Shown here piece by piece: positions 1-64,000 of a stretch of DNA of 64,000 nt; the stretch's first letter is position 1; each line of letters starts with the position of its first letter. Source of the DNA: an uncultured Atopobiaceae bacterium. Lineage in GTDB: Bacteria; Actinomycetota; Coriobacteriia; Coriobacteriales; Atopobiaceae. The notes beneath the pieces were generated by a model. That model saw only the letters and a program-made list of their open reading frames with translations, ran no database searches and was not told where the DNA came from. Both the position numbers and the translations under genes were made by a program. The DNA lies in contig CALUHH010000005.1 of NCBI GenBank assembly GCA_944320385.1, positions 1-64,000 of the forward strand. The letters run 5' to 3'.

Positions 1-118
1 GTTTTTCGAGAAATGCGTGAATCGGTGCCTGATTTCCGAGAAATGCGTGCGACGGACACGCATATAGCCGAATTCCCGCACCAAAACACGCATATACCGA
101 AAATCCGGCACCAGGCGT
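1..118. repeat. Four-arm imperfect inverted-repeat element (left end cut by window)
   Basis: The motif CGAGAAATGCGTG occurs at 7-19 and 37-49, and CACGCATATA occurs at 57-66 and 87-96 in the opposite sense. Both pairs are spaced exactly 30 bp. GGTGCC-type blocks lie between the copies in both arms. The arms are imperfect inverted copies. No coding sequence is supported here. The layout (two direct plus two inverted copies) recurs at other intergenic sites with different motifs. Confidence 0.6.
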
Positions 119-188
119 TTGTCGCGTAGGGGGTACGCCCATCCACCCCGTCCCACCCCCGGTCTGAACGAGGGCCGGCACGCAGAGA

Positions 189-256
189 CCCCGCCGTCCT
201 TCTCGGCCAGCGACTTTTGGGCGAAGCCCAATGAGCTGGCGAGAAGGACGGCGGGG
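189..256. terminator. Long inverted repeat carrying paired CGAGAAGGAC motifs after valS
   Basis: Arms 189-211 and 235-256 form a stem of about 22 bp (one bulged base) around a 23-nt loop. Each arm contains the 10-mer CGAGAAGGAC, in opposite orientations. It starts 21 bp past the valS stop codon on the minus strand, where a terminator would be expected. No clear U-tract follows, so termination is inferred from position and stem strength. Confidence 0.6.
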
Positions 257-276
257 CCTCCCGGATGCGCGAGGAC

Positions 277-2964
<2,688 letters not shown>

Positions 2965-3092
2965 GGGCGTTCCTCTCCCGAATGCGTGCATATCAGCTCA
3001 AGAGAATAGCACGAGGAGTCCCGTGGGCGGGATGCCATCTGGCCAAAGTCGATCTCTCGCAAAGTGAACGAACGTCGCGTGTGCAAAATCGG

Positions 3093-3300
3093 CGCTCGTG
3101 ATGAATCCGGGCGAGGCGCTGCGCAGAATCGCCGCTCGTGATGAACGATTCGGCCGCAAATATGCCATTCGATTGAGTCCGAATATCGATGCAACTGGCC
3201 TTTTGTTATGGCAAGCATCGCGAGATCTCGTTCTCCCCTGCTATCCTTTCATCACGAGCGGCGATTCTGCGCATTGGAGCGTCCGGATTCATCACGAGCG
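3093..3300. repeat. Four-arm inverted-repeat element between valS and the TatD gene
   Basis: CGCTCGTGATGAA occurs at 3093 and 3133 (40 bp apart). Its complement occurs at 3248 and 3288 (also 40 bp apart). The inner arms 3121-3145 and 3248-3272 are a perfect 25-bp inverted repeat, and the outer arms 3093-3110 and 3283-3300 are a perfect 18-bp one. Spacer about 100 bp. It lies between divergent genes, so it probably overlaps their promoters. Confidence 0.75.
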
Positions 3301-3353
3301 GAACTTTTGCGCAGAGCGACCGACCCGACGAGGGCACACGGAATCGAGGGCTC

Positions 3354-4121
3354 ATGCGCACACCGGACAAAGGCCATGTAGATACGCACTGTCACCTCGG
3401 GTGGTTCGCGGACCCAGCCGCCGTCGCTCGTGACGCGGCCGCACTGGACCTTGAGATGCTTGCGGTAACGGTGAACCCAGAAGAGTACCTGCATACGAGA
3501 GAGTCCCTCGAAGTCTGGAGTAACGTGGCCCTCGCGGCGGGGCTCCACCCCTGGTGGGTTCGAGAGGCACGCGACCCCGACGCGCTCTGCGAGCTGCTCC
3601 CTGAGACTCGATTCGTCGGCGAGATCGGACTCGACGCGGCACCGCGCCATGCCGCGAACTGGGACGCACAGCTCAGGGCATTCGAGCGCATCTGCGACTG
3701 CTGCGCCAAGACGAGCGCCCCTACGGCACCCAAGGTGCTCTCCATCCATGCTGTGCGCTGCACGGGAACGGTGCTCGACGTCCTCGAGCACACGGGCGCC
3801 GCCGAGGCGTGCTACTGCATCCTGCACTGGTTCTCCGGCTCCCCCGATGAGCTCTGGCGCGCCGTTCACCTGGGCTGTCGCTTCTCACTCGGCGAGCGCT
3901 CCCTCGCGACCCGCCGCGGCCGCGAGTATGCTCGCATCCTCCCTGCCGAGCTCCTTCTCACCGAGACCGACCTTCCCGAGGGCAAGCACTCCCCCTCGAC
4001 GGCAGAAGACATCGTCAACTCCCTTGAACGCACGGTCGCCGGCATCGGCGCCGCCCGAAATACAACTGCAGAGGCCGTGCAACATCAGGTCACCGTCAAC
4101 GCGATGGCTCTCCTGGGCTGA
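3354..4121 (+). CDS. TatD-family metal-dependent hydrolase (QatD-like subtype)
   Basis: A 255-residue TIM-barrel hydrolase, probably a metal-dependent nuclease. Visible motifs are DTHCH near the N-terminus (metal-binding HxH), GLHPWW, GEIGLD (bridging Glu), SIHAVRC, HWFSGS and TETD (catalytic Asp). HWFSGS in place of the usual HCFSGS, and the short length, resemble the TatD subunit of Qat anti-phage systems more than housekeeping TatD; that is inference. No qatA, qatB or qatC partner is nearby. The ATG at 3354 has GAGGG 8 nt upstream; longer frames run into the repeat element. Confidence 0.8.
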   Translation: MRTPDKGHVDTHCHLGWFADPAAVARDAAALDLEMLAVTVNPEEYLHTRESLEVWSNVALAAGLHPWWVREARDPDALCELLPETRFVGEIGLDAAPRHAANWDAQLRAFERICDCCAKTSAPTAPKVLSIHAVRCTGTVLDVLEHTGAAEACYCILHWFSGSPDELWRAVHLGCRFSLGERSLATRRGREYARILPAELLLTETDLPEGKHSPSTAEDIVNSLERTVAGIGAARNTTAEAVQHQVTVNAMALLG

Positions 4122-4129
4122 CCGGCCTC

Positions 4130-4231
4130 GGGGCCTGCAGACGGCACGAAGGTCCGGCGCTCAGACAGTCCTCGCCGCAAAGGACGCGGCTGCGGAACTC
4201 GCGGCGGACCTTCGTGCCGTCTGCAGGCCCC
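4130..4231. repeat. 27-bp perfect inverted repeat, 102 bp overall
   Basis: Arms 4130-4156 and 4205-4231 are perfect 27-bp inverted copies starting GGGGCCTGCAG, with a 48-bp interior. The element begins 8 bp after the TatD stop and is followed at 4234 by GTCCTTCTCG. It is too long and lacks the U-tract of a simple terminator, so a small miniature element or a long-stem transcription end are both possible. Confidence 0.65.
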
Positions 4232-4310
4232 GTGTCCTTCTCGCCATTTGAGCGCCCGCCTCGTCAATGGTAGAGTTGACGAGTCATGAAGGCGCACGAA
4301 CCGAGGTCCC

Positions 4311-5435
4311 ATGAAGCCGCTGCGCAAGACCACACATGTGAGAAACCCGCTCTCGTCGACCATGCTGGCGAGTACGTCGGAGGACCTCGACCTGCCGCTT
4401 GATGACGTGGTGGTCGTCTTTGCCTGCAGCGAGAACTTCGTGCCGTACCTCTCCGTGGCGGTTCAGTCGATCATCGAGAACGCCAGCGCCGCGCGCCGCT
4501 ACGACATCGTGGTGCTCACGCGCGACATCTCTCCGGCGAGCATGATCACGCTCACGCGCCAGGCAAAGTCCGACAACGTGGGCATCGGGTTTCTGGACGT
4601 GGACGCTGCGCTCGGGGACATCAAGCTCCCCCACCACGGGCACTTCCGCCCCGAGACCTACTACCGACTGCTCTCGCCTCAGCTGCTGCCCAACGTAGAC
4701 AAGGCCATCTACCTGGACTCCGACCTCATCGTCTGCGACGACGTGGCGAAGCTCTACGACGTCGACGTGGAGGGCTACAAGCTCGCTGCCACGCGTGACG
4801 CCGACACCATAGGCCAGATCGATGGCTATGACGCCACGGTCGGCCCCTATCTTAAGAACGAGCTCGGCATGCGCGACCCGCACGACTACTTCCAGGCGGG
4901 CGTCCTGCTCATGAACCTCGCCGAGCTGCGTCGCACGATCACGCCCGAGGAGTTCCTCGACCTCTCGACCCAGCGCATGTGGCGCTGGCTCGACCAGGAC
5001 ATCCTCAACAAGGTCGTGAACGGCGACTACGTGCGCGTGCACATGCGCTGGAACTACCTCATGGACTGGCAGCACCTCCGTCGCACCCACATCATCGCCA
5101 ACGCCCCCGCAGACGTGCGCGAGGAGTACGAGCAGGCCGCCGCGGACCCCGCGATCATCCACTTTGCCGGTCCCGACAACCGCCCCTGGCTCTACCCCGA
5201 CGCGGACCGCGCGGATGACTTCTGGCGCTACGCGATGCGCTCACCCTACCTGGACGAGATTCGCGGCCAGCTCGAGGAGTCGCGCGCCACGGCAAAGGGG
5301 CTTGCCAAGCGCCTGCAGGTCATCGCGCTCTACAAGGGCATCATGCCTGCCTTCGACGCCGTCTGCCCCGCCGGGTCCCTGCGACGCAAGGCCGTCATCC
5401 GCACCTATATGGGCCTCGGCGGCGCCAACCTGTAA
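4311..5435 (+). CDS. Glycosyltransferase family 8 protein
   Basis: A 374-residue retaining glycosyltransferase of the LgtC/glycogenin type, likely building cell-surface glycans from UDP-sugars. Seen: N-terminal Rossmann-like start (DVVVVFACSENF), the metal-binding DSD in YLDSDLIV, QAGVLLMNL, WLDQDILN, and HFAGPDNRPW near the C-terminus. No signal peptide; cytoplasmic or membrane-associated. The TAA stop lies inside the first of two adjacent GGGACWGTCCC palindromes. The start at 4311 has a weak GAGG; ATGs a few codons downstream are possible. Confidence 0.88.
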   Translation: MKPLRKTTHVRNPLSSTMLASTSEDLDLPLDDVVVVFACSENFVPYLSVAVQSIIENASAARRYDIVVLTRDISPASMITLTRQAKSDNVGIGFLDVDAALGDIKLPHHGHFRPETYYRLLSPQLLPNVDKAIYLDSDLIVCDDVAKLYDVDVEGYKLAATRDADTIGQIDGYDATVGPYLKNELGMRDPHDYFQAGVLLMNLAELRRTITPEEFLDLSTQRMWRWLDQDILNKVVNGDYVRVHMRWNYLMDWQHLRRTHIIANAPADVREEYEQAAADPAIIHFAGPDNRPWLYPDADRADDFWRYAMRSPYLDEIRGQLEESRATAKGLAKRLQVIALYKGIMPAFDAVCPAGSLRRKAVIRTYMGLGGANL

Positions 5436-5500
5436 ATTGGGGACAGTCCCCAAATAACAGAAATCTTTTATGTAAATTGGGGACTGTCCCCAAATAACAG
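5430..5500. repeat. Two adjacent REP-like palindromes (GGGGACWGTCCCC core)
   Basis: Palindromes at 5430-5460 and 5471-5500 share the form TGTAAATTGGGG-AC-W-GTCCCCAAATAACA; the centres differ (A versus T). The first supplies the TAA stop of the glycosyltransferase gene. They lie between that gene and the clpX terminator, which points the other way. Confidence 0.85.
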
Positions 5501-5503
5501 AAA

Positions 5504-5530
5504 GGGCGCCGCCCGAGAAGGACGACGCCC
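5504..5530 (-). terminator. Rho-independent terminator of clpX
   Basis: Read on the minus strand, GGGCGTCG pairs with CGGCGCCC (8 bp, one G-U) followed by TTTCTG. The loop contains the GTCCTTCTCG motif. It lies about 20 bp past the clpX stop codon. Confidence 0.7.
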
Positions 5531-5551
5531 GTTTTCGTCTTTGTAGCCAGG

Positions 5552-6871
5552 CTATCCGGCGAGTCGGTGCTTGCCGTGCGCCTTGGAGATCAAGCGCGGC
5601 GACTCGGCGCCGCCGACGCACTCCTTGGTCACGACAACCTTGGTGATGTCGAGGTCGCTCGGCAGGTCGAACATCGTGTCTTGCAGCGTAGCCTCGCAGA
5701 TGGCGCGCAGCCCGCGAGCGCCGGTGCCGCGGTCAAGGGCCTGGCGCGCGATCTCAACGAGCGCGTCGTCCTCGAACTCCAGCTCCACGCCCTCGAGCTC
5801 GAACATGCGACGGTACTGCTTGACCAGCGCGTTGCGCGGCTGGGTGAGGATGGACACGAGGTCGTCCTCGGTGAGCTCGCGCGTGGCGGTGATCACCGGG
5901 ATGCGGCCGAGGAACTCGGGAATCATGCCGAACTTGTGCAGGTCCTGCGGCATGACCTGGCCCATGAGGTAGTCCTCGTCCTTCTCGGCGTTCTGGCCGA
6001 CCTCGGCGTTGAAGCCGATGCCCTTCTTGCCGATGCGATCCGCGACGATCTTGTCCAGCCCGACGAAGGCGCCGCCGCAGATGAACAGGATGTTGGTCGT
6101 GTCGATGCGAATGAGCTCCTGCTGGGGATGCTTGCGGCCACCCTGGGGCGGGACGCTGGCCTCGGTGCCCTCGAGGATCTTGAGGAGCGCCTGCTGCACG
6201 CCCTCGCCGGAGACGTCACGCGTGATGGAGAGGTTCTCCGCCTTGCGCGCGATCTTGTCGATCTCGTCGACGTAGACGATGCCCACCTGGGCGCGCTCGA
6301 CGTCGCCGTCAGCGGCGGTGATGAGCTTGAGCAGGATGTTCTCCACGTCCTCGCCGACATAGCCCGCCTCGGTGAGGGTGGTGGCGTCGGCGATGGCGAA
6401 GGGCACCTCGAGGAAGCGCGCGAGAGTCTGGGCGAGCAGCGTCTTGCCGGTGCCGGTGGGGCCGAGCAGCAAGATGTTGCTCTTGGCGATCTCGACCTCC
6501 TCGGCACCCTCCTCCACCTCGTCGTTTCCGGAGAGGATGCGGCGATAGTGGTTGTAGACGGCCACGCTCATGGCGCGCTTGGCCTGCTCCTGGCCCATGA
6601 CGTACTGGGAGAGCTCGTCGTAGATCTCGTGAGGCGTGGGGAGGTTCTTGATGGGCAGGCCACCATCCTCCTCGTCGAGCTCCTCGTCCTCGATGTCGGG
6701 ACGCTCCACCTCGTCGATCATGTCCGAGCACGCGTGGACGCACTCGTCACAGATGTAGACGCCACCGGGCCCGGCGATGAGCTTGCTCACCTGGCTGCGG
6801 GTCTTGCCGCAGAAGGAGCAGCGCATCTCGTTGCCAAACCCGGCGCCGCCGAAGGTGTCGTTCGTGGTCAT
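5552..6871 (-). CDS. clpX: ATP-dependent Clp protease ATP-binding subunit ClpX
   Basis: AAA+ unfoldase that feeds substrates to ClpP; 439 residues, normal length. The N-terminal zinc domain has Cys18, Cys21, Cys41 and Cys44. Walker A is GPTGTGKT near residue 138 and Walker B VYVDEID near 200, followed by the conserved [19 protein letters not shown] segment and the GRIPVI region. It starts 3 bp after the clpP stop; its ribosome site AGGAG overlaps the end of clpP, so the two are translationally linked. Confidence 0.97.
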
Positions 6872-6874
6872 GCG

Positions 6875-7492
6875 CTACTCCTGGCTCTGCTCGACGCGGG
6901 AGGTGATGACCTTGTCGACGAGGCCGTAGGCGCACGCCTCGGCTGCGCGCATGTAGTTGTCGCGCTCGGTGTCGGCGTTGATCTTCTCGATGGGCTGGCC
7001 GGTGGCCTCCGCGAGGATCTCGTTGAGGCGCTGGCGAATCCAGCGGGTCTCGTCCGCGACGATCTGGATGTCGGTCTGCTGGCCGGAGACGCCCGAGCTC
7101 GGCTGATGGATAAGGACCATCGAGTTGGGGAGCGCGAGACGCTTGCCCTTGGCGCCGCAGGCGAGGATGGCGGCGCCCATGGAGGCGGCCATGCCCACGC
7201 AGATGGTGGAGACGTCGGGCTTGATGAAGTTCATCGTGTCGATGATGCCCAGGCCCGCGTAGACGTCGCCGCCGGGCGAGTCGATGTAGAGCGAGATGTC
7301 CTTGTCGGGGTCCTGGCTCTCGAGGTGGAGGAGCTGCGCGATCACGAGGTTGGCGGAGTCGCGCGTGACCTCCTCGCCGAGAAACACGATGCGGTCGTTG
7401 AGCAGGCGCGAGTAGATGTCGTAGCTGCGCTCGCCGCGCGGCGTCTGCTCGACGACGTAGGGGATGAGCGGGATGTTGGTGGGCTGGTGCAT
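6875..7492 (-). CDS. clpP: ATP-dependent Clp protease proteolytic subunit ClpP
   Basis: Serine protease subunit, 205 residues. The catalytic triad is Ser104 (GMAASMGAA), His129 (LIHQPSSG) and Asp178 (DTERD), each offset by 7 from E. coli ClpP numbering. It acts as a tetradecamer with ClpX or ClpC in regulated proteolysis. It sits between tig and clpX in the common tig-clpP-clpX order; a terminator separates it from tig. Only this one clpP is in the window. Confidence 0.97.
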
Positions 7493-7524
7493 TCGAACTC
7501 CGTTCGTTCGACGTTTTTTGTAGA

Positions 7525-7555
7525 AAGCCCCGGACGAGTTGCTCGCCCGGGGCTT
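7525..7555 (-). terminator. Terminator between tig and clpP
   Basis: AAGCCCCGG (7525-7533) pairs with CCGGGGCTT (7547-7555); on the minus strand the stem is followed by TCTACAAAAAA rather than a clean U-run. It lies directly after tig and would reduce read-through into clpP. Confidence 0.65.
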
Positions 7556-7574
7556 CGTGAACGTGAGCGTGAGA

Positions 7575-8924
7575 CTACTCGGCGTCCTCGTTCTTCTCGG
7601 CCGCGGCGGCGCGCTCGGCGACCTCGTCGACGACGTTCACCTTGCAGTTCTCGACGAGCCAGTCGAGGGCCTTGGTGCGGCGGATGGAGTCGCGGACGGC
7701 GGGCAGACGGCCCTCGTCCTTCCACTGCTTGTAGGAGGCCTCGACGTCCTCGACGCCGGCGCGCTCGAACTCGCCGCGGACCTCGTCCTCGTTGACCTCG
7801 AGGCCGAGCTTGGCGGCCACGGCGTCGAGGGCGAGGGACTGACGCGCGCGCTCCTCGGCCTGGACGCGCAGGTCGGCGATGAAGTCGTCGGACTTCAGGC
7901 CGCGGGCGCGCAGGAACATGTCGAGGGAGACGTTCTGGCGCTGGAGCTGGGCCAGGAACTCCTGGGCGAGCTCGTTGAAGATCTCGTCCTGGTAGGCCTG
8001 GGGCACGGTCTCGAGGTCGAGCAGCTTGCCCACGGCCTCGACGACGCGGTCCTCCTTGAGGTTGGGGATCGTGGTCTTCTTGTCGCCCTCGATCTCCTCC
8101 TTCACGGCCTCCTTGAAGGCGTCGACGGTGTCGTAGCCGTACTTCTTGGCCATCTCGTCGTCGAGCTCGGGGGTGACGGCCTTCTTGATGCCGTTCAGGG
8201 TCACCTTGACGGAGAAGGTGTGGGAGATGGTCTCGCCGTCGTGCTCGTGGGAGCGCGTCCACTCGATGGCCTTCTCCTCGCCCCTCTTCATGCCCTCGAT
8301 GCCCTCCTGGAGCTGCTCGGGGAGCTGCTGGCCGTCAAGGGCGAGCAGGCGGTTCTTGCCCGCGAGGTGGCCGGCGCCCTCGACGTTCTCGATGTCGACG
8401 GAGACGATGTCGCCGGGCTCGACGGCACGGTCCTCCTCGACGTCCTCGTAGGTCACCTGGTAGCTGAGGAGCTGGTTGATCTGCCAGTCGATCTCGGCGT
8501 CGGTGGCCTCCTCGGGCGGGAGGTTGATCTCGGGGGCGTCATAGGAGGTGAGCTCGGCGGTAGGACGCACGCCGATGGTGGCGTCGACGACGTAGTCGGC
8601 GCCCTCGGCGGCGAGCTCGGGGTCGGCGCCCTCGGGGCCAAAGCTCACGCGGCCCACGGGGGTGACGTCGAGCTCCTCGAGCATCATGGGCTCGAGGGCG
8701 GTGAGCAGGTCGTTGGTGGCCTGGGCGAGCACGGCCTCGCGGCCGATGATGCCGTCGATCACCGGACGGGGGGCGTGGCCGCGGCGGAAGCCCTGGAAGC
8801 TGTACTTCTTGGCGATGTCCTTGTAGGTCTTCTTGATGGCTGCGTTGACGTCGGCGGCGGGAACGGTGACCTTGGCGGCCATCTTCTCGTCGACGGGCTT
8901 CTCAGCGGTGACGGTGATCTTCAA
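7575..8924 (-). CDS. tig: Trigger factor
   Basis: Ribosome-bound chaperone with peptidyl-prolyl isomerase activity, 449 residues. N-terminal ribosome-binding domain with a [11 protein letters not shown] signature (residues about 40-50), then an FKBP-type domain starting near [14 protein letters not shown], then a helical C-terminal domain ending in an acidic tail. The start is TTG at 8924-8922, with GGAGG 4 nt upstream; the longer open frame runs through the tRNA-Leu gene and is not real. It leads the tig-clpP-clpX cluster. Confidence 0.95.
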
Positions 8925-8977
8925 CGTTCCTCCAGTGTCTCGTGCCTGGCGGGCCTGCCCCGCCATGTTTCCTTGCG

Positions 8978-9064
8978 TGGTGCGGGCGAAAGGACTCGAA
9001 CCTTCACGGGGTCTCCCCCACTGGAACCTAAATCCAGCGTGTCTACCAGTTCCACCACGCCCGC
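8978..9064 (-). tRNA. tRNA-Leu (anticodon UAG)
   Basis: Acceptor stem GCGGGCG/CGCCCGC, anticodon stem CTGGA/TCCAG with loop TTTAGGT (anticodon UAG), a long variable arm and a GGTTCGAGTCC T arm. The 3' CCA is encoded at 8980-8978. Confidence 0.95.
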
Positions 9065-9173
9065 GGATTTCACAGCCTTCATATAGTAGCAAACTTCCGC
9101 AGGAAGGCCGCGTCTCGGCAGATATTTCACGGTTGGGGGCGGCGCGGGCCTCCGGCGCGCGAGAGGCCGCTAG

Positions 9174-9312
9174 AGGGTATATACACCGCCCCTTCAGGGT
9201 ATGTACATCCCGGTCAGAGGTCCTTCTCGCAAACCCGCAGGTCAAAGGCTTGGGCGAGAAGAACCTCTCTTCCGAGATCGTACATACCCTGAAGGGGCGG
9301 TGTACATACCCT
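9174..9312. repeat. Four-arm GTATRTAC inverted-repeat element, copy A
   Basis: Arms 9174-9206 and 9280-9312 are inverted copies matching at 32 of 33 positions. Each arm holds two GGGTATRTACA motifs 22 bp apart. The interior carries an inverted pair of the 10-mer (9220 and 9255) around the sequence CAAACCCGCAGGTCA, which also occurs inside copy B at 32132-32272. The element lies between tRNA-Leu and the XRE gene. Confidence 0.85.
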
Positions 9313-9333
9313 TGAGGTTGTGCCGGCGAGCAG

Positions 9334-9543
9334 TCACCCCTCGTCCGGGACGTACTCCAGGATGTCGCCGGGCTGGCAGTCCAGCACGCGGCAGATCGCG
9401 TCGAGCGTGGAGAAGCGCACCGCGGAGATGCGCCCGGTCTTGATGCGGGAGAGGTTGACCTCGGAGATGCCCACCCGCTCGGCGAGCTCCTTCGAGCGCA
9501 TCTTGCGGTCCGCCAGCACGCGGTCGAGGCGCAGGACGATCAT
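9334..9543 (-). CDS. Small XRE-family transcriptional regulator
   Basis: A 69-residue one-domain Cro/CI helix-turn-helix protein starting MIVLRLDRVLADRK; the recognition region is ELAERVGISEVNLSRIKTG. The usual end of this subgroup is present (LDCQPGDILEYVPDE). The ATG at 9543 is chosen because the frame upstream overlaps the end of the neighbouring membrane protein gene. It is paired with a DUF2975 protein, a common partnership; the palindrome at 10315 may be its operator. Confidence 0.85.
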   Translation of the reverse strand: MIVLRLDRVLADRKMRSKELAERVGISEVNLSRIKTGRISAVRFSTLDAICRVLDCQPGDILEYVPDEG

Positions 9544-9553
9544 CGCGCGGCCC

Positions 9554-10261
9554 TCACAGCGTCTCGTCGTCCTGCTTCTGCAGGATGCAGCCGTACTCGA
9601 AGACGCGACCAACCAGCACCAGCACGATGCCCAGCGAGACGAGCATCAGGTCCTGGGGCTCAAAGCTCGCCGTGAGCGCGTAGCTCAGCATCTCCCCGGA
9701 CTCCACCAGGGCCTGGACGACCGCAGCCGCGATGGCCTCCAGGAGCATGTGGAGCAGCGTGGGCGCGCACCCGGCGAGAAGGACCAGCCACCCCACGCGC
9801 CCCAGCTCACGCGCGCGCTCGGGGGCAAACGGAACGCCGGTCCGCCGGATCTTGGAGCACATGAGCGCCGCGAGGGCAAACGCCGCGCACGCAAGGCCGC
9901 CAAAGACGACGCCGTTGGCGAGGGTCGATACGGGGCTGCCGGAATAGGAGACATCGCCGCCCATGACCTGCGAGCGACCGACCTCGTTGCCGTCCTCGTC
10001 GTAACGAATCTCCGGAGGCTGTTCGTCCGTCTCGCTCACGAGAAAGCTGCCGCTCGCCTTGCTCGTGGTGAAGAAGGCGGTCACGGCGTCACGCCCGCTC
10101 TCCTGCATCGATGCGGTTGTGAGAAAGACCGTCGACCACGCGTTGAACAAGGCCAGGAGCAGGGCCACCAGGGCGGCGACCCAGCAGAAGCACGTCGCCA
10201 CGCGCGCGGCGCCGCGGATGCGCCCGTCCGCCTGCGCCCTTGTCAGCATCTCGTGTTTCAT
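9554..10261 (-). CDS. DUF2975-family membrane protein
   Basis: A 235-residue integral membrane protein with four predicted hydrophobic segments (about 22-45, 115-135, 155-180, 200-222) and a large extracytoplasmic loop after the first. The C-terminal FEYGCILQKQDDETL matches the typical DUF2975 ending. GGAGGGG lies 7 nt before the ATG. The XRE regulator follows 10 bp downstream in the same operon. Molecular role unknown. Confidence 0.8.
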   Translation of the reverse strand: MKHEMLTRAQADGRIRGAARVATCFCWVAALVALLLALFNAWSTVFLTTASMQESGRDAVTAFFTTSKASGSFLVSETDEQPPEIRYDEDGNEVGRSQVMGGDVSYSGSPVSTLANGVVFGGLACAAFALAALMCSKIRRTGVPFAPERARELGRVGWLVLLAGCAPTLLHMLLEAIAAAVVQALVESGEMLSYALTASFEPQDLMLVSLGIVLVLVGRVFEYGCILQKQDDETL

Positions 10262-10314
10262 CGCGACCCCTCCGTTCTTCTCGTCCAGCTGTTCTTATCG
10301 TTCTTGTACCACTA

Positions 10315-10333
10315 ATTATCGTTTGTCGATAAT
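10315..10333. promoter_or_regulatory. Candidate operator upstream of the DUF2975/XRE operon
   Basis: ATTATCG-TTTGT-CGATAAT is a perfect 7-bp inverted repeat, AT-rich in a GC-rich genome. It lies about 55 bp upstream of the DUF2975 start codon. An additional CTTATCG half-site lies near 10295. Cro/CI-type regulators bind sites of this size, so autoregulation by the neighbouring XRE protein is inferred. Confidence 0.5.
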
Positions 10334-10456
10334 AGCGAGAAGGACGTCCGGCAGACGGCATCATCCCCTCGGCAAGCGCGCGCCTAGCCCCCCACGCTGG
10401 GTACAAGCTTGGAAACGGCAGCGATGCGGCCGCCGGCCCTTACGAAAGGGGCGACC

Positions 10457-11194
10457 ATGTACGAGAAGCCTCCGGTCACGATGAACTCGCCCAAGATGCG
10501 CGAGAATCTGCAGGCGCGCGGCTATAGCAAGCGGACGGCGGCAGTGATTGCGGTGCTTATCGCGGTGTTTCTCGTAGTCAACGTCGTGCAGTTCGCAGCG
10601 CGGTTTGGGAGCAGCGTCTCGGAGCAGCTTGACGCCCCGACAGGGGACAACGTCGCGCTCCCCTATTTCGACCTCACCGCAGACGAGCAGGCCGCCGTGG
10701 ACGCGGCGGGCACGCGGCTTGCCGCCCTGAAAGAGGAGCCGAGCTCCAGCGACCTGGCCGCCGAGCTTGCGGGCTGGCTCGAGGACAGGCTCAGGCGGGG
10801 CCTGCGCCACACGCCCGAGGACCTGGGGATCGACGCCGAGGCGTGGGCGGGTCAAATGGTCTCCCGGCTCACGTACTCCATCGAGGACGTCGAGCTCTCC
10901 GGCGACGCGGCGGTCGTCGGCGTGCACGTCTGGGCGCCCCGGGCCGGCGAGATCGTATCCAAGGCCAGCGAGGGCATGAGCACCTACTTCTACAACCAGG
11001 GCGTGCGCGACGGGGAGCCCCTGCCGGATGATCTGCAGGAGGACGTCCTCCGTACCTTTGAAACCACGACGGAGTCGGCCCCTGTCGAGGAGCGCCCGCT
11101 CGACATCGCCCTCACGCGCTCCGAGGACGGGTTCGCCGTCGACGAGAGGGCGCTCGAGAGGGACCTCCTGGACGCGCTCGGCGCGGTCGTGTGA
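10457..11194 (+). CDS. Membrane-anchored protein of unknown function
   Basis: A 245-residue protein, not recognised. After about 25 mainly basic residues there is one transmembrane segment (VIAVLIAVFLVVNVVQF, about 29-45); the rest is hydrophilic and probably outside the membrane. The soluble part is acidic and helical with no clear catalytic motif. AAAGGGG lies 7 nt before the ATG at 10457, which is why I reject the ATG at 10409. It is transcribed divergently from the DUF2975 operon. Confidence 0.7.
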   Translation: MYEKPPVTMNSPKMRENLQARGYSKRTAAVIAVLIAVFLVVNVVQFAARFGSSVSEQLDAPTGDNVALPYFDLTADEQAAVDAAGTRLAALKEEPSSSDLAAELAGWLEDRLRRGLRHTPEDLGIDAEAWAGQMVSRLTYSIEDVELSGDAAVVGVHVWAPRAGEIVSKASEGMSTYFYNQGVRDGEPLPDDLQEDVLRTFETTTESAPVEERPLDIALTRSEDGFAVDERALERDLLDALGAVV

Positions 11195-11195
11195 A

Positions 11196-11224
11196 TGATA
11201 CGAAGGGACTGTCCCTTCGAATCA
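11196..11224. repeat. REP-like palindrome (GAAGGGACTGTCCCTTC)
   Basis: TGATACGAAGGGACTGTCCCTTCGAATCA begins 1 bp past the stop codon at 11192-11194. It belongs to the GGGACWGTCCC family, in the variant with ATACGAAGGG arms also seen at 36712. Confidence 0.8.
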
Positions 11225-11267
11225 CAGCGGGAGGCTATCGCTCATCGATCTTTGTGTCGAGCATCAC

Positions 11268-11546
11268 CTATGCAACGGCCACCTCCTCGATCGGAGCGAG
11301 AAACTCATCAACGTCAAAGTAGAGGTTGCTCAAAATGGGGACGGGGTCGATGTACTCCTCGACCGGCTCCGGGCAGCCATCGTAATCGGCGTTGACCACG
11401 AGATAGCCCTTGTTCCATTCCCGAACATCAACGTACCTGACGAGGTTCTTGGGCGTTCGAAAACGAATGTCATGTCCGCCGAACGAGAAGCTCGTATAGG
11501 GACCATCGCAGCTCAGAACTGCACAGCTGGAAGATGCGACACCCAT
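11268..11546 (-). CDS. Small protein of unknown function
   Basis: A 92-residue soluble acidic protein with no signal peptide or membrane segment, not recognised. The central part is beta-rich and aromatic, and the tail PVEEYIDPVPILSNLYFDVDEFLAPIEEV is the most distinctive stretch. GAGGGG lies 3 nt before the ATG. It is flanked by the palindrome at 11196 and the inverted repeat at 11674, and no operon partner is evident. Confidence 0.65.
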   Translation of the reverse strand: MGVASSSCAVLSCDGPYTSFSFGGHDIRFRTPKNLVRYVDVREWNKGYLVVNADYDGCPEPVEEYIDPVPILSNLYFDVDEFLAPIEEVAVA

Positions 11547-11673
11547 AGCCCCTCTCTCTCGTCGTCTTTACTGAACTAGGCCGAGCACGTCGCCCAACCT
11601 TTTGCACATGGTACCCAAGCGGGGGCAGGCGCCCCGGCTCGGCAGGCAGCTCTCGAGGAGTGGTCGACAACAT

Positions 11674-11734
11674 ACCTCGCACGACGCCCATTTCTGTAGA
11701 GAGAAACCGTAAGAATTCGGGCGTCGTGCGAGGT
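11674..11734. repeat. 16-bp perfect inverted repeat
   Basis: ACCTCGCACGACGCCC (11674-11689) and its exact complement (11719-11734) flank a 29-bp AT-richer loop; GTGCTTTTTACA follows on the plus strand. It lies between two minus-strand genes, so the T-run is on the wrong side to terminate the GNAT/MFS operon. Confidence 0.6.
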
Positions 11735-11741
11735 GTGCTTT

Positions 11742-12215
11742 TTACAAATCGCGCCTCAGCATGACGAACTCGTCGCTGCGCCACTCCTCGACGAAGCCGT
11801 GGCGCAGGAAGAGGCCGATCGCAGGGTTGTCCAGGGCGACGTTGTCGCGCAGCGTCGCGACGCCGCGTCCGCGGGCCGCGTCGCAGAGGAGCTCGAGGCC
11901 AGCGGCGCCGTACCCGCGCCCGCGGAAGCGAGCGTGGACGAGCACGCCCGTGATGAAGCTGTCGAAGTCCGGGTCCCAACGGTAAGCGACCTCGCCAACG
12001 AACTCACCGGCGTCTAGGTCGCGCAGGTAGCGGTAGTAGCGATGCCCCTCGCCCTCGCGCACGACCCAGGCTTCATGCCAGCGGCCCCAGAGGTCCTCCG
12101 GGAAGTCGACGGTCCCTCCCCAGGCTCGGTTGTAGGACATCGTGGCCTCGTCGGCCAGGAGGTCCCGCTTGAACCAGAGGTCATGCACGGCGGGACGATA
12201 GAGCTCGAGGTTCAT
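11742..12215 (-). CDS. GNAT-family N-acetyltransferase
   Basis: A 157-residue acetyl-CoA-dependent acetyltransferase. The CoA-binding region is VHARFRGRGYGAAGL (residues about 92-106), followed by LDNPAIGLFLRHGF, the typical GNAT motif B end. Substrate unknown. The ATG overlaps the stop codon of the upstream MFS gene (ATGA, 12212-12215), so the two are co-translated and may act together in resistance or detoxification. Confidence 0.88.
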   Translation of the reverse strand: MNLELYRPAVHDLWFKRDLLADEATMSYNRAWGGTVDFPEDLWGRWHEAWVVREGEGHRYYRYLRDLDAGEFVGEVAYRWDPDFDSFITGVLVHARFRGRGYGAAGLELLCDAARGRGVATLRDNVALDNPAIGLFLRHGFVEEWRSDEFVMLRRDL

Positions 12216-13390
12216 GAGCGTGCCTCCTCCTGCAGCAGGTCGGTCCGGGAGAACGCAAGGTTGACGGCGCCGAGGAGGGCCAACGAGGTCGCGAGCAGCA
12301 CCACCATGGCGAGCCGCATGTCCAGCAGGCCCGAGAGCCAGCCGAAGAGCGGCTGCGAGACGGCGGAGAGCAGCGACACCGCGATGGAGGCGAACGAGAG
12401 CGCCGTCACGCGGTAACGCGGGTCCAGCGCGACGTTGAGCACCTTGGTGCGCACGGGGTTCACGAGACAGAACGCCGCGAGCCCGGCCATGTAGAGCGCC
12501 ACCGCAGCCCGAGGCTCCGAGCAGAGCGAGAACGCGAGGAAGAGCACGACCACGGCGAGCGGCCCCAGCCGGGCCACGCGGCTGTCCCCCAGGCGCCGCG
12601 CGAGGCGGGCGCTCCCCAGCCCCGCCAGGCTCGTGAGCGCGAACTGCGCCGCCACGACCGCGCCCACCGCCGGCAGCGGGACCCCGAAGTAGCCGTTGAG
12701 GTAGTTGTTGTAGAAGTCATCCACGGGCACCATCGACCACGCGACCGCGCCCTCCACCAGCACGTAGTAGAGCACAGGGCGGCAGCCGGCCACGTAGCGC
12801 GCGGCGTCGAGCGCGCGGCCCGGGGCCGCGGGCGCGCCGCCCTTCTCGCCCGCCCGGTCGTCGCGCATGAGGAGCACGCAGGCGAGCGCGCCCGCGAGCG
12901 ACGCGATGGAGAGCGCGAAGACGAGGGCGTAGCTCACATCGGCGAGCAGCCCCGCCGCGAGCGCCGAGGCCCCGTAGCAGCAGTAGAAGACGATGCGCGA
13001 GACGGCGCTAACGCGCGTGAGCTCGCCCTCGCGGCCGCGCGCGATGAGGTGGTCGGCCACGATGGCCGTCGCGCATCCCGTGGTGAGCGTGTAGGCAGAG
13101 GCGAGGACGAGCATCACACACAGCATCGCCGGGAGCCCCCGCGCGACGAGCATGAGGGAGTAGCCTGCCATCTCGAGCGCCACCGCCGCAATCAGGCTCG
13201 CGCGGCTCCCAAAGCGGTCCGCGACGAAGCCCGTGGGCACCTCGAGCAGGGTCTTGCCCAGCTGCAGCGCCCCGAACAGCACGCCGACGCCCGCGAGCGA
13301 GAAGCCCACGTGCTCGAGGTAGAGGCCCATGACCGTGGAGACCATGGACAGGTTGGATAACGCCACGTAGGCGTAGTAGAGCGGTATCAA
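12212..13390 (-). CDS. MFS transporter
   Basis: A 12-helix major facilitator of about 392 residues, probably a proton-driven exporter. Seen: the motif-A-like GFVADRFGSRASL after the second helix and a GARGREGE-type cytoplasmic loop in the middle. I choose TTG at 13390 (MIPLYYAYVALSNLS), with GAAAGG upstream. The longer frame to 13513 would be translated through a GGGACWGTCCC palindrome (13421-13445), giving an unlikely N-terminus. Coupled to the GNAT gene by a 4-bp overlap. Confidence 0.85.
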   Translation of the reverse strand: MIPLYYAYVALSNLSMVSTVMGLYLEHVGFSLAGVGVLFGALQLGKTLLEVPTGFVADRFGSRASLIAAVALEMAGYSLMLVARGLPAMLCVMLVLASAYTLTTGCATAIVADHLIARGREGELTRVSAVSRIVFYCCYGASALAAGLLADVSYALVFALSIASLAGALACVLLMRDDRAGEKGGAPAAPGRALDAARYVAGCRPVLYYVLVEGAVAWSMVPVDDFYNNYLNGYFGVPLPAVGAVVAAQFALTSLAGLGSARLARRLGDSRVARLGPLAVVVLFLAFSLCSEPRAAVALYMAGLAAFCLVNPVRTKVLNVALDPRYRVTALSFASIAVSLLSAVSQPLFGWLSGLLDMRLAMVVLLATSLALLGAVNLAFSRTDLLQEEARS

Positions 13391-13420
13391 GTTGGGATGC
13401 CTTTCACGAAGGGTCGACCG

Positions 13421-13445
13421 TGCAAAGGGGACAGTCCCTTCTGCA
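13421..13445. repeat. REP-like palindrome upstream of the MFS gene
   Basis: TGCAAAGGGGACAGTCCCTTCTGCA contains the GGGACAGTCCC core. It lies 31 bp upstream of the proposed MFS start, probably within the 5' untranslated region or promoter. Confidence 0.75.
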
Positions 13446-13756
13446 CGCCTGCGGTCGGATCCCCCGGGGAGGCTGTCGGCACGCCAAGGCCCGCCCGCCT
13501 GCGCGGGCGTCACCGGGTCACGCCGGGAACGGGCCTCCCTAGTGGAGGGTCTCCTCGTTCGTCTGCCTCATCGCTGCCCCCTTCAAATCGACGGAAAGGC
13601 CGCGTCTAGGATAGCACGCACTTGTCAAATGAGCGCATCTCGCCGCAACGCCTGCCGGGCATGCTCCCCTTGGCCGAGTGCACCCTAGAAGCCGAGAAGA
13701 ACATCGGGCCCGTGCCTTAGAATCGGGTTCACGCTCAGCATGTCGAGGGAGGCTGC

Positions 13757-14209
13757 ATGGCAAAGACACGTCTTGGCAAGATGCCCTACGTCATCGTGTT
13801 CTGCTTGGTCATTGTGCTGGTGCTCCTCGCCTCTGGCCTGGGCTTCGTTACCGACATGCCCCTCAAGGGCATCGACCCCGACGACGTCACCTCCATTACC
13901 CTGTCGGACGCTATGGGCGTGAACGACCCCGTCACCCTCGAGGAAGAGGACCGGGACTCCGTGCTTGCCGCACTCGCGGAGCTCAGGGGAAGGCGCTTCG
14001 GAGTCGAGCGAGAGCTCAGGGACCTCCAGCTCATGGGCAGCCCGGCCGCCTACACGCTGGAGACGACCGCGGACGGGAACGTCGAGGTGCAACTCGTCAG
14101 CTACGAGGGCGAGTCGTTCTTCTCGGTCGACGGCTCATGGCGAAAGGTCGTCGGCGACCAGGAGGCCATTACGTATCTGATCGATCTCAACCAGGAGTAC
14201 GCCGTTTAG
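13757..14209 (+). CDS. Membrane-anchored small protein of unknown function
   Basis: A 150-residue protein with one N-terminal transmembrane segment (YVIVFCLVIVLVLLASGLGF, about 11-30) and an acidic extracellular domain of about 115 residues containing the motif DVTSITLSDA and the ending SVDGSWRKVVGDQEAITYL. Not recognised. GAGGGAGG lies upstream of the ATG. A lipoprotein gene follows 25 bp downstream, so they are probably co-transcribed. Confidence 0.72.
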   Translation: MAKTRLGKMPYVIVFCLVIVLVLLASGLGFVTDMPLKGIDPDDVTSITLSDAMGVNDPVTLEEEDRDSVLAALAELRGRRFGVERELRDLQLMGSPAAYTLETTADGNVEVQLVSYEGESFFSVDGSWRKVVGDQEAITYLIDLNQEYAV

Positions 14210-14234
14210 AGCTACGCCGGGGGGTGAATGAGCA

Positions 14235-15098
14235 ATGGCGCGACGCGAAGCCCCTTTCGCCCTGCTGTGCGCGGTCTGCCTGGCCGTGGTGCCCGGTTGC
14301 TCGGACTCGACAGGCGGCGCCATCAGCCACAACGAGCGCGCGCTCGTCCTCTCGGTGGACGAGGAGAGCCAGACCGCTGAGGTGCGCATCCTCGAGCGTC
14401 CGGACGATCTCACGCTCACGTGGGGCACGCACCCGGCAGGCGCGGAGGGCACTGCCGACTTCTCTGAGTGGGGCTCGTCCGGCCTCCCCGAGGTTGGTGA
14501 CGACGTGATCCTCAAGTGGGTTGGGACTCCAGCCGATGAGAGCTCCTTCCCCATCCTGGTCAACAGCTGGGAGCCCACCGTCAGCTTCTACGAGTCGCTC
14601 GATGACACCCACGAGGTGCGCCTCCCCGCGTCCATGCTAAGGTTCTTCTCGCAGACCGCAGATGAGCTGGTCGCAGACTTCGAAAAGGACCCGGAGCTCG
14701 CACTCGAAGCGCGCGCGGACGGCGAGGACCTGGTGCTCACGTTCACGGAACTGCAGCTGTCGAACTACCGCCTGGACGTGGAGCAGAGCCTCGACGAGAG
14801 CGTGGCATCACTGCTGGAGTCGGAGAACGTGAGCGCGGTAGAGGTCGCCGACGACCACGTGTCCGTCACCATCGCGGCCTCGCCCGCGCTTCTCGACAAG
14901 CCGCTGCTCGTGGGCCAGGCGTTCATGGCAGTCCCCGGGATATGCGCCACCCTGCAGGCGCTCGATGGAGTCGCTGACTGGCACGTCGAGATCACGGTCA
15001 TCGACGCCGAGAAGAACGTAGAGGTCGCGCGCGTCACGCTGCCCGACGAGTCCGTGACCATCACGGCAGAGAGCTGGGCCGAGGCTGTCGCAGAGTGA
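14235..15098 (+). CDS. Putative lipoprotein of unknown function
   Basis: A 287-residue secreted protein. Residues 8-21 form a hydrophobic signal and VVPGC22 is a lipobox, so it should be lipid-anchored at Cys22. The mature part is acidic with no recognised domain. The TGA stop lies inside a GGGACAGTCCC palindrome (15095-15125). It follows the membrane-anchored protein gene at 13757 in the same direction. Confidence 0.75.
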   Translation: MARREAPFALLCAVCLAVVPGCSDSTGGAISHNERALVLSVDEESQTAEVRILERPDDLTLTWGTHPAGAEGTADFSEWGSSGLPEVGDDVILKWVGTPADESSFPILVNSWEPTVSFYESLDDTHEVRLPASMLRFFSQTADELVADFEKDPELALEARADGEDLVLTFTELQLSNYRLDVEQSLDESVASLLESENVSAVEVADDHVSVTIAASPALLDKPLLVGQAFMAVPGICATLQALDGVADWHVEITVIDAEKNVEVARVTLPDESVTITAESWAEAVAE

Positions 15099-15125
15099 TG
15101 AAAAGGGACAGTCCCTTTTCATCAC
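15095..15125. repeat. REP-like palindrome supplying a stop codon
   Basis: GTGATGAAAAGGGACAGTCCCTTTTCATCAC is a perfect palindrome except the centre. It provides the TGA stop of the lipoprotein gene. It is followed at 15126-15146 by a TACATTCCAGAGCATGTA palindrome related to those at 28900-28991. Confidence 0.85.
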
Positions 15126-15180
15126 TACATTCCAGAGCATGTAGCAATCGGCCTCCCGAGGTCCATTATGCCCCGCAGAC

Positions 15181-15216
15181 CCCCGTTGCCCCCTTCTTTT
15201 CCAGGGGGCAACGGGG
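15181..15216 (-). terminator. Strong hairpin after the ABC exporter gene
   Basis: CCCCGTTGCCCCC (15181-15193) pairs with GGGGGCAACGGGG (15204-15216) around a 10-nt loop. It lies 20 bp past the exporter stop on the minus strand. There is no U-tract, so it may also act from the plus strand as a convergent terminator. Confidence 0.6.
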
Positions 15217-15235
15217 GCCTTCGCTCCGGCTCCCG

Positions 15236-16954
15236 TCACCCAGCCACGGCGCAGAGGCCGGCGAAGTAGCCGCCCGCGGACGCAAGCGCGGCATAGCTAC
15301 CCCGTTCGACCACGCGCCCCTCGCGCAGGACGAAGATCTTGTCGTAGCGCGCAAGCAGCGCCGGCTCCAGCCGATGCGTCACCACCAGGCGCATGGGCCC
15401 CTCGAGGTCCAGGATCGCTCCAGCCACCTCGGCGGCAGTCCTCGCGTCCAGCGCCGACGTCGCCTCGTCGACGAGAAGGACCGGCGTCTCGCGCAGCAGC
15501 GCACGCGCGATGGAGACGCGCTGCCGCTCGCCGCCCGAGAGGTTGGCGCCGCCCTCGCCGCATTCGTACCCCAGGCCCTTCTCGGCGACGAGCTCTCCCA
15601 GGCCGGCGCGGCGGCACGCGCCCAGAACGGCCTCCTCGGGGAAGTCGCGGAACATCGCCACGTTGTTTCGCAGCGTATCGTCAAAGAGGAAGACCTGCTG
15701 GTCGATGAGGCCCATGAGGTCGCAGAGGCTCCCCGCGTCGACGTCGCGCAGCTCGTGACCGCCCACGCGGACGCTGCCCGTATAGCCGTCCTCCCCGCCC
15801 ATGAGGAGGTTCAGCAGCGTGGACTTGCCGCTGCCGGAGGCGCCCACGAGCGCGTAGCGGCCTCCGGGGCGCAGCGAGAGGCTCACGTCGGCGAGCACGG
15901 GCTCCCCGCCGCCGTAGGCAAAGCCCACATGCTCCAGCACGACGCCGCCCGCGAGGTCGTGCCCGACCCTCTCGCCGCGGCGCGCCTCGTTCCTCTCGGC
16001 CGCATCCGCGAGCTTCTCGATGAGGCCCGCGGCGGCCCGGCGGCTCGCGAGGAACTGCGGCAGCACGTTGATGGGCATGACGAGGTAGTTGCACAGGTTC
16101 ACGAAGACGAGCACCGTGCCGGCCGTGACCTCACCCGCGACGGCGAGCCACGCGCCCGCGAGGAAGACGCCGAACTGCAGGAGCGACCCGCAGAGGTTCT
16201 TGCTCACCGCGCCGATCAGGCACTCCCACCAGTAGCGGCGGCGCTTTAGGCCCTCGACCTCGGCGTTGGCCGCGTCGAAGAGCCGGCGCGCCTCGGCCTC
16301 CGCGCGGAAGGCCTTAACCACGGAGAAGCCCGCGAGCAGGTCGCGCAGGCGGGAGACGAAGCGCTCGTTGCCGGCCGAGACCGCCCGCTCGCGCTCCCCC
16401 ATCTCGCGCCCCATGGCCACCGACACGACGAGCGGCGCCGCGCTGAGCGCCACGGCTGCCGCAGTGAGCGGCACCGAGAGCGCGAGCATCATGGCGAGCG
16501 ACCCTACGAGCAGCAGGGCGTGGTACACGATGAGGAAGCCGCGCTTGAGGTAGCCCTCCTCGACGGAGGTGACGTCGTTTGTGAGCAGCGAGAGGTAGCT
16601 GCCCGTGTTCTCGCGGGCGAAGGCGCGCACGCCCTTCTCGGAGAGGCGCTCGAACGCGAGCGACTTGTACTGCGCGAGCGCGCGATAGATGAACGCGCAC
16701 TTGGCGCGATACATCCCGAGGCTCACGGCGAGCGAGGCCGCGAGGAAGGCGGCGCAGAACACAGCCAGGCGCGCGAGCGCGGAGGCGTCGCCGGTGCCGA
16801 TGACGTCGATGATTCGGCCGAGGAGCCACGACCCCACGAGCGCGGCGGGCACGTCGAGCACTGTGAGCGCGAGGGCGGCGGCAAGGTTGAGGCGGTTGTC
16901 GCGATAGAATGCGCGGACGTAGTCGCGCGCGGCGGCGGACATGGTCGACTTCAT
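15236..16954 (-). CDS. ABC transporter, fused permease and ATPase
   Basis: A 572-residue half-exporter with six N-terminal transmembrane helices (about 20-300) and a C-terminal ATPase: Walker A GASGSGKST near 360-370, Q-loop LIDQQ, signature LSGGERQR, Walker B VLLVDEATSALD and switch His in VVTHRLE. It probably works as a homodimer, exporting an unknown substrate (such exporters often handle peptides or lipids). No partner half-transporter is adjacent. GGGAG lies 8 nt upstream of the ATG. Confidence 0.92.
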   Translation of the reverse strand: MKSTMSAAARDYVRAFYRDNRLNLAAALALTVLDVPAALVGSWLLGRIIDVIGTGDASALARLAVFCAAFLAASLAVSLGMYRAKCAFIYRALAQYKSLAFERLSEKGVRAFARENTGSYLSLLTNDVTSVEEGYLKRGFLIVYHALLLVGSLAMMLALSVPLTAAAVALSAAPLVVSVAMGREMGERERAVSAGNERFVSRLRDLLAGFSVVKAFRAEAEARRLFDAANAEVEGLKRRRYWWECLIGAVSKNLCGSLLQFGVFLAGAWLAVAGEVTAGTVLVFVNLCNYLVMPINVLPQFLASRRAAAGLIEKLADAAERNEARRGERVGHDLAGGVVLEHVGFAYGGGEPVLADVSLSLRPGGRYALVGASGSGKSTLLNLLMGGEDGYTGSVRVGGHELRDVDAGSLCDLMGLIDQQVFLFDDTLRNNVAMFRDFPEEAVLGACRRAGLGELVAEKGLGYECGEGGANLSGGERQRVSIARALLRETPVLLVDEATSALDARTAAEVAGAILDLEGPMRLVVTHRLEPALLARYDKIFVLREGRVVERGSYAALASAGGYFAGLCAVAG

Positions 16955-17106
16955 GGTCTTCTCCCATCAGGCGGAACTGATATGTCGAGAAGGACCTAGA
17001 GCATGTCGACCTCTCGCCGGGTACAGTACGCTACCACCCTACAGATGCAGCTCGGAAACCGGCAAGCCTTATTCGGCCAGTGGAGGCGAGCGACAAAAGG
17101 CTACCT

Positions 17107-17229
17107 GCCGGCACTTATAAGTGTCGGCTCGTCAGGGCATCCAAGATCACACTTCTCGGCGAACGCCGAGAAGGACCCGGCACTTCTCGCTCCAAAGCAT
17201 CAAATATGCCGACACTCATATGTGTCGGC
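17107..17229. repeat. Paired CCGACACTT-type palindromes with inner 10-mer motifs
   Basis: GCCGGCACTTATAAGTGTCGGC (17107-17128) and GCCGACACTCATATGTGTCGGC (17208-17229) are two 22-bp palindromes of the same motif about 100 bp apart. Between them lie ACTTCTCG, CGAGAAGGAC (17167) and ACTTCTCG. The arrangement parallels the elements at 9174 and 32132. It lies upstream of a GNAT gene. Confidence 0.7.
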
Positions 17230-17305
17230 CGCACAGCGACCTTCCAGCGGAAAGCGTTATCGAACGCCTATCTTTCACTATGATTGACGCGTCGAAGGGA
17301 CTCAC

Positions 17306-17797
17306 ATGGCTCAGATACTTCCCCTCGCCCCCGAGGACATCCCGGAGAAGGCGGCAGTCCATGCGCAGACGTGGCAGGAGACATACCGGGGACTGCTTCC
17401 GGACGAGCTCAACGACACAATCACGCCGCAGTTCGCCGAGGACGTCACGCGCCGGCTCACCAGCCTGCGCACGCTCGTGGCAAAGGCCGATGGAAGGGTC
17501 GTCGGCTATATCGCATGGTCGAATCGCTGCCGCTCGCACTTCAGCGTCGACGGCGCGGCCGAGGTCGGCAACCTCTATGTCCTCCGGGAGTTCCAGGGCC
17601 GAGGCGTCGGCCGCGCACTCCTTGAGGCGGCCCTCGCGCGCATCGGCGAGCGAGACGTCGTGCTGAGCGCATTCTCCTCGAACGCCGCCGCACTCGGCTT
17701 CTACGAGCACATGGGGTTCGAGAGGACCGGGGTCACCTTCGACGAGGGGTCCATGGAGGAGACCGAACTGGTCCTTCGGCACAAGGGTGGCGCTTGA
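17306..17797 (+). CDS. GNAT-family N-acetyltransferase
   Basis: A 163-residue acetyltransferase. The CoA-binding motif is LREFQGRGVGRALLEAAL (residues about 92-109), followed by SSNAAALGFYEHMGFERTG. The N-terminus (TWQETYRGLLPDELND) is typical of uncharacterised RimI/YafP-like enzymes. Substrate unknown. GAAGGG lies 6 nt before the ATG. Single gene between the palindromic repeats and a convergent terminator. Confidence 0.88.
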   Translation: MAQILPLAPEDIPEKAAVHAQTWQETYRGLLPDELNDTITPQFAEDVTRRLTSLRTLVAKADGRVVGYIAWSNRCRSHFSVDGAAEVGNLYVLREFQGRGVGRALLEAALARIGERDVVLSAFSSNAAALGFYEHMGFERTGVTFDEGSMEETELVLRHKGGA

Positions 17798-17823
17798 CCG
17801 CACGCGCCCCGGATAGACGGCAA

Positions 17824-17857
17824 GGAAGGGCGGGCCGCTCGGACGGCTCGCCCCTCC
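17824..17857. terminator. Bidirectional terminator hairpin
   Basis: GGAAGGGCGGGCCG pairs with CGGCTCGCCCCTCC with minor mismatches in the gap between two convergent genes. No strong T-tract on either side. Confidence 0.5.
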
Positions 17858-17880
17858 CGTAGCGCACGGTTATCGCAGCT

Positions 17881-19023
17881 CTACGCGGCGTTCACGAGGA
17901 TCTCCGCGTCGCCCACGGTCACGCTGACGACGTCGCCCGCGGCCACGATGCGGTCGTAGGTCGTCGCCTTGGAGACGGTGGTCGTGCCGTCACTGTGCTT
18001 CGCCGAAGAGCCGTTGGCGTCCGTGGCGTCGAACGTCGTCCCATCAGCGAAGGTCACGATCACAGGGAGGCCCATCACAGCAGCCTGCTCGGGCAGGGCC
18101 TCGTCGCTCACCTCGCCGGGAAGCGCAAGGTCGCGCGTCTGCCGGTCGATTGTGTAGTCCACCGTGACGCCGAGGGAGGACACCGCCACGGCGTCAATCG
18201 TAACGTTCGAGCCCCGCCACGTTGTTGTCTGGCCCGCTGGCAGGTCGACGGTCGTGTCCACGTAGTTCATCTCAAACTTGAGGTTCCAGCTGCCGGCCGC
18301 CAGCGTCTTGAACTCCCCCTCATCGGTGAAAATCTCGAGCTTGCTCATCGAGAAGCGCGCCGTGCGGCCCACAATGCCCGCGTCGTTCCACGTCTGTACC
18401 CCCATGACCTGCACGAGCTGCAGCGTGTTGTCACCGGGGTCGGCATCGTAGAGCCGGACGAGACCGCCGCCGCTCATCGCGCCGTCCACGCGCAGGAAGG
18501 CGTCCCCCACGTACGTCAGCGTGCCACCCTCGTGGAACTCAATCCCCTCGAGCGCGGCGGAATCGTCGAACTCAATCGAGTAGGCCACGGCATAGTTGAA
18601 CCGGTCGCCCGCCACGGCCTCGGCCGTCACGGTGACGCCGTTCGAGGTCGCGCTCGCACCGATCGGCCGACCCACGTCGTTCAGGAGCTCGGTCTGGGCC
18701 GGCGCGCCGCCGAAGACGTCCGAGAGCACGTCGGCCGGGTTGGGCAGCACGCCCGTCGCCACGGCGACGGTGGCGCCCCCGCCCAACACAAGCGCCAGGA
18801 CAAGCCCGGCGGCGACGCGCGCCCAGCGGCGCGCATGGGGGCGAGCGGGGCGGCGCGCGGGCAAGGTCAGGACCTCGGCAGGGGCCGCGGGCTGCGCGTT
18901 CTTCTCGGCGTCTCTTGCGGCTGCGGCCGCGCGCAGGCTCTCGGCCATGCGCGCCTTTGCCTCGTCGGAAAAGTGCAGGTCGCCCATCGAGGCGGTGTAG
19001 CTATCAAGCGGGGAAGTCATCAT
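17881..19023 (-). CDS. DUF4179-type membrane protein, probable anti-sigma partner
   Basis: A 380-residue protein: about 75 cytoplasmic residues, one transmembrane helix (VAAGLVLALVLGGGATVAVATGV, about 70-92), then a large beta-rich extracellular region. This is the layout of the DUF4179/RsgI-like proteins that accompany ECF sigma factors. It overlaps the sigma gene by 20 bp, so the pair is co-translated and I infer that it restrains the sigma factor. ATG codons at 19023 and 19020 are both possible; the second has better spacing to GGGAG. Confidence 0.78.
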   Translation of the reverse strand: MMTSPLDSYTASMGDLHFSDEAKARMAESLRAAAAARDAEKNAQPAAPAEVLTLPARRPARPHARRWARVAAGLVLALVLGGGATVAVATGVLPNPADVLSDVFGGAPAQTELLNDVGRPIGASATSNGVTVTAEAVAGDRFNYAVAYSIEFDDSAALEGIEFHEGGTLTYVGDAFLRVDGAMSGGGLVRLYDADPGDNTLQLVQVMGVQTWNDAGIVGRTARFSMSKLEIFTDEGEFKTLAAGSWNLKFEMNYVDTTVDLPAGQTTTWRGSNVTIDAVAVSSLGVTVDYTIDRQTRDLALPGEVSDEALPEQAAVMGLPVIVTFADGTTFDATDANGSSAKHSDGTTTVSKATTYDRIVAAGDVVSVTVGDAEILVNAA

Positions 19024-19531
19024 AGTCTCCCTTCAGGTTGTCTCTGAGGCTCGCGCGGGCGCGGCTCAGGCGCTGGCGCACGGCGGCGTCCGTGGCGCCC
19101 ACGATCCGCGCGACCTCGCGCGTGGGGTAGCCCTCGTAGTAGTGCAGGTAGACCGCCTCGCGCTGCGGCAGCGGGAGCGCCATGACGGCGGCGAGCACGC
19201 GATCGTCGCGCCGCCGGAGCGCGTCCTCATCCGGTGCCTCCGCCGCAGCGGGCTCCGGCACGGCGGTGAGGTCCGCCTCGGGGTGCGCGCCGCGGTCGCG
19301 CAGCAGGTTCCTGCAGGCGTTGGCCGCCACGCGTATGACCCAGGCGCGCTCGTGACCGGAGTCGCGGAACGGCTCGTCGCGGCAGATGAGCTTCACGAGC
19401 GTGTCCTGGCAGACGTCCTCGGCGTCGGCCGTCGAGCGTAGGTAGGTGTAGCACACGCGCAGGACGAGGTCGGCATAGTCGCGCACGAGCCGCTCGGGGT
19501 CGCGGTCGGGTGCATTGCGGGGGATCTGCAT
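19004..19531 (-). CDS. ECF-type RNA polymerase sigma factor
   Basis: A 175-residue sigma-70-family factor. Region 2 is visible in LVLRVCYTYLRSTADAEDVCQDTLVKL and region 4 in LPLPQREAVYLHYYEGYPTREVARIVGATDAAVRQRLSRARASL. GGAGG lies 7 nt before the ATG at 19531 (MQIPRNAP), so I reject the longer starts at 19591 and 19549. It is expected to switch on a small regulon in response to an envelope signal passed by the overlapping downstream membrane protein. Confidence 0.9.
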   Translation of the reverse strand: MQIPRNAPDRDPERLVRDYADLVLRVCYTYLRSTADAEDVCQDTLVKLICRDEPFRDSGHERAWVIRVAANACRNLLRDRGAHPEADLTAVPEPAAAEAPDEDALRRRDDRVLAAVMALPLPQREAVYLHYYEGYPTREVARIVGATDAAVRQRLSRARASLRDNLKGDYDDFPA

Positions 19532-19661
19532 CGGCCAGCCTCCTCTCATGTCCGTCTCTTCTTCTCCGGGACGCGGCCGCCATCCCGTCACCTACTAAAC
19601 ACGCTCGAGCGTGAAACGTGACAACCCGAACGGGCGCGGAGATGAGCTTTTGGCTCCATTT

Positions 19662-19725
19662 CCGTTATCGGCAAACTATTCGCCTAAGAAATATACTTAT
19701 CTTCCACTTAGTCTGCCGTTAACGG
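19662..19725. promoter_or_regulatory. Inverted-repeat operator over the Fic-gene promoter
   Basis: CCGTTATCGGCAAACT (19662-19677) and AGTCTGCCGTTAACGG (19710-19725) are inverted copies matching at 14 of 16 positions. They frame the AT-rich AGAAATATACTTATCTT segment, a plausible -10 region, and the right arm overlaps the ribosome-binding site. The Fic protein has its own N-terminal DNA-binding domain, so autorepression is the likely use. Confidence 0.6.
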
Positions 19726-19734
19726 AGGATGGCC

Positions 19735-20622
19735 ATGACATTTCTCACGGTTGCTGAAGCCGCGCGGCTCTGGGGCGTCTCCGAGCGTACGGTACGCAAC
19801 TACTGTGCCGATGGCCGCATCCCAGGCGCCGAGCTTATTGGAAAGACGTGGGCCATCCCGGAGGGCGCCGAACGTCCGGGCCGCAGGCCGCGAACGCAGA
19901 CGAAGCCGCGCGCGCTTCTCGACGCGCTGCGCGAGGAGAAAACCGCCGGAACATCCGGGGGCATCTACCATCACGTCCAGGTTGAGTTTGCCTACAACTC
20001 CAACCACATCGAGGGGAGCCGACTCACGCACGAGCAGACCCGGCTCATCTTCGAGACCAGCACGATCAGCGTCGCGGCTACGGTGCGCGTGGACGACATC
20101 CTGGAGACCGCAAACCACTTCCGGTGCGTCGACACGATCATCGACTCCGCCAACCGGCACCTGACTGAGCGCCTCATCAAGGGCCTGCACGCCCAGCTCA
20201 AGCAGGGAACAACCGACAGCCGCAAGGGCTGGTTCGCGGTCGGCGACTACAAGCGCCTTCCCAACGAGGTGGGCGGACGCGAGACGGCGGACCCCGAGGA
20301 GGTCGCGGGCCGCATGGCGGAGCTCATTGAGAAGTACGAGGCTCTGCCGATAAGGACGCTCGAGGACGTGGTCGCGTTCCACGCCGAGTTCGAGGCCATC
20401 CATCCCTTCCAGGACGGGAATGGCCGCGTGGGCAGGCTCGTCATGTTCAAGGAGTGCCTGCGCAACGACATCACGCCCTTCATCATCACGGACGAGGTAA
20501 AGCTGTTCTACTATCGCGGGGTCTCGCAGTGGGGCCGGGAGCGGGGCTACCTTCTCGACACGTGTCTCGCGGCTCAGGACGCCTTTGCCGAGCTGCTCAG
20601 GCACTTCCGCATCGAGGGGTAG
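19735..20622 (+). CDS. Fic-domain protein with N-terminal helix-turn-helix
   Basis: A 295-residue fusion. Residues 1-40 form an excisionase/MerR-like helix-turn-helix (TVAEAARLWGVSERTVRNYCADGRIPGA). A Fic AMP-transferase domain follows, with the active-site loop HPFQDGNGRVGR from His223. The inhibitory motif S-x3-E-G is at Ser89-Gly94 (SNHIEG), before the catalytic domain, as in class II Fic proteins, so activity should be self-inhibited. ATG at 19735 is chosen because GGAGG lies 6 nt upstream; the ATG at 19729 abuts it. Targets unknown. Confidence 0.9.
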   Translation: MTFLTVAEAARLWGVSERTVRNYCADGRIPGAELIGKTWAIPEGAERPGRRPRTQTKPRALLDALREEKTAGTSGGIYHHVQVEFAYNSNHIEGSRLTHEQTRLIFETSTISVAATVRVDDILETANHFRCVDTIIDSANRHLTERLIKGLHAQLKQGTTDSRKGWFAVGDYKRLPNEVGGRETADPEEVAGRMAELIEKYEALPIRTLEDVVAFHAEFEAIHPFQDGNGRVGRLVMFKECLRNDITPFIITDEVKLFYYRGVSQWGRERGYLLDTCLAAQDAFAELLRHFRIEG

Positions 20623-20746
20623 GAACCTTGCTGTGGTAACGCCCTCGTTGACATTTGACGCGAGACGTCAACCAGCGCTCCTTTGATTCCACTCTTGCTC
20701 GACCGCATACTTGAGTTGGCAGACGGTCACACGTCGAAGGGGCATC

Positions 20747-21949
20747 ATGGACGCATCCATCAACATCGGGCGCACAATCTCGCGGGAACGCCGTGGCAGG
20801 GGCGTCACGCAGGAGGCACTCGCTGCCCACCTCGGCGTATCGAAGGCCGCAGTGAGCAAATGGGAGCTCGGGCAGAGCCTGCCGGACGTGAGCCTGCTGC
20901 CGCGCATCGCCGCGTACTTCTCGCTCACCCTGGACGAGCTCTTCGACTGGCGCGACGAGCTCACCCAGGAGGAGTCCGCCGCTCTCTACGCCGAGGTCTA
21001 CGCTCTGAGCGAGAAGGACCTCGCCACGGCGCACGAGCGGCTGCGCGCGCTCGCGGCGGAGCACTGCTCGGACGCGAATCTGCTGCTCATGCTGGCGTCG
21101 CTCCTCACGGTGTGGGCGGGTGGTATGGCAACGCCGTTCGCGTCGGCGGGCGAGAGAAACGACGCGACCGACGCTGACGCGCTTGTCGACGAGGCGCTTG
21201 CCTTGATCGACCGCGTGCTCGAGGTGGCAACGGACCCGTCGACCCTCTACCTCGCGCAGCAGCAGAAGGCCACGACGCTCTTCCAGGCGGGACGCCTCGA
21301 GGAGGCGGCGGCGCTGCTGGAGCCGCTGGTGCACCGACAGGACGCGGGCGCCCCTACGATGCTTTTGGCCTCTGCCTACCGCAAGCTCGGTCGTGACGGC
21401 GAGGCCCTCGAGCTCCTGCAGGCCGAGCTCCTGCGCGCGGCGAGCTTCGTGCTCTCGTCGCTCATGCAGGAGGCGGGCATGCGTGACGACGCCACGTTCG
21501 CACTCGCGGCAGGTGGCGCCGCCAAGGCGGTCTTCGAGGCGCTCGACATGGGCGCGGTGAGCCCGTTCTTCTCGGTGACGATGTCCCTCGAGGTCGCGGA
21601 GACCCTGCGTCGCGCAGGTGAGAAGGACGGGGCGCTCGAGGCGCTTGCGCATGCGGTCGATGCCCTGGCGGCGATCCCGGCGAATCCGAACCCGTCATCC
21701 TCCCCGCTCTGGGACCGCATGGCCGACCGCCTCGACCCCTCCCGCGCCGGCGAGGCCTGGGCCAAGCACAAGGAGCGCCAGGCAAACGAGGCCGCCGCGC
21801 TCATGCGCCGCGCGCTCGTCGAGGAGGTCACGTCCCCCGAGTGGCGCGAGCTCGCGGGCGACGACCCGCGCTACCAGGGGATCGTCGCAGCGCTAAAGCG
21901 GCTACTAGCGTATACGGACCCTGCGGCGACGGACCAACGCGATCGCTGA
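20747..21949 (+). CDS. XRE-family regulator with tetratricopeptide-like repeats
   Basis: A 400-residue protein. Residues 5-60 are a Cro/CI helix-turn-helix (RGVTQEALAAHLGVSKAAVSKWELGQSLPDVSLLPRIAAYF). The remainder is all-helical with TPR-like pairs (for example AGRLEEAAALLEPLV and LGRDGEALELLQAEL). This resembles peptide-responsive or stress regulators with TPR sensor domains, but no ligand can be assigned. ATG at 20747 has AAGGGG upstream. Lone gene following Fic. Confidence 0.85.
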   Translation: MDASINIGRTISRERRGRGVTQEALAAHLGVSKAAVSKWELGQSLPDVSLLPRIAAYFSLTLDELFDWRDELTQEESAALYAEVYALSEKDLATAHERLRALAAEHCSDANLLLMLASLLTVWAGGMATPFASAGERNDATDADALVDEALALIDRVLEVATDPSTLYLAQQQKATTLFQAGRLEEAAALLEPLVHRQDAGAPTMLLASAYRKLGRDGEALELLQAELLRAASFVLSSLMQEAGMRDDATFALAAGGAAKAVFEALDMGAVSPFFSVTMSLEVAETLRRAGEKDGALEALAHAVDALAAIPANPNPSSSPLWDRMADRLDPSRAGEAWAKHKERQANEAAALMRRALVEEVTSPEWRELAGDDPRYQGIVAALKRLLAYTDPAATDQRDR

Positions 21950-21967
21950 CCTCAGTTCGGGCAGTAA

Positions 21968-22043
21968 TTCAATCGCCATGTTTCTGCGGACAAAACTGGT
22001 CGTCTGAGGAGGCCATTTTGTCCGGAGAAATAGGGCGATTGAA
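21968..22043. repeat. Inverted-repeat element with CTGCGGACAAAA arms
   Basis: The left arm (21968-21995) reads TTCAATCGCCATGTTTCTGCGGACAAAA and the right arm (22016-22043) TTTTGTCCGGAGAAATAGGGCGATTGAA; they pair with a few mismatches around a 20-bp loop. A second copy lies at 30323-30390 and a related fragment at 26753-26795. It separates two convergent genes. Confidence 0.75.
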
Positions 22044-22080
22044 CGGTGCCGCAAAGTTGGCAAGAGGCTCGTGACGGAAA

Positions 22081-24666
22081 TCAGTCCGCGCGGAGCGCGT
22101 CGAGCAGCGGAACGTCCCGCAGCCGGTGCATCGCGTACACGCAGCTGGCGAGAAGGACGAGCGCAACCAGCACCACCGCCCCCGCCACGTGCGCCCAGGG
22201 AACGACGAGGCCCAGGCTCCGCACGCTGATGCCGCCCCGCACGTAGAGCCAGACGTCAAACGCGAGCGCCACGGCAAGACCGAGCGCAAGGCCACACGCC
22301 GCCGTCCGCGCGCACTCGTACGCGAGCATCCGCCGCAGCGCCCGCTCCCCCCATCCCACGGAGCGCAGCACGGCAAAGTCGTGCGAGCGCAGCAGCACGC
22401 TCGCGGCGGAGGCGTTGAAGGCGCTCGCCAGGCCGACCGCGGCGGCGACGATGCCGACGCCCGAGAGCAGAACCTCCAGCGCCGCGTAGAGCACCCGGGC
22501 CTGATGCGCCTCAGCCCGCTCGTCCACGGCCCCGTCCAAGGCGGCGAGCGCGGGATCCTCCTCGAGCAGACGCTCGACGTCCTCAGCGGCGCGCACCGAG
22601 TCCTCCGCCGTGGCGTAGAGCGTGACGAAGCCGTACCCAACGAGATCCCGGTCAACGTCCGCGACGGTGGACGCCGATGCGAGCACCGTGGGAAGCACGC
22701 TCTCAAGCTCGCCACGCGTGAGCCAGAACCACCCCGGCACACCGTCGAGAAGCCCCACGACCTCCCACGACACGCCCGCCCCGACGACGGAGAGCCTCGT
22801 GCCGAGAAGCGCCTCGGAAAAAGGCCGCTCCCCCGCGCGGTCCGCGTCGGTCACCTCGTTCACGACGATGCAACCTCCCGGATCCGCCGCGGCGCCCACC
22901 CCCTCGCACAGACGCGCCCACGTGGCGTCGTCGACGTAGAGGACCGTGCCAAAGACGTTGCCGTCGGGACGCCAGAGCTCCTCGTCGGCCCACTCTACCA
23001 CCGCACTGTCGTCAAGGTTCAGAGAGACCTGCGTCTTTGACACGAATCCCGCATCGTTAATGCCGTCCTGTGCCCGCAGCCGCTCGAGCAGCGCCGGCAG
23101 ATAGACAAGCTCGCTCTTGGCCCCCAGCGCAGCCGCAGCTCCCTCGGAGCTCACCTTCGCGCTCACATCCGCAGGCGTCCCCTCGAAGATGTTCCCTCCC
23201 TGGTAGGTCGCCAGGACGCCGCCGCCCACCAGAAGCGTCACGGACAGCGCGAGCGCAGCCACCGTTGCCCCTCCGCGCGCCCTTCCCGAACGGCGAAATC
23301 GCCGGGCGAGAAGAACGGGAACCTCGCGGCTCGTCGGTGGGGAGAGGGTCCACCGCGAGTTCTGCAGGCGCGCTCTGTGCGCCGAAGCTGTCCGAGCGCC
23401 GGGCCCTCTCCCCACCGACGAGCCCAGGTTGGCTTCTACCCCGCGCATGGCTTCGACGGCGGGCAGACGGCTCGCACGGAGCGCGGGTGCAAGCGCACCG
23501 GCAAGTACGGCGATCACGGATACGCCCGCAGCAACGAGAAGCGCAGCGGGCTCCACACTCAACGCAATCGGCAGCCCGCCCGTCACCAGTGTCGTGCCGT
23601 CCGCGGCGAGCCACAGCGCCGCAGCATCCAAGGCTACGCCGAGCACAAGCCCCGCAAGGACTCCAACGGCGCAGAGCAGCGCCGCCTCCGCGAGAACGAC
23701 GCGCACGAGCTGGCGGCGGGACGCCCCCGCAGAGGAGAGCAGGCCGAACTGGCGCACGCGCTCCGCGACCGAGACGCGGAAGGCGCCCGATATGAGCGTG
23801 ACGGTCACGAGGCACGCCAGGGCAGAGGCGCACGCGCCAATAAACCCGACGCTCATGTCAAAGCCGCGACTGTTTCCCAGGCTCAGATACTCCAAGAGAG
23901 CGTTGTGATAGGAGGAGTACCCGCCGTGCTCGCAGATGCCCTCCGTCATCTGGTCGAGTTCGTCTACGCCAAGGTCGGGCGCCGCCCACGCAAAGATCAG
24001 CGGCTCCGGCCCAAAGCCCGGCTCGTCCGGGCAGACGTAGGCCACGTCCGAGTCACCGTCGACGATGCCTACGACGGTCAGGGCCCGCGGCTCGCCCACA
24101 TCCACGAGCTCCTCGGCTAGCTGCGCGACGCCCTTCTCGTCAAGCTCATAGCTCGGGGGGTATTCGTAAGCCGAAATGCCGCCCGACGTCCGTTGGCGAC
24201 GCCCGAGCGAGAGCTCGACCGTCGAGCCCACGGGCCACGTCTTCGCCCGGTGCGAGGGCACCGCGATCTCGCCCGGCGCCTCCGGCCAGCGGCCGTCCGC
24301 AAGAGGCGGCTCCACGACGAGGTCCTTCTCGCCCGTCAGCGTGGTCACGACGTTGAGCAGCGGCGCCTCTGCATCTCCCGTGAGCGCAGCGCCGAGGTCT
24401 CGTCGCACGGCGAGAGGGCCGCCGAGCACGTCCTCGACGCGGGCGAGCTGATCCTCGCCGATCTGCGAGAAGCTCACCTGCCAGGCGCCCTCGGACGCCC
24501 CCTCGCTCGCGACGAGCGAGGCGCGCAGACTCCCAACCAGCACCAGCACGAAGGTGAGCAGCGCGCACGCGAGCGCCACGCCCGCCGCGGTCACGACCGT
24601 GCGCGTGCGGTTGGCGGCGAGCGAGCGAATGGCGTAGCGCGTGAAGACGCTGAGCTGGATGGACAT
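22081..24666 (-). CDS. FtsX-like ABC transporter permease (MacB/lipoprotein-export type)
   Basis: An 861-residue permease with eight predicted transmembrane helices: one near residues 20-45, three around 270-420, one near 475-500 and three in the last 200 residues. Two large extracytoplasmic domains follow helices one and five, a duplicated FtsX arrangement. Such permeases normally work with a LolD/MacB-like ATPase, yet none is beside it. The ATG at 24666 has GAGGGG upstream; a GTG two codons earlier is possible. Possible roles are peptide-antibiotic resistance or lipoprotein transport. Confidence 0.85.
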   Translation of the reverse strand: MSIQLSVFTRYAIRSLAANRTRTVVTAAGVALACALLTFVLVLVGSLRASLVASEGASEGAWQVSFSQIGEDQLARVEDVLGGPLAVRRDLGAALTGDAEAPLLNVVTTLTGEKDLVVEPPLADGRWPEAPGEIAVPSHRAKTWPVGSTVELSLGRRQRTSGGISAYEYPPSYELDEKGVAQLAEELVDVGEPRALTVVGIVDGDSDVAYVCPDEPGFGPEPLIFAWAAPDLGVDELDQMTEGICEHGGYSSYHNALLEYLSLGNSRGFDMSVGFIGACASALACLVTVTLISGAFRVSVAERVRQFGLLSSAGASRRQLVRVVLAEAALLCAVGVLAGLVLGVALDAAALWLAADGTTLVTGGLPIALSVEPAALLVAAGVSVIAVLAGALAPALRASRLPAVEAMRGVEANLGSSVGRGPGARTASAHRARLQNSRWTLSPPTSREVPVLLARRFRRSGRARGGATVAALALSVTLLVGGGVLATYQGGNIFEGTPADVSAKVSSEGAAAALGAKSELVYLPALLERLRAQDGINDAGFVSKTQVSLNLDDSAVVEWADEELWRPDGNVFGTVLYVDDATWARLCEGVGAAADPGGCIVVNEVTDADRAGERPFSEALLGTRLSVVGAGVSWEVVGLLDGVPGWFWLTRGELESVLPTVLASASTVADVDRDLVGYGFVTLYATAEDSVRAAEDVERLLEEDPALAALDGAVDERAEAHQARVLYAALEVLLSGVGIVAAAVGLASAFNASAASVLLRSHDFAVLRSVGWGERALRRMLAYECARTAACGLALGLAVALAFDVWLYVRGGISVRSLGLVVPWAHVAGAVVLVALVLLASCVYAMHRLRDVPLLDALRAD

Positions 24667-24707
24667 GGGCACCCCTCATACCATCTTGCAGCACGAGAAG
24701 GACCGGC

Positions 24708-24763
24708 ACCAGTGACACATCCGTCACACGGCGACCTGCCCATATAACAAATCGGTCACTGGT
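24708..24763. promoter_or_regulatory. Inverted repeat in a divergent promoter region
   Basis: ACCAGTGAC (24708-24716) and GTCACTGGT (24755-24763) are perfect 9-bp inverted copies 38 bp apart, enclosing the AT-rich CATATAACAAAT. They lie between the divergent FtsX permease gene and the four-gene ABC operon. A shared regulator site is possible. Confidence 0.4.
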
Positions 24764-24814
24764 CTCGCGCGCGGGAGGCGCATACGCTCGAGACAACGGA
24801 ATGGGAGGTGGCGC

Positions 24815-25705
24815 ATGGCACGGAGGGCTTCATCCACGGGACGTCACGCGAGGCGCAGGGCGAGGGGCCACGGCATCTTCCGCATGCAGCTCGCACGGGC
24901 CGCGCATTCCCGGATGGCCCGCTACGCCTTCCTCTTCATGCTGCTGGTGGTGGCCGCCTCCTTTGCCCAGACGCTCGCCTCCTTCTGGGGGCACGACGCG
25001 GGCGAGCTCCCCTCCGCTGCCGTGGGCTGGGCGGGAAACGCGGACTATCTCAGCGTGGCGCCCTGGGCGGTGCTCGTCTTCTTCCTGCTCTTCATCGTCT
25101 CGTCCTCGGCCTTCGCCGACACGCTCTACCTTGACGTGCGATGCCGTGCGGCAGGCTGCGTGGCAACGAGGACGACCACCGCCCGCTACGTCTGGGCGAC
25201 AGCGGGTGCGGCGGCGCTCGCCGCCTTTGTCGTCGTGCTCGTGCCGCTGCTCGTCTCGCAGGCGCTGGCGCTTCTCGTCTTTCCCGTGAGCGCGCCCGAC
25301 GGCTTTGTCACGAGCTTCAACGACGCCGCCTCCATGCCGGACGTCTTTGGCACCGGTTCGATGGAGCTCCCGCTCTGGGACCTTCGGTGGTCGCACCCCT
25401 ACCTCTATAACCTAATCTTCATCTGCTACGACGCCCTCTGGGCGGCTATCATGGCGGCTGCGTCCGTGGCCGTCTCGCTCTACACGAGGAAGAGCCGCCT
25501 GGTGGTGCTCGGCGCGCCGACGCTCGTCTACCTGCTCTCCCTGTTTGTGCTGCCGAGGTGGGCCTCGCTCTCGAGCTACCTCTACCCCAGCGCCACGTCC
25601 GAGGGCTCGCTCGCCTTCATGGCGTGCGCGCCCGTTGCGGTGGCGCTTGTGGTGGCGGCCGCCATAGCGTGGGCTCTCGCGCGCGGAAGGGACGTGCTGC
25701 TATGA
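24815..25705 (+). CDS. Polytopic membrane protein, probable ABC permease subunit
   Basis: A 296-residue membrane protein with six predicted helices after a very basic N-terminus (MARRASSTGRHARRRARG). Not matched to a named family, but its place before a second membrane protein and an ATPase indicates an ABC-2-like permease component. GGGAGG lies 6 nt before the ATG. Its stop overlaps the next start (ATGA, 25702-25705). Confidence 0.7.
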   Translation: MARRASSTGRHARRRARGHGIFRMQLARAAHSRMARYAFLFMLLVVAASFAQTLASFWGHDAGELPSAAVGWAGNADYLSVAPWAVLVFFLLFIVSSSAFADTLYLDVRCRAAGCVATRTTTARYVWATAGAAALAAFVVVLVPLLVSQALALLVFPVSAPDGFVTSFNDAASMPDVFGTGSMELPLWDLRWSHPYLYNLIFICYDALWAAIMAAASVAVSLYTRKSRLVVLGAPTLVYLLSLFVLPRWASLSSYLYPSATSEGSLAFMACAPVAVALVVAAAIAWALARGRDVLL

Positions 25706-27306
25706 GCTCCCTGGCCAATACCCTGCGCCTGCGCGTGCTCGACCGGCGCTGTCGCCGGGCACTCGTCATCGTGCTCGCTCTGCGCGCCTGGCAGTGGTTC
25801 GCGCGGCCCATCGACTTTTGGAACCATGTCCCGGGCACGAGCGGGGCGCTCTATGGCTACATGTGGGTGACGGACGCCAACTACGCCGCGCTCCTCCTCG
25901 TGCCGCTCCTCGTCTACGCGTGCGCGGGCTGCCTCGAGGGCCTGCTCGACGCGCACCGTCTCGTGCGGACGCGCTCGCGCGGCTGGGCGGCGGTGGACTT
26001 CCTCGGCATCGCCGCGGGCAAGGCGCTCACGCTCTCCGCAGTCGTGCTTGCGAGCGGGCTCGTCGTCGCCCTGCCGCAGGTCCCCGCCGAGGCGCTGACG
26101 CCGCAGCTCGTGCTCGCGTTTCTCGGCATCCTCGCGCGCCAGGCGCTCTTCTTCCTCGTGTGCGCCGCGCTCATGCTCGCCGCGTATGCGCCCACCTCGC
26201 TCGTGCCGGCCGCTGCTGTTGCGGCGCTCGCCTACGGCGCGGTCGGCTACCTCCTCCAGGGACGGCTCCTGAACGACACCCCGCTCGACCGCTGGGGATG
26301 GCTCTGCGCGATGCCACCCCGCAACGTGCCGGACGCCGTCGATACGCTCGCCTGCATGGCAAAGTACGCCGTCGCGATCGTCGCGCTCGCGGGGGTGGCG
26401 GCGCTCGCGCTGCGTCGGCGCGACGTGCTCGGCGAGGGTAGCGGGTCAGGCGAGAAGGACGCGCGCGGCGAGAGGCGCCATGTCCTCTGGCTCCCCCTGC
26501 GCCGCCGCTACCTGGGGCGCGTTTGCGCCTGCATGGGCGCCGCGGCCATCGTGGCCTTCCTCCTGTCACGCGGCAACCCCGCCTACGCCCTCGCGCGCCT
26601 TCACGCCGGTGCGATCTTTCTCCCCAACGACCTAGGCATCGACCTCTTTGGCACGGTCGGCGCCCTCCTGCCCCCGCTCGCCCTCGCCTGGCTCCTCGCC
26701 GGCTTCCTCACCGCCGACCTCACCCACGCCCCCCTCCTCTGGCCCCGTCTGTCAATTGGGGGCGTGTTATTTCGTGCAGACAAAATGGGACAGGTTTGCG
26801 GAGCGCGCACACCAAGGCGCTGCAACGCGCGGACCCGCTGGGCGCTGATAAGAACCGGCCAGCTCGCACTTCTTTCCGGGGCGTACGGCGCCCTCGCGCC
26901 AACGGTCGCGGCGGCGGCGTGCCTTCCGGGCTCCGGTGATGCCCTCGAAGACGTCGCCGCTGCGCTCGCGCAGGCCCTGCCGTTCTCCGTAATCGCGTCC
27001 GTGCTGCTCGTCCTTCTCGTCAACCTGCTCGCGCTGCGCCTGGACGCCGTCATCGCCTGGGCCGTCGTGGCCGTAACGCACGCGACGAGCCTCGTGGCCT
27101 GCGTCTTTCTCCCCGAGAGCGCCGTCGCCGCTCTCACGCCGTGGTTGCCGAGCGCCGCCGCCACGGCCGCCTTCCACGCCGCACCCATCGGCGCGAGCGC
27201 GCCCCTCTCGCTCTCCTACCTGCTGCTGCTCGTCCTTCTCGCCGGCGCGCTCGTCGTCCGCGAGGCGCGCCGGCTCGACGTCCTCGGAGGTGACCGCCAT
27301 GACTGA
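25702..27306 (+). CDS. Large polytopic membrane protein, probable ABC permease subunit
   Basis: A 534-residue protein with about twelve hydrophobic segments in two halves. The start is fixed by the 4-bp ATGA overlap with the previous gene; longer frames are spurious. At about residues 351-380 the coding sequence looks foreign: RLSIGGVLFRADKMGQVCGARTPRR is encoded by DNA resembling the intergenic repeats (TGTCAATTGGGG, then GCAGACAAAATGG). It lies between two membrane segments and keeps the frame, so the gene appears to have absorbed a repeat fragment. Confidence 0.72.
   Translation: MSSLANTLRLRVLDRRCRRALVIVLALRAWQWFARPIDFWNHVPGTSGALYGYMWVTDANYAALLLVPLLVYACAGCLEGLLDAHRLVRTRSRGWAAVDFLGIAAGKALTLSAVVLASGLVVALPQVPAEALTPQLVLAFLGILARQALFFLVCAALMLAAYAPTSLVPAAAVAALAYGAVGYLLQGRLLNDTPLDRWGWLCAMPPRNVPDAVDTLACMAKYAVAIVALAGVAALALRRRDVLGEGSGSGEKDARGERRHVLWLPLRRRYLGRVCACMGAAAIVAFLLSRGNPAYALARLHAGAIFLPNDLGIDLFGTVGALLPPLALAWLLAGFLTADLTHAPLLWPRLSIGGVLFRADKMGQVCGARTPRRCNARTRWALIRTGQLALLSGAYGALAPTVAAAACLPGSGDALEDVAAALAQALPFSVIASVLLVLLVNLLALRLDAVIAWAVVAVTHATSLVACVFLPESAVAALTPWLPSAAATAAFHAAPIGASAPLSLSYLLLLVLLAGALVVREARRLDVLGGDRHD
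26753..26795. repeat. Repeat-derived fragment inside a coding sequence
   Basis: CTGTCAATTGGGGGCG matches the left half of the REP-like palindromes (compare 32299) and is followed by TTATTTCGTGCAGACAAAATGGG, similar to the CTGCGGACAAAA elements at 21968 and 30323. It stays in frame within the large permease gene. Confidence 0.5.
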
Positions 27307-27967
27307 CCCAACCGTCTCAATCGCCGGCACGGACAAGATCGTCATCAGCCACGCCACAAAGGTGATCCGTCGGCGCACGGTGCTCGACGACGTCTCGCTC
27401 GAGCTGCCGCGCGGGGGCATCTACGGATTCTCCGGCATCAACGGGTCCGGCAAGACGATGCTCTTCCGCGCCATCGCCGGCCTCATCCACCTCACGTCCG
27501 GCACGATCGACGTCTTTGGCCAGCGCATCGGGCGCGACGCGAGCTTCCCGACCGGGCTCGGCCTCATCCTGGAGAGCGTCGGCTTCTGGGAGGAGTACAC
27601 CGGTCTCGACAACCTGCGCCTGCTCGCGAGCATCCGCAGCGCCATCGGCGAGCGAGAGATCCGCGCCGCGCTCGAGCGCGTTGGCCTGAACCCCGACGAC
27701 GGGCGCGAGTACGGCGCCTACAGCCTGGGCATGAAGCAGCGGCTCGCGGTGGCGCAGGCCGTGATGGAGGCGCCCGAGCTCCTCGTGCTCGACGAGCCCA
27801 CCAACGCGCTCGACGTGGACGGCATCGCGCTCGTCTGCCGCATCATCCGCGAGGAGCGCGAGCGCGGCGCCACGGTGCTCCTGGCCTGCCACAACGAGCC
27901 CGACCTCGAGGCGCTCTTCGAGCGGCGCTTCCACATGGCGGACGGCCGCATCGTGCGAGAGGGGTGA
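27299..27967 (+). CDS. ABC transporter ATP-binding protein
   Basis: A 222-residue ATPase. Walker A is GINGSGKT (the usual NGxGKST ends in T-M), the signature is YSLGMKQR, Walker B is LLVLDEPTNALD, and the switch His is in LLACHNE. The YSLGMKQR form is typical of ABC-2 type exporters such as drug or bacteriocin transporters. It overlaps the permease gene by 8 bp, with GGAGGTGA as ribosome site, so the subunits are made together. Confidence 0.92.
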   Translation: MTDPTVSIAGTDKIVISHATKVIRRRTVLDDVSLELPRGGIYGFSGINGSGKTMLFRAIAGLIHLTSGTIDVFGQRIGRDASFPTGLGLILESVGFWEEYTGLDNLRLLASIRSAIGEREIRAALERVGLNPDDGREYGAYSLGMKQRLAVAQAVMEAPELLVLDEPTNALDVDGIALVCRIIREERERGATVLLACHNEPDLEALFERRFHMADGRIVREG

Positions 27968-27972
27968 TTCAC

Positions 27973-28869
27973 ATGGCGAGAAGAACGCTGAGGCTCCCGA
28001 GGCTCACGGGACGCGCCTTCGCCGTGGCGGTGGCGCTCGTGCTCGCCGCGTGCGGCGCGCTGGCGCTCGCGTTTCGCGCGAGCGTGACGGACTTCTCGGC
28101 GGACCCAGCCGCGCTCGACGCGCTGCCGTACGACGTCCGGACCGACCACGTGCTTCAGCTGGAGCTGGCGACCGAGGATGACCTCGAGGCCACCCTCGCC
28201 GAGCGCGAGGCGATGGGCGTCGCCCCGGCCGATGACGCGGCCGACGAGCTCTACCTCACGAGTGCCGCCGTGGAGAACCCCGCCGACTACGCGCCGGTGG
28301 TGGTCACGGCGACGTTTACCGGAGAGAGGAAGTACGTCTACCAGGCGTTTCGCTGCGCGTTTACGGTGACGGGCGTGGTGCGCGGCGATGATGCGGGCGA
28401 CGCCCCGGCCGTGGGCGACACGATCGACGTCTTCGAGAATCTTCGGATATCCACGCCCGATTTCAACCCCACCGGCAAGGGCCAGCAGGGCGACGAGCGC
28501 ATGGTCATGTTTGGCTACGGGGACTGCAGCGTCCCCTACCGCGAGGGACAGGAGTATTTGCTCTTCCTGGAGGAGAAGGACTACCCCGAGGGCACGCAGG
28601 GCACCGAGCCAGTCTATAGGCTCATCTGGCACCCGTACGCCGCAGCGCCCACGGACGCGCCGGAGCACCCCGAACGCGTCTGGGTGGACGAGACCCACGT
28701 CATCCACGAGGGCGTCAGCACCAACGGCAACCCCTACAGCTGGGAGGAGGAGGACGACGAGATGACCTTTGGCGAGGCGCAGCGCTACGACCGCCTCTGC
28801 TACGACGAGGAGGCGCGCGACGCCTACCTCGAAGGCGCCGCCACCATCCTCGCGAACACCCTCGGGTGA
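27973..28869 (+). CDS. Exported or membrane-anchored protein of the ABC operon
   Basis: A 298-residue protein: a basic start, then a hydrophobic segment (FAVAVALVLAACGALALAF, about 16-34) containing LAAC27, which could be a lipobox, though the residues after Cys are also hydrophobic and a plain anchor is equally likely. The extracellular part is very acidic (EEEDDEMTFGE). Not recognised. AGAGGGG lies 8 nt before the ATG; a GTG at 27964 overlapping the ATPase stop is the alternative. Last gene of the four-gene operon. Confidence 0.68.
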   Translation: MARRTLRLPRLTGRAFAVAVALVLAACGALALAFRASVTDFSADPAALDALPYDVRTDHVLQLELATEDDLEATLAEREAMGVAPADDAADELYLTSAAVENPADYAPVVVTATFTGERKYVYQAFRCAFTVTGVVRGDDAGDAPAVGDTIDVFENLRISTPDFNPTGKGQQGDERMVMFGYGDCSVPYREGQEYLLFLEEKDYPEGTQGTEPVYRLIWHPYAAAPTDAPEHPERVWVDETHVIHEGVSTNGNPYSWEEEDDEMTFGEAQRYDRLCYDEEARDAYLEGAATILANTLG

Positions 28870-28899
28870 CGGCGGCACGTTCTTCTCGCCTTCGTTGGC

Positions 28900-28991
28900 G
28901 TTGCTACATTCAAAATCATGTAGCAACTGACTCCCCGAAGGGCCTTTTGGTCGTTTGACCGCGGTTGCTACATGGTATTTCATGTAGCAAC
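28900..28991. repeat. Tandem pair of GTTGCTACAT palindromes
   Basis: GTTGCTACATTCAAAATCATGTAGCAAC (28900-28927) and GTTGCTACATGGTATTTCATGTAGCAAC (28964-28991) are two palindromes with the same 11-bp arms and different loops. A degenerate third copy is at 15126-15146. GTTCTTCTCG at 28879 is nearby. Confidence 0.75.
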
Positions 28992-29065
28992 GAGAGGCCA
29001 TTATCGAAAGCGTTCACCCCAACGCGGGGGGCATGCGCTACGGCAGGGGCGACGAAGGAGGAGCC

Positions 29066-29254
29066 GTGGACATTCCGCGCAGGCCATACCTCAGGTTCAA
29101 CGAGTTCGGCGGGACGTCGCTCTGGTTCACGGGCGTCCCCGACCCTCCCTGCGACGTCCCCGACGTCGAGGAGAAAGTCGAGGAGGCAACCGAGAAGATC
29201 CGTCGGCTTGAGAGGCGGATGCAGGAGAAGAACGATGACCCGAAGCGTTCTTGA
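29066..29254 (+). CDS. Small protein of unknown function upstream of a GNAT gene
   Basis: A 62-residue protein (MDIPRRPYLRFNEFGGTSLWFTG...) with a helical, highly charged C-terminal half (EEKVEEATEKIRRLERRMQEKN) likely to form a coiled coil. The GTG at 29066 follows GGAGGA at 3 nt. It overlaps the GNAT start by 20 bp, so the two would be co-translated. Short, so moderate confidence that it is expressed. Confidence 0.5.
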   Translation: MDIPRRPYLRFNEFGGTSLWFTGVPDPPCDVPDVEEKVEEATEKIRRLERRMQEKNDDPKRS

Positions 29255-29717
29255 CATAGACGCTGACCTGCGGCTCGTTCGACTTGATGCGCCGCCCGCA
29301 GAGGCGCTCTCGTGGTACCAGGACCCCGAGACGCTCTGGATGGTCGACGGCAAGCGCGAGCCCTACACGCCCGAGCGGCTGGCGCGGATGTACGACTGGC
29401 TCGCGGAGCGCGGCGAGCTCTGGTTCATCGAGGTGCGCGACGAGGGCACGGGGGTCGGCTGGCGTCCGGTCGGCGACGTCACGCTCTGCCCGAGCGACCT
29501 CCCCATCGTCATTGGCGAGAAGGACCAGCGGGCGCGACACGTCGGGCGGCGCGTGATCGGGGCCCCCTGCGAGAGGGCGCGCGGCCTCGGCTGGCGCGAG
29601 GTCCTCGTGGGCGAGATCTACGAATGGAACGTCGCGTCGCAGCGGTGCTTCTCGGCCGCCGGCTTTGAGCCCTACGAGCGCGCCGAGCGCGGAGCCCGCT
29701 GGCGGCGGAGGCTGTAG
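29235..29717 (+). CDS. GNAT-family N-acetyltransferase
   Basis: A 160-residue acetyltransferase-like protein. The last third (RHVGRRVIGAPCERARGLGWREVLVGEIYEWNVASQRCFSAAGFEPY) matches the GNAT A/B motifs, although the usual Q/RxxGxG/A loop is altered to RHVGRRVIG. The segment LPIVIGEKDQRARHVG precedes it. ATG at 29235 with AGGAG upstream; longer frames are shadows. Substrate unknown. Confidence 0.8.
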   Translation: MTRSVLDIDADLRLVRLDAPPAEALSWYQDPETLWMVDGKREPYTPERLARMYDWLAERGELWFIEVRDEGTGVGWRPVGDVTLCPSDLPIVIGEKDQRARHVGRRVIGAPCERARGLGWREVLVGEIYEWNVASQRCFSAAGFEPYERAERGARWRRRL

Positions 29718-29737
29718 TCAACGACGTAAGACGGCGA

Positions 29738-29767
29738 GGGGCCGCAAGCGCATGCGCTAGCGGCCCC
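29738..29767 (+). terminator. Terminator hairpin after the GNAT gene
   Basis: GGGGCCGC (29738-29745) pairs with GCGGCCCC (29760-29767) around AAGCGCATGCGCTA, which can itself pair. It lies 21 bp past the stop; no T-run follows. Confidence 0.5.
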
Positions 29768-29863
29768 GAACCCAAAGACGACGCTGCCTAGGCCACCACG
29801 CGTAGGTCGCCGTCGAGCTCATTTTACCCTACCGAGGCGTGAATCAATCAGAGAGTGGATCCT

Positions 29864-30302
29864 TCATACATCTGGCCCCACTGCAACCCTGACATAGCTA
29901 ACACAGCCCATCGCATCGCCGCGGACAAACCCCAGGCTCTCATAGAGCGCGCAGGCACCTGAGCCGTCGTCCGTGAGGAGCTCCATCTGGTAGACGTCCG
30001 AGAACCGATTCATGACGGCCCGCATGAGCTGCGTCCCAATGCCCGTGCGCTGATGCGACGGCGCAACGATGAAATCCTGCACAAAGACGATCGTCACCCA
30101 CGACGCGCACAATCCCCACGAGCTTATCGCCCTCAAAGGCGCCCCAAACGGCGAGAGAGCCCGCATACCCCGCACGCAGCGCTTCGGGACGGGAGGTGTA
30201 GTTCGTCCAGCCGACCGCCTCGTACAGGTCGAGAATCTCGTCGAACCGGGCCAGGCGCTCGTCCGATGAGAGCTCCCGAACCTCGACGACGTCCTTCTCC
30301 AC
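29864..30302 (-). pseudogene. GNAT-family acetyltransferase broken by a frameshift
   Basis: The first part (from ATG 30302: MEKDVVEVRELSSDERLARFDEILDLYEAVGW... KLVGIVRVVGD) and the second part (VTIVFVQDFIVAPSHQRTGIGTQLM... YESLGFVRGDAMGCVSYVRV, to 29864) form one typical GNAT protein, but lie in different reading frames. The shift falls near 30090-30100. The join is missing bases expected from the usual RVVGDG-TIVF order. It may be a true pseudogene or a sequencing error. The CoA-binding QRTGIGTQLM is in the second fragment. Confidence 0.75.
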
Positions 30303-30322
30303 AGCGTCCCTCCTTACGTGCG

Positions 30323-30390
30323 TTCACCATGTTTCTGCGGACAAAAGCGACCCCATTCAGCCCCGATTCTGTCCGGAAAAACATGATGAA
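30323..30390. repeat. Inverted-repeat element with CTGCGGACAAAA arms, second copy
   Basis: TTCACCATGTTTCTGCGGACAAAA (30323-30346) pairs with TTCTGTCCGGAAAAACATGATGAA (30367-30390) around a 20-bp loop. The inner arm equals the element at 21968. It supplies the last codons and the TGA stop of the small membrane protein at 30357. Confidence 0.75.
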
Positions 30391-30653
30391 TGACAGACGC
30401 AACGTACAACGGCGACGCCGGAGAAGAGCGTCGCCCAGACCATGAGGAAGGCCGCTCCAAAGAACCAGCCATTGACTGTGTCCAAAAGCGTCGAGTCGTC
30501 AGCAACCACGTTACACCACAGCACTGATGTGAGGCACAGGGAAAGGAAGAAATAGCTCGCCGCAACGAGGCCCAGCGTGCGGGCGCCAGGCCTGACGGTC
30601 GCGGCAGCCACGGGCAGCACAAGCACGGGAACGCCGAGGACAAAGGGAAGCAT
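30357..30653 (-). CDS. Small membrane protein of unknown function
   Basis: A 98-residue protein with three hydrophobic helices (about 1-20, 29-50, 66-86). AAAGGAG lies 6 nt before the ATG. Its last residues (HSSCFSGQNRG) and stop are encoded by the CTGCGGACAAAA repeat, so the native C-terminus was probably replaced. Divergent from the XRE-membrane regulator gene. Confidence 0.6.
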   Translation of the reverse strand: MLPFVLGVPVLVLPVAAATVRPGARTLGLVAASYFFLSLCLTSVLWCNVVADDSTLLDTVNGWFFGAAFLMVWATLFSGVAVVRCVCHSSCFSGQNRG

Positions 30654-30833
30654 GGGCACTCCTTTCGGTCTGCGACCACTATATCCCGCCTCCGCTGCCG
30701 GCCGCTCGAGAGAATGGGCGAGAAGAACATCGTCCCAGCTCACAGCCATGGCAAAACCCTTTGTCATACCTCTCGCCGCCACGCGGGCGCCCCTGGGCGG
30801 TCGGGCGGGTACACTTGCCTCAAGGGAGGAGCC

Positions 30834-31496
30834 GTGGACGAGCAGACCACCGAGAGGACCAACGATCAAGCGACCGCGCAGCGGATCATCGGCGCGCGCA
30901 TCCGCGAGTTCCGCGAGGCCGCGGGGCTCTCCCAGGCCGAGCTCGCGCGGCGCGTCTACGTCTCGCGGCAGACGGTCGGAAACTGGGAGGCTGGGCGCAC
31001 GCTGGCGGACGTGCAGAGCCTCGTCCTTCTCGGCCAGGTCTTTGGAACGACGGTCGACGCGCTCATCGGCGATAAGGGCGCACGGGCCGTGCGCTCGACC
31101 GCCAGCGAGCGCCACGAGCTCCTGCGACTGCTCGCAATCTGCGCCGCGCTGCTCGTCGTATGCATCGTTCTCATCTTCGTGCGCTACCTGCTCTCGCCGC
31201 TGCGACACGCGAGCCCGGCGATCGAGCCGCTGCGCGACCTCATGTTCCTGGCCATAATCGCCTGCGAGGCCATCCTCGCGCTCCGCGCCGCCCCTCGCCT
31301 CCGCGCGTTCATGCGCGACCATGACCTCGCGGGCGCCGTCGCCGCGACGGCGTTTCTCGAGGGGCGCAACCCGGCGGAGGAGGTCCCGCACGACTTTCTC
31401 TTCCGCTGGTTCATCCCATACTGGAAGGTCTGGCTGGTCGCGATCGTGGCCGTGGCGCTGGTCGCAGCCGCACTTTATGTGGGCGAGCTTCCGTAG
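30834..31496 (+). CDS. XRE-family regulator with C-terminal membrane helices
   Basis: A 220-residue protein. Residues 14-70 are a Cro/CI helix-turn-helix (IREFREAAGLSQAELARRVYVSRQTVGNWEAGRTLADVQSLVLL). Three transmembrane segments follow (about 100-122, 138-155, 198-217). Membrane-tethered XRE regulators of this type usually sense envelope state; the signal here is unknown. The GTG at 30834 has GGGAGGA upstream; frames further upstream include noncoding sequence. Confidence 0.85.
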   Translation: MDEQTTERTNDQATAQRIIGARIREFREAAGLSQAELARRVYVSRQTVGNWEAGRTLADVQSLVLLGQVFGTTVDALIGDKGARAVRSTASERHELLRLLAICAALLVVCIVLIFVRYLLSPLRHASPAIEPLRDLMFLAIIACEAILALRAAPRLRAFMRDHDLAGAVAATAFLEGRNPAEEVPHDFLFRWFIPYWKVWLVAIVAVALVAAALYVGELP

Positions 31497-31549
31497 AGCC
31501 CTGTAAGATAGTGGCATCGTCGCTGCGTTCACGCAAACTGGAGGCCGCA

Positions 31550-32107
31550 ATGCAGCTCGTCGACTCTAAGCCCACGCCGGACGACCGGCACGTCTGCGTG
31601 ATCTGGCTCTCGCGTGCCGGCCTTGCAATCGGGGCAGACGGGCAGCCCGTCGAGGCCGAGTCCTCCCCCGCCTCCGCTGCCGCGCAGGTTGCCGAGAAGC
31701 ACCTCAGCACCCGACTCTTCCCGCACGAGCGGCGCGGCGGCAGGAGCCGACTCCAGATAAACGAGATCCAGTCGCTCAGGTACGGCCTCGTCTCCGGGCC
31801 CGACATGAAGGGCATCATCGAGTATCACGGGTCGATTGTGCTCGCCACGCCCGTCTTTGACGGACGGCTGCCGGGCATCGTCGCCGAGGCGCTCACGAAG
31901 TTTGGGCCATACGACCTCGCGGGCATCACGGTGATGCCGGTCGTCACGCTTGCCGACAGCACGGGCGAGGTCGGTGACGCGCTTCTCGCCGACCTGCGCG
32001 CGGCCCTGCCCGGCGCTGAGCTGCTCGAACCGCTTGTCCTTCTCGGCGAGAAGCCCGAGGCAATCGAGTCCCAGCTTACGCCCTGCCTCGACGACCTCAT
32101 CCGCTAG
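31550..32107 (+). CDS. Flavodoxin-fold-like protein
   Basis: A 185-residue protein not clearly assigned. The second half (EYHGSIVLATPVFDGRLPGIVAEAL, then GITVMPVVTLADSTGEVGDALLADLRAALP) resembles the middle of flavodoxin-like proteins such as the EFR1 group, where a similar segment binds FMN. The first half lacks an obvious TxSGNT-type phosphate loop, so flavin binding is doubtful. GGAGG lies 6 nt before the ATG at 31550. Confidence 0.55.
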   Translation: MQLVDSKPTPDDRHVCVIWLSRAGLAIGADGQPVEAESSPASAAAQVAEKHLSTRLFPHERRGGRSRLQINEIQSLRYGLVSGPDMKGIIEYHGSIVLATPVFDGRLPGIVAEALTKFGPYDLAGITVMPVVTLADSTGEVGDALLADLRAALPGAELLEPLVLLGEKPEAIESQLTPCLDDLIR

Positions 32108-32131
32108 CCACCATCGTCGCCGTTGCCGTCC

Positions 32132-32272
32132 GAGGGTATGTACACTGCCCCTTGAGGGTATGTACACCCCGTCATCGAGTGCGGGCAGCAAACCCGCAGG
32201 TCAGAGAGTTGCCGAGAAGAACGCGCACTCGCGGAAGTGTACATACCCTAAGGGCTGGGTGTACATACCCTC
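32132..32272. repeat. Four-arm GTATGTAC inverted-repeat element, copy B
   Basis: GAGGGTATGTACAC occurs at 32132 and 32154 (22 bp apart) and its inverse at 32237 and 32259 (22 bp apart). The interior has CAAACCCGCAGGTCA and CGAGAAGAAC (32213), as in copy A at 9174-9312. About 140 bp overall. It lies in the convergent gap before the histidine kinase gene. Confidence 0.85.
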
Positions 32273-32298
32273 GAGAGGGCGTCAGGTCAGCCGCCCAT

Positions 32299-32329
32299 CT
32301 GTCAATTGGGGACTGTCCCCAATTGACAG
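32299..32329. repeat. REP-like palindrome supplying the histidine kinase stop
   Basis: CTGTCAATTGGGGACTGTCCCCAATTGACAG is a perfect palindrome apart from the central base. It encodes the last residues (CQLGTVPN) and the TGA stop of the kinase. Confidence 0.9.
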
Positions 32330-33333
32330 ACAAGGTTTGGGCCGGAGAGATGGGCGGTGAGGGTCATGCCCTGGGCCTCGGCGAGCTTGGCGGCAACGGA
32401 GAGGCCCAGGCCAGATCCTGCCGTCGAGCGCGAGGCGTCGGCCTGGTAGAAGCGCTCGAAGAGGCGGTCGACGTCGATGGTTGAGGGGTCGGCCACGGGG
32501 TTGGAGAACTCCACGACCACGCCGCTCTTCTCGCCGTCCTTCTCGCCCGCTGGTCGAACGCTCACCGCAAGCGGGCCGGAGCCGTGTCGCAGCGCGTTCA
32601 CCACGAGGTTCTCCACGATGCGCGTGAGCGCCTCCCGGCTGGCCGTGACGACAGCGTCCCCGCAGTCGAGCTCCGGCTCCCAGCCGCGCGCCTCGAACTC
32701 CGGGTAATGGCCGAGAAGAACCTGCTCCAGCACCGGTCTCAGAGCAACCGGGCCCAGCTCAAGCTGGGTATCCGGGTCGGCGGCGCGCGCGTATGAGAAG
32801 AGCTCGTCCAGAAGGCCCGACATAGCGGCCAGACGCGCGTCGGCGGCGGCGAGCTGCTCGTCCTTGCGCGCCGGATCAACCTCCTCGCGGGCCAGCTGCA
32901 GGTAGCCGCGGGCACCGGTGAGCGGGGTGCGCACGTCGTGGGAGAGCGCGGAGAGCCCGCGCGAGAACTCGTCGGACGCGCGCAGGGCCTCCACGCGCTC
33001 CGCGTCCGCGGCGTCGATCTCGGCGTTCACGGCGTCGACCAGGGCGACCATACCCGGCAGGCGGCTGCCGCAGGTGAGCCGCGCGTTGCTCAGGCGCTCC
33101 CGACGCGCCAGGAAGCGCGCCTGCCGCCCGAGCTCGGTCGCGTAGCACACGCAGACGAAGAACGCCCCGAGCCCCAGGCCAACGAGCAGCAGGGCCGCGA
33201 CCACGATTCCCTCGACCATCCGAAACCTCTCGACGACACCGACCCACGACCCCATGGTAGAGCTTGCGAGCAGCCACTCCGCCACCGAGCGAAGCCAGCG
33301 GTAGAGCGGCTCGAGGAACGCGTCGGACATCAT
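32302..33333 (-). CDS. Sensor histidine kinase of the ABC immunity operon
   Basis: A 343-residue kinase with one clear transmembrane helix (VVAALLLVGLGLGAFFVCVC, about 44-63). The phospho-acceptor is His132 in SALSHDVRTPLTG; the N box is ENLVVNALRHG and the G box GSGLGLSVA. The short sensory part is typical of kinases that sense cell-envelope antimicrobials together with an ABC transporter. The start overlaps the permease stop (ATGATG). The last eight residues come from a REP-like palindrome. Confidence 0.92.
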   Translation of the reverse strand: MMSDAFLEPLYRWLRSVAEWLLASSTMGSWVGVVERFRMVEGIVVAALLLVGLGLGAFFVCVCYATELGRQARFLARRERLSNARLTCGSRLPGMVALVDAVNAEIDAADAERVEALRASDEFSRGLSALSHDVRTPLTGARGYLQLAREEVDPARKDEQLAAADARLAAMSGLLDELFSYARAADPDTQLELGPVALRPVLEQVLLGHYPEFEARGWEPELDCGDAVVTASREALTRIVENLVVNALRHGSGPLAVSVRPAGEKDGEKSGVVVEFSNPVADPSTIDVDRLFERFYQADASRSTAGSGLGLSVAAKLAEAQGMTLTAHLSGPNLVCQLGTVPN

Positions 33334-34151
33334 GCGACGTCGCGCCTCGAGCCCACGAAGGTACCGAGCGCGCCGCACGCCGCGCAGAGCGGCGCGCAGA
33401 CGATGAGCGCGCGGACGGCGGGCGCAAGGCCCGTGGCGTCGACGGCGAGCATGTCCGCGGCGCCGTTGCCGACTACGGCCGTGGTGACGTAGGGCATCCA
33501 GGCGATGGCGGCCTCGAGCGCGGGGCCCCACCCTAGGCCGAACGCGTCGCTCACAAGCAGGAGGAAGCTAAAGAACCCCTGTTCCACGGCACCCGAGAGC
33601 AGCAGGAACGCGACTATCACGGCAATCGCCTTGACGCGCGTGAGCTGCCCCGCGAGCAGCACGACGAGCGCGTAGGCGCATGCGTGGAGCCAGCCCTCCC
33701 CCGCCCACACCGCGATCTGCCAGAGCGGCTCGACGTTTTCCACCGGACGCATGGTCACGAACACGCCGACGCCGCTGAACGCGAGGTAGGCCAGCAGGAT
33801 GACACCCGTGACGATGACCACGAGCAGGTACTTCTCGGCGAAGTAGGCGACGCGCCCGCGCAGGGACGAGAGAAGCGTGCGGTCAAAGCCAGCATCGGAG
33901 TCCATGCAGGAGAGATGCGCCGCCACGAACACGGCGACCATCTGGACGAGCGTGATGCTCGCGCCGCGCCCGGCGAGGCGCAGCGCCCCGGCGCGACCGG
34001 TCAGGCCGTCGTAGACGATGCCCGGCTGGAGCGGCCACCAGATCGTGAAGACGGCGCTGCCCAGGGTGGCAAGCGCGACGAGCGCGAGCACGGCCCATGG
34101 CCAGCGAGCACGCAGCGTGCGGTAGAGGTCCGAGCGAAGCAGAGCCATCAT
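33330..34151 (-). CDS. ABC-2 type permease (second of a duplicated pair)
   Basis: A 273-residue six-helix permease starting MMALLRSDLYRTLRARWPWAV and ending SRRDVA. It is a paralogue of the preceding gene: same length class, same start (LIRSD/LLRSD-YR-L-ARW) and identical C-terminal SRRDVA. Both are followed by the same GCATGATG overlap with the next gene. GGAGGG lies upstream. Likely the EpiG/CprC-like subunit of a peptide-immunity transporter. Confidence 0.85.
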   Translation of the reverse strand: MMALLRSDLYRTLRARWPWAVLALVALATLGSAVFTIWWPLQPGIVYDGLTGRAGALRLAGRGASITLVQMVAVFVAAHLSCMDSDAGFDRTLLSSLRGRVAYFAEKYLLVVIVTGVILLAYLAFSGVGVFVTMRPVENVEPLWQIAVWAGEGWLHACAYALVVLLAGQLTRVKAIAVIVAFLLLSGAVEQGFFSFLLLVSDAFGLGWGPALEAAIAWMPYVTTAVVGNGAADMLAVDATGLAPAVRALIVCAPLCAACGALGTFVGSRRDVA

Positions 34152-34948
34152 GCGACATCCCTCCTCGAGACGAGCAGGGCGTCGGCGGCGACGGTGGCCG
34201 CGGCGACCGGCAGGCACACGACGAGCGCGCGGACGGCCGGCGCCAAGCTCACCGCGTTGTCAACGGAGAACATCGTCTGCGCCCCGGCACCGACCGCGGA
34301 CGCGATCTCCGCGGGCAGCCACGGGCCCACGACGGCCGTCACCGTGAGGAACTCGCCGCCGAGAAGCGCGTACAGGAAGTCAATCCCGATGAGCAGGGCG
34401 CCCTCGATCAGGCCGCCGGCGCTGAGCACGGCAAACACCGTGGTCACGCTCTCGTTGCGCGTGAGGTGGGCCACGAGCACCGTGAGCGCGACGTAGGGCG
34501 CGGCGCAGAGCCAGGTGCAGCCGAGCCAGGCCGCGACCTGCCACGCGGGCTCCGGGTTTGCCACCGGCACCCCAGAGACCAACAGGCCGAGAAGACCCAT
34601 CACGAATGCGAAGACGATAAGGACCGCGGAGAGCAGCAGCGAGAAGACGCACTTCTCGGCAAACCAGACCATGCGGGCGCGCTCTCCGAGGGACGAGAGG
34701 ATCGACCGCGCGAAACCGATGTCGGTCCGGTCGCAGCACACGATGGACGCCATGGCCGCGGCGAGGATCTGGATGCCGTTCATGGGGAGCGCTGAGCCGG
34801 TGAGGTCGTCGTAGCGGATGGGGCCCATGCTGGTCCAGCGCATCATGAGGGCAGGCGCGAGCAGGAGAAACGCGACGATGGCGGCCACGGCCCAGATCCA
34901 GCGCGCGTGAAGGACACGGTAGGCGTCCGAGCGGATCAGGGCGATCAT
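34148..34948 (-). CDS. ABC-2 type permease (first of a duplicated pair)
   Basis: A 266-residue six-helix permease (MIALIRSDAYRVLHARWIW...). Its length, N-terminus and place fit the MutE/EpiE family of lantibiotic-protection permeases. The start overlaps the ATPase stop by 4 bp (ATGA, 34945-34948), and the stop overlaps the next start. Works with the upstream ATPase and the downstream paralogue as a heteromeric exporter, by inference. Confidence 0.85.
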   Translation of the reverse strand: MIALIRSDAYRVLHARWIWAVAAIVAFLLLAPALMMRWTSMGPIRYDDLTGSALPMNGIQILAAAMASIVCCDRTDIGFARSILSSLGERARMVWFAEKCVFSLLLSAVLIVFAFVMGLLGLLVSGVPVANPEPAWQVAAWLGCTWLCAAPYVALTVLVAHLTRNESVTTVFAVLSAGGLIEGALLIGIDFLYALLGGEFLTVTAVVGPWLPAEIASAVGAGAQTMFSVDNAVSLAPAVRALVVCLPVAAATVAADALLVSRRDVA

Positions 34949-35898
34949 CGCGCGCCACCGTCCTTCTCGGTGTTGAATAGGGACCGTCCCTTTTCATCAC
35001 CCATGAGCTCGACGAAGTACTCCTCGATGTCGCGCTCCTGCTGCGTGAGCTCGCGGACCTCGACGCCGGCCGAGAAGCACGCGGAGCTGACCTCGTCGAG
35101 CGTGGCGCCGGTCACCACGAGCGCGCCGTCCGGCTCCGCGCGGAAGGTCGCCTGCGGCAGCGCCTGCTCGAGCAGGGCGAGCCCGCGCTCGGGCTCGGCC
35201 AGGCGGACGCGCACGGAGCTCCCGCAGCGCTCATGGAGCTCCTCGTCGGTGAACTCAGCTCTGAGACGTCCGTCAGCGATGACGCCGAATCGCGTGGCCA
35301 CGCGGTCGAGCTGGTCGAGCACGTGGCTCGAGATCATGATCGTGACGCCGTGCTCGTGGTTGAGGCGCACGAGCGTGAGGCGCATGTCGCGGGTCGCCTC
35401 GGGGTCGAGCCCGTTGAAGGGCTCGTCAAGGAGCAGCAGGTCGGGACTGCCCACGAGCGCGAGGGCGAGCCCCAGGCGCTGCTTCATGCCGAGCGAGTAG
35501 GCCTTCACGCGGCGGTGGTCCGTCGGGTCCAGGCCCACGAGCGCGAGCAGGTCGTCTGCCACCGCGCCGGCGTGCGTCATGCCGAGCGCGAGCGCCTTGG
35601 CGACGAGGTTGTCGCGCGCGGTGAGGCTCTGCAGCACGCCCGGGCTCTCGATGAGGGCGCCGATGCGCGAGAAGCCCTGCGGGGTCGCGCCGCCGCGCTC
35701 CGGGTCGCCGAAGAGGACGACCTCGCCGGCCGTCGGGCGCGCCAGGCCCGCGACCATCTTCATCGTGGTGGACTTGCCCGACCCGTTCTTTCCCACAAAG
35801 CCGTAGATGTCACCGGCTGCGACGGTCATGTCCAGGTTGTCCACGGCCAGCTTGCGCCGATAGCGCTTGGTGAGGCCGTGCGTCTCGATGACGTTCAC
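34945..35898 (-). CDS. ABC transporter ATP-binding protein, peptide-immunity type
   Basis: A 317-residue ATPase. Walker A GKNGSGKST, signature YSLGMKQR, Walker B LLLLDEPFNGLD, and ISSHVLDQL (switch His). The C-terminal extension of about 100 residues is usual for lantibiotic-protection/BcrA-type ATPases. Its tail GDEKGRSLFNTEKDGGAR is encoded by a REP-like palindrome (34972-35000) joined to a 10-mer motif (34960), so the original C-terminus was probably overwritten. Confidence 0.92.
   Translation of the reverse strand: MNVIETHGLTKRYRRKLAVDNLDMTVAAGDIYGFVGKNGSGKSTTMKMVAGLARPTAGEVVLFGDPERGGATPQGFSRIGALIESPGVLQSLTARDNLVAKALALGMTHAGAVADDLLALVGLDPTDHRRVKAYSLGMKQRLGLALALVGSPDLLLLDEPFNGLDPEATRDMRLTLVRLNHEHGVTIMISSHVLDQLDRVATRFGVIADGRLRAEFTDEELHERCGSSVRVRLAEPERGLALLEQALPQATFRAEPDGALVVTGATLDEVSSACFSAGVEVRELTQQERDIEEYFVELMGDEKGRSLFNTEKDGGAR
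34972..35000. repeat. REP-like palindrome within the ABC ATPase 3' end
   Basis: GTTGAATAGGGACCGTCCCTTTTCATCAC is a degenerate member of the GATGAAAAGGGAC family (compare 15095). It is translated in frame as part of the ATPase tail. Confidence 0.75.
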
Positions 35899-35997
35899 GC
35901 TCGCTCCTTTCTAGAGGCTGCCTCCCAGTCTGGCAGGCAGGCCTTTAGAAACCGTGAGCCAAATCTAAAGAAAGCTTGAGGATGAGGCGGGGCAGTA

Positions 35998-36699
35998 TCA
36001 CGCGAGCTTGAAGCCCATGCCCCAGACGGTCTTGACGTACTCGTCCGTGCCGGTTGCGCGCAGCTTGGCTCGGATGTTGGAGACGTGCACGGCGACCGTG
36101 GAGTCGTCGCCGGCAAACGGCTCGCCCCACGCGAGCTCGAAGAGCTCCGCCTTGGAGAAGACGCGGTTGGGCCGGCGCACGAGCGCCTCGAGGATGTTGA
36201 ACTCGATCTTGGTGAGCGCGACCTCCCCGCCCTTCTCGCCATCCTCGCCAGGGGCGACCGCGAGCGTGCGTGCCTCGGGGTCGAGCGTCCAGCGCTGCCA
36301 GCGCAGCACCTCGTCGCCCGGGACCGATGCGCCATGATGGCGCAGCTGCACCTCCACGCGCGCCGCGAGCTCGTCGAGGTCGAAGGGCTTGGTGAGGTAG
36401 TCGTCGGCACCCAGGCGCAGCAGGTCGATCTTGTCCGCCGCCGTGGTGCGAGCCGAGATCACGATCACGGGCGTCGCCGCGTCACGCGCCCGGATGAGCC
36501 CGACGAGCTCCTCGCCGGTCGCACCGGGCAACATGAGGTCGCAGATGACGATGTCATACGCCGCGTCCTTCTCGCCCAGCAGCAGGCGCGCCTCGGAGCC
36601 CGAGAAGGCCTGCGTCACCGCATGACCGTCGCGCGCGAGCCGCGTGGCCACCACGTCGTTGATCGCCGCGTCGTCCTCTATGACCAGCACCCGCGCCAT
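35998..36699 (-). CDS. OmpR-family response regulator
   Basis: A 233-residue regulator. Receiver domain with phospho-acceptor Asp54 (IVICDLMLPG) and the KPFD switch region; C-terminal winged helix (FNILEALVRRPNRVFSKAELFELAWGE... VAVHVSNIRAKL... VWGMGFKL). It leads the operon regulator-ATPase-permease-permease-kinase and probably activates it. Two 10-mer motif-like GEKD codings occur in the protein (residues 42-45). GGGAGG lies only 3 nt before the ATG. Confidence 0.94.
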   Translation of the reverse strand: MARVLVIEDDAAINDVVATRLARDGHAVTQAFSGSEARLLLGEKDAAYDIVICDLMLPGATGEELVGLIRARDAATPVIVISARTTAADKIDLLRLGADDYLTKPFDLDELAARVEVQLRHHGASVPGDEVLRWQRWTLDPEARTLAVAPGEDGEKGGEVALTKIEFNILEALVRRPNRVFSKAELFELAWGEPFAGDDSTVAVHVSNIRAKLRATGTDEYVKTVWGMGFKLA

Positions 36700-36711
36700 G
36701 ATCCTCCCAAA

Positions 36712-36742
36712 ATGATACGAAGGGAATGTCCCTTCGTATCAT
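36712..36742. repeat. REP-like palindrome upstream of the response regulator
   Basis: ATGATACGAAGGGA (36712-36725) and its exact inverse (36729-36742) flank ATG. It lies 12 bp upstream of the regulator start codon, where it could affect transcription or translation of the operon. Confidence 0.85.
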
Positions 36743-36745
36743 AGC

Positions 36746-36961
36746 GGCATGGACTCCCAGAATCATGGGGTTGTAATGGCGGACATACAGACGTAAGTGA
36801 CCGCTCGCCTTTGTTAAGGGCGCCGTAAGAGACGGTCAGCTCAGAGCAAGGACTCCCCGACCGCGGGCAACCCCACCGCGAGCGGACCCTAACGTAGCAC
36901 TCGGCTTCGCCGGCGGCGCAGCGCCGTCGGCAGACGTGAACGGGTATCGAAGGGAGCTCTT
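36746..36961 (+). promoter_or_regulatory. Leader of the Tat-lipoprotein ABC operon, structured but unassigned
   Basis: About 215 noncoding bases. Visible stems include GGGCAACCCC flanked by ACCGC...GCGGA (36861-36886) and CGGC...GCCGTCGGC near 36903-36930. A GGCAACC sequence is found in SAM-clan riboswitches, but the neighbouring core elements of those families are not present, so I assign no class. Confidence 0.3.
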
Positions 36962-38107
36962 GTGAAGAACAGCATCACCGCCACCGGCGTCTCTCGCCGA
37001 TCCTTCCTCGGCATGCTCGGCATGGCCGGCTTCGCCTGTGCGGCGGGCCTGGGCCTCACCGGCTGCGAGGACAGCGCCGCCCCCGCGGCGGAGGCCGTGG
37101 ACTTCAACTCCATGTCGCTGGACGACATCATCGCGCAGGCCAAGGAGGAGGGCCAGATCAACTCCGTGGGCATGCCGGACACCTGGGCCAACTGGGTCGG
37201 CACCTGGGACGACATCGAGGAGAAGTACGGCATCACGCAGGCCGACCAGGACATGTCCTCCGCCGAGGAGATCGCCATGTTCAAGCAGGAGGGCGCCGAC
37301 GGCACCAAGGACATCGGCGACGTGGGCCAGCAGTGGGGCCCCACGGCCGAGGCCGAGGGCGTGACCCTCAAGTACAAGACCAGCTACTGGGACGAGATTC
37401 CCGACTGGGCCAAGGACGACGACGGCGACTGGGTCGTGGGCTACTACGGCACGATGTCGATCATCTCCAACGACGACCAGGTCCCCAACCCGCCGACCAC
37501 GCTCGCCGAGCTCGCTGACGGCGACTACAAGGTCTCCATCGGCGACATCACCGCCGCGGCGGCCGCGCAGCACGCGGTGCTCGCCATCGCCGTCGCCCTG
37601 GGCGGCGGCCTCGACGACATGCAGCCCGCCTACGACTTCATCACCAAGATCGCCGAGGCCGGCCGCCTCGACGTCTCCGACGTCTCCGTCGCCCGCCTGG
37701 AGTCCGGCGAGGTCGCCGTGGGCCTCAACTGGGACTACAACTCCCTCAACTACCGTGCGCAGATCGTCGAGAACAACCCCGACGCCAAGTTCACGGTCAG
37801 CATCCCGACCGACGGCTCGGTGCAGTCCGGCTACGCCACCATCATCAACGTCAACGCCCCGCACCCCGCCGCGGCCTGCCTCGCCCGCGAGTACATCCTC
37901 TCCGACGAGGGCCAGATCAACCTCGCCCGCGGCTACGCCACGCCCATCCGCAGCTCCGTGGAGCTCCCCGAGGACGTCAAGGCCCTGCGCCTGCCGGAGG
38001 AGCAGTACGGCGACCAGGTCCAGTCGATCGACTACGAGAAGTGGACCGACGTCACCAACGAGCTCGTGACCTGGTACCAGGAGAACATCATCCCGATCCT
38101 GGGCTAG
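36962..38107 (+). CDS. ABC transporter substrate-binding lipoprotein with Tat signal
   Basis: A 381-residue binding protein of the spermidine/putrescine/iron (PotD-like) fold. SRRSFL at residues 11-16 is a twin-arginine signal and LTGC35 a lipobox, so it is folded before export and lipid-anchored. The GTG start has GAAGGGAG upstream. It is followed by two permeases, an ATPase and a PHP phosphoesterase; the ligand is unknown. A hairpin after the gene would favour excess binding protein. Confidence 0.9.
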   Translation: MKNSITATGVSRRSFLGMLGMAGFACAAGLGLTGCEDSAAPAAEAVDFNSMSLDDIIAQAKEEGQINSVGMPDTWANWVGTWDDIEEKYGITQADQDMSSAEEIAMFKQEGADGTKDIGDVGQQWGPTAEAEGVTLKYKTSYWDEIPDWAKDDDGDWVVGYYGTMSIISNDDQVPNPPTTLAELADGDYKVSIGDITAAAAAQHAVLAIAVALGGGLDDMQPAYDFITKIAEAGRLDVSDVSVARLESGEVAVGLNWDYNSLNYRAQIVENNPDAKFTVSIPTDGSVQSGYATIINVNAPHPAAACLAREYILSDEGQINLARGYATPIRSSVELPEDVKALRLPEEQYGDQVQSIDYEKWTDVTNELVTWYQENIIPILG

Positions 38108-38142
38108 CCTCAAGCGCAGCGTCCGCCGTCATCGGCGCATCC

Positions 38143-38162
38143 GGGCGGCCTTCGGGCCGCCC
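38143..38162 (+). terminator. Attenuating hairpin after the binding-protein gene
   Basis: GGGCGGCC (38143-38150) pairs with GGCCGCCC (38155-38162) and is followed by TCTTC. A leaky terminator here would give more binding protein than permease. Confidence 0.6.
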
Positions 38163-38179
38163 TCTTCATGGGGCCCTCC

Positions 38180-38215
38180 GTCCTTCTCGCCAACGGGTCC
38201 CCGGGCGAGAAGGAC
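38180..38215. repeat. Inverted pair of 10-mer motifs
   Basis: GTCCTTCTCGCC (38180-38191) and GGCGAGAAGGAC (38204-38215) are a perfect 12-bp inverted repeat with a 12-nt loop, 18 bp after the attenuating hairpin. Confidence 0.8.
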
Positions 38216-38261
38216 GAGCCGCCCCGACTCGCATCCCAACGAACGCATGTAAGGAGGTATC

Positions 38262-39182
38262 GTGGCAGAGATCTCCCAGACGGCCGCCGCGCCCGCCGCA
38301 GGCGAACCGGCAACGGCGCAGGCAAGGTCCGCGAAGAGCAGGAGGTGGGTCGGCTACGTCGCCTTTCTCCCCTTTTTGCTCGTGATCGTAGGCTACGAGC
38401 TGCTCCCGCTCGCGCAGCTCGTGCTGGACAGCCTGATCGGCAAGGAGTCCGGCACCCTCGGCATCGAGAACTTCGTCAAGGTCTTCACCACCCCGCTCTA
38501 CCAGCAGTCCATCATCAACAGCGTGTGGATCAGCCTCGTCTCGGCCGTCGTGGGCATCGTCGTGTCGTTTCTCGCCGCACGCTTTGCCTACGAGTCGAGC
38601 GAGCGCGTGCGCAGCGCCTTCACGATGGTCCTCAACATGATGTCCAACTTCTCCGGCGTCCCCCTGGCCTTTGCCTTCATGATCCTCATGGGCAACTCCG
38701 GCGTCCTCACCATCCTTGGGCAGCAGTGGAACATCCCCTTCCTCGCCGACTTTGACCTCTACACCGGCGAGGGCCTGCTCGTGCTCTACATCTACTTCCA
38801 GATCCCGCTGGCCACGCTGCTGCTCCTGCCGGCCTTCAGCGGTATCAAGAAGTCCTGGCGCGAGGCCGCGATCATCCTCCGGGCCACGCCGCTGGACTAC
38901 TGGTTCAAGATCGTGATTCCCAACCTCATGCCGTCGATCCTAGGCACGCTCTCCGTGCTCTTCTCCAACGCCCTGGCCGCGTACGCGACCGCGTTCGCCG
39001 TCGTCATGAACAACTACGCGCTGCTCCCGCTGCAGATCACGTCCAAGTTCAAGGGCGACGTGCAGATCGACGCGGCCACCGGCGGCGCGCTCGCCGTGGT
39101 GCTCATCATCCTGATGGTCGTCTGCACGCTCATCAACAACTACTTCACCAAGCGCGCGTCGAAGGGGCGTGAGATCATATGA
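38262..39182 (+). CDS. ABC transporter permease (PotB/CysT-like)
   Basis: A 306-residue permease with six helices. The cytoplasmic EAA-like loop is WREAAIILRATPLDYWFKIVIP. An N-terminal hydrophilic extension of about 28 residues rich in Ala/Pro precedes the first helix. GTG start with AAGGAGG 5 nt upstream. Overlaps the next permease by 4 bp (ATGA). Confidence 0.92.
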   Translation: MAEISQTAAAPAAGEPATAQARSAKSRRWVGYVAFLPFLLVIVGYELLPLAQLVLDSLIGKESGTLGIENFVKVFTTPLYQQSIINSVWISLVSAVVGIVVSFLAARFAYESSERVRSAFTMVLNMMSNFSGVPLAFAFMILMGNSGVLTILGQQWNIPFLADFDLYTGEGLLVLYIYFQIPLATLLLLPAFSGIKKSWREAAIILRATPLDYWFKIVIPNLMPSILGTLSVLFSNALAAYATAFAVVMNNYALLPLQITSKFKGDVQIDAATGGALAVVLIILMVVCTLINNYFTKRASKGREII

Positions 39183-40003
39183 GTTCCAAGACCAAGGCCG
39201 TCGAGGCCGCCGCTCCCGGCAAGAAGACGCCGCTCGCTGCCAAGATCTTCCTGGGCATCGTGGGCCTGTACCTGCTCGTCCCGTTTCTCACCACGCTCGT
39301 GTACTCGCTCTTCGTCGAGTGGACCGACGTTCTGCCCTCCGGCTTCACGCTGCGCAACTACGCCGAGCTCTTCACAAACTCGACGTTTTGGCTCTCCATC
39401 GGCCGCACGCTCATCCTGTGCCTGGTGAGCGTCGCCATCACCATCGTCCTTCTCCTCCTGGCGATGTACGTCGTTGTGGCCGTCAACCGCAAGCTGGGCC
39501 GTTTCATGCAGTTCGTCTGCATGATCCCATACGCCCTCCAGGGCGTCATCCTGTCCATCGGCATCATCTCGCTCTACACCGGCACCGGCACGATCCTCTC
39601 CAACCGCATGTTCATGCTCTTCGGCGCCTACACCATCCTCGTGCTGCCCTACATCTATCAGGGAATCCGCAACGCGCTCAACGCAATCGACGCCAACATG
39701 CTCATCCAGGCCGCCGAGATGCTCGGCTGCGGGCGCTTCCGCGCCTACGTCCAGGTGGTGCTCCCCAACATCGTGTCGGGCATCCTGGTCTCGAGCCTCC
39801 TCGCGGAGAGCATCGTCTTCGGCGACTTCGTCCTGGCCAACAACATCGCCGGCACCAACTACCAGAACATCCAGGTGTTCCTCCAGGCGAACATGGCGCG
39901 CTCGAGCGGGCTGTCCAGCGCCATCGTCGTCGTCATCTTCCTCGTGGTGGCCGCAGTGACCGCAATCGTCCTCAAGCTCCAGCGCAGCTCGCAGAACAGG
40001 TAA
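39179..40003 (+). CDS. ABC transporter permease (PotC-like)
   Basis: A 274-residue permease with six helices and the EAA-like loop IQAAEMLGCGRFRAYVQVVLPN. It forms the second half of the channel with the preceding permease, to which it is coupled by a 4-bp overlap. The ATPase gene follows after 12 bp. Confidence 0.92.
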   Translation: MSSKTKAVEAAAPGKKTPLAAKIFLGIVGLYLLVPFLTTLVYSLFVEWTDVLPSGFTLRNYAELFTNSTFWLSIGRTLILCLVSVAITIVLLLLAMYVVVAVNRKLGRFMQFVCMIPYALQGVILSIGIISLYTGTGTILSNRMFMLFGAYTILVLPYIYQGIRNALNAIDANMLIQAAEMLGCGRFRAYVQVVLPNIVSGILVSSLLAESIVFGDFVLANNIAGTNYQNIQVFLQANMARSSGLSSAIVVVIFLVVAAVTAIVLKLQRSSQNR

Positions 40004-40015
40004 GGAGAAGCCCAG

Positions 40016-41053
40016 ATGGCTTACATCGAATTCAACGACGTCGTCAAGCGCTTCGGCGACAACACGGTCCTCGACCACATCAACTTTGGCATCCAGCAGG
40101 GCGACCTCGTGACGCTGCTCGGCCCCTCCGGCTGCGGCAAGTCCACGCTCCTGCGCTGCCTCTCGGGCCTGGAGTCGGTGACGGAGGGCCAGATCGTCCT
40201 CGACGGCCGCGACGTCACCAACGTGCCCGCGAGCAAGCGCAACATCGGCATGGTCTTCCAGCAGTACAGCCTCTTCCCCAACATGACCGTCGAGCAAAAC
40301 GTCGCCTTCGGCCTCAAGATGAAGAAGGTCGACCCCGCGACGATCGAGAAGAAGGTCACCGAGGCCATCGCCATGGTCGAGCTCACAGGAAAGGAGAAGG
40401 CCTACCCCGCCAACCTCTCCGGAGGCCAGCAGCAGCGCGCCGCGCTCGCCCGCTCGATCGTGACCGAGCCGGCAGTCCTGCTCCTCGACGAGCCGCTCTC
40501 GGCGATCGACGCCAAGCTCCGCAAGGCGCTCCAGTCCCGCATCCGCGAGATCCACCAGGAGCTCGGCCTCACCACCATCTTCGTCACGCACGATCAGGAC
40601 GAGGCCATGGTCATGTCCGACGTCATCCAGCTCTTCCACTCGGGGCGCATCGAGCAGGCGGGCAGCCCGGTCGAGGTCTACACGCACCCCGTCTCCGAGT
40701 TTGCCGCCAGCTTCATCGGAAGCTACAACCAGCTGACCGGCGCCCAGTTCTCCGCGCTCTCCGGCACAGCCGTGCCCGCGGGCCACGTGGTCGCCGTCCG
40801 CCCGGAGACCATCGGGATCGACCGCGTGCGCCCCGCGGCGTCCGACGACGGCTTCGTCGTGGCAGGAACCGTGACCGACAGCACGCCGCGGGGCAACGTC
40901 CTGCGCTACACCGTGCGGGTCGGACAGACCAACATCCTCGTCGACGTGCTCTTCCGCAGCTTCCACATGTTCGACCCGGGCGAGACCGTCTACCTCACCC
41001 TCCTCAAGCACGACTGTCTCGTCATCCCGGAGAACGCGCGGAGCGCGGCATAA
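40016..41053 (+). CDS. ABC transporter ATP-binding protein (PotA-like)
   Basis: A 345-residue ATPase of the PotA/FbpC/UgpC type. Walker A GPSGCGKST, Q-loop VFQQYSLFPNMT, signature LSGGQQQR, Walker B VLLLDEPLSAID and switch His in FVTHDQDEAM. The last 110 residues form a TOBE-like regulatory domain. AAGGAG lies upstream. It powers import through the two permeases from the Tat-exported binding protein. Confidence 0.93.
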   Translation: MAYIEFNDVVKRFGDNTVLDHINFGIQQGDLVTLLGPSGCGKSTLLRCLSGLESVTEGQIVLDGRDVTNVPASKRNIGMVFQQYSLFPNMTVEQNVAFGLKMKKVDPATIEKKVTEAIAMVELTGKEKAYPANLSGGQQQRAALARSIVTEPAVLLLDEPLSAIDAKLRKALQSRIREIHQELGLTTIFVTHDQDEAMVMSDVIQLFHSGRIEQAGSPVEVYTHPVSEFAASFIGSYNQLTGAQFSALSGTAVPAGHVVAVRPETIGIDRVRPAASDDGFVVAGTVTDSTPRGNVLRYTVRVGQTNILVDVLFRSFHMFDPGETVYLTLLKHDCLVIPENARSAA

Positions 41054-41094
41054 GGCTTCGCGCTCGGCAAGAAGAAGGCGCCCTCCCTTTCCCC

Positions 41095-41125
41095 CTCGAC
41101 CCGCATGCGTCGCGTGCGGGTCGAG
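41095..41125 (+). terminator. Hairpin between the ATPase and PHP genes
   Basis: CTCGACCCGCA (41095-41105) and TGCGGGTCGAG (41115-41125) form a perfect 11-bp stem with a 9-nt loop. No T-run follows, so it may be an RNA-processing or partial termination structure. GTCCTTCTCG at 41142 follows. Confidence 0.5.
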
Positions 41126-41197
41126 CCCGCTCGGGCTCGACGTCCTTCTCGACCCCGCGCCCTTCTCGGCTCTCCGCCCCTCATGAAAGGAGCTCCC

Positions 41198-42184
41198 GTG
41201 TCCTTCCGCGACCAGACCTGCCTGCCCGTCGACCTCCCGCGCTACAAGGGCAACCTCCACAGCCACACCACCAACTCCGACGGCCTGCTCGCTCCCGCCG
41301 ATTCCGTCGCCTCCTTCCGCGCTCACGGGTACGACTTCATCTGCCTCTCGGAGCACGACCTCTATACCGACCTGTCGGGCCAGTTCGACGACGAGGGCTT
41401 CGTGATTCTTCCCGGGCTCGAGGCGTCCGCCTACCTCTATGCGGACGAGTCGGAGTCCGTGCGCCTCAAGTGCCACCACATGCACGGAATTCTTGGAACA
41501 AGCCAGATGGTCGCCTCCGCGCAGAGGCGCTTCTCGCACGGGGAGCGCCTCGAGCCCCTGCGATTCCACGGAACGTGGGAGGGGGCGGCGGTGGCGGAGG
41601 AGCTCGCTCGCGAGCTTGCCGCACGAGGCTGCGCCGTGACCTACAACCACCCCATCTGGAGCCGCGTGGAGCCCGACGAGTTCTGCACGTCTGAGGGATT
41701 CTTCGCGCTCGAGATCTTCAACTACGACACCGTCAACGAGTCGGGCACGGGGTACGACACCACCTATTGGGACCTCATGCTGCGCCGCGGGCGGCGCGTC
41801 TGGGGCTTTGCCTCGGATGACAATCACAACGAGGGCATCTTTGACGACTCCTTTGGCGGCTGGGTCGTCGTGAGCGCGCCCGCCCTCACGCGCGATGCCC
41901 TGGTGAGGTCGCTCCTGGCGGGCACGTTCTACTCCAGCTCGGGACCGGACATCATCAACTGGGGCGTGCGCGAAGGGAGCGTCTGGGTGGACTGCAGCCC
42001 CTGCGAGCGCGTCAACCTCGTCGCGGGCGGCCCGGTCAACGCCGGGACGACCGTCATCGCGCCCGAGGGTGACCTGCTCACGCATGCGGAGTTTGCGCTC
42101 AGCGGGCTCGAGACCTACGTGCGCCTGGAGTGCGTCGACGAGCGCGGGCGCACGGCGTGGAGCAACCCCCTCTTCGCGGAGTAG
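41198..42184 (+). CDS. PHP-domain metal-dependent phosphoesterase
   Basis: A 328-residue protein. N-terminal PHP motifs: GNLHSHTTNSDG (HxH), SEHD, the metal-ligand Glu in LPGLEAS, CHHMH, a central TYNHP and FASDDNH. A C-terminal beta-rich part (residues about 240-328) follows. GTG at 41198 has AAAGGAG 7 nt upstream. It is the last gene after the ABC importer, so it may hydrolyse a phosphate ester brought in by that system; inference. Confidence 0.82.
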   Translation: MSFRDQTCLPVDLPRYKGNLHSHTTNSDGLLAPADSVASFRAHGYDFICLSEHDLYTDLSGQFDDEGFVILPGLEASAYLYADESESVRLKCHHMHGILGTSQMVASAQRRFSHGERLEPLRFHGTWEGAAVAEELARELAARGCAVTYNHPIWSRVEPDEFCTSEGFFALEIFNYDTVNESGTGYDTTYWDLMLRRGRRVWGFASDDNHNEGIFDDSFGGWVVVSAPALTRDALVRSLLAGTFYSSSGPDIINWGVREGSVWVDCSPCERVNLVAGGPVNAGTTVIAPEGDLLTHAEFALSGLETYVRLECVDERGRTAWSNPLFAE

Positions 42185-42191
42185 CGCAGGT

Positions 42192-42226
42192 GGGCGAGAA
42201 GGACGACCTCGTCGTTCTTCTCGCCC
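42192..42226. terminator. Convergent hairpin made of two inverted 10-mer motifs
   Basis: GGGCGAGAAGGACGAC (42192-42207) and GTCGTTCTTCTCGCCC (42211-42226) form a 16-bp stem with one G-U-type mismatch and a 3-nt loop. It lies exactly between the stops of two convergent genes, as uptake-sequence terminators do in Neisseria. Confidence 0.75.
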
Positions 42227-42242
42227 AAGCTTCTAGCCCGCC

Positions 42243-43082
42243 CTACTGCAGCGGCATGGACTCCCAGGAGCCGTCGGCGCGCGGGGCCTCGACCGATCGG
42301 TAGCCCACGTCCCACGCGTGGGCGTACGCTGCCGCGATGCCGTCGCACATGTCCGCGGGGACGTGCGCGTCCGAGCCCACCGTGATGGGCACGCCCGCCC
42401 GGCAGAAGCGCTCGAGCAGGCCGCGCGCGGGATAGTAGTCCCCCACCCCCTTGCGCCACCCGGCCGTGGAGAGCTCCACGCGCCGCCCGGTGTCGCGCGC
42501 GCAGGCGACCATCTGGTCCCAGAGCGGCTCGAGGTCGATCGTAGCGGCAAAGCCCTCGTTGCGCATGCGCTCGGGCAGGTCCGGGTGCGCCATCGTGCCA
42601 AACGGGAGCGGACTCTCGCAGGCGCGGCACCAGGCGTCCACGTAGCGGCGCCAGACCTCGTCGGGGCCGAGCTCGCGCCAGATGGCGAGGTCGGAGGTGT
42701 CATCGATCCAGGCGCCGTCGTCGATGACGCCGAGCCAGTGCACGCTGCCGAGAAGCACCTGGGCGCCAGCGCTCCAACGAAGCACGTTCTCCTCGCAGCC
42801 GGGGTACCAGTCCGCCTCGAAGCCGTAGATCATCTCAAGCTCGGGATGGGCGTCGCGGGCGTTCTCCCACGCCACGCGATGGGCGGCGAGCTCCGCCCCG
42901 ACGACCTGGACCTCCCCCGCCGGGTCCATCACCGCGGGCAGCGTGAGGTGGTCGGTGGAGACCAGGACGGCGCAGCCGGCGGCAACCGCGGCGCGGGCGT
43001 TCTCCTCAAACGTCCCGACGCCGTCAGAGAAGTTCGTGTGCGTGTGGCAGTCCACGATCGAGCCGGGCGTCAGCGGGCGCAT
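42243..43082 (-). CDS. PHP-family histidinol-phosphatase-like protein
   Basis: A 279-residue HisJ-like hydrolase. Motifs: DCHTHTNFSDG (HxH), STDH, the Glu in YGFEADW, GSVHWL, MAHPD and GSDAH. HisJ proteins remove phosphate from histidinol phosphate, but other phosphoesters are possible and no other his genes are near. It converges on the other PHP gene; two unlike PHP enzymes side by side suggest a shared phosphoester pathway. Confidence 0.82.
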   Translation of the reverse strand: MRPLTPGSIVDCHTHTNFSDGVGTFEENARAAVAAGCAVLVSTDHLTLPAVMDPAGEVQVVGAELAAHRVAWENARDAHPELEMIYGFEADWYPGCEENVLRWSAGAQVLLGSVHWLGVIDDGAWIDDTSDLAIWRELGPDEVWRRYVDAWCRACESPLPFGTMAHPDLPERMRNEGFAATIDLEPLWDQMVACARDTGRRVELSTAGWRKGVGDYYPARGLLERFCRAGVPITVGSDAHVPADMCDGIAAAYAHAWDVGYRSVEAPRADGSWESMPLQ

Positions 43083-43152
43083 GGGCGCTCCCTTCTACGA
43101 GAAGGGCCGCCGGGCGAGGGATCCGACGGCCCGATCACATCAAAGATGTGTG

Positions 43153-43174
43153 CTAATTTGGGACTGTCCCCAAT

Positions 43175-43180
<6 letters not shown>
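43153..43180. repeat. REP-like palindrome supplying the carB stop
   Basis: CTAATTTGGGACTGTCCCCAATTTACAG carries the GGGACTGTCCC core. Its TTA on the plus strand is the TAA stop codon of carB. Confidence 0.85.
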
Positions 43181-46393
<3,213 letters not shown>

Positions 46394-47662
46394 CTAGAAG
46401 CGCCTCCCCTCGCGGACGTCGATGGCGAGGTAGTCGTCCTCGCCGCGCATGAGCTTGGCAAACGCCGAGAAGGCGTAGGTGGAGTCGTTGGGGCCGGGCT
46501 TGGCCTCGGGGTGGTACTGCATGGAGAAGGCGGGGATGTCCATGAACTGGATGCCCTCGGGCGTGCCGTCGTTGAGGTTGACGTGCGTGAGGCGCACGCG
46601 CCCGTACTTCTTGGTCTGGACGACGGGCGCCACGTGGCGACGGGACCAGAAGCGCAGGTCCTCGTCGGCCGGGTGCTCGGCCACGCCGTCGGAGAGCTCG
46701 GGCACCAGCGGCCCGAAGGTCGAGAAGACCGGGCCGTAGTTGTGGTTCTGCGCGGTGATCTCCACCTTGCCGGTGAGCAGGTTCATCACGGGCTCGTTGC
46801 CGCCGTGGTGGCCGTACGGGAGCTTCTCGATCTGCGCGCCGACGGCCATGGAGATGACCTGGTTGCCGAGGCAGATGCCAAAGACCGGGAGCTTGCCGAG
46901 GCAGGCGCGCACCGCGTCAACCACGGGCGGCACGCTGACCGGGTCGCCGGGGCCGTTGGAGAAGAACACGCCGTCGGGCTCCATGGCCAGAACGTCGGCG
47001 GCCGGGGTGTCCCACGGCACGACGGTGACCTCGCAGCCGGCGGCGGAGAGGCGCTTGGCGATGCCCTTCTTCTCGCCGCAGTCGTAGGCGACGACGTGCA
47101 GGCGCGGCTGGCCGTCGGCATCCTGGCCGGGCACGGTGTAGCGCTCGGAGGTGGATACGTCAGCGACGTAGTTGTGCTCGGCGATGGCCGGGGCAGCCTT
47201 GACGCGGGCGATAAGGCTCTCGGGGTCGAGGTCGGTCGTGGAGATGGCCGCCTTCATGGCGCCGCCCTCGCGGATAGCCAGGGTCAGCGCGCGCGTGTCC
47301 ACGTCCTCGATGGCCACGACGCCGCGCTGGACGAGGAAGCTGGGCAGGGACTCGACGCTCTGCCAGTTGCTCGGCGTGTAGCACATGTCGTGGACGACGA
47401 GGCCGGCCAGATTGAGCGGGTCGCCCTGCATGTCCTTCTCGTTGATGCCGTAGTTGCCGATCTGGGGATAGGTGAGCGTCACGATCTGGCCCGCGTAGGA
47501 CGGGTCGGAGATAATCTCCTGGTAGCCCACCATCGAGGTGTTGAACACGATCTCGCCAAAGGCCTCGCCCTCGGCGCCGGCAGAACGCCCGAAGAAGTAC
47601 ATCCCGTTCTCGAGCGCGAGAAGCGCCCTCGGATGCCTGCCGTTGTCAACCAGTAGGTTCAC
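46394..47662 (-). CDS. carA: Carbamoyl-phosphate synthase small chain
   Basis: A 422-residue glutaminase subunit. The N-terminal CPSase_sm domain contains GEIVFNTSMVGYQE; the class I glutamine amidotransferase domain has the nucleophile Cys in FGICLGNQ and His/Glu in QYHPEAKPGP. It hydrolyses glutamine and channels ammonia to CarB. The GTG at 47662 has AAAGGG upstream; the ATG at 47695 lacks a ribosome site. Regulated by the attenuator at 47720-47800. Confidence 0.96.
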   Translation of the reverse strand: MNLLVDNGRHPRALLALENGMYFFGRSAGAEGEAFGEIVFNTSMVGYQEIISDPSYAGQIVTLTYPQIGNYGINEKDMQGDPLNLAGLVVHDMCYTPSNWQSVESLPSFLVQRGVVAIEDVDTRALTLAIREGGAMKAAISTTDLDPESLIARVKAAPAIAEHNYVADVSTSERYTVPGQDADGQPRLHVVAYDCGEKKGIAKRLSAAGCEVTVVPWDTPAADVLAMEPDGVFFSNGPGDPVSVPPVVDAVRACLGKLPVFGICLGNQVISMAVGAQIEKLPYGHHGGNEPVMNLLTGKVEITAQNHNYGPVFSTFGPLVPELSDGVAEHPADEDLRFWSRRHVAPVVQTKKYGRVRLTHVNLNDGTPEGIQFMDIPAFSMQYHPEAKPGPNDSTYAFSAFAKLMRGEDDYLAIDVREGRRF

Positions 47663-47719
47663 AGCAACACCGCCCTTTCGTCCGCGCGCCCTCATCAGGC
47701 ATATCGCAGCTACAAAAAA

Positions 47720-47800
47720 CGGAGCACCCGCGAGCGAGGACTCCGATAAGGCTGCGACAAGTATGTTGTGGACGCCTTTTCGGTCTCTCGTACCGTCTTA
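47720..47800 (-). promoter_or_regulatory. PyrR-type attenuator of carAB
   Basis: On the minus strand the leader reads CTTTAAGACGGTACGAGAGACCGAAAAGGCGTC (about 47800-47768), which matches the form of the PyrR-binding loop of pyrimidine operons in Gram-positive bacteria. It is followed by a terminator: CGGAG...CTCCG (47745-47720) with a T6 run. When uridine nucleotides are plentiful PyrR would favour the terminator. pyrR itself is outside the window, so the assignment rests on the RNA. Confidence 0.7.
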
Positions 47801-47902
47801 AAGGTCGTTATCTAGCATAGCAGGTCGAGCGTTGGTTGTGGGGCGACGCAACGCCTTCGCAAAAAACTTGGCGCGGGCGCGGCGGCGCCAGGCAGGCCGA
47901 CG

Positions 47903-48047
47903 GTGTGCACACGGGCCGGCGTTGTGCGCACTTCTCGGCGTTGTGTACACGCCGCGGCGGTGTGCGCACTTCTCGCCAGGCCGTCTACCTGCGCTTCTGT
48001 CGAGAAGAACCATGGAGGCAGTGTACACATCGACGACGAGTGTACAC
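47903..48047. repeat. Phased array of GTGTRCRCAC/GTGTACAC palindromes
   Basis: Eight-base palindromes centre near 47907.5, 47927.5, 47946.5, 47965.5, 48024.5 and 48043.5, that is, spacings of 20, 19, 19, 59 (three times 19.7) and 19 bp. The variants are GTGTGCACAC, TGTGCGCAC and GTGTACAC. ACTTCTCG and CGAGAAGAAC (48001) occupy the gap. The spacing puts the sites on one face of the DNA. No coding sequence here. Confidence 0.75.
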
Positions 48048-48075
48048 AACGCCCAAAGCCGCCCGGACACAGCAA

Positions 48076-48107
48076 GCCGCCCCGGAGCCCAAGAGCTCCG
48101 GGGCGGC
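48076..48107 (-). terminator. Terminator of gdhA
   Basis: GCCGCCCCGGAGC (48076-48088) and GCTCCGGGGCGGC (48095-48107) form a perfect 13-bp stem with a 6-nt loop 28 bp past the gdhA stop on the minus strand. Only a weak T-run (TTGCTG) follows. Confidence 0.7.
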
Positions 48108-48134
48108 CGTCAAGCTGAAGGTTCTTCTCGCCTG

Positions 48135-49613
<1,479 letters not shown>

Positions 49614-49657
49614 TCAGCCGTACACATGAAACACAGGCGCAATCCACACGCTCATTT

Positions 49658-49704
49658 CTGTTAATTGGGGACAGTCCCCAATTAACAGATTGCCCGGCGG
49701 GCGG
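49658..49704. repeat. REP-like palindrome with GC-rich tail
   Basis: CTGTTAATTGGGGACAGTCC plus its inverse (49658-49688) is followed by ATTGCCCGGCGGGCGG (to 49704). The same palindrome plus the same 16-bp tail recurs at 57047-57093. Both lie beside tRNA clusters. The tail can form its own small hairpin (GCCCGGCGGGC). Confidence 0.85.
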
Positions 49705-49715
49705 TCACAAAAAAA

Positions 49716-49739
49716 CGGCCCGTGCTCTCACACGGGCCG
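49716..49739 (-). terminator. Rho-independent terminator of the tRNA-His/Lys/Lys operon
   Basis: CGGCCCGTG (minus strand, 49739-49731) pairs with CACGGGCCG and is followed by seven Ts. A textbook terminator about 10 bp past the last tRNA. Confidence 0.92.
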
Positions 49740-49748
49740 AGGCTATCG

Positions 49749-49824
49749 TGGTGGATCGTCAGGGGTTCGAACCCTGGACCTTGGGATTAAGAGTCCCCTG
49801 CTCTACCAGCTGAGCTAACGATCC
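49749..49824 (-). tRNA. tRNA-Lys (anticodon CUU), second copy of tandem pair
   Basis: Acceptor GGATCGT/ACGATCC, anticodon loop CTCTTAA (CUU), T arm GGTTCGAACC. The 3' CCA is encoded. Near-identical to the copy at 49830-49905. Confidence 0.95.
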
Positions 49825-49829
49825 AAAAA

Positions 49830-49905
49830 TGGTGGATCGTCAGGGGTTCGAACCCTGGACCTTGGGATTAAGAGTCCCCTGCTCTACCAGCTGAGCTAAC
49901 GATCC
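49830..49905 (-). tRNA. tRNA-Lys (anticodon CUU), first copy of tandem pair
   Basis: Same structure as the neighbouring copy, with the 73-nt body identical and encoded CCA. The five bases between the two copies leave them as parts of one transcript. Confidence 0.95.
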
Positions 49906-49920
49906 GTATTCGATTAAATG

Positions 49921-49995
49921 GGGTGGGCGAAGGGTCTCGAACCCTCGACCTACGGAGCCACAGTCCGTCGCTCTGCCAACTGAGCTACACCCACC
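49921..49995 (-). tRNA. tRNA-His (anticodon GUG)
   Basis: Starts with the extra G(-1) (GGTGGGTG) pairing with C73 (CGCCCACC), which is diagnostic of tRNA-His. Anticodon loop CTGTGGC gives GUG. First gene of the minus-strand tRNA operon. Confidence 0.93.
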
Positions 49996-50025
49996 ATTTT
50001 GGCCACCTCTTCAAGCAGCTCGATT

Positions 50026-50054
50026 ATTATGCACGCCCGCCCGACCCGATGCAA
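50026..50054 (-). promoter_or_regulatory. Promoter of the tRNA-His/Lys/Lys operon
   Basis: Read on the minus strand: -35 TTGCAT (50054-50049), a 17-bp spacer, and -10 CATAAT (50031-50026), within TAATAAT. About 30 bp upstream of the tRNA-His 5' end. Confidence 0.65.
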
Positions 50055-50172
50055 GGACTTTTTTGGGCGGAATCTGAATCTCTCCACGAGCCTGCCACGA
50101 CGCTCGATAACATCGTGAATTGTTGTCCGGCCCGCATGATATTCTGCCTACGACCAAAAGGGGTGATATTCG

Positions 50173-50973
50173 ATGCGCAACAAAAACAGTGATGAGAAGA
50201 GCCGGACCGGCGCGCGACGGGCGAGCAAGCCCGCCGCGCTTCTCGGCGCGCTTGTCGCGGCACTCATCGTCGCGGGTCTCTCGGGCGCGCTGCCGAGCAT
50301 ACAGCGTGCCCTCTCGCCCGAGCCCGAGCGACTCTCCCAGCGACAGGACGCCTACGCCTCCTGGAGCTTCGAGGAGTACCCGGAGTACTACCGCGTCGTC
50401 GGTTCGGCGGTCGTGGACGTGGAGCTGGAGCCCGGCGAGGCGCGCTACGAGGGCCTTGACTCCCTCGGGCGCACCGGCCGCGCGGTCGCGCTCGTGACCT
50501 ATGACATGATGCGCGAGGGCAGCGACCGCGAGCGCGAGGACATCCACGAGATCCATCCCTCCGGCTGGGGGCACAATCGCGAGGTGGACATAAAGATGCC
50601 CGGCGAGAAGACCTATCATGGCGCCCTGTTCAACCGCAGCCACCTGCTGGCGAAGTCGCTCGGCGGGGATGACGCCGCCTATAACCTGATCACGGGCACG
50701 CGCCCGCAAAACGTCGGCGACAACCGCGGTCAGGACGGCGGCATGGCCTACACGGAGGGCATCGCCCGCGACTGGCTGTGGGACAACCCCGACGGCACCG
50801 TCTTCTACTCCGCCACGCCCGTCTACGAGGGCGACGAGCTCCTCGCCCGCAGCGTCATCGTGGACGTGAGGTCCTCCGACGGAAAGATCGACCTCGAGGT
50901 CGAGGTCTTCAACACGGCGTACGGTTTCGACATCAACTACGCGACGGGCGAGTTCTCCGTCATAGGAGCGTGA
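50173..50973 (+). CDS. Membrane-anchored DNA/RNA non-specific endonuclease (EndA-like)
   Basis: A 266-residue beta-beta-alpha-metal nuclease. A signal anchor lies at about 21-40 (AALLGALVAALIVAGLSGAL). The catalytic region is ALFNRSHLLAKSLGGDDAAYNLITGTRPQN, where the His of NRSH replaces the DRGH His of other members and the Asn of TRPQN fits the metal-binding Asn. In Streptococcus EndA degrades one strand during DNA uptake; here a role in competence or scavenging extracellular DNA is inferred. GGGG lies upstream of the ATG. Confidence 0.85.
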   Translation: MRNKNSDEKSRTGARRASKPAALLGALVAALIVAGLSGALPSIQRALSPEPERLSQRQDAYASWSFEEYPEYYRVVGSAVVDVELEPGEARYEGLDSLGRTGRAVALVTYDMMREGSDREREDIHEIHPSGWGHNREVDIKMPGEKTYHGALFNRSHLLAKSLGGDDAAYNLITGTRPQNVGDNRGQDGGMAYTEGIARDWLWDNPDGTVFYSATPVYEGDELLARSVIVDVRSSDGKIDLEVEVFNTAYGFDINYATGEFSVIGA

Positions 50974-50979
50974 TGCAGC

Positions 50980-51567
50980 ATGGCCGAGAAGAACAAGGGG
51001 CTCGAGGTGGTGAGCCGCGCGCTCGAGCTCGACCCCGCGCTCGTCGAGCGCGTCGTCGGCACCAGCCACGAGTGGGAGGGGAAGATCTTCTCCGTCGAGC
51101 ACCTCAGGGTCGAGCTCTCCGACGGGAGCCTCGACTGGCGCGAGATCGTGCGCCACAACGGCGGCGCGGGCGTGATTGCCGTCGTGGACGGCCGCGTGTG
51201 CCTGGTGCGCCAGTACCGCGTCGCCCTGGGGTGCATGACGCTCGAGATCCCCGCCGGCAAGGTCGACCCCTCCGAGCCGCGCGACGTCTGCGCCGCCCGC
51301 GAGCTCACCGAGGAGACGGGACTTGTCGCCGAGCGTCTAGAGCTGCTCACCGAGTCCTACGGCGCGCCCGGCTTCACCAACGAGCACACCTCGGTCTACT
51401 TTGCCCACGGCGTGACGCAGGGCGAGGCCCACCTTGATGACGGCGAGTTTCTCAACGTTGTCTGGGTGCCGGTGGAGACCGCGGTCGAGGCCATTCGCCG
51501 CGGGCTCATACAGGACGCCAAGACCGTCGAGGGCATTCTCGCGGCCAAGGCCTTTGGTATGCTCTAA
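50980..51567 (+). CDS. Nudix hydrolase, ADP-ribose pyrophosphatase type
   Basis: A 195-residue enzyme that probably cleaves ADP-ribose to AMP and ribose 5-phosphate. The Nudix box is GKVDPSEPRDVCAARELTEETGL (residues about 96-118), preceded by LEIPAG typical of ADP-ribose hydrolases. It starts 6 bp after the nuclease stop, with GGAG upstream, so it is probably co-transcribed with it. The 10-mer motif encodes residues 2-5 (AEKN). Confidence 0.92.
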   Translation: MAEKNKGLEVVSRALELDPALVERVVGTSHEWEGKIFSVEHLRVELSDGSLDWREIVRHNGGAGVIAVVDGRVCLVRQYRVALGCMTLEIPAGKVDPSEPRDVCAARELTEETGLVAERLELLTESYGAPGFTNEHTSVYFAHGVTQGEAHLDDGEFLNVVWVPVETAVEAIRRGLIQDAKTVEGILAAKAFGML

Positions 51568-51588
51568 AATGCTTACCGCACGTCTGCC

Positions 51589-51665
51589 GCGCCCTTAGCT
51601 CAGTTGGATAGAGCAGGAGACTTCTAATCTCAAGGTCGGGGGTTCGAATCCCTCAGGGCGCACCA
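51589..51665 (+). tRNA. tRNA-Arg (anticodon UCU)
   Basis: Acceptor GCGCCCT/AGGGCGC, anticodon loop CTTCTAA (UCU), T arm GGTTCGAATCC, and encoded CCA at 51663-51665. It stands alone 21 bp after the Nudix gene. Confidence 0.95.
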
Positions 51666-51817
51666 GGGGACAAGCGGGCCGGGCGCCGGCAGCTCGGCGT
51701 TCGGCCCGATTTGCGCCTCTGACCGTTGCGGCGTGCGCGCTCGCGTATTTCTACGCGCAGCGCTGGTGTCATGCGGCATACTTTACAGGTGTTCTCGCCC
51801 GTTGGAAGGAGCGCGCG

Positions 51818-52822
51818 TTGATTTACACAATGACGTTGAACCCCGCCCTCGACTATGTCATGCACCCCCTGACCCTGGACATGGGATTCACCAACCGCTC
51901 TTCCAACGAGGAGCTCCACTGTGGCGGCAACGGCATCAACATCGCCACGATCCTCAACGAGCTCGAGACCCCCAGCATCGCCATGGGCATCGCTGCGGGC
52001 TTCACGGGCGACTACCTCCTCCGCCGCCTGCAGGAGAAGGGCATCGCGAGCAACTTCGTCCTTCTCGACCGCGGCTACACCCGCATCAACGTCAAGCTCA
52101 ACGGCATCGTCATGACGATGGTCAACGGCATGGGCCCCAAGATCCCCGAGAAGAAGGTCGACGAGCTCCTCCAGCGCATGGACGTCGTCGGCGCCGGTGA
52201 CACGCTCGTCCTCACGGGCTCCATCCCCAACACCCTCCCCGAGGACATGTACTCCCAGATCATGCGCCGCCTGGGCGGCCGCGGCATCCAGTTCGTCGTG
52301 GACGCCCCGGGTCAGCTGCTCATGGAGGCCCTCGAGATGCACCCGTTCCTCATCAAGCCCAACAACCACGAGGTCGGCCGCATCTACGGCGTCAACATCG
52401 AGGAGCCCGAGGAGTGCATGCCCTACGCGCACAAGCTCCAGGAGGCTGGCGCGCGCAACGTCATCATCTCCTGCGGCGGTCACGGCTCGCTGCTGCTCGA
52501 CGAGAACGGCGCCGAGCACATCGTCCCGACCGCCCGCATCAAGCTCGTCAACGCGACGGGCGCCGGCGACTCCATGGTCGGAGGCTTCCTCTCCCAGGTC
52601 ACGCATGGCGTCGACTACGAGACGGCTCTCATCTTCGCGTCCGCCTGCGGCACCGCGACGGCGGCGAGCAAGGGCATCGCAAAGCGCTCGACCATCGACC
52701 GCGTGGTCACCGCGCTCTACAAGAAGATGGGTCGAGCCATCCCCGGCACCATCGCGCGCGACATCCAGGCCAACAAGGACCGCGAGGCTGCCGCCGAGGC
52801 CGCTGCCGCGGCCGAGAACTAG
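51818..52822 (+). CDS. fruK: 1-phosphofructokinase (PfkB family)
   Basis: A 334-residue ribokinase-fold sugar kinase. The MIYTMTLNPALDYVM start is typical of 1-phosphofructokinase/tagatose-6-phosphate kinase. Other motifs: GGNGINIATIL, IKPNNHEVG, and the catalytic NATGAGDSMVGGF. An Ala/Glu-rich tail ends the protein. TTG start with AAGGAG upstream. ptsI follows directly, but no fructose permease (fruA) or HPr gene is here, so the sugar is not proved. Confidence 0.85.
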   Translation: MIYTMTLNPALDYVMHPLTLDMGFTNRSSNEELHCGGNGINIATILNELETPSIAMGIAAGFTGDYLLRRLQEKGIASNFVLLDRGYTRINVKLNGIVMTMVNGMGPKIPEKKVDELLQRMDVVGAGDTLVLTGSIPNTLPEDMYSQIMRRLGGRGIQFVVDAPGQLLMEALEMHPFLIKPNNHEVGRIYGVNIEEPEECMPYAHKLQEAGARNVIISCGGHGSLLLDENGAEHIVPTARIKLVNATGAGDSMVGGFLSQVTHGVDYETALIFASACGTATAASKGIAKRSTIDRVVTALYKKMGRAIPGTIARDIQANKDREAAAEAAAAAEN

Positions 52823-52915
52823 CGCCTGGCCCGCTTGGGTTTCTCGTCTCGGCCGTGCCGGGGCGTGGACGTTGTTGGGATACGGCCGCCTGGCGGCCAG
52901 AAGGTAGGGGGTAAC

Positions 52916-54619
52916 ATGTACGAGGGAGTCAACGCATCTGACGGCATCGGCATTGGCGTCGCGCGCGTCGCCGTCGAGCCCGACCTGAGCTTCACGCCGC
53001 ACAAGCCCGACGATGCCGGTGACGAGAAGCAGCGCTACGCCGCCGCCGTCGCCAAGTTCATCGAGCAGACCAACGCCCAGATCGAGCGCATGACGCAGAC
53101 CGTGGGCGAGGAGGCCGCCGCCATCATGGGCGCCCACATCGAGTTCGCCGAGGACGAGGGCATCCAGGAGATGGTCAACGGGTCGATCGATTCCGGCATG
53201 TGCGCCGAGCAGGCCGTCTCCGAGGCCTATGACATGTACTACAACATGTTCTCCAACATGGAGGACGAGCTGTTCCGCGAGCGCGCCGCCGACGTCGCCG
53301 ACGTCAAGACCGGCCTCCTCGCCGACCTGCTGGGCAAGGAGCTCGTCGACCTCTCCGCGCTGCCCGAGAACTCCGTCGTCGTCGTGCACGAGCTCACGCC
53401 GTCCATGACCGCGGACATCGACAAGGACAACGTCGCCGCCATCGTGACCGAGACCGGCGGCCGCACGTCCCACTCCGCCATCATCGCGCGCGCCCTGGAG
53501 ATCCCCGCGGTCCTCTCCGTCGCGGACTGCACCAAGAACATCAAGAGCGGCGACATGGTCATCGTCGACGGCTCCCGCGGTCGCGTCATCGCCAACCCGG
53601 CGGACAACGACCTCGCGCACTATCGCGCCAAGGCGAAGCAGTTCGCCGAGGAGAAGCAGGCTCTCGAGGCCTACCGCGGCAAGCCCACGGTCACGGGCGA
53701 CGGCGACAAGGTTCTTCTCGTCGCCAACATCGGCAACCCGGACGACGCCAACGTCGCGTCCGAGCACGACTGCGAGGGCGTGGGACTGTTCCGCTCCGAG
53801 TTCCTGTTCATGGACGCCAAGGAGCTCCCGTCCGAGGACGAGCAGTTCGCCGCTTACCAGAAGGTCGCGCTGCGCATGAAGGACCAGCCGGTCATCATCC
53901 GCACGCTCGACGTGGGCGGCGACAAGGAGATCCCGTACATGAACCTCCAGAAGGAGGAGAACCCCTTCATGGGGTACCGTGCGGTCCGCTACTGCCTCAA
54001 CAACCCCGACCAGTACAAGGTCCAGCTCACGGCGCTGCTGCGCGCCTCCGCCTTTGGCGACATCAAGATCATGGTGCCGCTCGTGACCAACATCGACGAG
54101 ATTCGCCAGGTCAAGGCGCTCGTGGACGAGTGCAAGGCCGATCTCGACGCCCGTGGCGTCTCCTATAACAAGGAGATTGAGATCGGCACCATGATCGAGA
54201 CGCCCGCCGCGTCCCTGATCGCCGACGACCTCGCCGCCGAGTGCGACTTCTTCTCCATCGGCACCAACGACCTCATCGGCTACACCATGTGCGCCGACCG
54301 CGGCAACGACAAGGTCGGCTACCTCTACGACGTCTACCAGCCCGCCGTCCTGCGCTCTCTCAAGCGCATCATCGAGGAGGGCAACAAGGCCGGCATCATG
54401 GTCGGCATGTGCGGCGAGGCCGCGGCCGACCCGCTGCTGATCCCGGTGCTCATCTCCTTTGGCCTGGGCGAGTTCTCCGTGTCCGCCCCGTCGATCCTGC
54501 GCACGCGGCGCATCATCTCCGAGTGGACCAAGGCGGAGGCCGACGCCCTCACCGAGAAGGTCATGAGGCTCAAGACCGCCGCCGAGGTCAAGGCCATGCT
54601 CCAGGCCGCCGCCCGCTAG
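52916..54619 (+). CDS. ptsI: Phosphoenolpyruvate--protein phosphotransferase (PTS enzyme I)
   Basis: A 567-residue enzyme I, first component of the sugar phosphotransferase system. The phosphorylated His lies in GGRTSHSAIIAR; the PEP-binding site signatures are DVGGDKEIPYMNL, GYRAVRYCL, MVPLVTN and the active-site Cys in MVGMCGEAAAD. ATG at 52916 has AGGTAGGGGG upstream; a hairpin (GGCCGCC/GGCGGCC) lies just before. HPr is not next to it. The stop abuts a REP-like palindrome. Confidence 0.95.
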   Translation: MYEGVNASDGIGIGVARVAVEPDLSFTPHKPDDAGDEKQRYAAAVAKFIEQTNAQIERMTQTVGEEAAAIMGAHIEFAEDEGIQEMVNGSIDSGMCAEQAVSEAYDMYYNMFSNMEDELFRERAADVADVKTGLLADLLGKELVDLSALPENSVVVVHELTPSMTADIDKDNVAAIVTETGGRTSHSAIIARALEIPAVLSVADCTKNIKSGDMVIVDGSRGRVIANPADNDLAHYRAKAKQFAEEKQALEAYRGKPTVTGDGDKVLLVANIGNPDDANVASEHDCEGVGLFRSEFLFMDAKELPSEDEQFAAYQKVALRMKDQPVIIRTLDVGGDKEIPYMNLQKEENPFMGYRAVRYCLNNPDQYKVQLTALLRASAFGDIKIMVPLVTNIDEIRQVKALVDECKADLDARGVSYNKEIEIGTMIETPAASLIADDLAAECDFFSIGTNDLIGYTMCADRGNDKVGYLYDVYQPAVLRSLKRIIEEGNKAGIMVGMCGEAAADPLLIPVLISFGLGEFSVSAPSILRTRRIISEWTKAEADALTEKVMRLKTAAEVKAMLQAAAR

Positions 54620-54650
54620 CTGTCAATTGGGGACAGTCCCCAAATTACAG
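54620..54650. repeat. REP-like palindrome, left flank of the RAYT gene
   Basis: CTGTCAATTGGGGACAGTCCCCAAATTACAG starts 1 bp after the ptsI stop codon and lies 100 bp upstream of the transposase gene. Matches the palindrome at 55499 that ends the same gene. Confidence 0.88.
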
Positions 54651-54752
54651 AAAACTTTGATGCCGCTCGCCGAACCGTTGGCGGGCGGCATCTTCATTTT
54701 GCCGCGCGTTGGGTATGAATCGCCCCACTCAAATTGTTAGGGGGGTACGCAT

Positions 54753-55505
54753 ATGCCAAGAGGGCCGAGGGTGCAGTCTGATTCGGGGTACTATCACGTC
54801 ATTTTGCAGGGCGCGGGCAAGCAGGTGATATTCGAGGACGATGAGGACAGGAGGACTTTTCTGCGCCTCTTGGGCCTCTCCTCTGAGCGCGCGGGGGCAA
54901 AGGTGCTGTCCTACTGCCTCATGAGCAACCATGTCCATCTCTTGATTGACGACCCGGTCAATGGCCTGAGCTCGCTCATGCACTGGCTCACTTCGACGTA
55001 TGCACGCCATTTCAACGAGCGTTGGGACCATGTGGGCCACGTCTTCCGCTCGAGGTTCTCGAGCATACCCATTGAGTCAGATGACCAGCTACTGAACGTC
55101 GTCAGGTACATCCACAGAAATCCCGTCAAGGCGCATCTCGCAGCGGCCGCTGACTATCGCTGGAGCAGCTACCACGAGTTCACTGACGGCGGTGAGATCT
55201 GTCACACCCAAGATCTTCTCGACCTGCTGGGCGGCGCAGACGGATTTCGTTCGCTGGTCGACGAAGAGGAAGGCGCTCCCTATTTCCCCCGTATCACCAA
55301 GAGAGTGCCTGATGACGATGCCGCTGACGCCGCGAAGGCGGCGCTGTGGCCCGTCCGCGCCAACGATCTCAAGGGACTTTCTCCAGACGTGCGCGCCCAA
55401 CATGTCCGATCTCTTCGCGATGCCGGGCTTTCGATTAAGCAGATGGTGAGGCTGACGGGACTAGGGCGCTATGCAATCGAGAAGGACCTGCATGACGTCT
55501 GTTAA
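54753..55505 (+). CDS. REP-associated tyrosine transposase (RAYT)
   Basis: A 250-residue single-copy HUH nuclease of the IS200/Y1 transposase group. N-terminus GYYHVILQGAGKQVIFEDDEDRRTFL, the HUH motif His60-Val-His62 (SNHVHLLID), and the catalytic Tyr119 in VVRYIHRNPVKA. The last 60 residues form a helix-turn-helix (GLSIKQMVRLTGLGRYAIEKDL). A GGGACWGTCCC palindrome lies on each side and the downstream one supplies the TAA stop. RAYTs act on such palindromes in other bacteria; it is not a classical IS, as no left/right ends are seen. Confidence 0.92.
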   Translation: MPRGPRVQSDSGYYHVILQGAGKQVIFEDDEDRRTFLRLLGLSSERAGAKVLSYCLMSNHVHLLIDDPVNGLSSLMHWLTSTYARHFNERWDHVGHVFRSRFSSIPIESDDQLLNVVRYIHRNPVKAHLAAAADYRWSSYHEFTDGGEICHTQDLLDLLGGADGFRSLVDEEEGAPYFPRITKRVPDDDAADAAKAALWPVRANDLKGLSPDVRAQHVRSLRDAGLSIKQMVRLTGLGRYAIEKDLHDVC

Positions 55506-55529
55506 TTGGGGACTGTCCCCAATTAACAG
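55499..55529. repeat. REP-like palindrome supplying stops to two convergent genes
   Basis: CTGTTAATTGGGGACTGTCC followed by its inverse is a perfect palindrome except for the central base. Its left TTAA gives the TAA stop of the RAYT gene (55503-55505) and its right TTAA gives the TAA stop of the convergent kinase gene (55525-55523). Confidence 0.92.
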
Positions 55530-56446
55530 ACGACGCGGAGGGCGCGGGGGATGACGTCGATCTCGAAGCGCGTGCCCGTGAGCTGCTCGCCGTCGACCTG
55601 GCAGGGCGGCTCGTTTGCAAAGTCGACGGAGGCGTGGCGGAAGCGGCGCAGCCGAACGACGCTTGACCTCGCGTGTCGTCCCGAGCGCGCCAGCCCAAAG
55701 AGCGCCAGCAGATGGGGAATCAGCGGCTTGCGCACGTTGTAGCAGACGTCGAGGAGGCCGTCGCAGGGATCGGCGTCGGGGCACACGAGGAAGCCCCCGC
55801 CGTAGCTCGGCCCCACCTGCACGGCAAAGATGAGCGTCGAGAGCTCGACGGGCTCGTCGTCGTCAAAGCGCGCGACGCACGGGAATCCGCCGTGCGCCCG
55901 CGAGAGCACCTTGAGGCCCGAGGTGACGAAGAGGGCCTCACCCTCTTGGGACGTGTCGGCAGCGCGGCGCGTGGTCGTGTCGATCGCTATCGCCGCATCG
56001 AGGCCAAAGGAGAGTGTCTCCATGAAGTGGACGCCGTTGACGCGGCCGACCTCCATCTCGCGAACCCGACCGCGAACAAGCCGCGCGAACGCGCCCTCGA
56101 CGTCGTTTCTGGGCATGTCGATCGTGCGCGCAAAGTCGTTGCCGGAGCCGAGCGGGATGACGCCGAGCTGCGGCCGAGAAGGCTCCGGCAGCTCCATGAG
56201 GCCGTTCACGACCTCGTGGATGACGCCGTCGCCACCGAGCGCGAGCACCGTGTCAAAGCCCGTGGCATCGGCGGCGATCCCGACGGCGTCGCCGGGGCCC
56301 TCGGTGAGGCGCACCTCGTAGCCGCGCGTCGCGGAGGAGTAGCTTCCCAGAAAGCGCCGGGCAAAGTCGGCGCCGGCAGCACCCTTGCCGCTGTGGGCAG
56401 CGGGGTTGGCAATCAAGAGCGTGCGTCCGAGCGGCGAGTCGGCCAT
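55523..56446 (-). CDS. Diacylglycerol kinase-family lipid kinase
   Basis: A 307-residue enzyme of the DAGK/YegS/LCB5 type. Motifs: LLIANPAAHSGKG at the start, the nucleotide loop ALGGDGVIHEVVNG, GVIPLGSGNDFAR and the C-terminal VDGEQL. It phosphorylates a membrane lipid, probably diacylglycerol, recycling it to phosphatidate. Ends within the shared palindrome. Divergent from nothing; it starts beside an inverse 10-mer motif (56464). Confidence 0.9.
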   Translation of the reverse strand: MADSPLGRTLLIANPAAHSGKGAAGADFARRFLGSYSSATRGYEVRLTEGPGDAVGIAADATGFDTVLALGGDGVIHEVVNGLMELPEPSRPQLGVIPLGSGNDFARTIDMPRNDVEGAFARLVRGRVREMEVGRVNGVHFMETLSFGLDAAIAIDTTTRRAADTSQEGEALFVTSGLKVLSRAHGGFPCVARFDDDEPVELSTLIFAVQVGPSYGGGFLVCPDADPCDGLLDVCYNVRKPLIPHLLALFGLARSGRHARSSVVRLRRFRHASVDFANEPPCQVDGEQLTGTRFEIDVIPRALRVVC

Positions 56447-56508
56447 GCGTCACCCTTCTCGAGGTCCTTCTCGCCTCGATTGTACGACACGCGGCGACGC
56501 GCCTGACG

Positions 56509-56964
56509 CTACGGCGCGATGCCGTCAACCGGTCCGAGATAAACCTTGTTGTCCGCCAGAAGAAGCGGATAGCCCACAACGGGGAGCAGGACGAGCGCGA
56601 CCGCGTAGCCCGGTCCGGCCCCGAAGGCGCGCGCCAGGCGCTCGCTCACCGCAAGCTGCGTCACGACCCAGAGCACAAGGATGAGCACAGCTATGACCTG
56701 CATCTCAAAGTATCGTCCCAGGCCGAGAAGAACGGAGAGGATCTGCGCCGCACTCGCCAAAGAGGCAACCGTGCCCAGCAGCCGGCTCCCGGAAGCTCTC
56801 TTGCACACCTCCCAGGTCGAGAAGACCGGGATGATCGCAGCCCAGCGCCTCCCGCCCATCCTTGCGAGGGCCGCCCATCTGCCAGCAACGGTGCTGAGCA
56901 TGAGAATGACGACAGCGGGAAACCACAGCGTCATGAGGGAGTTAGAGAGGAACAGGTCTTCCAC
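56509..56964 (-). CDS. DUF5684-like membrane protein
   Basis: A 151-residue protein with four helices (about 12-28, 40-50, 60-78, 88-108, 118-138, some short). The GGRRWAAIIPVFSTWEVCKRASG segment followed by a long hydrophobic stretch, LARAFGAGPGYAVALVLLPVVGYPLL and a C-terminal YLGP resemble the DUF5684/signal-peptidase-linked membrane proteins. Function unknown. Confidence 0.65.
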   Translation of the reverse strand: MEDLFLSNSLMTLWFPAVVILMLSTVAGRWAALARMGGRRWAAIIPVFSTWEVCKRASGSRLLGTVASLASAAQILSVLLGLGRYFEMQVIAVLILVLWVVTQLAVSERLARAFGAGPGYAVALVLLPVVGYPLLLADNKVYLGPVDGIAP

Positions 56965-57046
56965 GATGACCCCCTTCCCGAGGTTATGGTAAGCCTACCC
57001 GCCCATGGCGCGTCTAATCACCCGCAGAAGGGATTCGGCGACCGGT

Positions 57047-57093
57047 CTGTTAATTGGGGACTGTCCCCAATTAACAGATTGCCCGGCGGGCGG
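57047..57093. repeat. REP-like palindrome with GC-rich tail, second copy
   Basis: The same palindrome (with ACT in the centre) plus the 16-bp tail ATTGCCCGGCGGGCGG seen at 49658-49704. It lies 28 bp upstream of the tRNA-Pro gene, so it may overlap its promoter. Confidence 0.85.
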
Positions 57094-57120
57094 AGCTCGC
57101 CTATACTTGTCTCTTGCGAC

Positions 57121-57197
57121 CGGGGCGTGGCGCAGCTTGGTAGCGCATCTGCTTTGGGAGCAGAGGGTCGCTGGTTCGAATCCAGTCGCCCCGACCA
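57121..57197 (+). tRNA. tRNA-Pro (anticodon UGG)
   Basis: Acceptor CGGGGCG/CGCCCCG, anticodon stem TCTGC/GCAGA with loop TTTGGGA (UGG), T arm GGTTCGAATCC and encoded CCA. Confidence 0.95.
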
Positions 57198-57202
57198 CGC
57201 AC

Positions 57203-57276
<74 letters not shown>

Positions 57277-57284
57277 TGACAGAC

Positions 57285-57315
57285 AAGGCCCGGGCCGCGT
57301 GCCCGGGCCTTTTTT
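57285..57315 (+). terminator. Rho-independent terminator of the tRNA-Pro/Gly operon
   Basis: AAGGCCCGGGC (57285-57295) pairs with GCCCGGGCCTT (57301-57311), loop CGCGT, followed by TTTT. Strong terminator. Confidence 0.92.
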
Positions 57316-57400
57316 GGTAATGCGGAGGAGCGCTCCCCCGCCCGCGCCCGAAGCCGCTTGCGCTATCCTTGTCTCGTCTTCCAAAGGAGGTAGCACCCAA

Positions 57401-58441
57401 GTGGAGAAGAACGACAGCCCCCTGCAGCACCCCTCGATCTCTGTCGTGGTGCCCTGCTATAACGAGGAGGAGAGCCTCCCCATCTTTGCCCGCGAGCTCG
57501 CCCGCGTGACCGCGGAGCTCATGGCACTGCCGACGCCGCCCCGTTCGCTTGAGCTCATCCTCGTGGACGACGGGTCAACTGACCGCACCCTCGAGGTCAT
57601 CCACGGGCTCGCGGAGCGCGACGACCTCCCCTACCAGGTCCGCTGGACCTCGTTCTCGCGCAACTTCGGCAAGGAGTCCGGCCTCTACGCCGGTCTCGAG
57701 GCGGCGCGCGGCGACCTCGTCGCCACGATGGACGCGGACATGCAGGACCCGCCCGCGCTGCTCCCCCAGATGTACTCCGACCTCCTCACGGGCGCATGGG
57801 ACTCCATCGCGACGCGCCGCGTCGACCGCGCGGGCGAGCCGCCGATCCGCTCGGCGTTCGCGCGGCTCTTCTACCGCATCATCAACAAGATCTCCGACGC
57901 CGACATCGTCGACGGCGCGCGCGACTTCCGCCTCATGACCCGGCCCGTCGTCGACGCCGTGCTCGCCATGGCCGAGCGCAACCGCTTCACAAAGGGCATC
58001 TACGGCTGGGTCGGCTTCAGGACCAAGTGGCTCCCGTACGAGAACGTCGACCGCGCGGCCGGCGAGACCAAGTGGAGCTTCTTCAAGCTCGCGCTGTACG
58101 CGCTCGACGGCGTCGCCGCGTTCTCGACCATGCCGCTCGCCATCGCCTCGGTTCTCGGCGGCCTGTTCTGCATCATCGCCCTGGTCATGGCGATCGTGGT
58201 CGTCGTCCGCGCGATCATGTTCGGCGACCCCGTCGCCGGTTGGCCGTCGCTGATGACCGCGCTCCTCCTGGTGGGCGGCGCACAGCTGCTGTGCCTCGGC
58301 GTCATCGGCCAGTACCTCGCCAAGGCCTACGTCGAGACCAAGCATCGCCCCATCTACCTCGCGCGCGAGCGCGGCGAGGGCCCCCTTCCCCAAACGGGCG
58401 CGAAGGGCGCGACCCCGGCCGAGAAGGACGTGCGCTCGTGA
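57401..58441 (+). CDS. Family 2 glycosyltransferase (polyprenyl-phosphate sugar synthase, GtrB/CsbB-like)
   Basis: A 346-residue membrane enzyme that should load a sugar from a nucleotide donor onto undecaprenyl phosphate. The GT-A domain contains SVVVPCYNEEESL, LVDDGSTD and DADMQDPP; two C-terminal helices (about 235-262, 275-300) hold it in the membrane. GTG start with AAAGGAGG 10 nt upstream. Its stop overlaps the next start (GTGA). First step of the downstream cassette. Confidence 0.93.
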   Translation: MEKNDSPLQHPSISVVVPCYNEEESLPIFARELARVTAELMALPTPPRSLELILVDDGSTDRTLEVIHGLAERDDLPYQVRWTSFSRNFGKESGLYAGLEAARGDLVATMDADMQDPPALLPQMYSDLLTGAWDSIATRRVDRAGEPPIRSAFARLFYRIINKISDADIVDGARDFRLMTRPVVDAVLAMAERNRFTKGIYGWVGFRTKWLPYENVDRAAGETKWSFFKLALYALDGVAAFSTMPLAIASVLGGLFCIIALVMAIVVVVRAIMFGDPVAGWPSLMTALLLVGGAQLLCLGVIGQYLAKAYVETKHRPIYLARERGEGPLPQTGAKGATPAEKDVRS

Positions 58442-61257
58442 CGTCGCACGTCGCGGCTTCGCCGCGTCACGCCGCGTCGGCGCCCGCGGCAGCTCCGTCG
58501 CCGCGTGACGCCTGGAGGCACCGGGCCCTGCTGTACGGGACGGCCTTCCTGCTCCCCGTGGCGCTGCTGTGCCTGCTCGCGGCGGCGCAGGGCGTCTACC
58601 CGTTTGGGGCGCAGTCCTTCCTCACCGAGGACCTCAAGTATCAGTACGTCGACTTCTTCCACTGGTACCGCAGGGTTCTCACCGGGCAGGAGTCGCTGCT
58701 CTACTCCTTCTCCCAGAGCCTCGGCAACAACGCCTGGGGCCTCTGGTCCTACTATCTGGCGAGCCCGCTCAACCTCATCATCCTGCTCTTCCCCGAGGAG
58801 CTGCTCACGCTCGCCATCTTTGTGATCTCCGCCGTCAAGCTCGGGCTTGTCGGCGTCACCACGTCCCTGTACCTGCGACGCAGGTTTTCGCTGGGCCGCT
58901 CGTCCACGCTCACCCTCTCCCTATGCTTTGCCTGCTCGCTCTGGTCCATGACCCAGCTGAGAAACCCGCTCTGGATGGACGCCGTCGTTCTGCTGCCCCT
59001 CGTGGCGCTCGGCGCGTGGCGCTGCGTCACCTCGGGCCGCTGGGGCACGCTCGCGGCGTCGCTCGTGGCCTCCATCGTCTGCTGCTGGTACATGGGCTAC
59101 ATGACCGTGCTCTTTGCCGCCCTGTGCGGGCCGCTCGAGTGGGTCGTCGCGGGCGCCACCGGCCGCGAGCGCCTCGCGAGCGGACGCGCCTTCGCCCGCT
59201 ACTGCGGCGCGCTCTGCTTCACCGTGCTGCTGAGCGCCTGGACGCTCTACCCCACCGTTGCCGCTCAGCTCGGAAACTGGTCCGCGACGAGGACCGTCGT
59301 CCTTCTCGGGGCCTCCGCCGTCGTTTTCTGCCTGGGGCTCGTCCTCGTGAGCGACCTGATTCCCGCGCGCGTGGCCGCATGGGTGGGCAGGGCCGTCGCC
59401 GTCCTGACGGTGGTGGGAGTCGTCGCCTACGTGGTTCCGCCCACCATCCAGGTGGCCCTCTCGAGCACGCTCGAGAACGGCCTGCGCGCGTCGCTCACCT
59501 CCAAGCCGCGCTCCATCCTCGCGAGCCCCTTCTTCGGCACCTGGCGCATCAACCTCGTGCCGCAGCTCTTCGCGGGCAGCCTCCCGCTGCTCGGCGCGCT
59601 CTGCCTGCTGCTGTGCCGGCGCATCAGCCGGCGCGCCCGCGTCGCCGCCGCCCTCTTCCTCGCGGTCCTTCTCTTCAGCTCGACGATCTGGATGGCCTAC
59701 CTCATCTGGTGCGGCTTCAGGACGCCCAACGGCTTCTACTGCCGCAACTCTCTCTTCTTCGTCTTTGCCGCCATCTGGGCAACGGGGCTGTACCTCTCCT
59801 ACCGCGGGAGCTCCGCGTTTCCCCGCGAGGTCCTCGTGGCCACGCCCGCGATGGTGGCCTTCTCCACGCTCTGCTCGATCCTGGGGCCCGACCCCAGCCT
59901 GCCCCTCGTCCTCATGGGCGACTGCCTCCTGATCTCCTATGGCATCCTGCTGCTGCCGCTCGCCCACCGCGTCGTGGCGACGGCACTTCCCGCGCTGACC
60001 TTCATGGAGCTTCTCGCGAGCGCCGCCCTCGCGTGGCCCGCCGCGTACGCAAACTACGCGCAGGCTGAGTACGACGCCTACTATGAGACCGCCCGGCAGG
60101 AGATCGACGCCCTCAGGGAGCATGACGACGGCACCTACCGCGTGGAGAAGACCTACACGCGCGCCGGCATGGCCGCCCAGGGCGAGGGCCTCGCCCTCGG
60201 GTTCAACCGCATCGGCTCGTACTGCTCCTCCTACAACGCCAACGCCGTCAGCTTCCTCAACGCGCTCGGCTACTCCGACCCGGTGTGGTTCTCGGTCGCG
60301 TACCGCACGCCGGTCCTGCCGAGCGACACCCTGCTCGGGGTGAGGTACGTCTTCTCGCGCGTTCCCGTGAACGCGCTCGAGCCCCTCGAGCTCGACGGCC
60401 TGGCCGACGGCGACCTGCTCTACGAGAACCCCGACGCGCTCTCCCTGGGCTACGCCTCGTCCGCCGGCGTCACGGCCGACGCCCCCGAGGGCGCAGGCCC
60501 CTTCGAGACGCAGAACTGGTTCGCGAGCTCGGTGGCGGGGCACGAGGTCACGCTCTACCGCCCGCTCGAGGCCACCCTCGTCGAGGGCGACGACGGCGTG
60601 CGCACGTGGGAGGTCACGGTTCCGGCCGGGACGCTCGCGTGCTCCTGGATCGACTCCACCTCAAACGTCACCTACCTCTACGAGGTTGACGACGACACGG
60701 CCGAGTGGGCAGACGCCACCGGGGTTGAGGGAGCCGCCTGGGACAACGCGCGCTTCAGCCATGCCGTGCGCATGCTCGGCGACGTCTCTGAGACCGAGCG
60801 CACCGTGACCGTGTCCCTCAAGAGCTCCGTGGAGCCCGCCGAGGGCTCCGGGGCCCTGCCCGAGGATGCCCGGTGCATCTTCTACGGGCTCGACATGAGC
60901 GCATACGAGCAGCTGGTGGACGAGCTCTCGCAGGAGCAGCTCGACGTCACCACGTGCGCCGGCAACGTCCTCGAGGGCACGTTCGAGTCGAGCGGCGCGG
61001 CGGACGGCCTGCTGCTTTCCGTCCCCTACGACACCGGCTGGACCGTCACCCTCGACGGCGGCACCGTCGAGGCGCAGCCCGCGTGCGGCGGCGCCCTGAC
61101 CTACGTGCCGGTCGACGATGCCGGCACCCACGAGCTCAAGATGAGCTACGTTCCCCCGATGCTCGTCCAGGGGACGTGCGCTACACTTGCCAGCGCCGTC
61201 GCGCTTCTCGCGATGCGCGCCGTAACCAGGAGAAGGAGCGGAGGGATCGGGGCTTGA
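58438..61257 (+). CDS. YfhO-family membrane glycosyltransferase
   Basis: A 939-residue protein with about 13 helices in the first 550 residues and a large extracytoplasmic domain at residues about 550-900, then a final helix. Early QSFLTEDLKYQYVDFFHW and the following SLGNNAWG pattern are typical of YfhO. In Bacillus, YfhO moves a sugar from the lipid carrier made by CsbB to lipoteichoic acid. GTG start from the 4-bp overlap; longer frames are shadows of the GT2 gene. Confidence 0.9.
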   Translation: MTSHVAASPRHAASAPAAAPSPRDAWRHRALLYGTAFLLPVALLCLLAAAQGVYPFGAQSFLTEDLKYQYVDFFHWYRRVLTGQESLLYSFSQSLGNNAWGLWSYYLASPLNLIILLFPEELLTLAIFVISAVKLGLVGVTTSLYLRRRFSLGRSSTLTLSLCFACSLWSMTQLRNPLWMDAVVLLPLVALGAWRCVTSGRWGTLAASLVASIVCCWYMGYMTVLFAALCGPLEWVVAGATGRERLASGRAFARYCGALCFTVLLSAWTLYPTVAAQLGNWSATRTVVLLGASAVVFCLGLVLVSDLIPARVAAWVGRAVAVLTVVGVVAYVVPPTIQVALSSTLENGLRASLTSKPRSILASPFFGTWRINLVPQLFAGSLPLLGALCLLLCRRISRRARVAAALFLAVLLFSSTIWMAYLIWCGFRTPNGFYCRNSLFFVFAAIWATGLYLSYRGSSAFPREVLVATPAMVAFSTLCSILGPDPSLPLVLMGDCLLISYGILLLPLAHRVVATALPALTFMELLASAALAWPAAYANYAQAEYDAYYETARQEIDALREHDDGTYRVEKTYTRAGMAAQGEGLALGFNRIGSYCSSYNANAVSFLNALGYSDPVWFSVAYRTPVLPSDTLLGVRYVFSRVPVNALEPLELDGLADGDLLYENPDALSLGYASSAGVTADAPEGAGPFETQNWFASSVAGHEVTLYRPLEATLVEGDDGVRTWEVTVPAGTLACSWIDSTSNVTYLYEVDDDTAEWADATGVEGAAWDNARFSHAVRMLGDVSETERTVTVSLKSSVEPAEGSGALPEDARCIFYGLDMSAYEQLVDELSQEQLDVTTCAGNVLEGTFESSGAADGLLLSVPYDTGWTVTLDGGTVEAQPACGGALTYVPVDDAGTHELKMSYVPPMLVQGTCATLASAVALLAMRAVTRRRSGGIGA

Positions 61258-61640
61258 GGCACCTCATAGAGCAGTTCGTGAAGTTCGGAATCGTGGGCGT
61301 CGTCGCCACGGCGATCGACTTCGGGGTGCTCATCGCGCTCACGGAGTGGCTCCACATGGACCCCGTCGCCTCCGCTGCCATCTCGTTCACGGTCTCGGTG
61401 CTCTTCAACTACGCGGCGTCGATGCGCTTTGTCTTCCAGCGCAGGGAGGGCATGAGCCGCACCTGCGAGCTCGTCATCTTTGTCGTGCTCTCGCTCGTGG
61501 GCCTCGCCATCAACGAGGCCCTCATGTGGCTCGGCGTCAACGTGGCGAGCCTCAACTACGTGCTGGTCAAGCTGCTTGCCACCGCCGTCGTCATGCTGTG
61601 GAACTTCCTCTCGCGAAAGCGCTGGCTCGACGCCTCCTAG
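61254..61640 (+). CDS. GtrA-family membrane protein, probable lipid-sugar flippase
   Basis: A 128-residue protein with four helices (about 8-30, 37-57, 72-90, 102-121). FVKFGIVGVVATAIDFGVLIAL and LFNYAASMRFVFQ are GtrA/GtcA hallmarks. It would flip undecaprenyl-phosphate-sugar across the membrane, completing the GT2-YfhO-GtrA glycosylation cassette. TTG start overlapping the YfhO stop (TTGA). Confidence 0.9.
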   Translation: MRHLIEQFVKFGIVGVVATAIDFGVLIALTEWLHMDPVASAAISFTVSVLFNYAASMRFVFQRREGMSRTCELVIFVVLSLVGLAINEALMWLGVNVASLNYVLVKLLATAVVMLWNFLSRKRWLDAS

Positions 61641-61642
61641 GC

Positions 61643-61870
61643 TCAGCGCGCGGCGGAGCAGCTCGCGATCGCCCAGAAGATCAAAAACAGCGTGACGAGA
61701 AATACGATCGAGCAGCCGCATCCTCCCAGGCACGACCCGCCCCCACCGCCCGAGGCGCGTGCGTCCCCGTCCGCGCGCCGCAGCTCGCCGCCGATGCCGT
61801 AGTGCGTGAAGGCGCGCTCTGGCGTCGACCAGCGGCCGTCGCGGTTGAAGTCGTACGGGTTTGCGCCCAT
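61643..61870 (-). CDS. Small membrane protein of unknown function
   Basis: A 75-residue protein: MGANPYDFNRDGRWSTPERAFTHYG, a Gly/Cys-rich middle (ASGGGGGSCLGGCGCS) and a C-terminal helix (IVFLVTLFLIFWAIASC). DFNRDGRW resembles a dockerin-like calcium loop, but it is single and unproved. It begins 2 bp after the Fic gene stop, so it is probably translated from the same mRNA. Confidence 0.6.
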   Translation of the reverse strand: MGANPYDFNRDGRWSTPERAFTHYGIGGELRRADGDARASGGGGGSCLGGCGCSIVFLVTLFLIFWAIASCSAAR

Positions 61871-61872
61871 GG

Positions 61873-62622
61873 CTAGTCGAGCAGCCCCTCCCAGGTGAGC
61901 AGCGTCTCGTTGCGCAGGAAGCGACGGAACGGGCTCAGGTCGCCCTCGAGGTGGAAGAGGTCGAGCCCGGCGTGATAGGCCGCATGGTCCTGCGCGCGAA
62001 TCACGATGGGCGGCATGCCCATGGCGAGCAGGACCCCGTTCATGAGCAGGCGCGCGGTGCGCCCGTTGCCGTCGGCGAACGGATGGATCTCGAAGAGGCG
62101 CGCGTGCAGGTACGCCGCGATCGTGAGCGAGCGCTTGCCCTTCTCGAGCTCCGTGTTGACGTCGTCGGCGAGCACCCCCACCGCGCGGGGGACCTCGACG
62201 GACGGAAGGCCGATCTGCGCGGGGCCGCCCACGTAGTTCTCCAGCTTGAACGTGCCGGGACGCTCCCCGGCAAGGAGCAGGCGCTCGTTGTAGGTGCCCA
62301 TGGTCACGAGCTCCTGGGCCTGTTGGATGAGCTCCTCGCTCAGGCAGGGGTCCTCGACGAGCTTGACGCGCGCGAGGTCCCACGAGAGCTTGAGGTTGTG
62401 GGCCTCCACGAGCACGTCGACGTCACCGGTGTAGGCGACGACGGCGCCCTTCTCGACGATCTCCTTCACGGTCGAGAACTGCAGCTCCTCGTTCTCGATC
62501 TTCTCGGAGTTGTAGACGTAGTCGACCACGAAGTCGCGGAGAAGCTCCTCGCGACGCTCCTCGGGCAGCGCCACCCACCTGGCGACGAGCGCGTCGTAAC
62601 GCTCCTTCAGCAGATTGGCCAT
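61873..62622 (-). CDS. Fic-domain protein (class II)
   Basis: A 249-residue Fic protein. The active loop is HPFADGNGRTAR from His180; the inhibitory S-x3-E-N motif is at Ser39-Asn44 (SEKIEN), N-terminal to the catalytic domain. Gly-rich anti-helix hints that AMP transfer is normally blocked. No DNA-binding domain, in contrast to the Fic at 19735. ATG at 62622 with GGGAGG upstream; longer frames run antisense through the peptidase gene. Confidence 0.9.
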   Translation of the reverse strand: MANLLKERYDALVARWVALPEERREELLRDFVVDYVYNSEKIENEELQFSTVKEIVEKGAVVAYTGDVDVLVEAHNLKLSWDLARVKLVEDPCLSEELIQQAQELVTMGTYNERLLLAGERPGTFKLENYVGGPAQIGLPSVEVPRAVGVLADDVNTELEKGKRSLTIAAYLHARLFEIHPFADGNGRTARLLMNGVLLAMGMPPIVIRAQDHAAYHAGLDLFHLEGDLSPFRRFLRNETLLTWEGLLD

Positions 62623-62719
62623 GAGCAACCTCCCGTCAACGATGTTGTTAGCATCGTATAAGGTCGCGCCGCACGCGCACCCCCTCACTCCGCCAGAGGC
62701 GCAGGCCCTTCGGCGGAGG

Positions 62720-62750
62720 GTGATGAAAAGGGACTGCCCCCTTTCATCAA
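62720..62750. repeat. REP-like palindrome, GATGAAAAGGGAC variant
   Basis: GTGATGAAAAGGGACTGCCCCCTTTCATCAA is a slightly degenerate member of the family seen at 15095. It lies in the divergent promoter region between the Fic and peptidase genes. Confidence 0.75.
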
Positions 62751-62790
62751 GGGCTATACTGTCACGGGCAAATCCGACGAAAGGACTCTC

Positions 62791-63864
62791 ATGAACGTCA
62801 ATGACAACGAGCTCGCCGCGCTTCTCGGCAGGCTCTCCGATGCGAAGGCGCCCTCGGGCTTTGAGGACGAGACGCTGGCCGTGGCGCGCGCATTCTGCGT
62901 GGGCTGGGCAACGGTCGAGGAGAACACGCTGCGCGACGGGCTCATCACGCCCAGGAACTTCACCGGCGAGAAGCCCGTGCTCATGCTGGACGCGCACGGC
63001 GACGAGGTGGGCGGCATGGTCAAGGCCGTCCTCTCGAACGGCACGATGAGCTTTGTGGAGCTCGGCCGCTTCGCGCCGGGAACGCTCGCCGGACAGGGCG
63101 TGTGGGTGCGCGCCACGGACGGCTCCTGGGTGCGCGGCGTCGTGGGCGTCAAGCCGCCCCACTTCTGGACCGAGGCCGAGCGCGCCGCGGGCAAGGCGGG
63201 CATGATCCTCGACGTGGGAGCGCGCTCGCGCGAGGAGGCCCTCGAGCGCTTTCGCATGGGCATGGGCGAGCCGTTCGTGCCCGACACCGCCTTCTCCTAC
63301 GACGCTGCGACCGGCACGGCCTTTGGCAAGGCGTTCGACTGCCGCGCGGGCGTGTGCGCGATGCTGCTGGCCCTGCGCGAGCTCGCCGACCGCGACGACC
63401 TGCCCGTGGACGTCGTGGCCTCGATCTCGGCGCAGGAGGAGGTCGGCGAGCGGGGCGTGGCCGCCGCCGTGAGGCACTTCTCGCCCGCCGCGGCCTTTCT
63501 CTTCGAGGGCTGCCCGGCCGACGACACCTTCACGCCCGCCGACGAGGTGGGCGCAGCGCTGGGCCGCGGGCCGATGTTTCGCTACTACGACTGCTGCATG
63601 ATCACCCACCCGCGCTACCAGCGCTTTGTCCTGGGCGCGGCGGCGGAGGCGGGCCTTCCCGCGCAGACCTCCGTGCGCGAGGGAGGCGGCACCAACGGCG
63701 GCATCATCCACCAGCTCGACGTCCCGAGCGTGGTCGCGGGCATCCCGTGCCGCTACATCCACGCGGGGACCTCGGTCTGCCGCCTCGAGGACGTGTGCGC
63801 GGCGGCCCAGATCGCCGTTGCGGTGGCGGAGCGCATGACCGGCGAGGTGCTGGCGAGCTTCTAG
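62791..63864 (+). CDS. M42-family metallo-aminopeptidase
   Basis: A 357-residue peptidase of the glutamyl/tetrahedral aminopeptidase group, likely degrading small peptides in the cytoplasm. Metal-site residues are visible in LDAHGDEVG, KAFDCRAG (bridging Asp), SAQEEVGERG (catalytic Glu and metal Glu), EGCPADD and YIHAG. The first domain has GGTNGG near residue 305. AAAGGAC lies before the ATG. Confidence 0.9.
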   Translation: MNVNDNELAALLGRLSDAKAPSGFEDETLAVARAFCVGWATVEENTLRDGLITPRNFTGEKPVLMLDAHGDEVGGMVKAVLSNGTMSFVELGRFAPGTLAGQGVWVRATDGSWVRGVVGVKPPHFWTEAERAAGKAGMILDVGARSREEALERFRMGMGEPFVPDTAFSYDAATGTAFGKAFDCRAGVCAMLLALRELADRDDLPVDVVASISAQEEVGERGVAAAVRHFSPAAAFLFEGCPADDTFTPADEVGAALGRGPMFRYYDCCMITHPRYQRFVLGAAAEAGLPAQTSVREGGGTNGGIIHQLDVPSVVAGIPCRYIHAGTSVCRLEDVCAAAQIAVAVAERMTGEVLASF

Positions 63865-63870
63865 CGCACG

Positions 63871-64000
63871 TTATTCTCGCCTGACGGATAGCGGGCCGGT
63901 TCTGGACGGTTTGCCCCGCTCAAAGCGTCCGCAGCCAGCCCGGTATTCTCGTCAGACGGTAACGTGCTGGTTCTGGACGGTTTACCCCCATCGAAACGAC
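63871..64000. repeat. Two direct copies of a TATTCTCG-GGTTCTGGACGGTTT unit (cut by window end)
   Basis: TTATTCTCG...GCCGGTTCTGGACGGTTTGCCCC (63871-63917) and GTATTCTCG...GCTGGTTCTGGACGGTTTACCCC (63943-63988) are direct copies 71-72 bp apart; TGACGG/AGACGG lies between the blocks. By analogy with the other elements the inverted copies may follow past the window end. Confidence 0.65.

What the first reader, a model, noticed from the sequence alone, without database searches (positions are those of the whole stretch)
196..59308. CGAGAAGRAC is massively over-represented: candidate DNA-uptake sequence in an actinobacterium
I count 57 exact copies of CGAGAAGRAC in 64 kb (27 on the plus strand, 30 on the minus), about one per 1.1 kb. 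Random DNA of this composition would give well under one. Copies occur in genes (encoding EKD/EKN or VLL/VLLG in many unrelated proteins) and between genes, so codon preference cannot explain them. Density, strand balance, extended flanks (GSCGAGAAGRACS) and frequent inverted pairs at gene ends all match uptake sequences of Neisseriaceae and Pasteurellaceae. I know of no uptake sequence described for Actinobacteria.
Basis: partly seen in the sequence, partly recalled or inferred. Interest (0 to 1): 0.93.

Follow-up and report, generated by a model that had tools for sequence, protein, structure and literature searches.

The report
Candidate DNA-uptake tag in gut actinobacteria
A ten-letter DNA word is repeated about 1,500 times through the genome of a gut actinobacterium and, in other spellings, through some related genera, which looks like a "self" label read when cells take up DNA; such labels are known in two families of very different bacteria, and here uptake itself is untested.

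Summary
CGAGAAGRAC occurs 57 times in the window (0.46 expected) and 749+768 times in the 2.24 Mb genome (reversed control 20+23), without replichore bias where tested. Codon use does not explain it: intergenic copies are 117 against 0.42 expected, antisense copies inside genes 89 against 5.6 after synonymous shuffling. The genus is Thermophilibacter (Atopobiaceae, Coriobacteriia, Actinomycetota): 30 of 31 genomes have 623-1517 copies, one has 255. Related genera carry other spellings of the core: g36 CTGCCGAGAARCSC, g46 CGGGCGAGAAGGACG, possibly Lancefieldella TGGCGAGAAG, like the dialects of Neisseriaceae uptake sequences. In two Thermophilibacter samples copies are about four times denser between genes than in them; the excess of inverted pairs is modest. 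The genome encodes ComEA, ComEC, DprA and one type IV filament machine, a Tad/Flp pilus, the type required for transformation in Micrococcus luteus. The tad and comEA promoters share a short element. Best explanation: an independently evolved DNA-uptake sequence of a Tad-pilus competence system. Uptake preference and receptor are untested.

The parts
196..205 (-). uptake-word copy, intergenic; inverted neighbour at 240
240..249 (+). uptake-word copy, intergenic; inverted neighbour at 196
421..430 (-). uptake-word copy, in gene
736..745 (-). uptake-word copy, in gene
4234..4243 (-). uptake-word copy, intergenic
5514..5523 (+). uptake-word copy, intergenic
5978..5987 (-). uptake-word copy, in gene
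7590..7599 (-). uptake-word copy, in gene
9220..9229 (-). uptake-word copy, intergenic; inverted pair with 9255, folds as hairpin (z -3.2, 1 of 200 shuffles as good)
9255..9264 (+). uptake-word copy, intergenic; inverted pair with 9220
9775..9784 (+). uptake-word copy, in gene, antisense
10274..10283 (-). uptake-word copy, intergenic; inverted pair with 10336
10336..10345 (+). uptake-word copy, intergenic; inverted pair with 10274
13693..13702 (+). uptake-word copy, intergenic
14116..14125 (-). uptake-word copy, in gene, antisense
14642..14651 (-). uptake-word copy, in gene, antisense
15008..15017 (+). uptake-word copy, in gene
15472..15481 (+). uptake-word copy, in gene, antisense
16986..16995 (+). 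uptake-word copy, intergenic
17167..17176 (+). uptake-word copy, intergenic
18898..18907 (-). uptake-word copy, in gene
21010..21019 (+). uptake-word copy, in gene
21565..21574 (-). uptake-word copy, in gene, antisense
22149..22158 (+). uptake-word copy, in gene, antisense
23307..23316 (+). uptake-word copy, in gene, antisense
24322..24331 (-). uptake-word copy, in gene
24694..24703 (+). uptake-word copy, intergenic
26451..26460 (+). uptake-word copy, in gene
27010..27019 (-). uptake-word copy, in gene, antisense
27232..27241 (-). uptake-word copy, in gene, antisense
27977..27986 (+). uptake-word copy, intergenic
28879..28888 (-). uptake-word copy, intergenic
29516..29525 (+). uptake-word copy, in gene
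30719..30728 (+). uptake-word copy, intergenic
31023..31032 (-). uptake-word copy, in gene, antisense
32036..32045 (-). uptake-word copy, in gene, antisense
32213..32222 (+). uptake-word copy, intergenic
32536..32545 (-). uptake-word copy, in gene
32712..32721 (+). uptake-word copy, in gene, antisense
34960..34969 (-). uptake-word copy, in gene
36565..36574 (-). uptake-word copy, in gene
38180..38189 (-). uptake-word copy, intergenic; inverted pair with 38206, folds as hairpin (z -5.1)
38206..38215 (+). uptake-word copy, intergenic; inverted pair with 38180
41142..41151 (-). uptake-word copy, intergenic
42195..42204 (+). uptake-word copy between convergent genes; inverted pair with 42214, hairpin -31.3 kcal/mol, z -7.9
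42214..42223 (-). uptake-word copy between convergent genes; inverted pair with 42195
47432..47441 (-). uptake-word copy, in gene
48001..48010 (+). uptake-word copy, intergenic; inverted pair with 48121
48121..48130 (-). uptake-word copy, intergenic; inverted pair with 48001
50985..50994 (+). uptake-word copy, in gene
52058..52067 (-). uptake-word copy, in gene, antisense
53711..53720 (-). uptake-word copy, in gene, antisense
55478..55487 (+). uptake-word copy, intergenic
56464..56473 (-). uptake-word copy, intergenic
56724..56733 (+). uptake-word copy, intergenic
58420..58429 (+). uptake-word copy, in gene
59299..59308 (-). uptake-word copy, in gene, antisense

Best explanation
CGAGAAGRAC is the DNA-uptake sequence (DUS) of Thermophilibacter, one dialect of a family of related words in Atopobiaceae. 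Proposed mechanism: a competent cell makes a Tad/Flp pilus from the tad operon; a surface-exposed component (a TadE/TadF-like minor pilin or TadG, or at the membrane ComEA) binds double-stranded DNA carrying the word; the DNA passes to ComEA and one strand through ComEC; DprA loads RecA and the strand recombines. DNA from close kin carries the word and is favoured, and each recombination that copies a word into a site without one makes the word spread over the genome, mostly where selection permits it (between genes). Shown here: the over-representation, its placement, its independence of codon use, the other spellings with a shared core in related genera, the presence of the uptake genes, and a short element shared by the tad and comEA-comEC promoters. 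Inferred: that DNA with the word is taken up better, which protein reads it, and the drive that spreads it.
For: (1) Genome-wide 1517 copies, 749 forward and 768 reverse. (2) Intergenic 117 observed vs 0.42 expected in 73.6 kb; in 410 called genes antisense 89 vs a mean of 5.6 (largest 13 of 40 shuffles) after protein-preserving codon shuffling, sense 97 vs 60 (largest 67). (3) 1.39, 1.91 and 2.53 copies per kb in divergent, tandem and convergent intergenic DNA, 0.45 per kb in coding; intergenic/coding ratio 3.9 in both G000 and G006. (4) 30 of 31 genus genomes with 623-1517 copies and 3 of 3 of genus g46 with 650-867; the spelling GCCGAGAARCSC instead in 2 of 2 of g36 (334 and 357 copies, reversed controls 6 and 5) against 19-28 in g46; in intergenic DNA alone the top de novo words of G000, g46 and g36 are these words. 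(5) One PF00437 ATPase, in a tad/flp cluster; ComEA, ComEC, DprA. (6) TTCGYG-N3-5-GSTTTCT occurs twice in the genome, before tad and before comEA-comEC (reversed control 1). (7) A Tad locus is required for transformation in M. luteus (passages of PMC4322843 and PMC6668835); Neisseriaceae DUS have dialects with a shared core, intergenic preference and inverted pairs (passages of PMC3630211).
Against: No uptake assay could be run, and I know of no report of transformation in this genus. ComEC (57 of 59 genomes) and a T2SSE ATPase (137 of 140) are found with or without the word, so machinery does not predict it. The one candidate receptor that I aligned does not follow the dialects: the basic YRPWPRLLRMPG stretch of a TadE-like protein is largely kept in the L075-L100 loci but not in G129 of g46, which uses nearly the same word. 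Inverted pairs are only modestly in excess. Intergenic enrichment is weak in g46 (ratio 1.3-1.6, poor gene calls) and absent in Lancefieldella (3 intergenic, 31 coding copies of GGCGAGAAG). Genus g53 has both words at middling levels (279-412 and 103-148) and no clean word of its own. Sites in genes turn over (40 of 126 kept vs 15.6% of control words against L075-L100; 5 of 20 vs 34% against G006; 2 of 10 vs 25% against G026). Of the five motif-free gaps over 7.2 kb in 484 kb, two hold transposase or integrase genes and three seem to hold ordinary genes. G026 of the genus has nearly lost the word (255 copies; no preference for it in 260 kb). The promoter element is not evident before comEA of G026 (read by eye), and its pattern was written after seeing the two promoters.
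Confidence: 0.73

Rival explanations
1. A Chi-like recombination hotspot: a cytosolic helicase-nuclease (AddAB, RecBCD or AdnAB type) reads the word in one orientation and switches to recombination.
For: Chi sites are also short, non-palindromic, abundant and differ between genera (recalled). Many copies lie in genes in the sense orientation (97).
Against: No replichore polarity in the complete genome G006: the best split puts 57% of 112 sampled sites in one class, bias 16 against a mean of 18.7 for random signs. Fourfold intergenic enrichment is not a feature of Chi as I know it. Ten or more specified positions at one per 1.5 kb is longer and denser than described Chi sites (recalled). The presence or type of helicase-nuclease was not examined.
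Confidence: 0.11
2. A binding site for a sequence-specific chromosome-organising or nucleoid protein.
For: Genome-wide, both strands, intergenic preference.
Against: Spacing is random (CV 1.01 for 298 intervals). Sites are not kept at one place: the RsgA-CpaB gap has the word in 5 of the 25 loci of L075-L100 where it could be read, in 0 of 6 others, and in the window's own genome.
Confidence: 0.08
3. Transcription terminators or mRNA 3'-end hairpins built from the word.
For: Three of the five intergenic inverted pairs that one search lists in the window were folded and form strong hairpins; convergent gaps are richest.
Against: 26 inverted neighbour pairs among 305 sites in 484 kb; 186 sites lie inside genes; the simple scan finds no terminator-like T-run at the pairs in 38000-48500. 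Hairpins look like a secondary use, as in Neisseria.
Confidence: 0.05
4. Codon or peptide preference, or a mobile repeat, with no role of its own.
For: EKD (70) and EKN (34) tripeptides are commoner than their permutations, and many genomes of other families have somewhat more copies than of the reversed pattern.
Against: Intergenic 117 vs 0.42 and antisense 89 vs 5.6; little shared flank outside -3..+12. The peptide bias is better read as a consequence of the word.
Confidence: 0.03

Closest known systems
Neisseriaceae DUS (GCCGTCTGAA and dialects), read by minor pilin ComP
   Same: Short non-palindromic word in hundreds to thousands of copies, both strands, intergenic preference, dialects sharing a short core.
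   Different: Different sequence; Gram-positive actinobacteria; no N_methyl (T4a-type) pilin over cut-off in this genome, so no ComP-type receptor seen; the only T2SSE ATPase belongs to a Tad/Flp cluster.
Pasteurellaceae USS (Haemophilus influenzae)
   Same: Abundant word of 9 bp (listing), both strands (recalled).
   Different: Different sequence; the AT-rich flanking extensions that I recall for USS are not seen here.
Micrococcus luteus Tad/Flp-dependent natural transformation
   Same: Actinobacterium with comEA and comEC, no comG cluster, tad genes required for transformation (passages of PMC4322843 and PMC6370729).
   Different: 'sequence specific' and 'uptake sequence' have 0 occurrences in the main text of PMC4322843; two tad clusters there, one T2SSE ATPase here.
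Chi sites (GCTGGTGG and others; recalled)
   Same: Short abundant oriented word.
   Different: No replichore polarity in G006 and strong intergenic enrichment here.

Membership tests
DNA-uptake sequence (functional class) | Short non-palindromic word over-represented across the whole genome | tested here: met
DNA-uptake sequence (functional class) | Present on both strands without replication polarity | tested here: met
   (749/768); polarity tested in G006 only
DNA-uptake sequence (functional class) | Enriched between genes | tested here: met
   ratio 3.9 in G000 and G006, 3-7 in g36; weak in g46 and absent in g35
DNA-uptake sequence (functional class) | Frequent inverted pairs at gene ends | tested here: inconclusive
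   26 inverted vs 10 same-strand neighbours within 120 bp (p 0.011), 15 vs 7 within 60 bp (p 0.13); hairpins
DNA-uptake sequence (functional class) | Shared by close relatives, with dialects in related genera around a constant core | tested here: met
   g53 mixed, Lancefieldella thin
DNA-uptake sequence (functional class) | Natural-transformation genes in the genome | tested here: met
   ComEC; ComEA; DprA; Tad; expression untested
DNA-uptake sequence (functional class) | Scarce in mobile elements | tested here: inconclusive
   two of the five motif-free gaps over 7.2 kb carry transposases or an integrase, three do not
DNA-uptake sequence (functional class) | DNA with the word is taken up preferentially | not testable with these tools
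   needs a transformation or uptake assay
Neisseria-type DUS read by ComP | T4a-type minor pilin receptor with N_methyl signature | tested here: not met
   no PF07963 match over cut-off; best 15.5 bits vs 21.2
Chi site | Orientation bias with replication | tested here: not met
   G006, 112 sampled sites
Chi site | Recognised by the helicase-nuclease | not testable with these tools
   -

The most novel reading that the evidence does not exclude
A third, independently evolved DNA-uptake-sequence system, the first in Gram-positive bacteria and in Actinomycetota, read by a Tad/Flp pilus (not a T4a pilus), with three or four genus-level dialects around a CGAGAAR core in Atopobiaceae of the gut and mouth.
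Probability: 0.68. Interest if true: 0.93.

Novelty: new variant of a known kind. Interest (0 to 1): 0.88.

Why it matters
As far as I know, uptake sequences are established in two proteobacterial families only (Neisseriaceae, Pasteurellaceae). An independent case in monoderm actinobacteria would show that self-labelling of DNA evolves repeatedly, would give the Tad pilus a sequence-specific DNA-binding role, would predict natural transformation in anaerobes of the gut and mouth for which few genetic tools exist (my knowledge), and gives a practical handle: put the word on donor DNA. Dialects make the role of uptake words in species isolation testable in a second clade.

Tried and rejected
Replication polarity: the listed sites looked all-plus after 142 kb of contig C1; reading the sequence showed a listing artefact (every 10 kb bin from 140 to 220 kb has both strands). 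Chi- and KOPS-type polarity disfavoured with G006. Codon explanation rejected. Machinery as predictor: ComEC and T2SSE are nearly universal, so the test does not discriminate. Receptor by sequence: TadE2 (C1:55242-55676 of the genome) has the most basic 25-residue stretch of the six proteins checked, but it does not follow the dialects; I ran no structure prediction because it could not show DNA specificity. Site conservation: mixed. Genus g53 gave no clean de novo word. In G026, G095, G032, G034 and G133 no word with this core is a top intergenic word. Literature: nine searches of an open-access library; among the listed titles and abstract starts none describes an uptake sequence in Actinobacteria or Coriobacteriia; some searches listed only 20 of 2,845, 10 of 2,211 and 15 of 314 papers; subscription papers and preprints are mostly not held. 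Of papers I saw passages of PMC6668835, PMC3630211, PMC6370729 and PMC4322843; of the others listings only.

Gene calls come from my own codon-usage script, not a standard caller; coding fraction 0.84, so some intergenic DNA may be missed genes. In one search the calls at the tad locus of g46 were on the wrong strand; I used tblastn there. Of loci L075-L100, called g1 in my scripts, 17 are tied to g1 by identical counts; the other nine only by TadA identity of 77-84%. On rechecking I added a null for inverted pairs and compartment densities for other genera; both came out weaker than I had first written, and I lowered the main odds from 0.75 to 0.73 and the novel case from 0.70 to 0.68.

Full report
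Observation. The whole genome (2,235,343 bases, 58 contigs, 94.8% complete) has 749 forward and 768 reverse copies and 20 + 23 of the reversed pattern. In a 464 kb sample, the single-letter neighbours of CGAGAAGGAC (161 copies) and CGAGAAGAAC (130) have 0-23 copies at every position except position 9, where other letters are tolerated (21-73 copies). Position -2 is G in 72-76% of copies and position +10 mostly G or C; outside -3..+12 intergenic copies share at most 0.17 bits per position, so this is an isolated word, not part of a longer repeat.

Not codon use. In 410 called genes I shuffled synonymous codons while keeping each protein: antisense copies fall from 89 to a mean of 5.6 and sense copies from 97 to 60. 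Intergenic DNA has 117 copies where a dinucleotide model gives 0.42. The proteome itself carries the mark: EKD 70 and EKN 34, against 8, 7 and 8 for DKE, EDK and KED.

Placement. In 484 kb (305 sites) copies are 0.45 per kb in coding DNA and 1.39, 1.91 and 2.53 per kb in divergent, tandem and convergent intergenic DNA. The intergenic/coding ratio is 3.9 in G000 and 3.9 in the second species G006. There are 26 inverted neighbour pairs that share an intergenic region. Within 120 bp, neighbours are inverted 26 times and same-strand 10 times (p 0.011); within 60 bp 15 and 7 (p 0.13), where random placement with the same compartment counts gives 8.7 inverted on average and at most 16 in 200 runs: a modest excess. 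Of the five pairs that one search lists in the window I folded three: 42195/42214, between convergent genes, -31.3 kcal/mol (z -7.9); 38180/38206 (z -5.1); 9220/9255 (z -3.2, one of 200 shuffles as good). The simple terminator scan of 38000-48500 finds no site at the pairs. Spacing is random (CV 1.01), and G006 shows no replichore bias (112 sites from 19 stretches; best split 57%).

Organism and distribution. TadA relatives in named genomes are Olsenella, Thermophilibacter and unnamed Atopobiaceae; counts per genome equal those of g1 handles (T. provencensis L083 = G022, T. gallinarum L094 = G025, T. mediterraneus L077 = G007) and Lancefieldella rimae L102 equals G098 of genus g35. I therefore take g1 as Thermophilibacter (Atopobiaceae, Coriobacteriia, Actinomycetota) and g35 as Lancefieldella. 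Of 31 g1 genomes 30 have 623-1517 copies and G026 has 255. Forward and reverse counts are close (largest departure 454 to 546 in G013). Among the other 109 family genomes g46 has 650-867 (3 of 3), g53 279-412 (8 of 8), Lancefieldella 171-294 (5 of 5; G+C 0.47 over the 140 kb sampled), g47 258 and 290 (2 of 2), G111 442, G121 403, G095 395, G181 259, G120 258, G034 251; the rest are below 250. In the wider order, 160 genomes of other families have at most 299; the four highest are the four members sampled of one genus, g82 of family f10 (248-299). The reversed-pattern control is not codon-matched, so two- or threefold excesses should not be over-read.

Dialects. De novo counting in g36 (180 kb from two genomes) finds CTGCCGAGAA 43 vs 1.8 expected and TGCCGAGAAA 27 vs 1.1; in g46 GGGCGAGAAG 79 vs 6.1; in Lancefieldella TGGCGAGAAG 20 vs 1.6 (first seen). 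In intergenic DNA alone the top words of g46 and g36 are again these; in G000 the word is first at 8 and at 10 letters, in G006 first at 8 and fourth at 10 letters beside a second, REP-like repeat; in Lancefieldella a fragment of it is first at 8 letters with only 5 copies. Intergenic enrichment is 3 to 7 fold in g36, 1.3 to 1.6 fold in g46 (where gene calls are poor) and absent in Lancefieldella, so the last is only a candidate dialect. Over the family, GCCGAGAARCSC gives 334 and 357 in the two g36 genomes (controls 6 and 5), 77 in the 0.6 Mb partial genome G085 (9 copies of the first word), 40-121 in g1, 19-28 in g46 and 103-148 in g53. g1 and g46 on one side and g36 on the other are thus reciprocally enriched while keeping CGAGAAR; g53 has both words at middling levels. 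This resembles Neisseriaceae DUS: dialects with a common core, and some genomes without any (passages of PMC3630211).

Machinery. The genome has one PF00437 ATPase, TadA, in a tad/flp cluster at C1:54-64 kb: CpaB-, TadZ-, TadA-, TadB-, TadC-like proteins, a Flp pilin, TadE-like proteins and a large TadG-like protein. Pfam confirms T2SSE, T2SSF, a CbiA/ParA ATPase and one TadE; Flp, TadE2 and TadG got no Pfam match and are named from their sequence, order and resemblance. No N_methyl pilin passes the cut-off. ComEA (HHH_3, SLBB) and ComEC lie together on C3, DprA on C26. This is what M. luteus uses: comEA/comEC plus tad, no comG (passages of PMC6370729 and PMC4322843). The 245 bp before the tad operon finds the comEA upstream region as its best match among 242 others, and the reverse holds, with small margins (36 vs 32 and 36 vs 35). 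The shared element, AGCT..GTTGCAGCTTCGYG..GCGGTTTCT, contains a pattern that occurs twice in the genome, at these two promoters (reversed control 1); I wrote the pattern after seeing the two. By eye it is not evident before comEA of G026. It suggests joint regulation of pilus and uptake channel, as modest support.

Weighing. The set of features fits an uptake sequence better than any rival. What is missing is function: it is not shown that DNA with the word enters better, and the receptor is open. The TadE-like candidate does not follow the dialects. Family members with few copies also have ComEC and a T2SSE ATPase, as would be expected if specificity can be gained or lost on a common machine, but that makes machinery a weak predictor. 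Turnover of sites between species agrees with a global rather than a local role.

Scores. I put 0.73 on the uptake-sequence reading and 0.68 on its being an independently evolved, Tad-pilus-read system. In nine searches of an open-access library no listed paper reports it.

Noticed in passing
window 5439, 5479, 13427, 32308, 43160, 49667, 54629, 55508, 57056 (GGGGACWGTCCC): A second dispersed element, a palindromic REP-like repeat (AATTGGGGACAGTCCCC / TCAAAAGGGGACTGTCCCC), 16 strand matches in the window vs 0.03 expected; other dispersed intergenic repeats with other letters in g53, G034 and G032.
   Followed up: partly
G000 C1:63989-64005 and C3:72091-72108: Promoters of the tad operon and of comEA-comEC share a short element; its pattern occurs at these two places only in the genome: candidate competence-regulon site.
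   Followed up: partly
L077:9119-13263 (Thermophilibacter mediterraneus): A serine recombinase and an S24-type peptidase gene sit directly after tadC, where flp and TadE genes lie in relatives: a mobile element seems to interrupt the tad operon; no copy of the word in it.
   Followed up: partly
G026 (genus g1): One complete genome of the genus has nearly lost the word (255 copies; no preference in 260 kb) while keeping ComEC and T2SSE matches.
   Followed up: partly
genus g82 of family f10 (G231, G288, G297, G311): Four of four sampled genomes outside the family have 248-299 copies on nearly balanced strands; possible further dialect.
   Followed up: no
L170-L173 (G133, genus g48): Long poly-C runs: CCCCCCCC 47 vs 1.8 expected in 80 kb; possible phase-variation tracts.
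   Followed up: no
window 47943, 48021, 48040: Palindrome GTGTACAC clustered in one intergenic region (3 vs 0.13 expected) and frequent in other intergenic DNA of the genome; possible regulator site.
   Followed up: no
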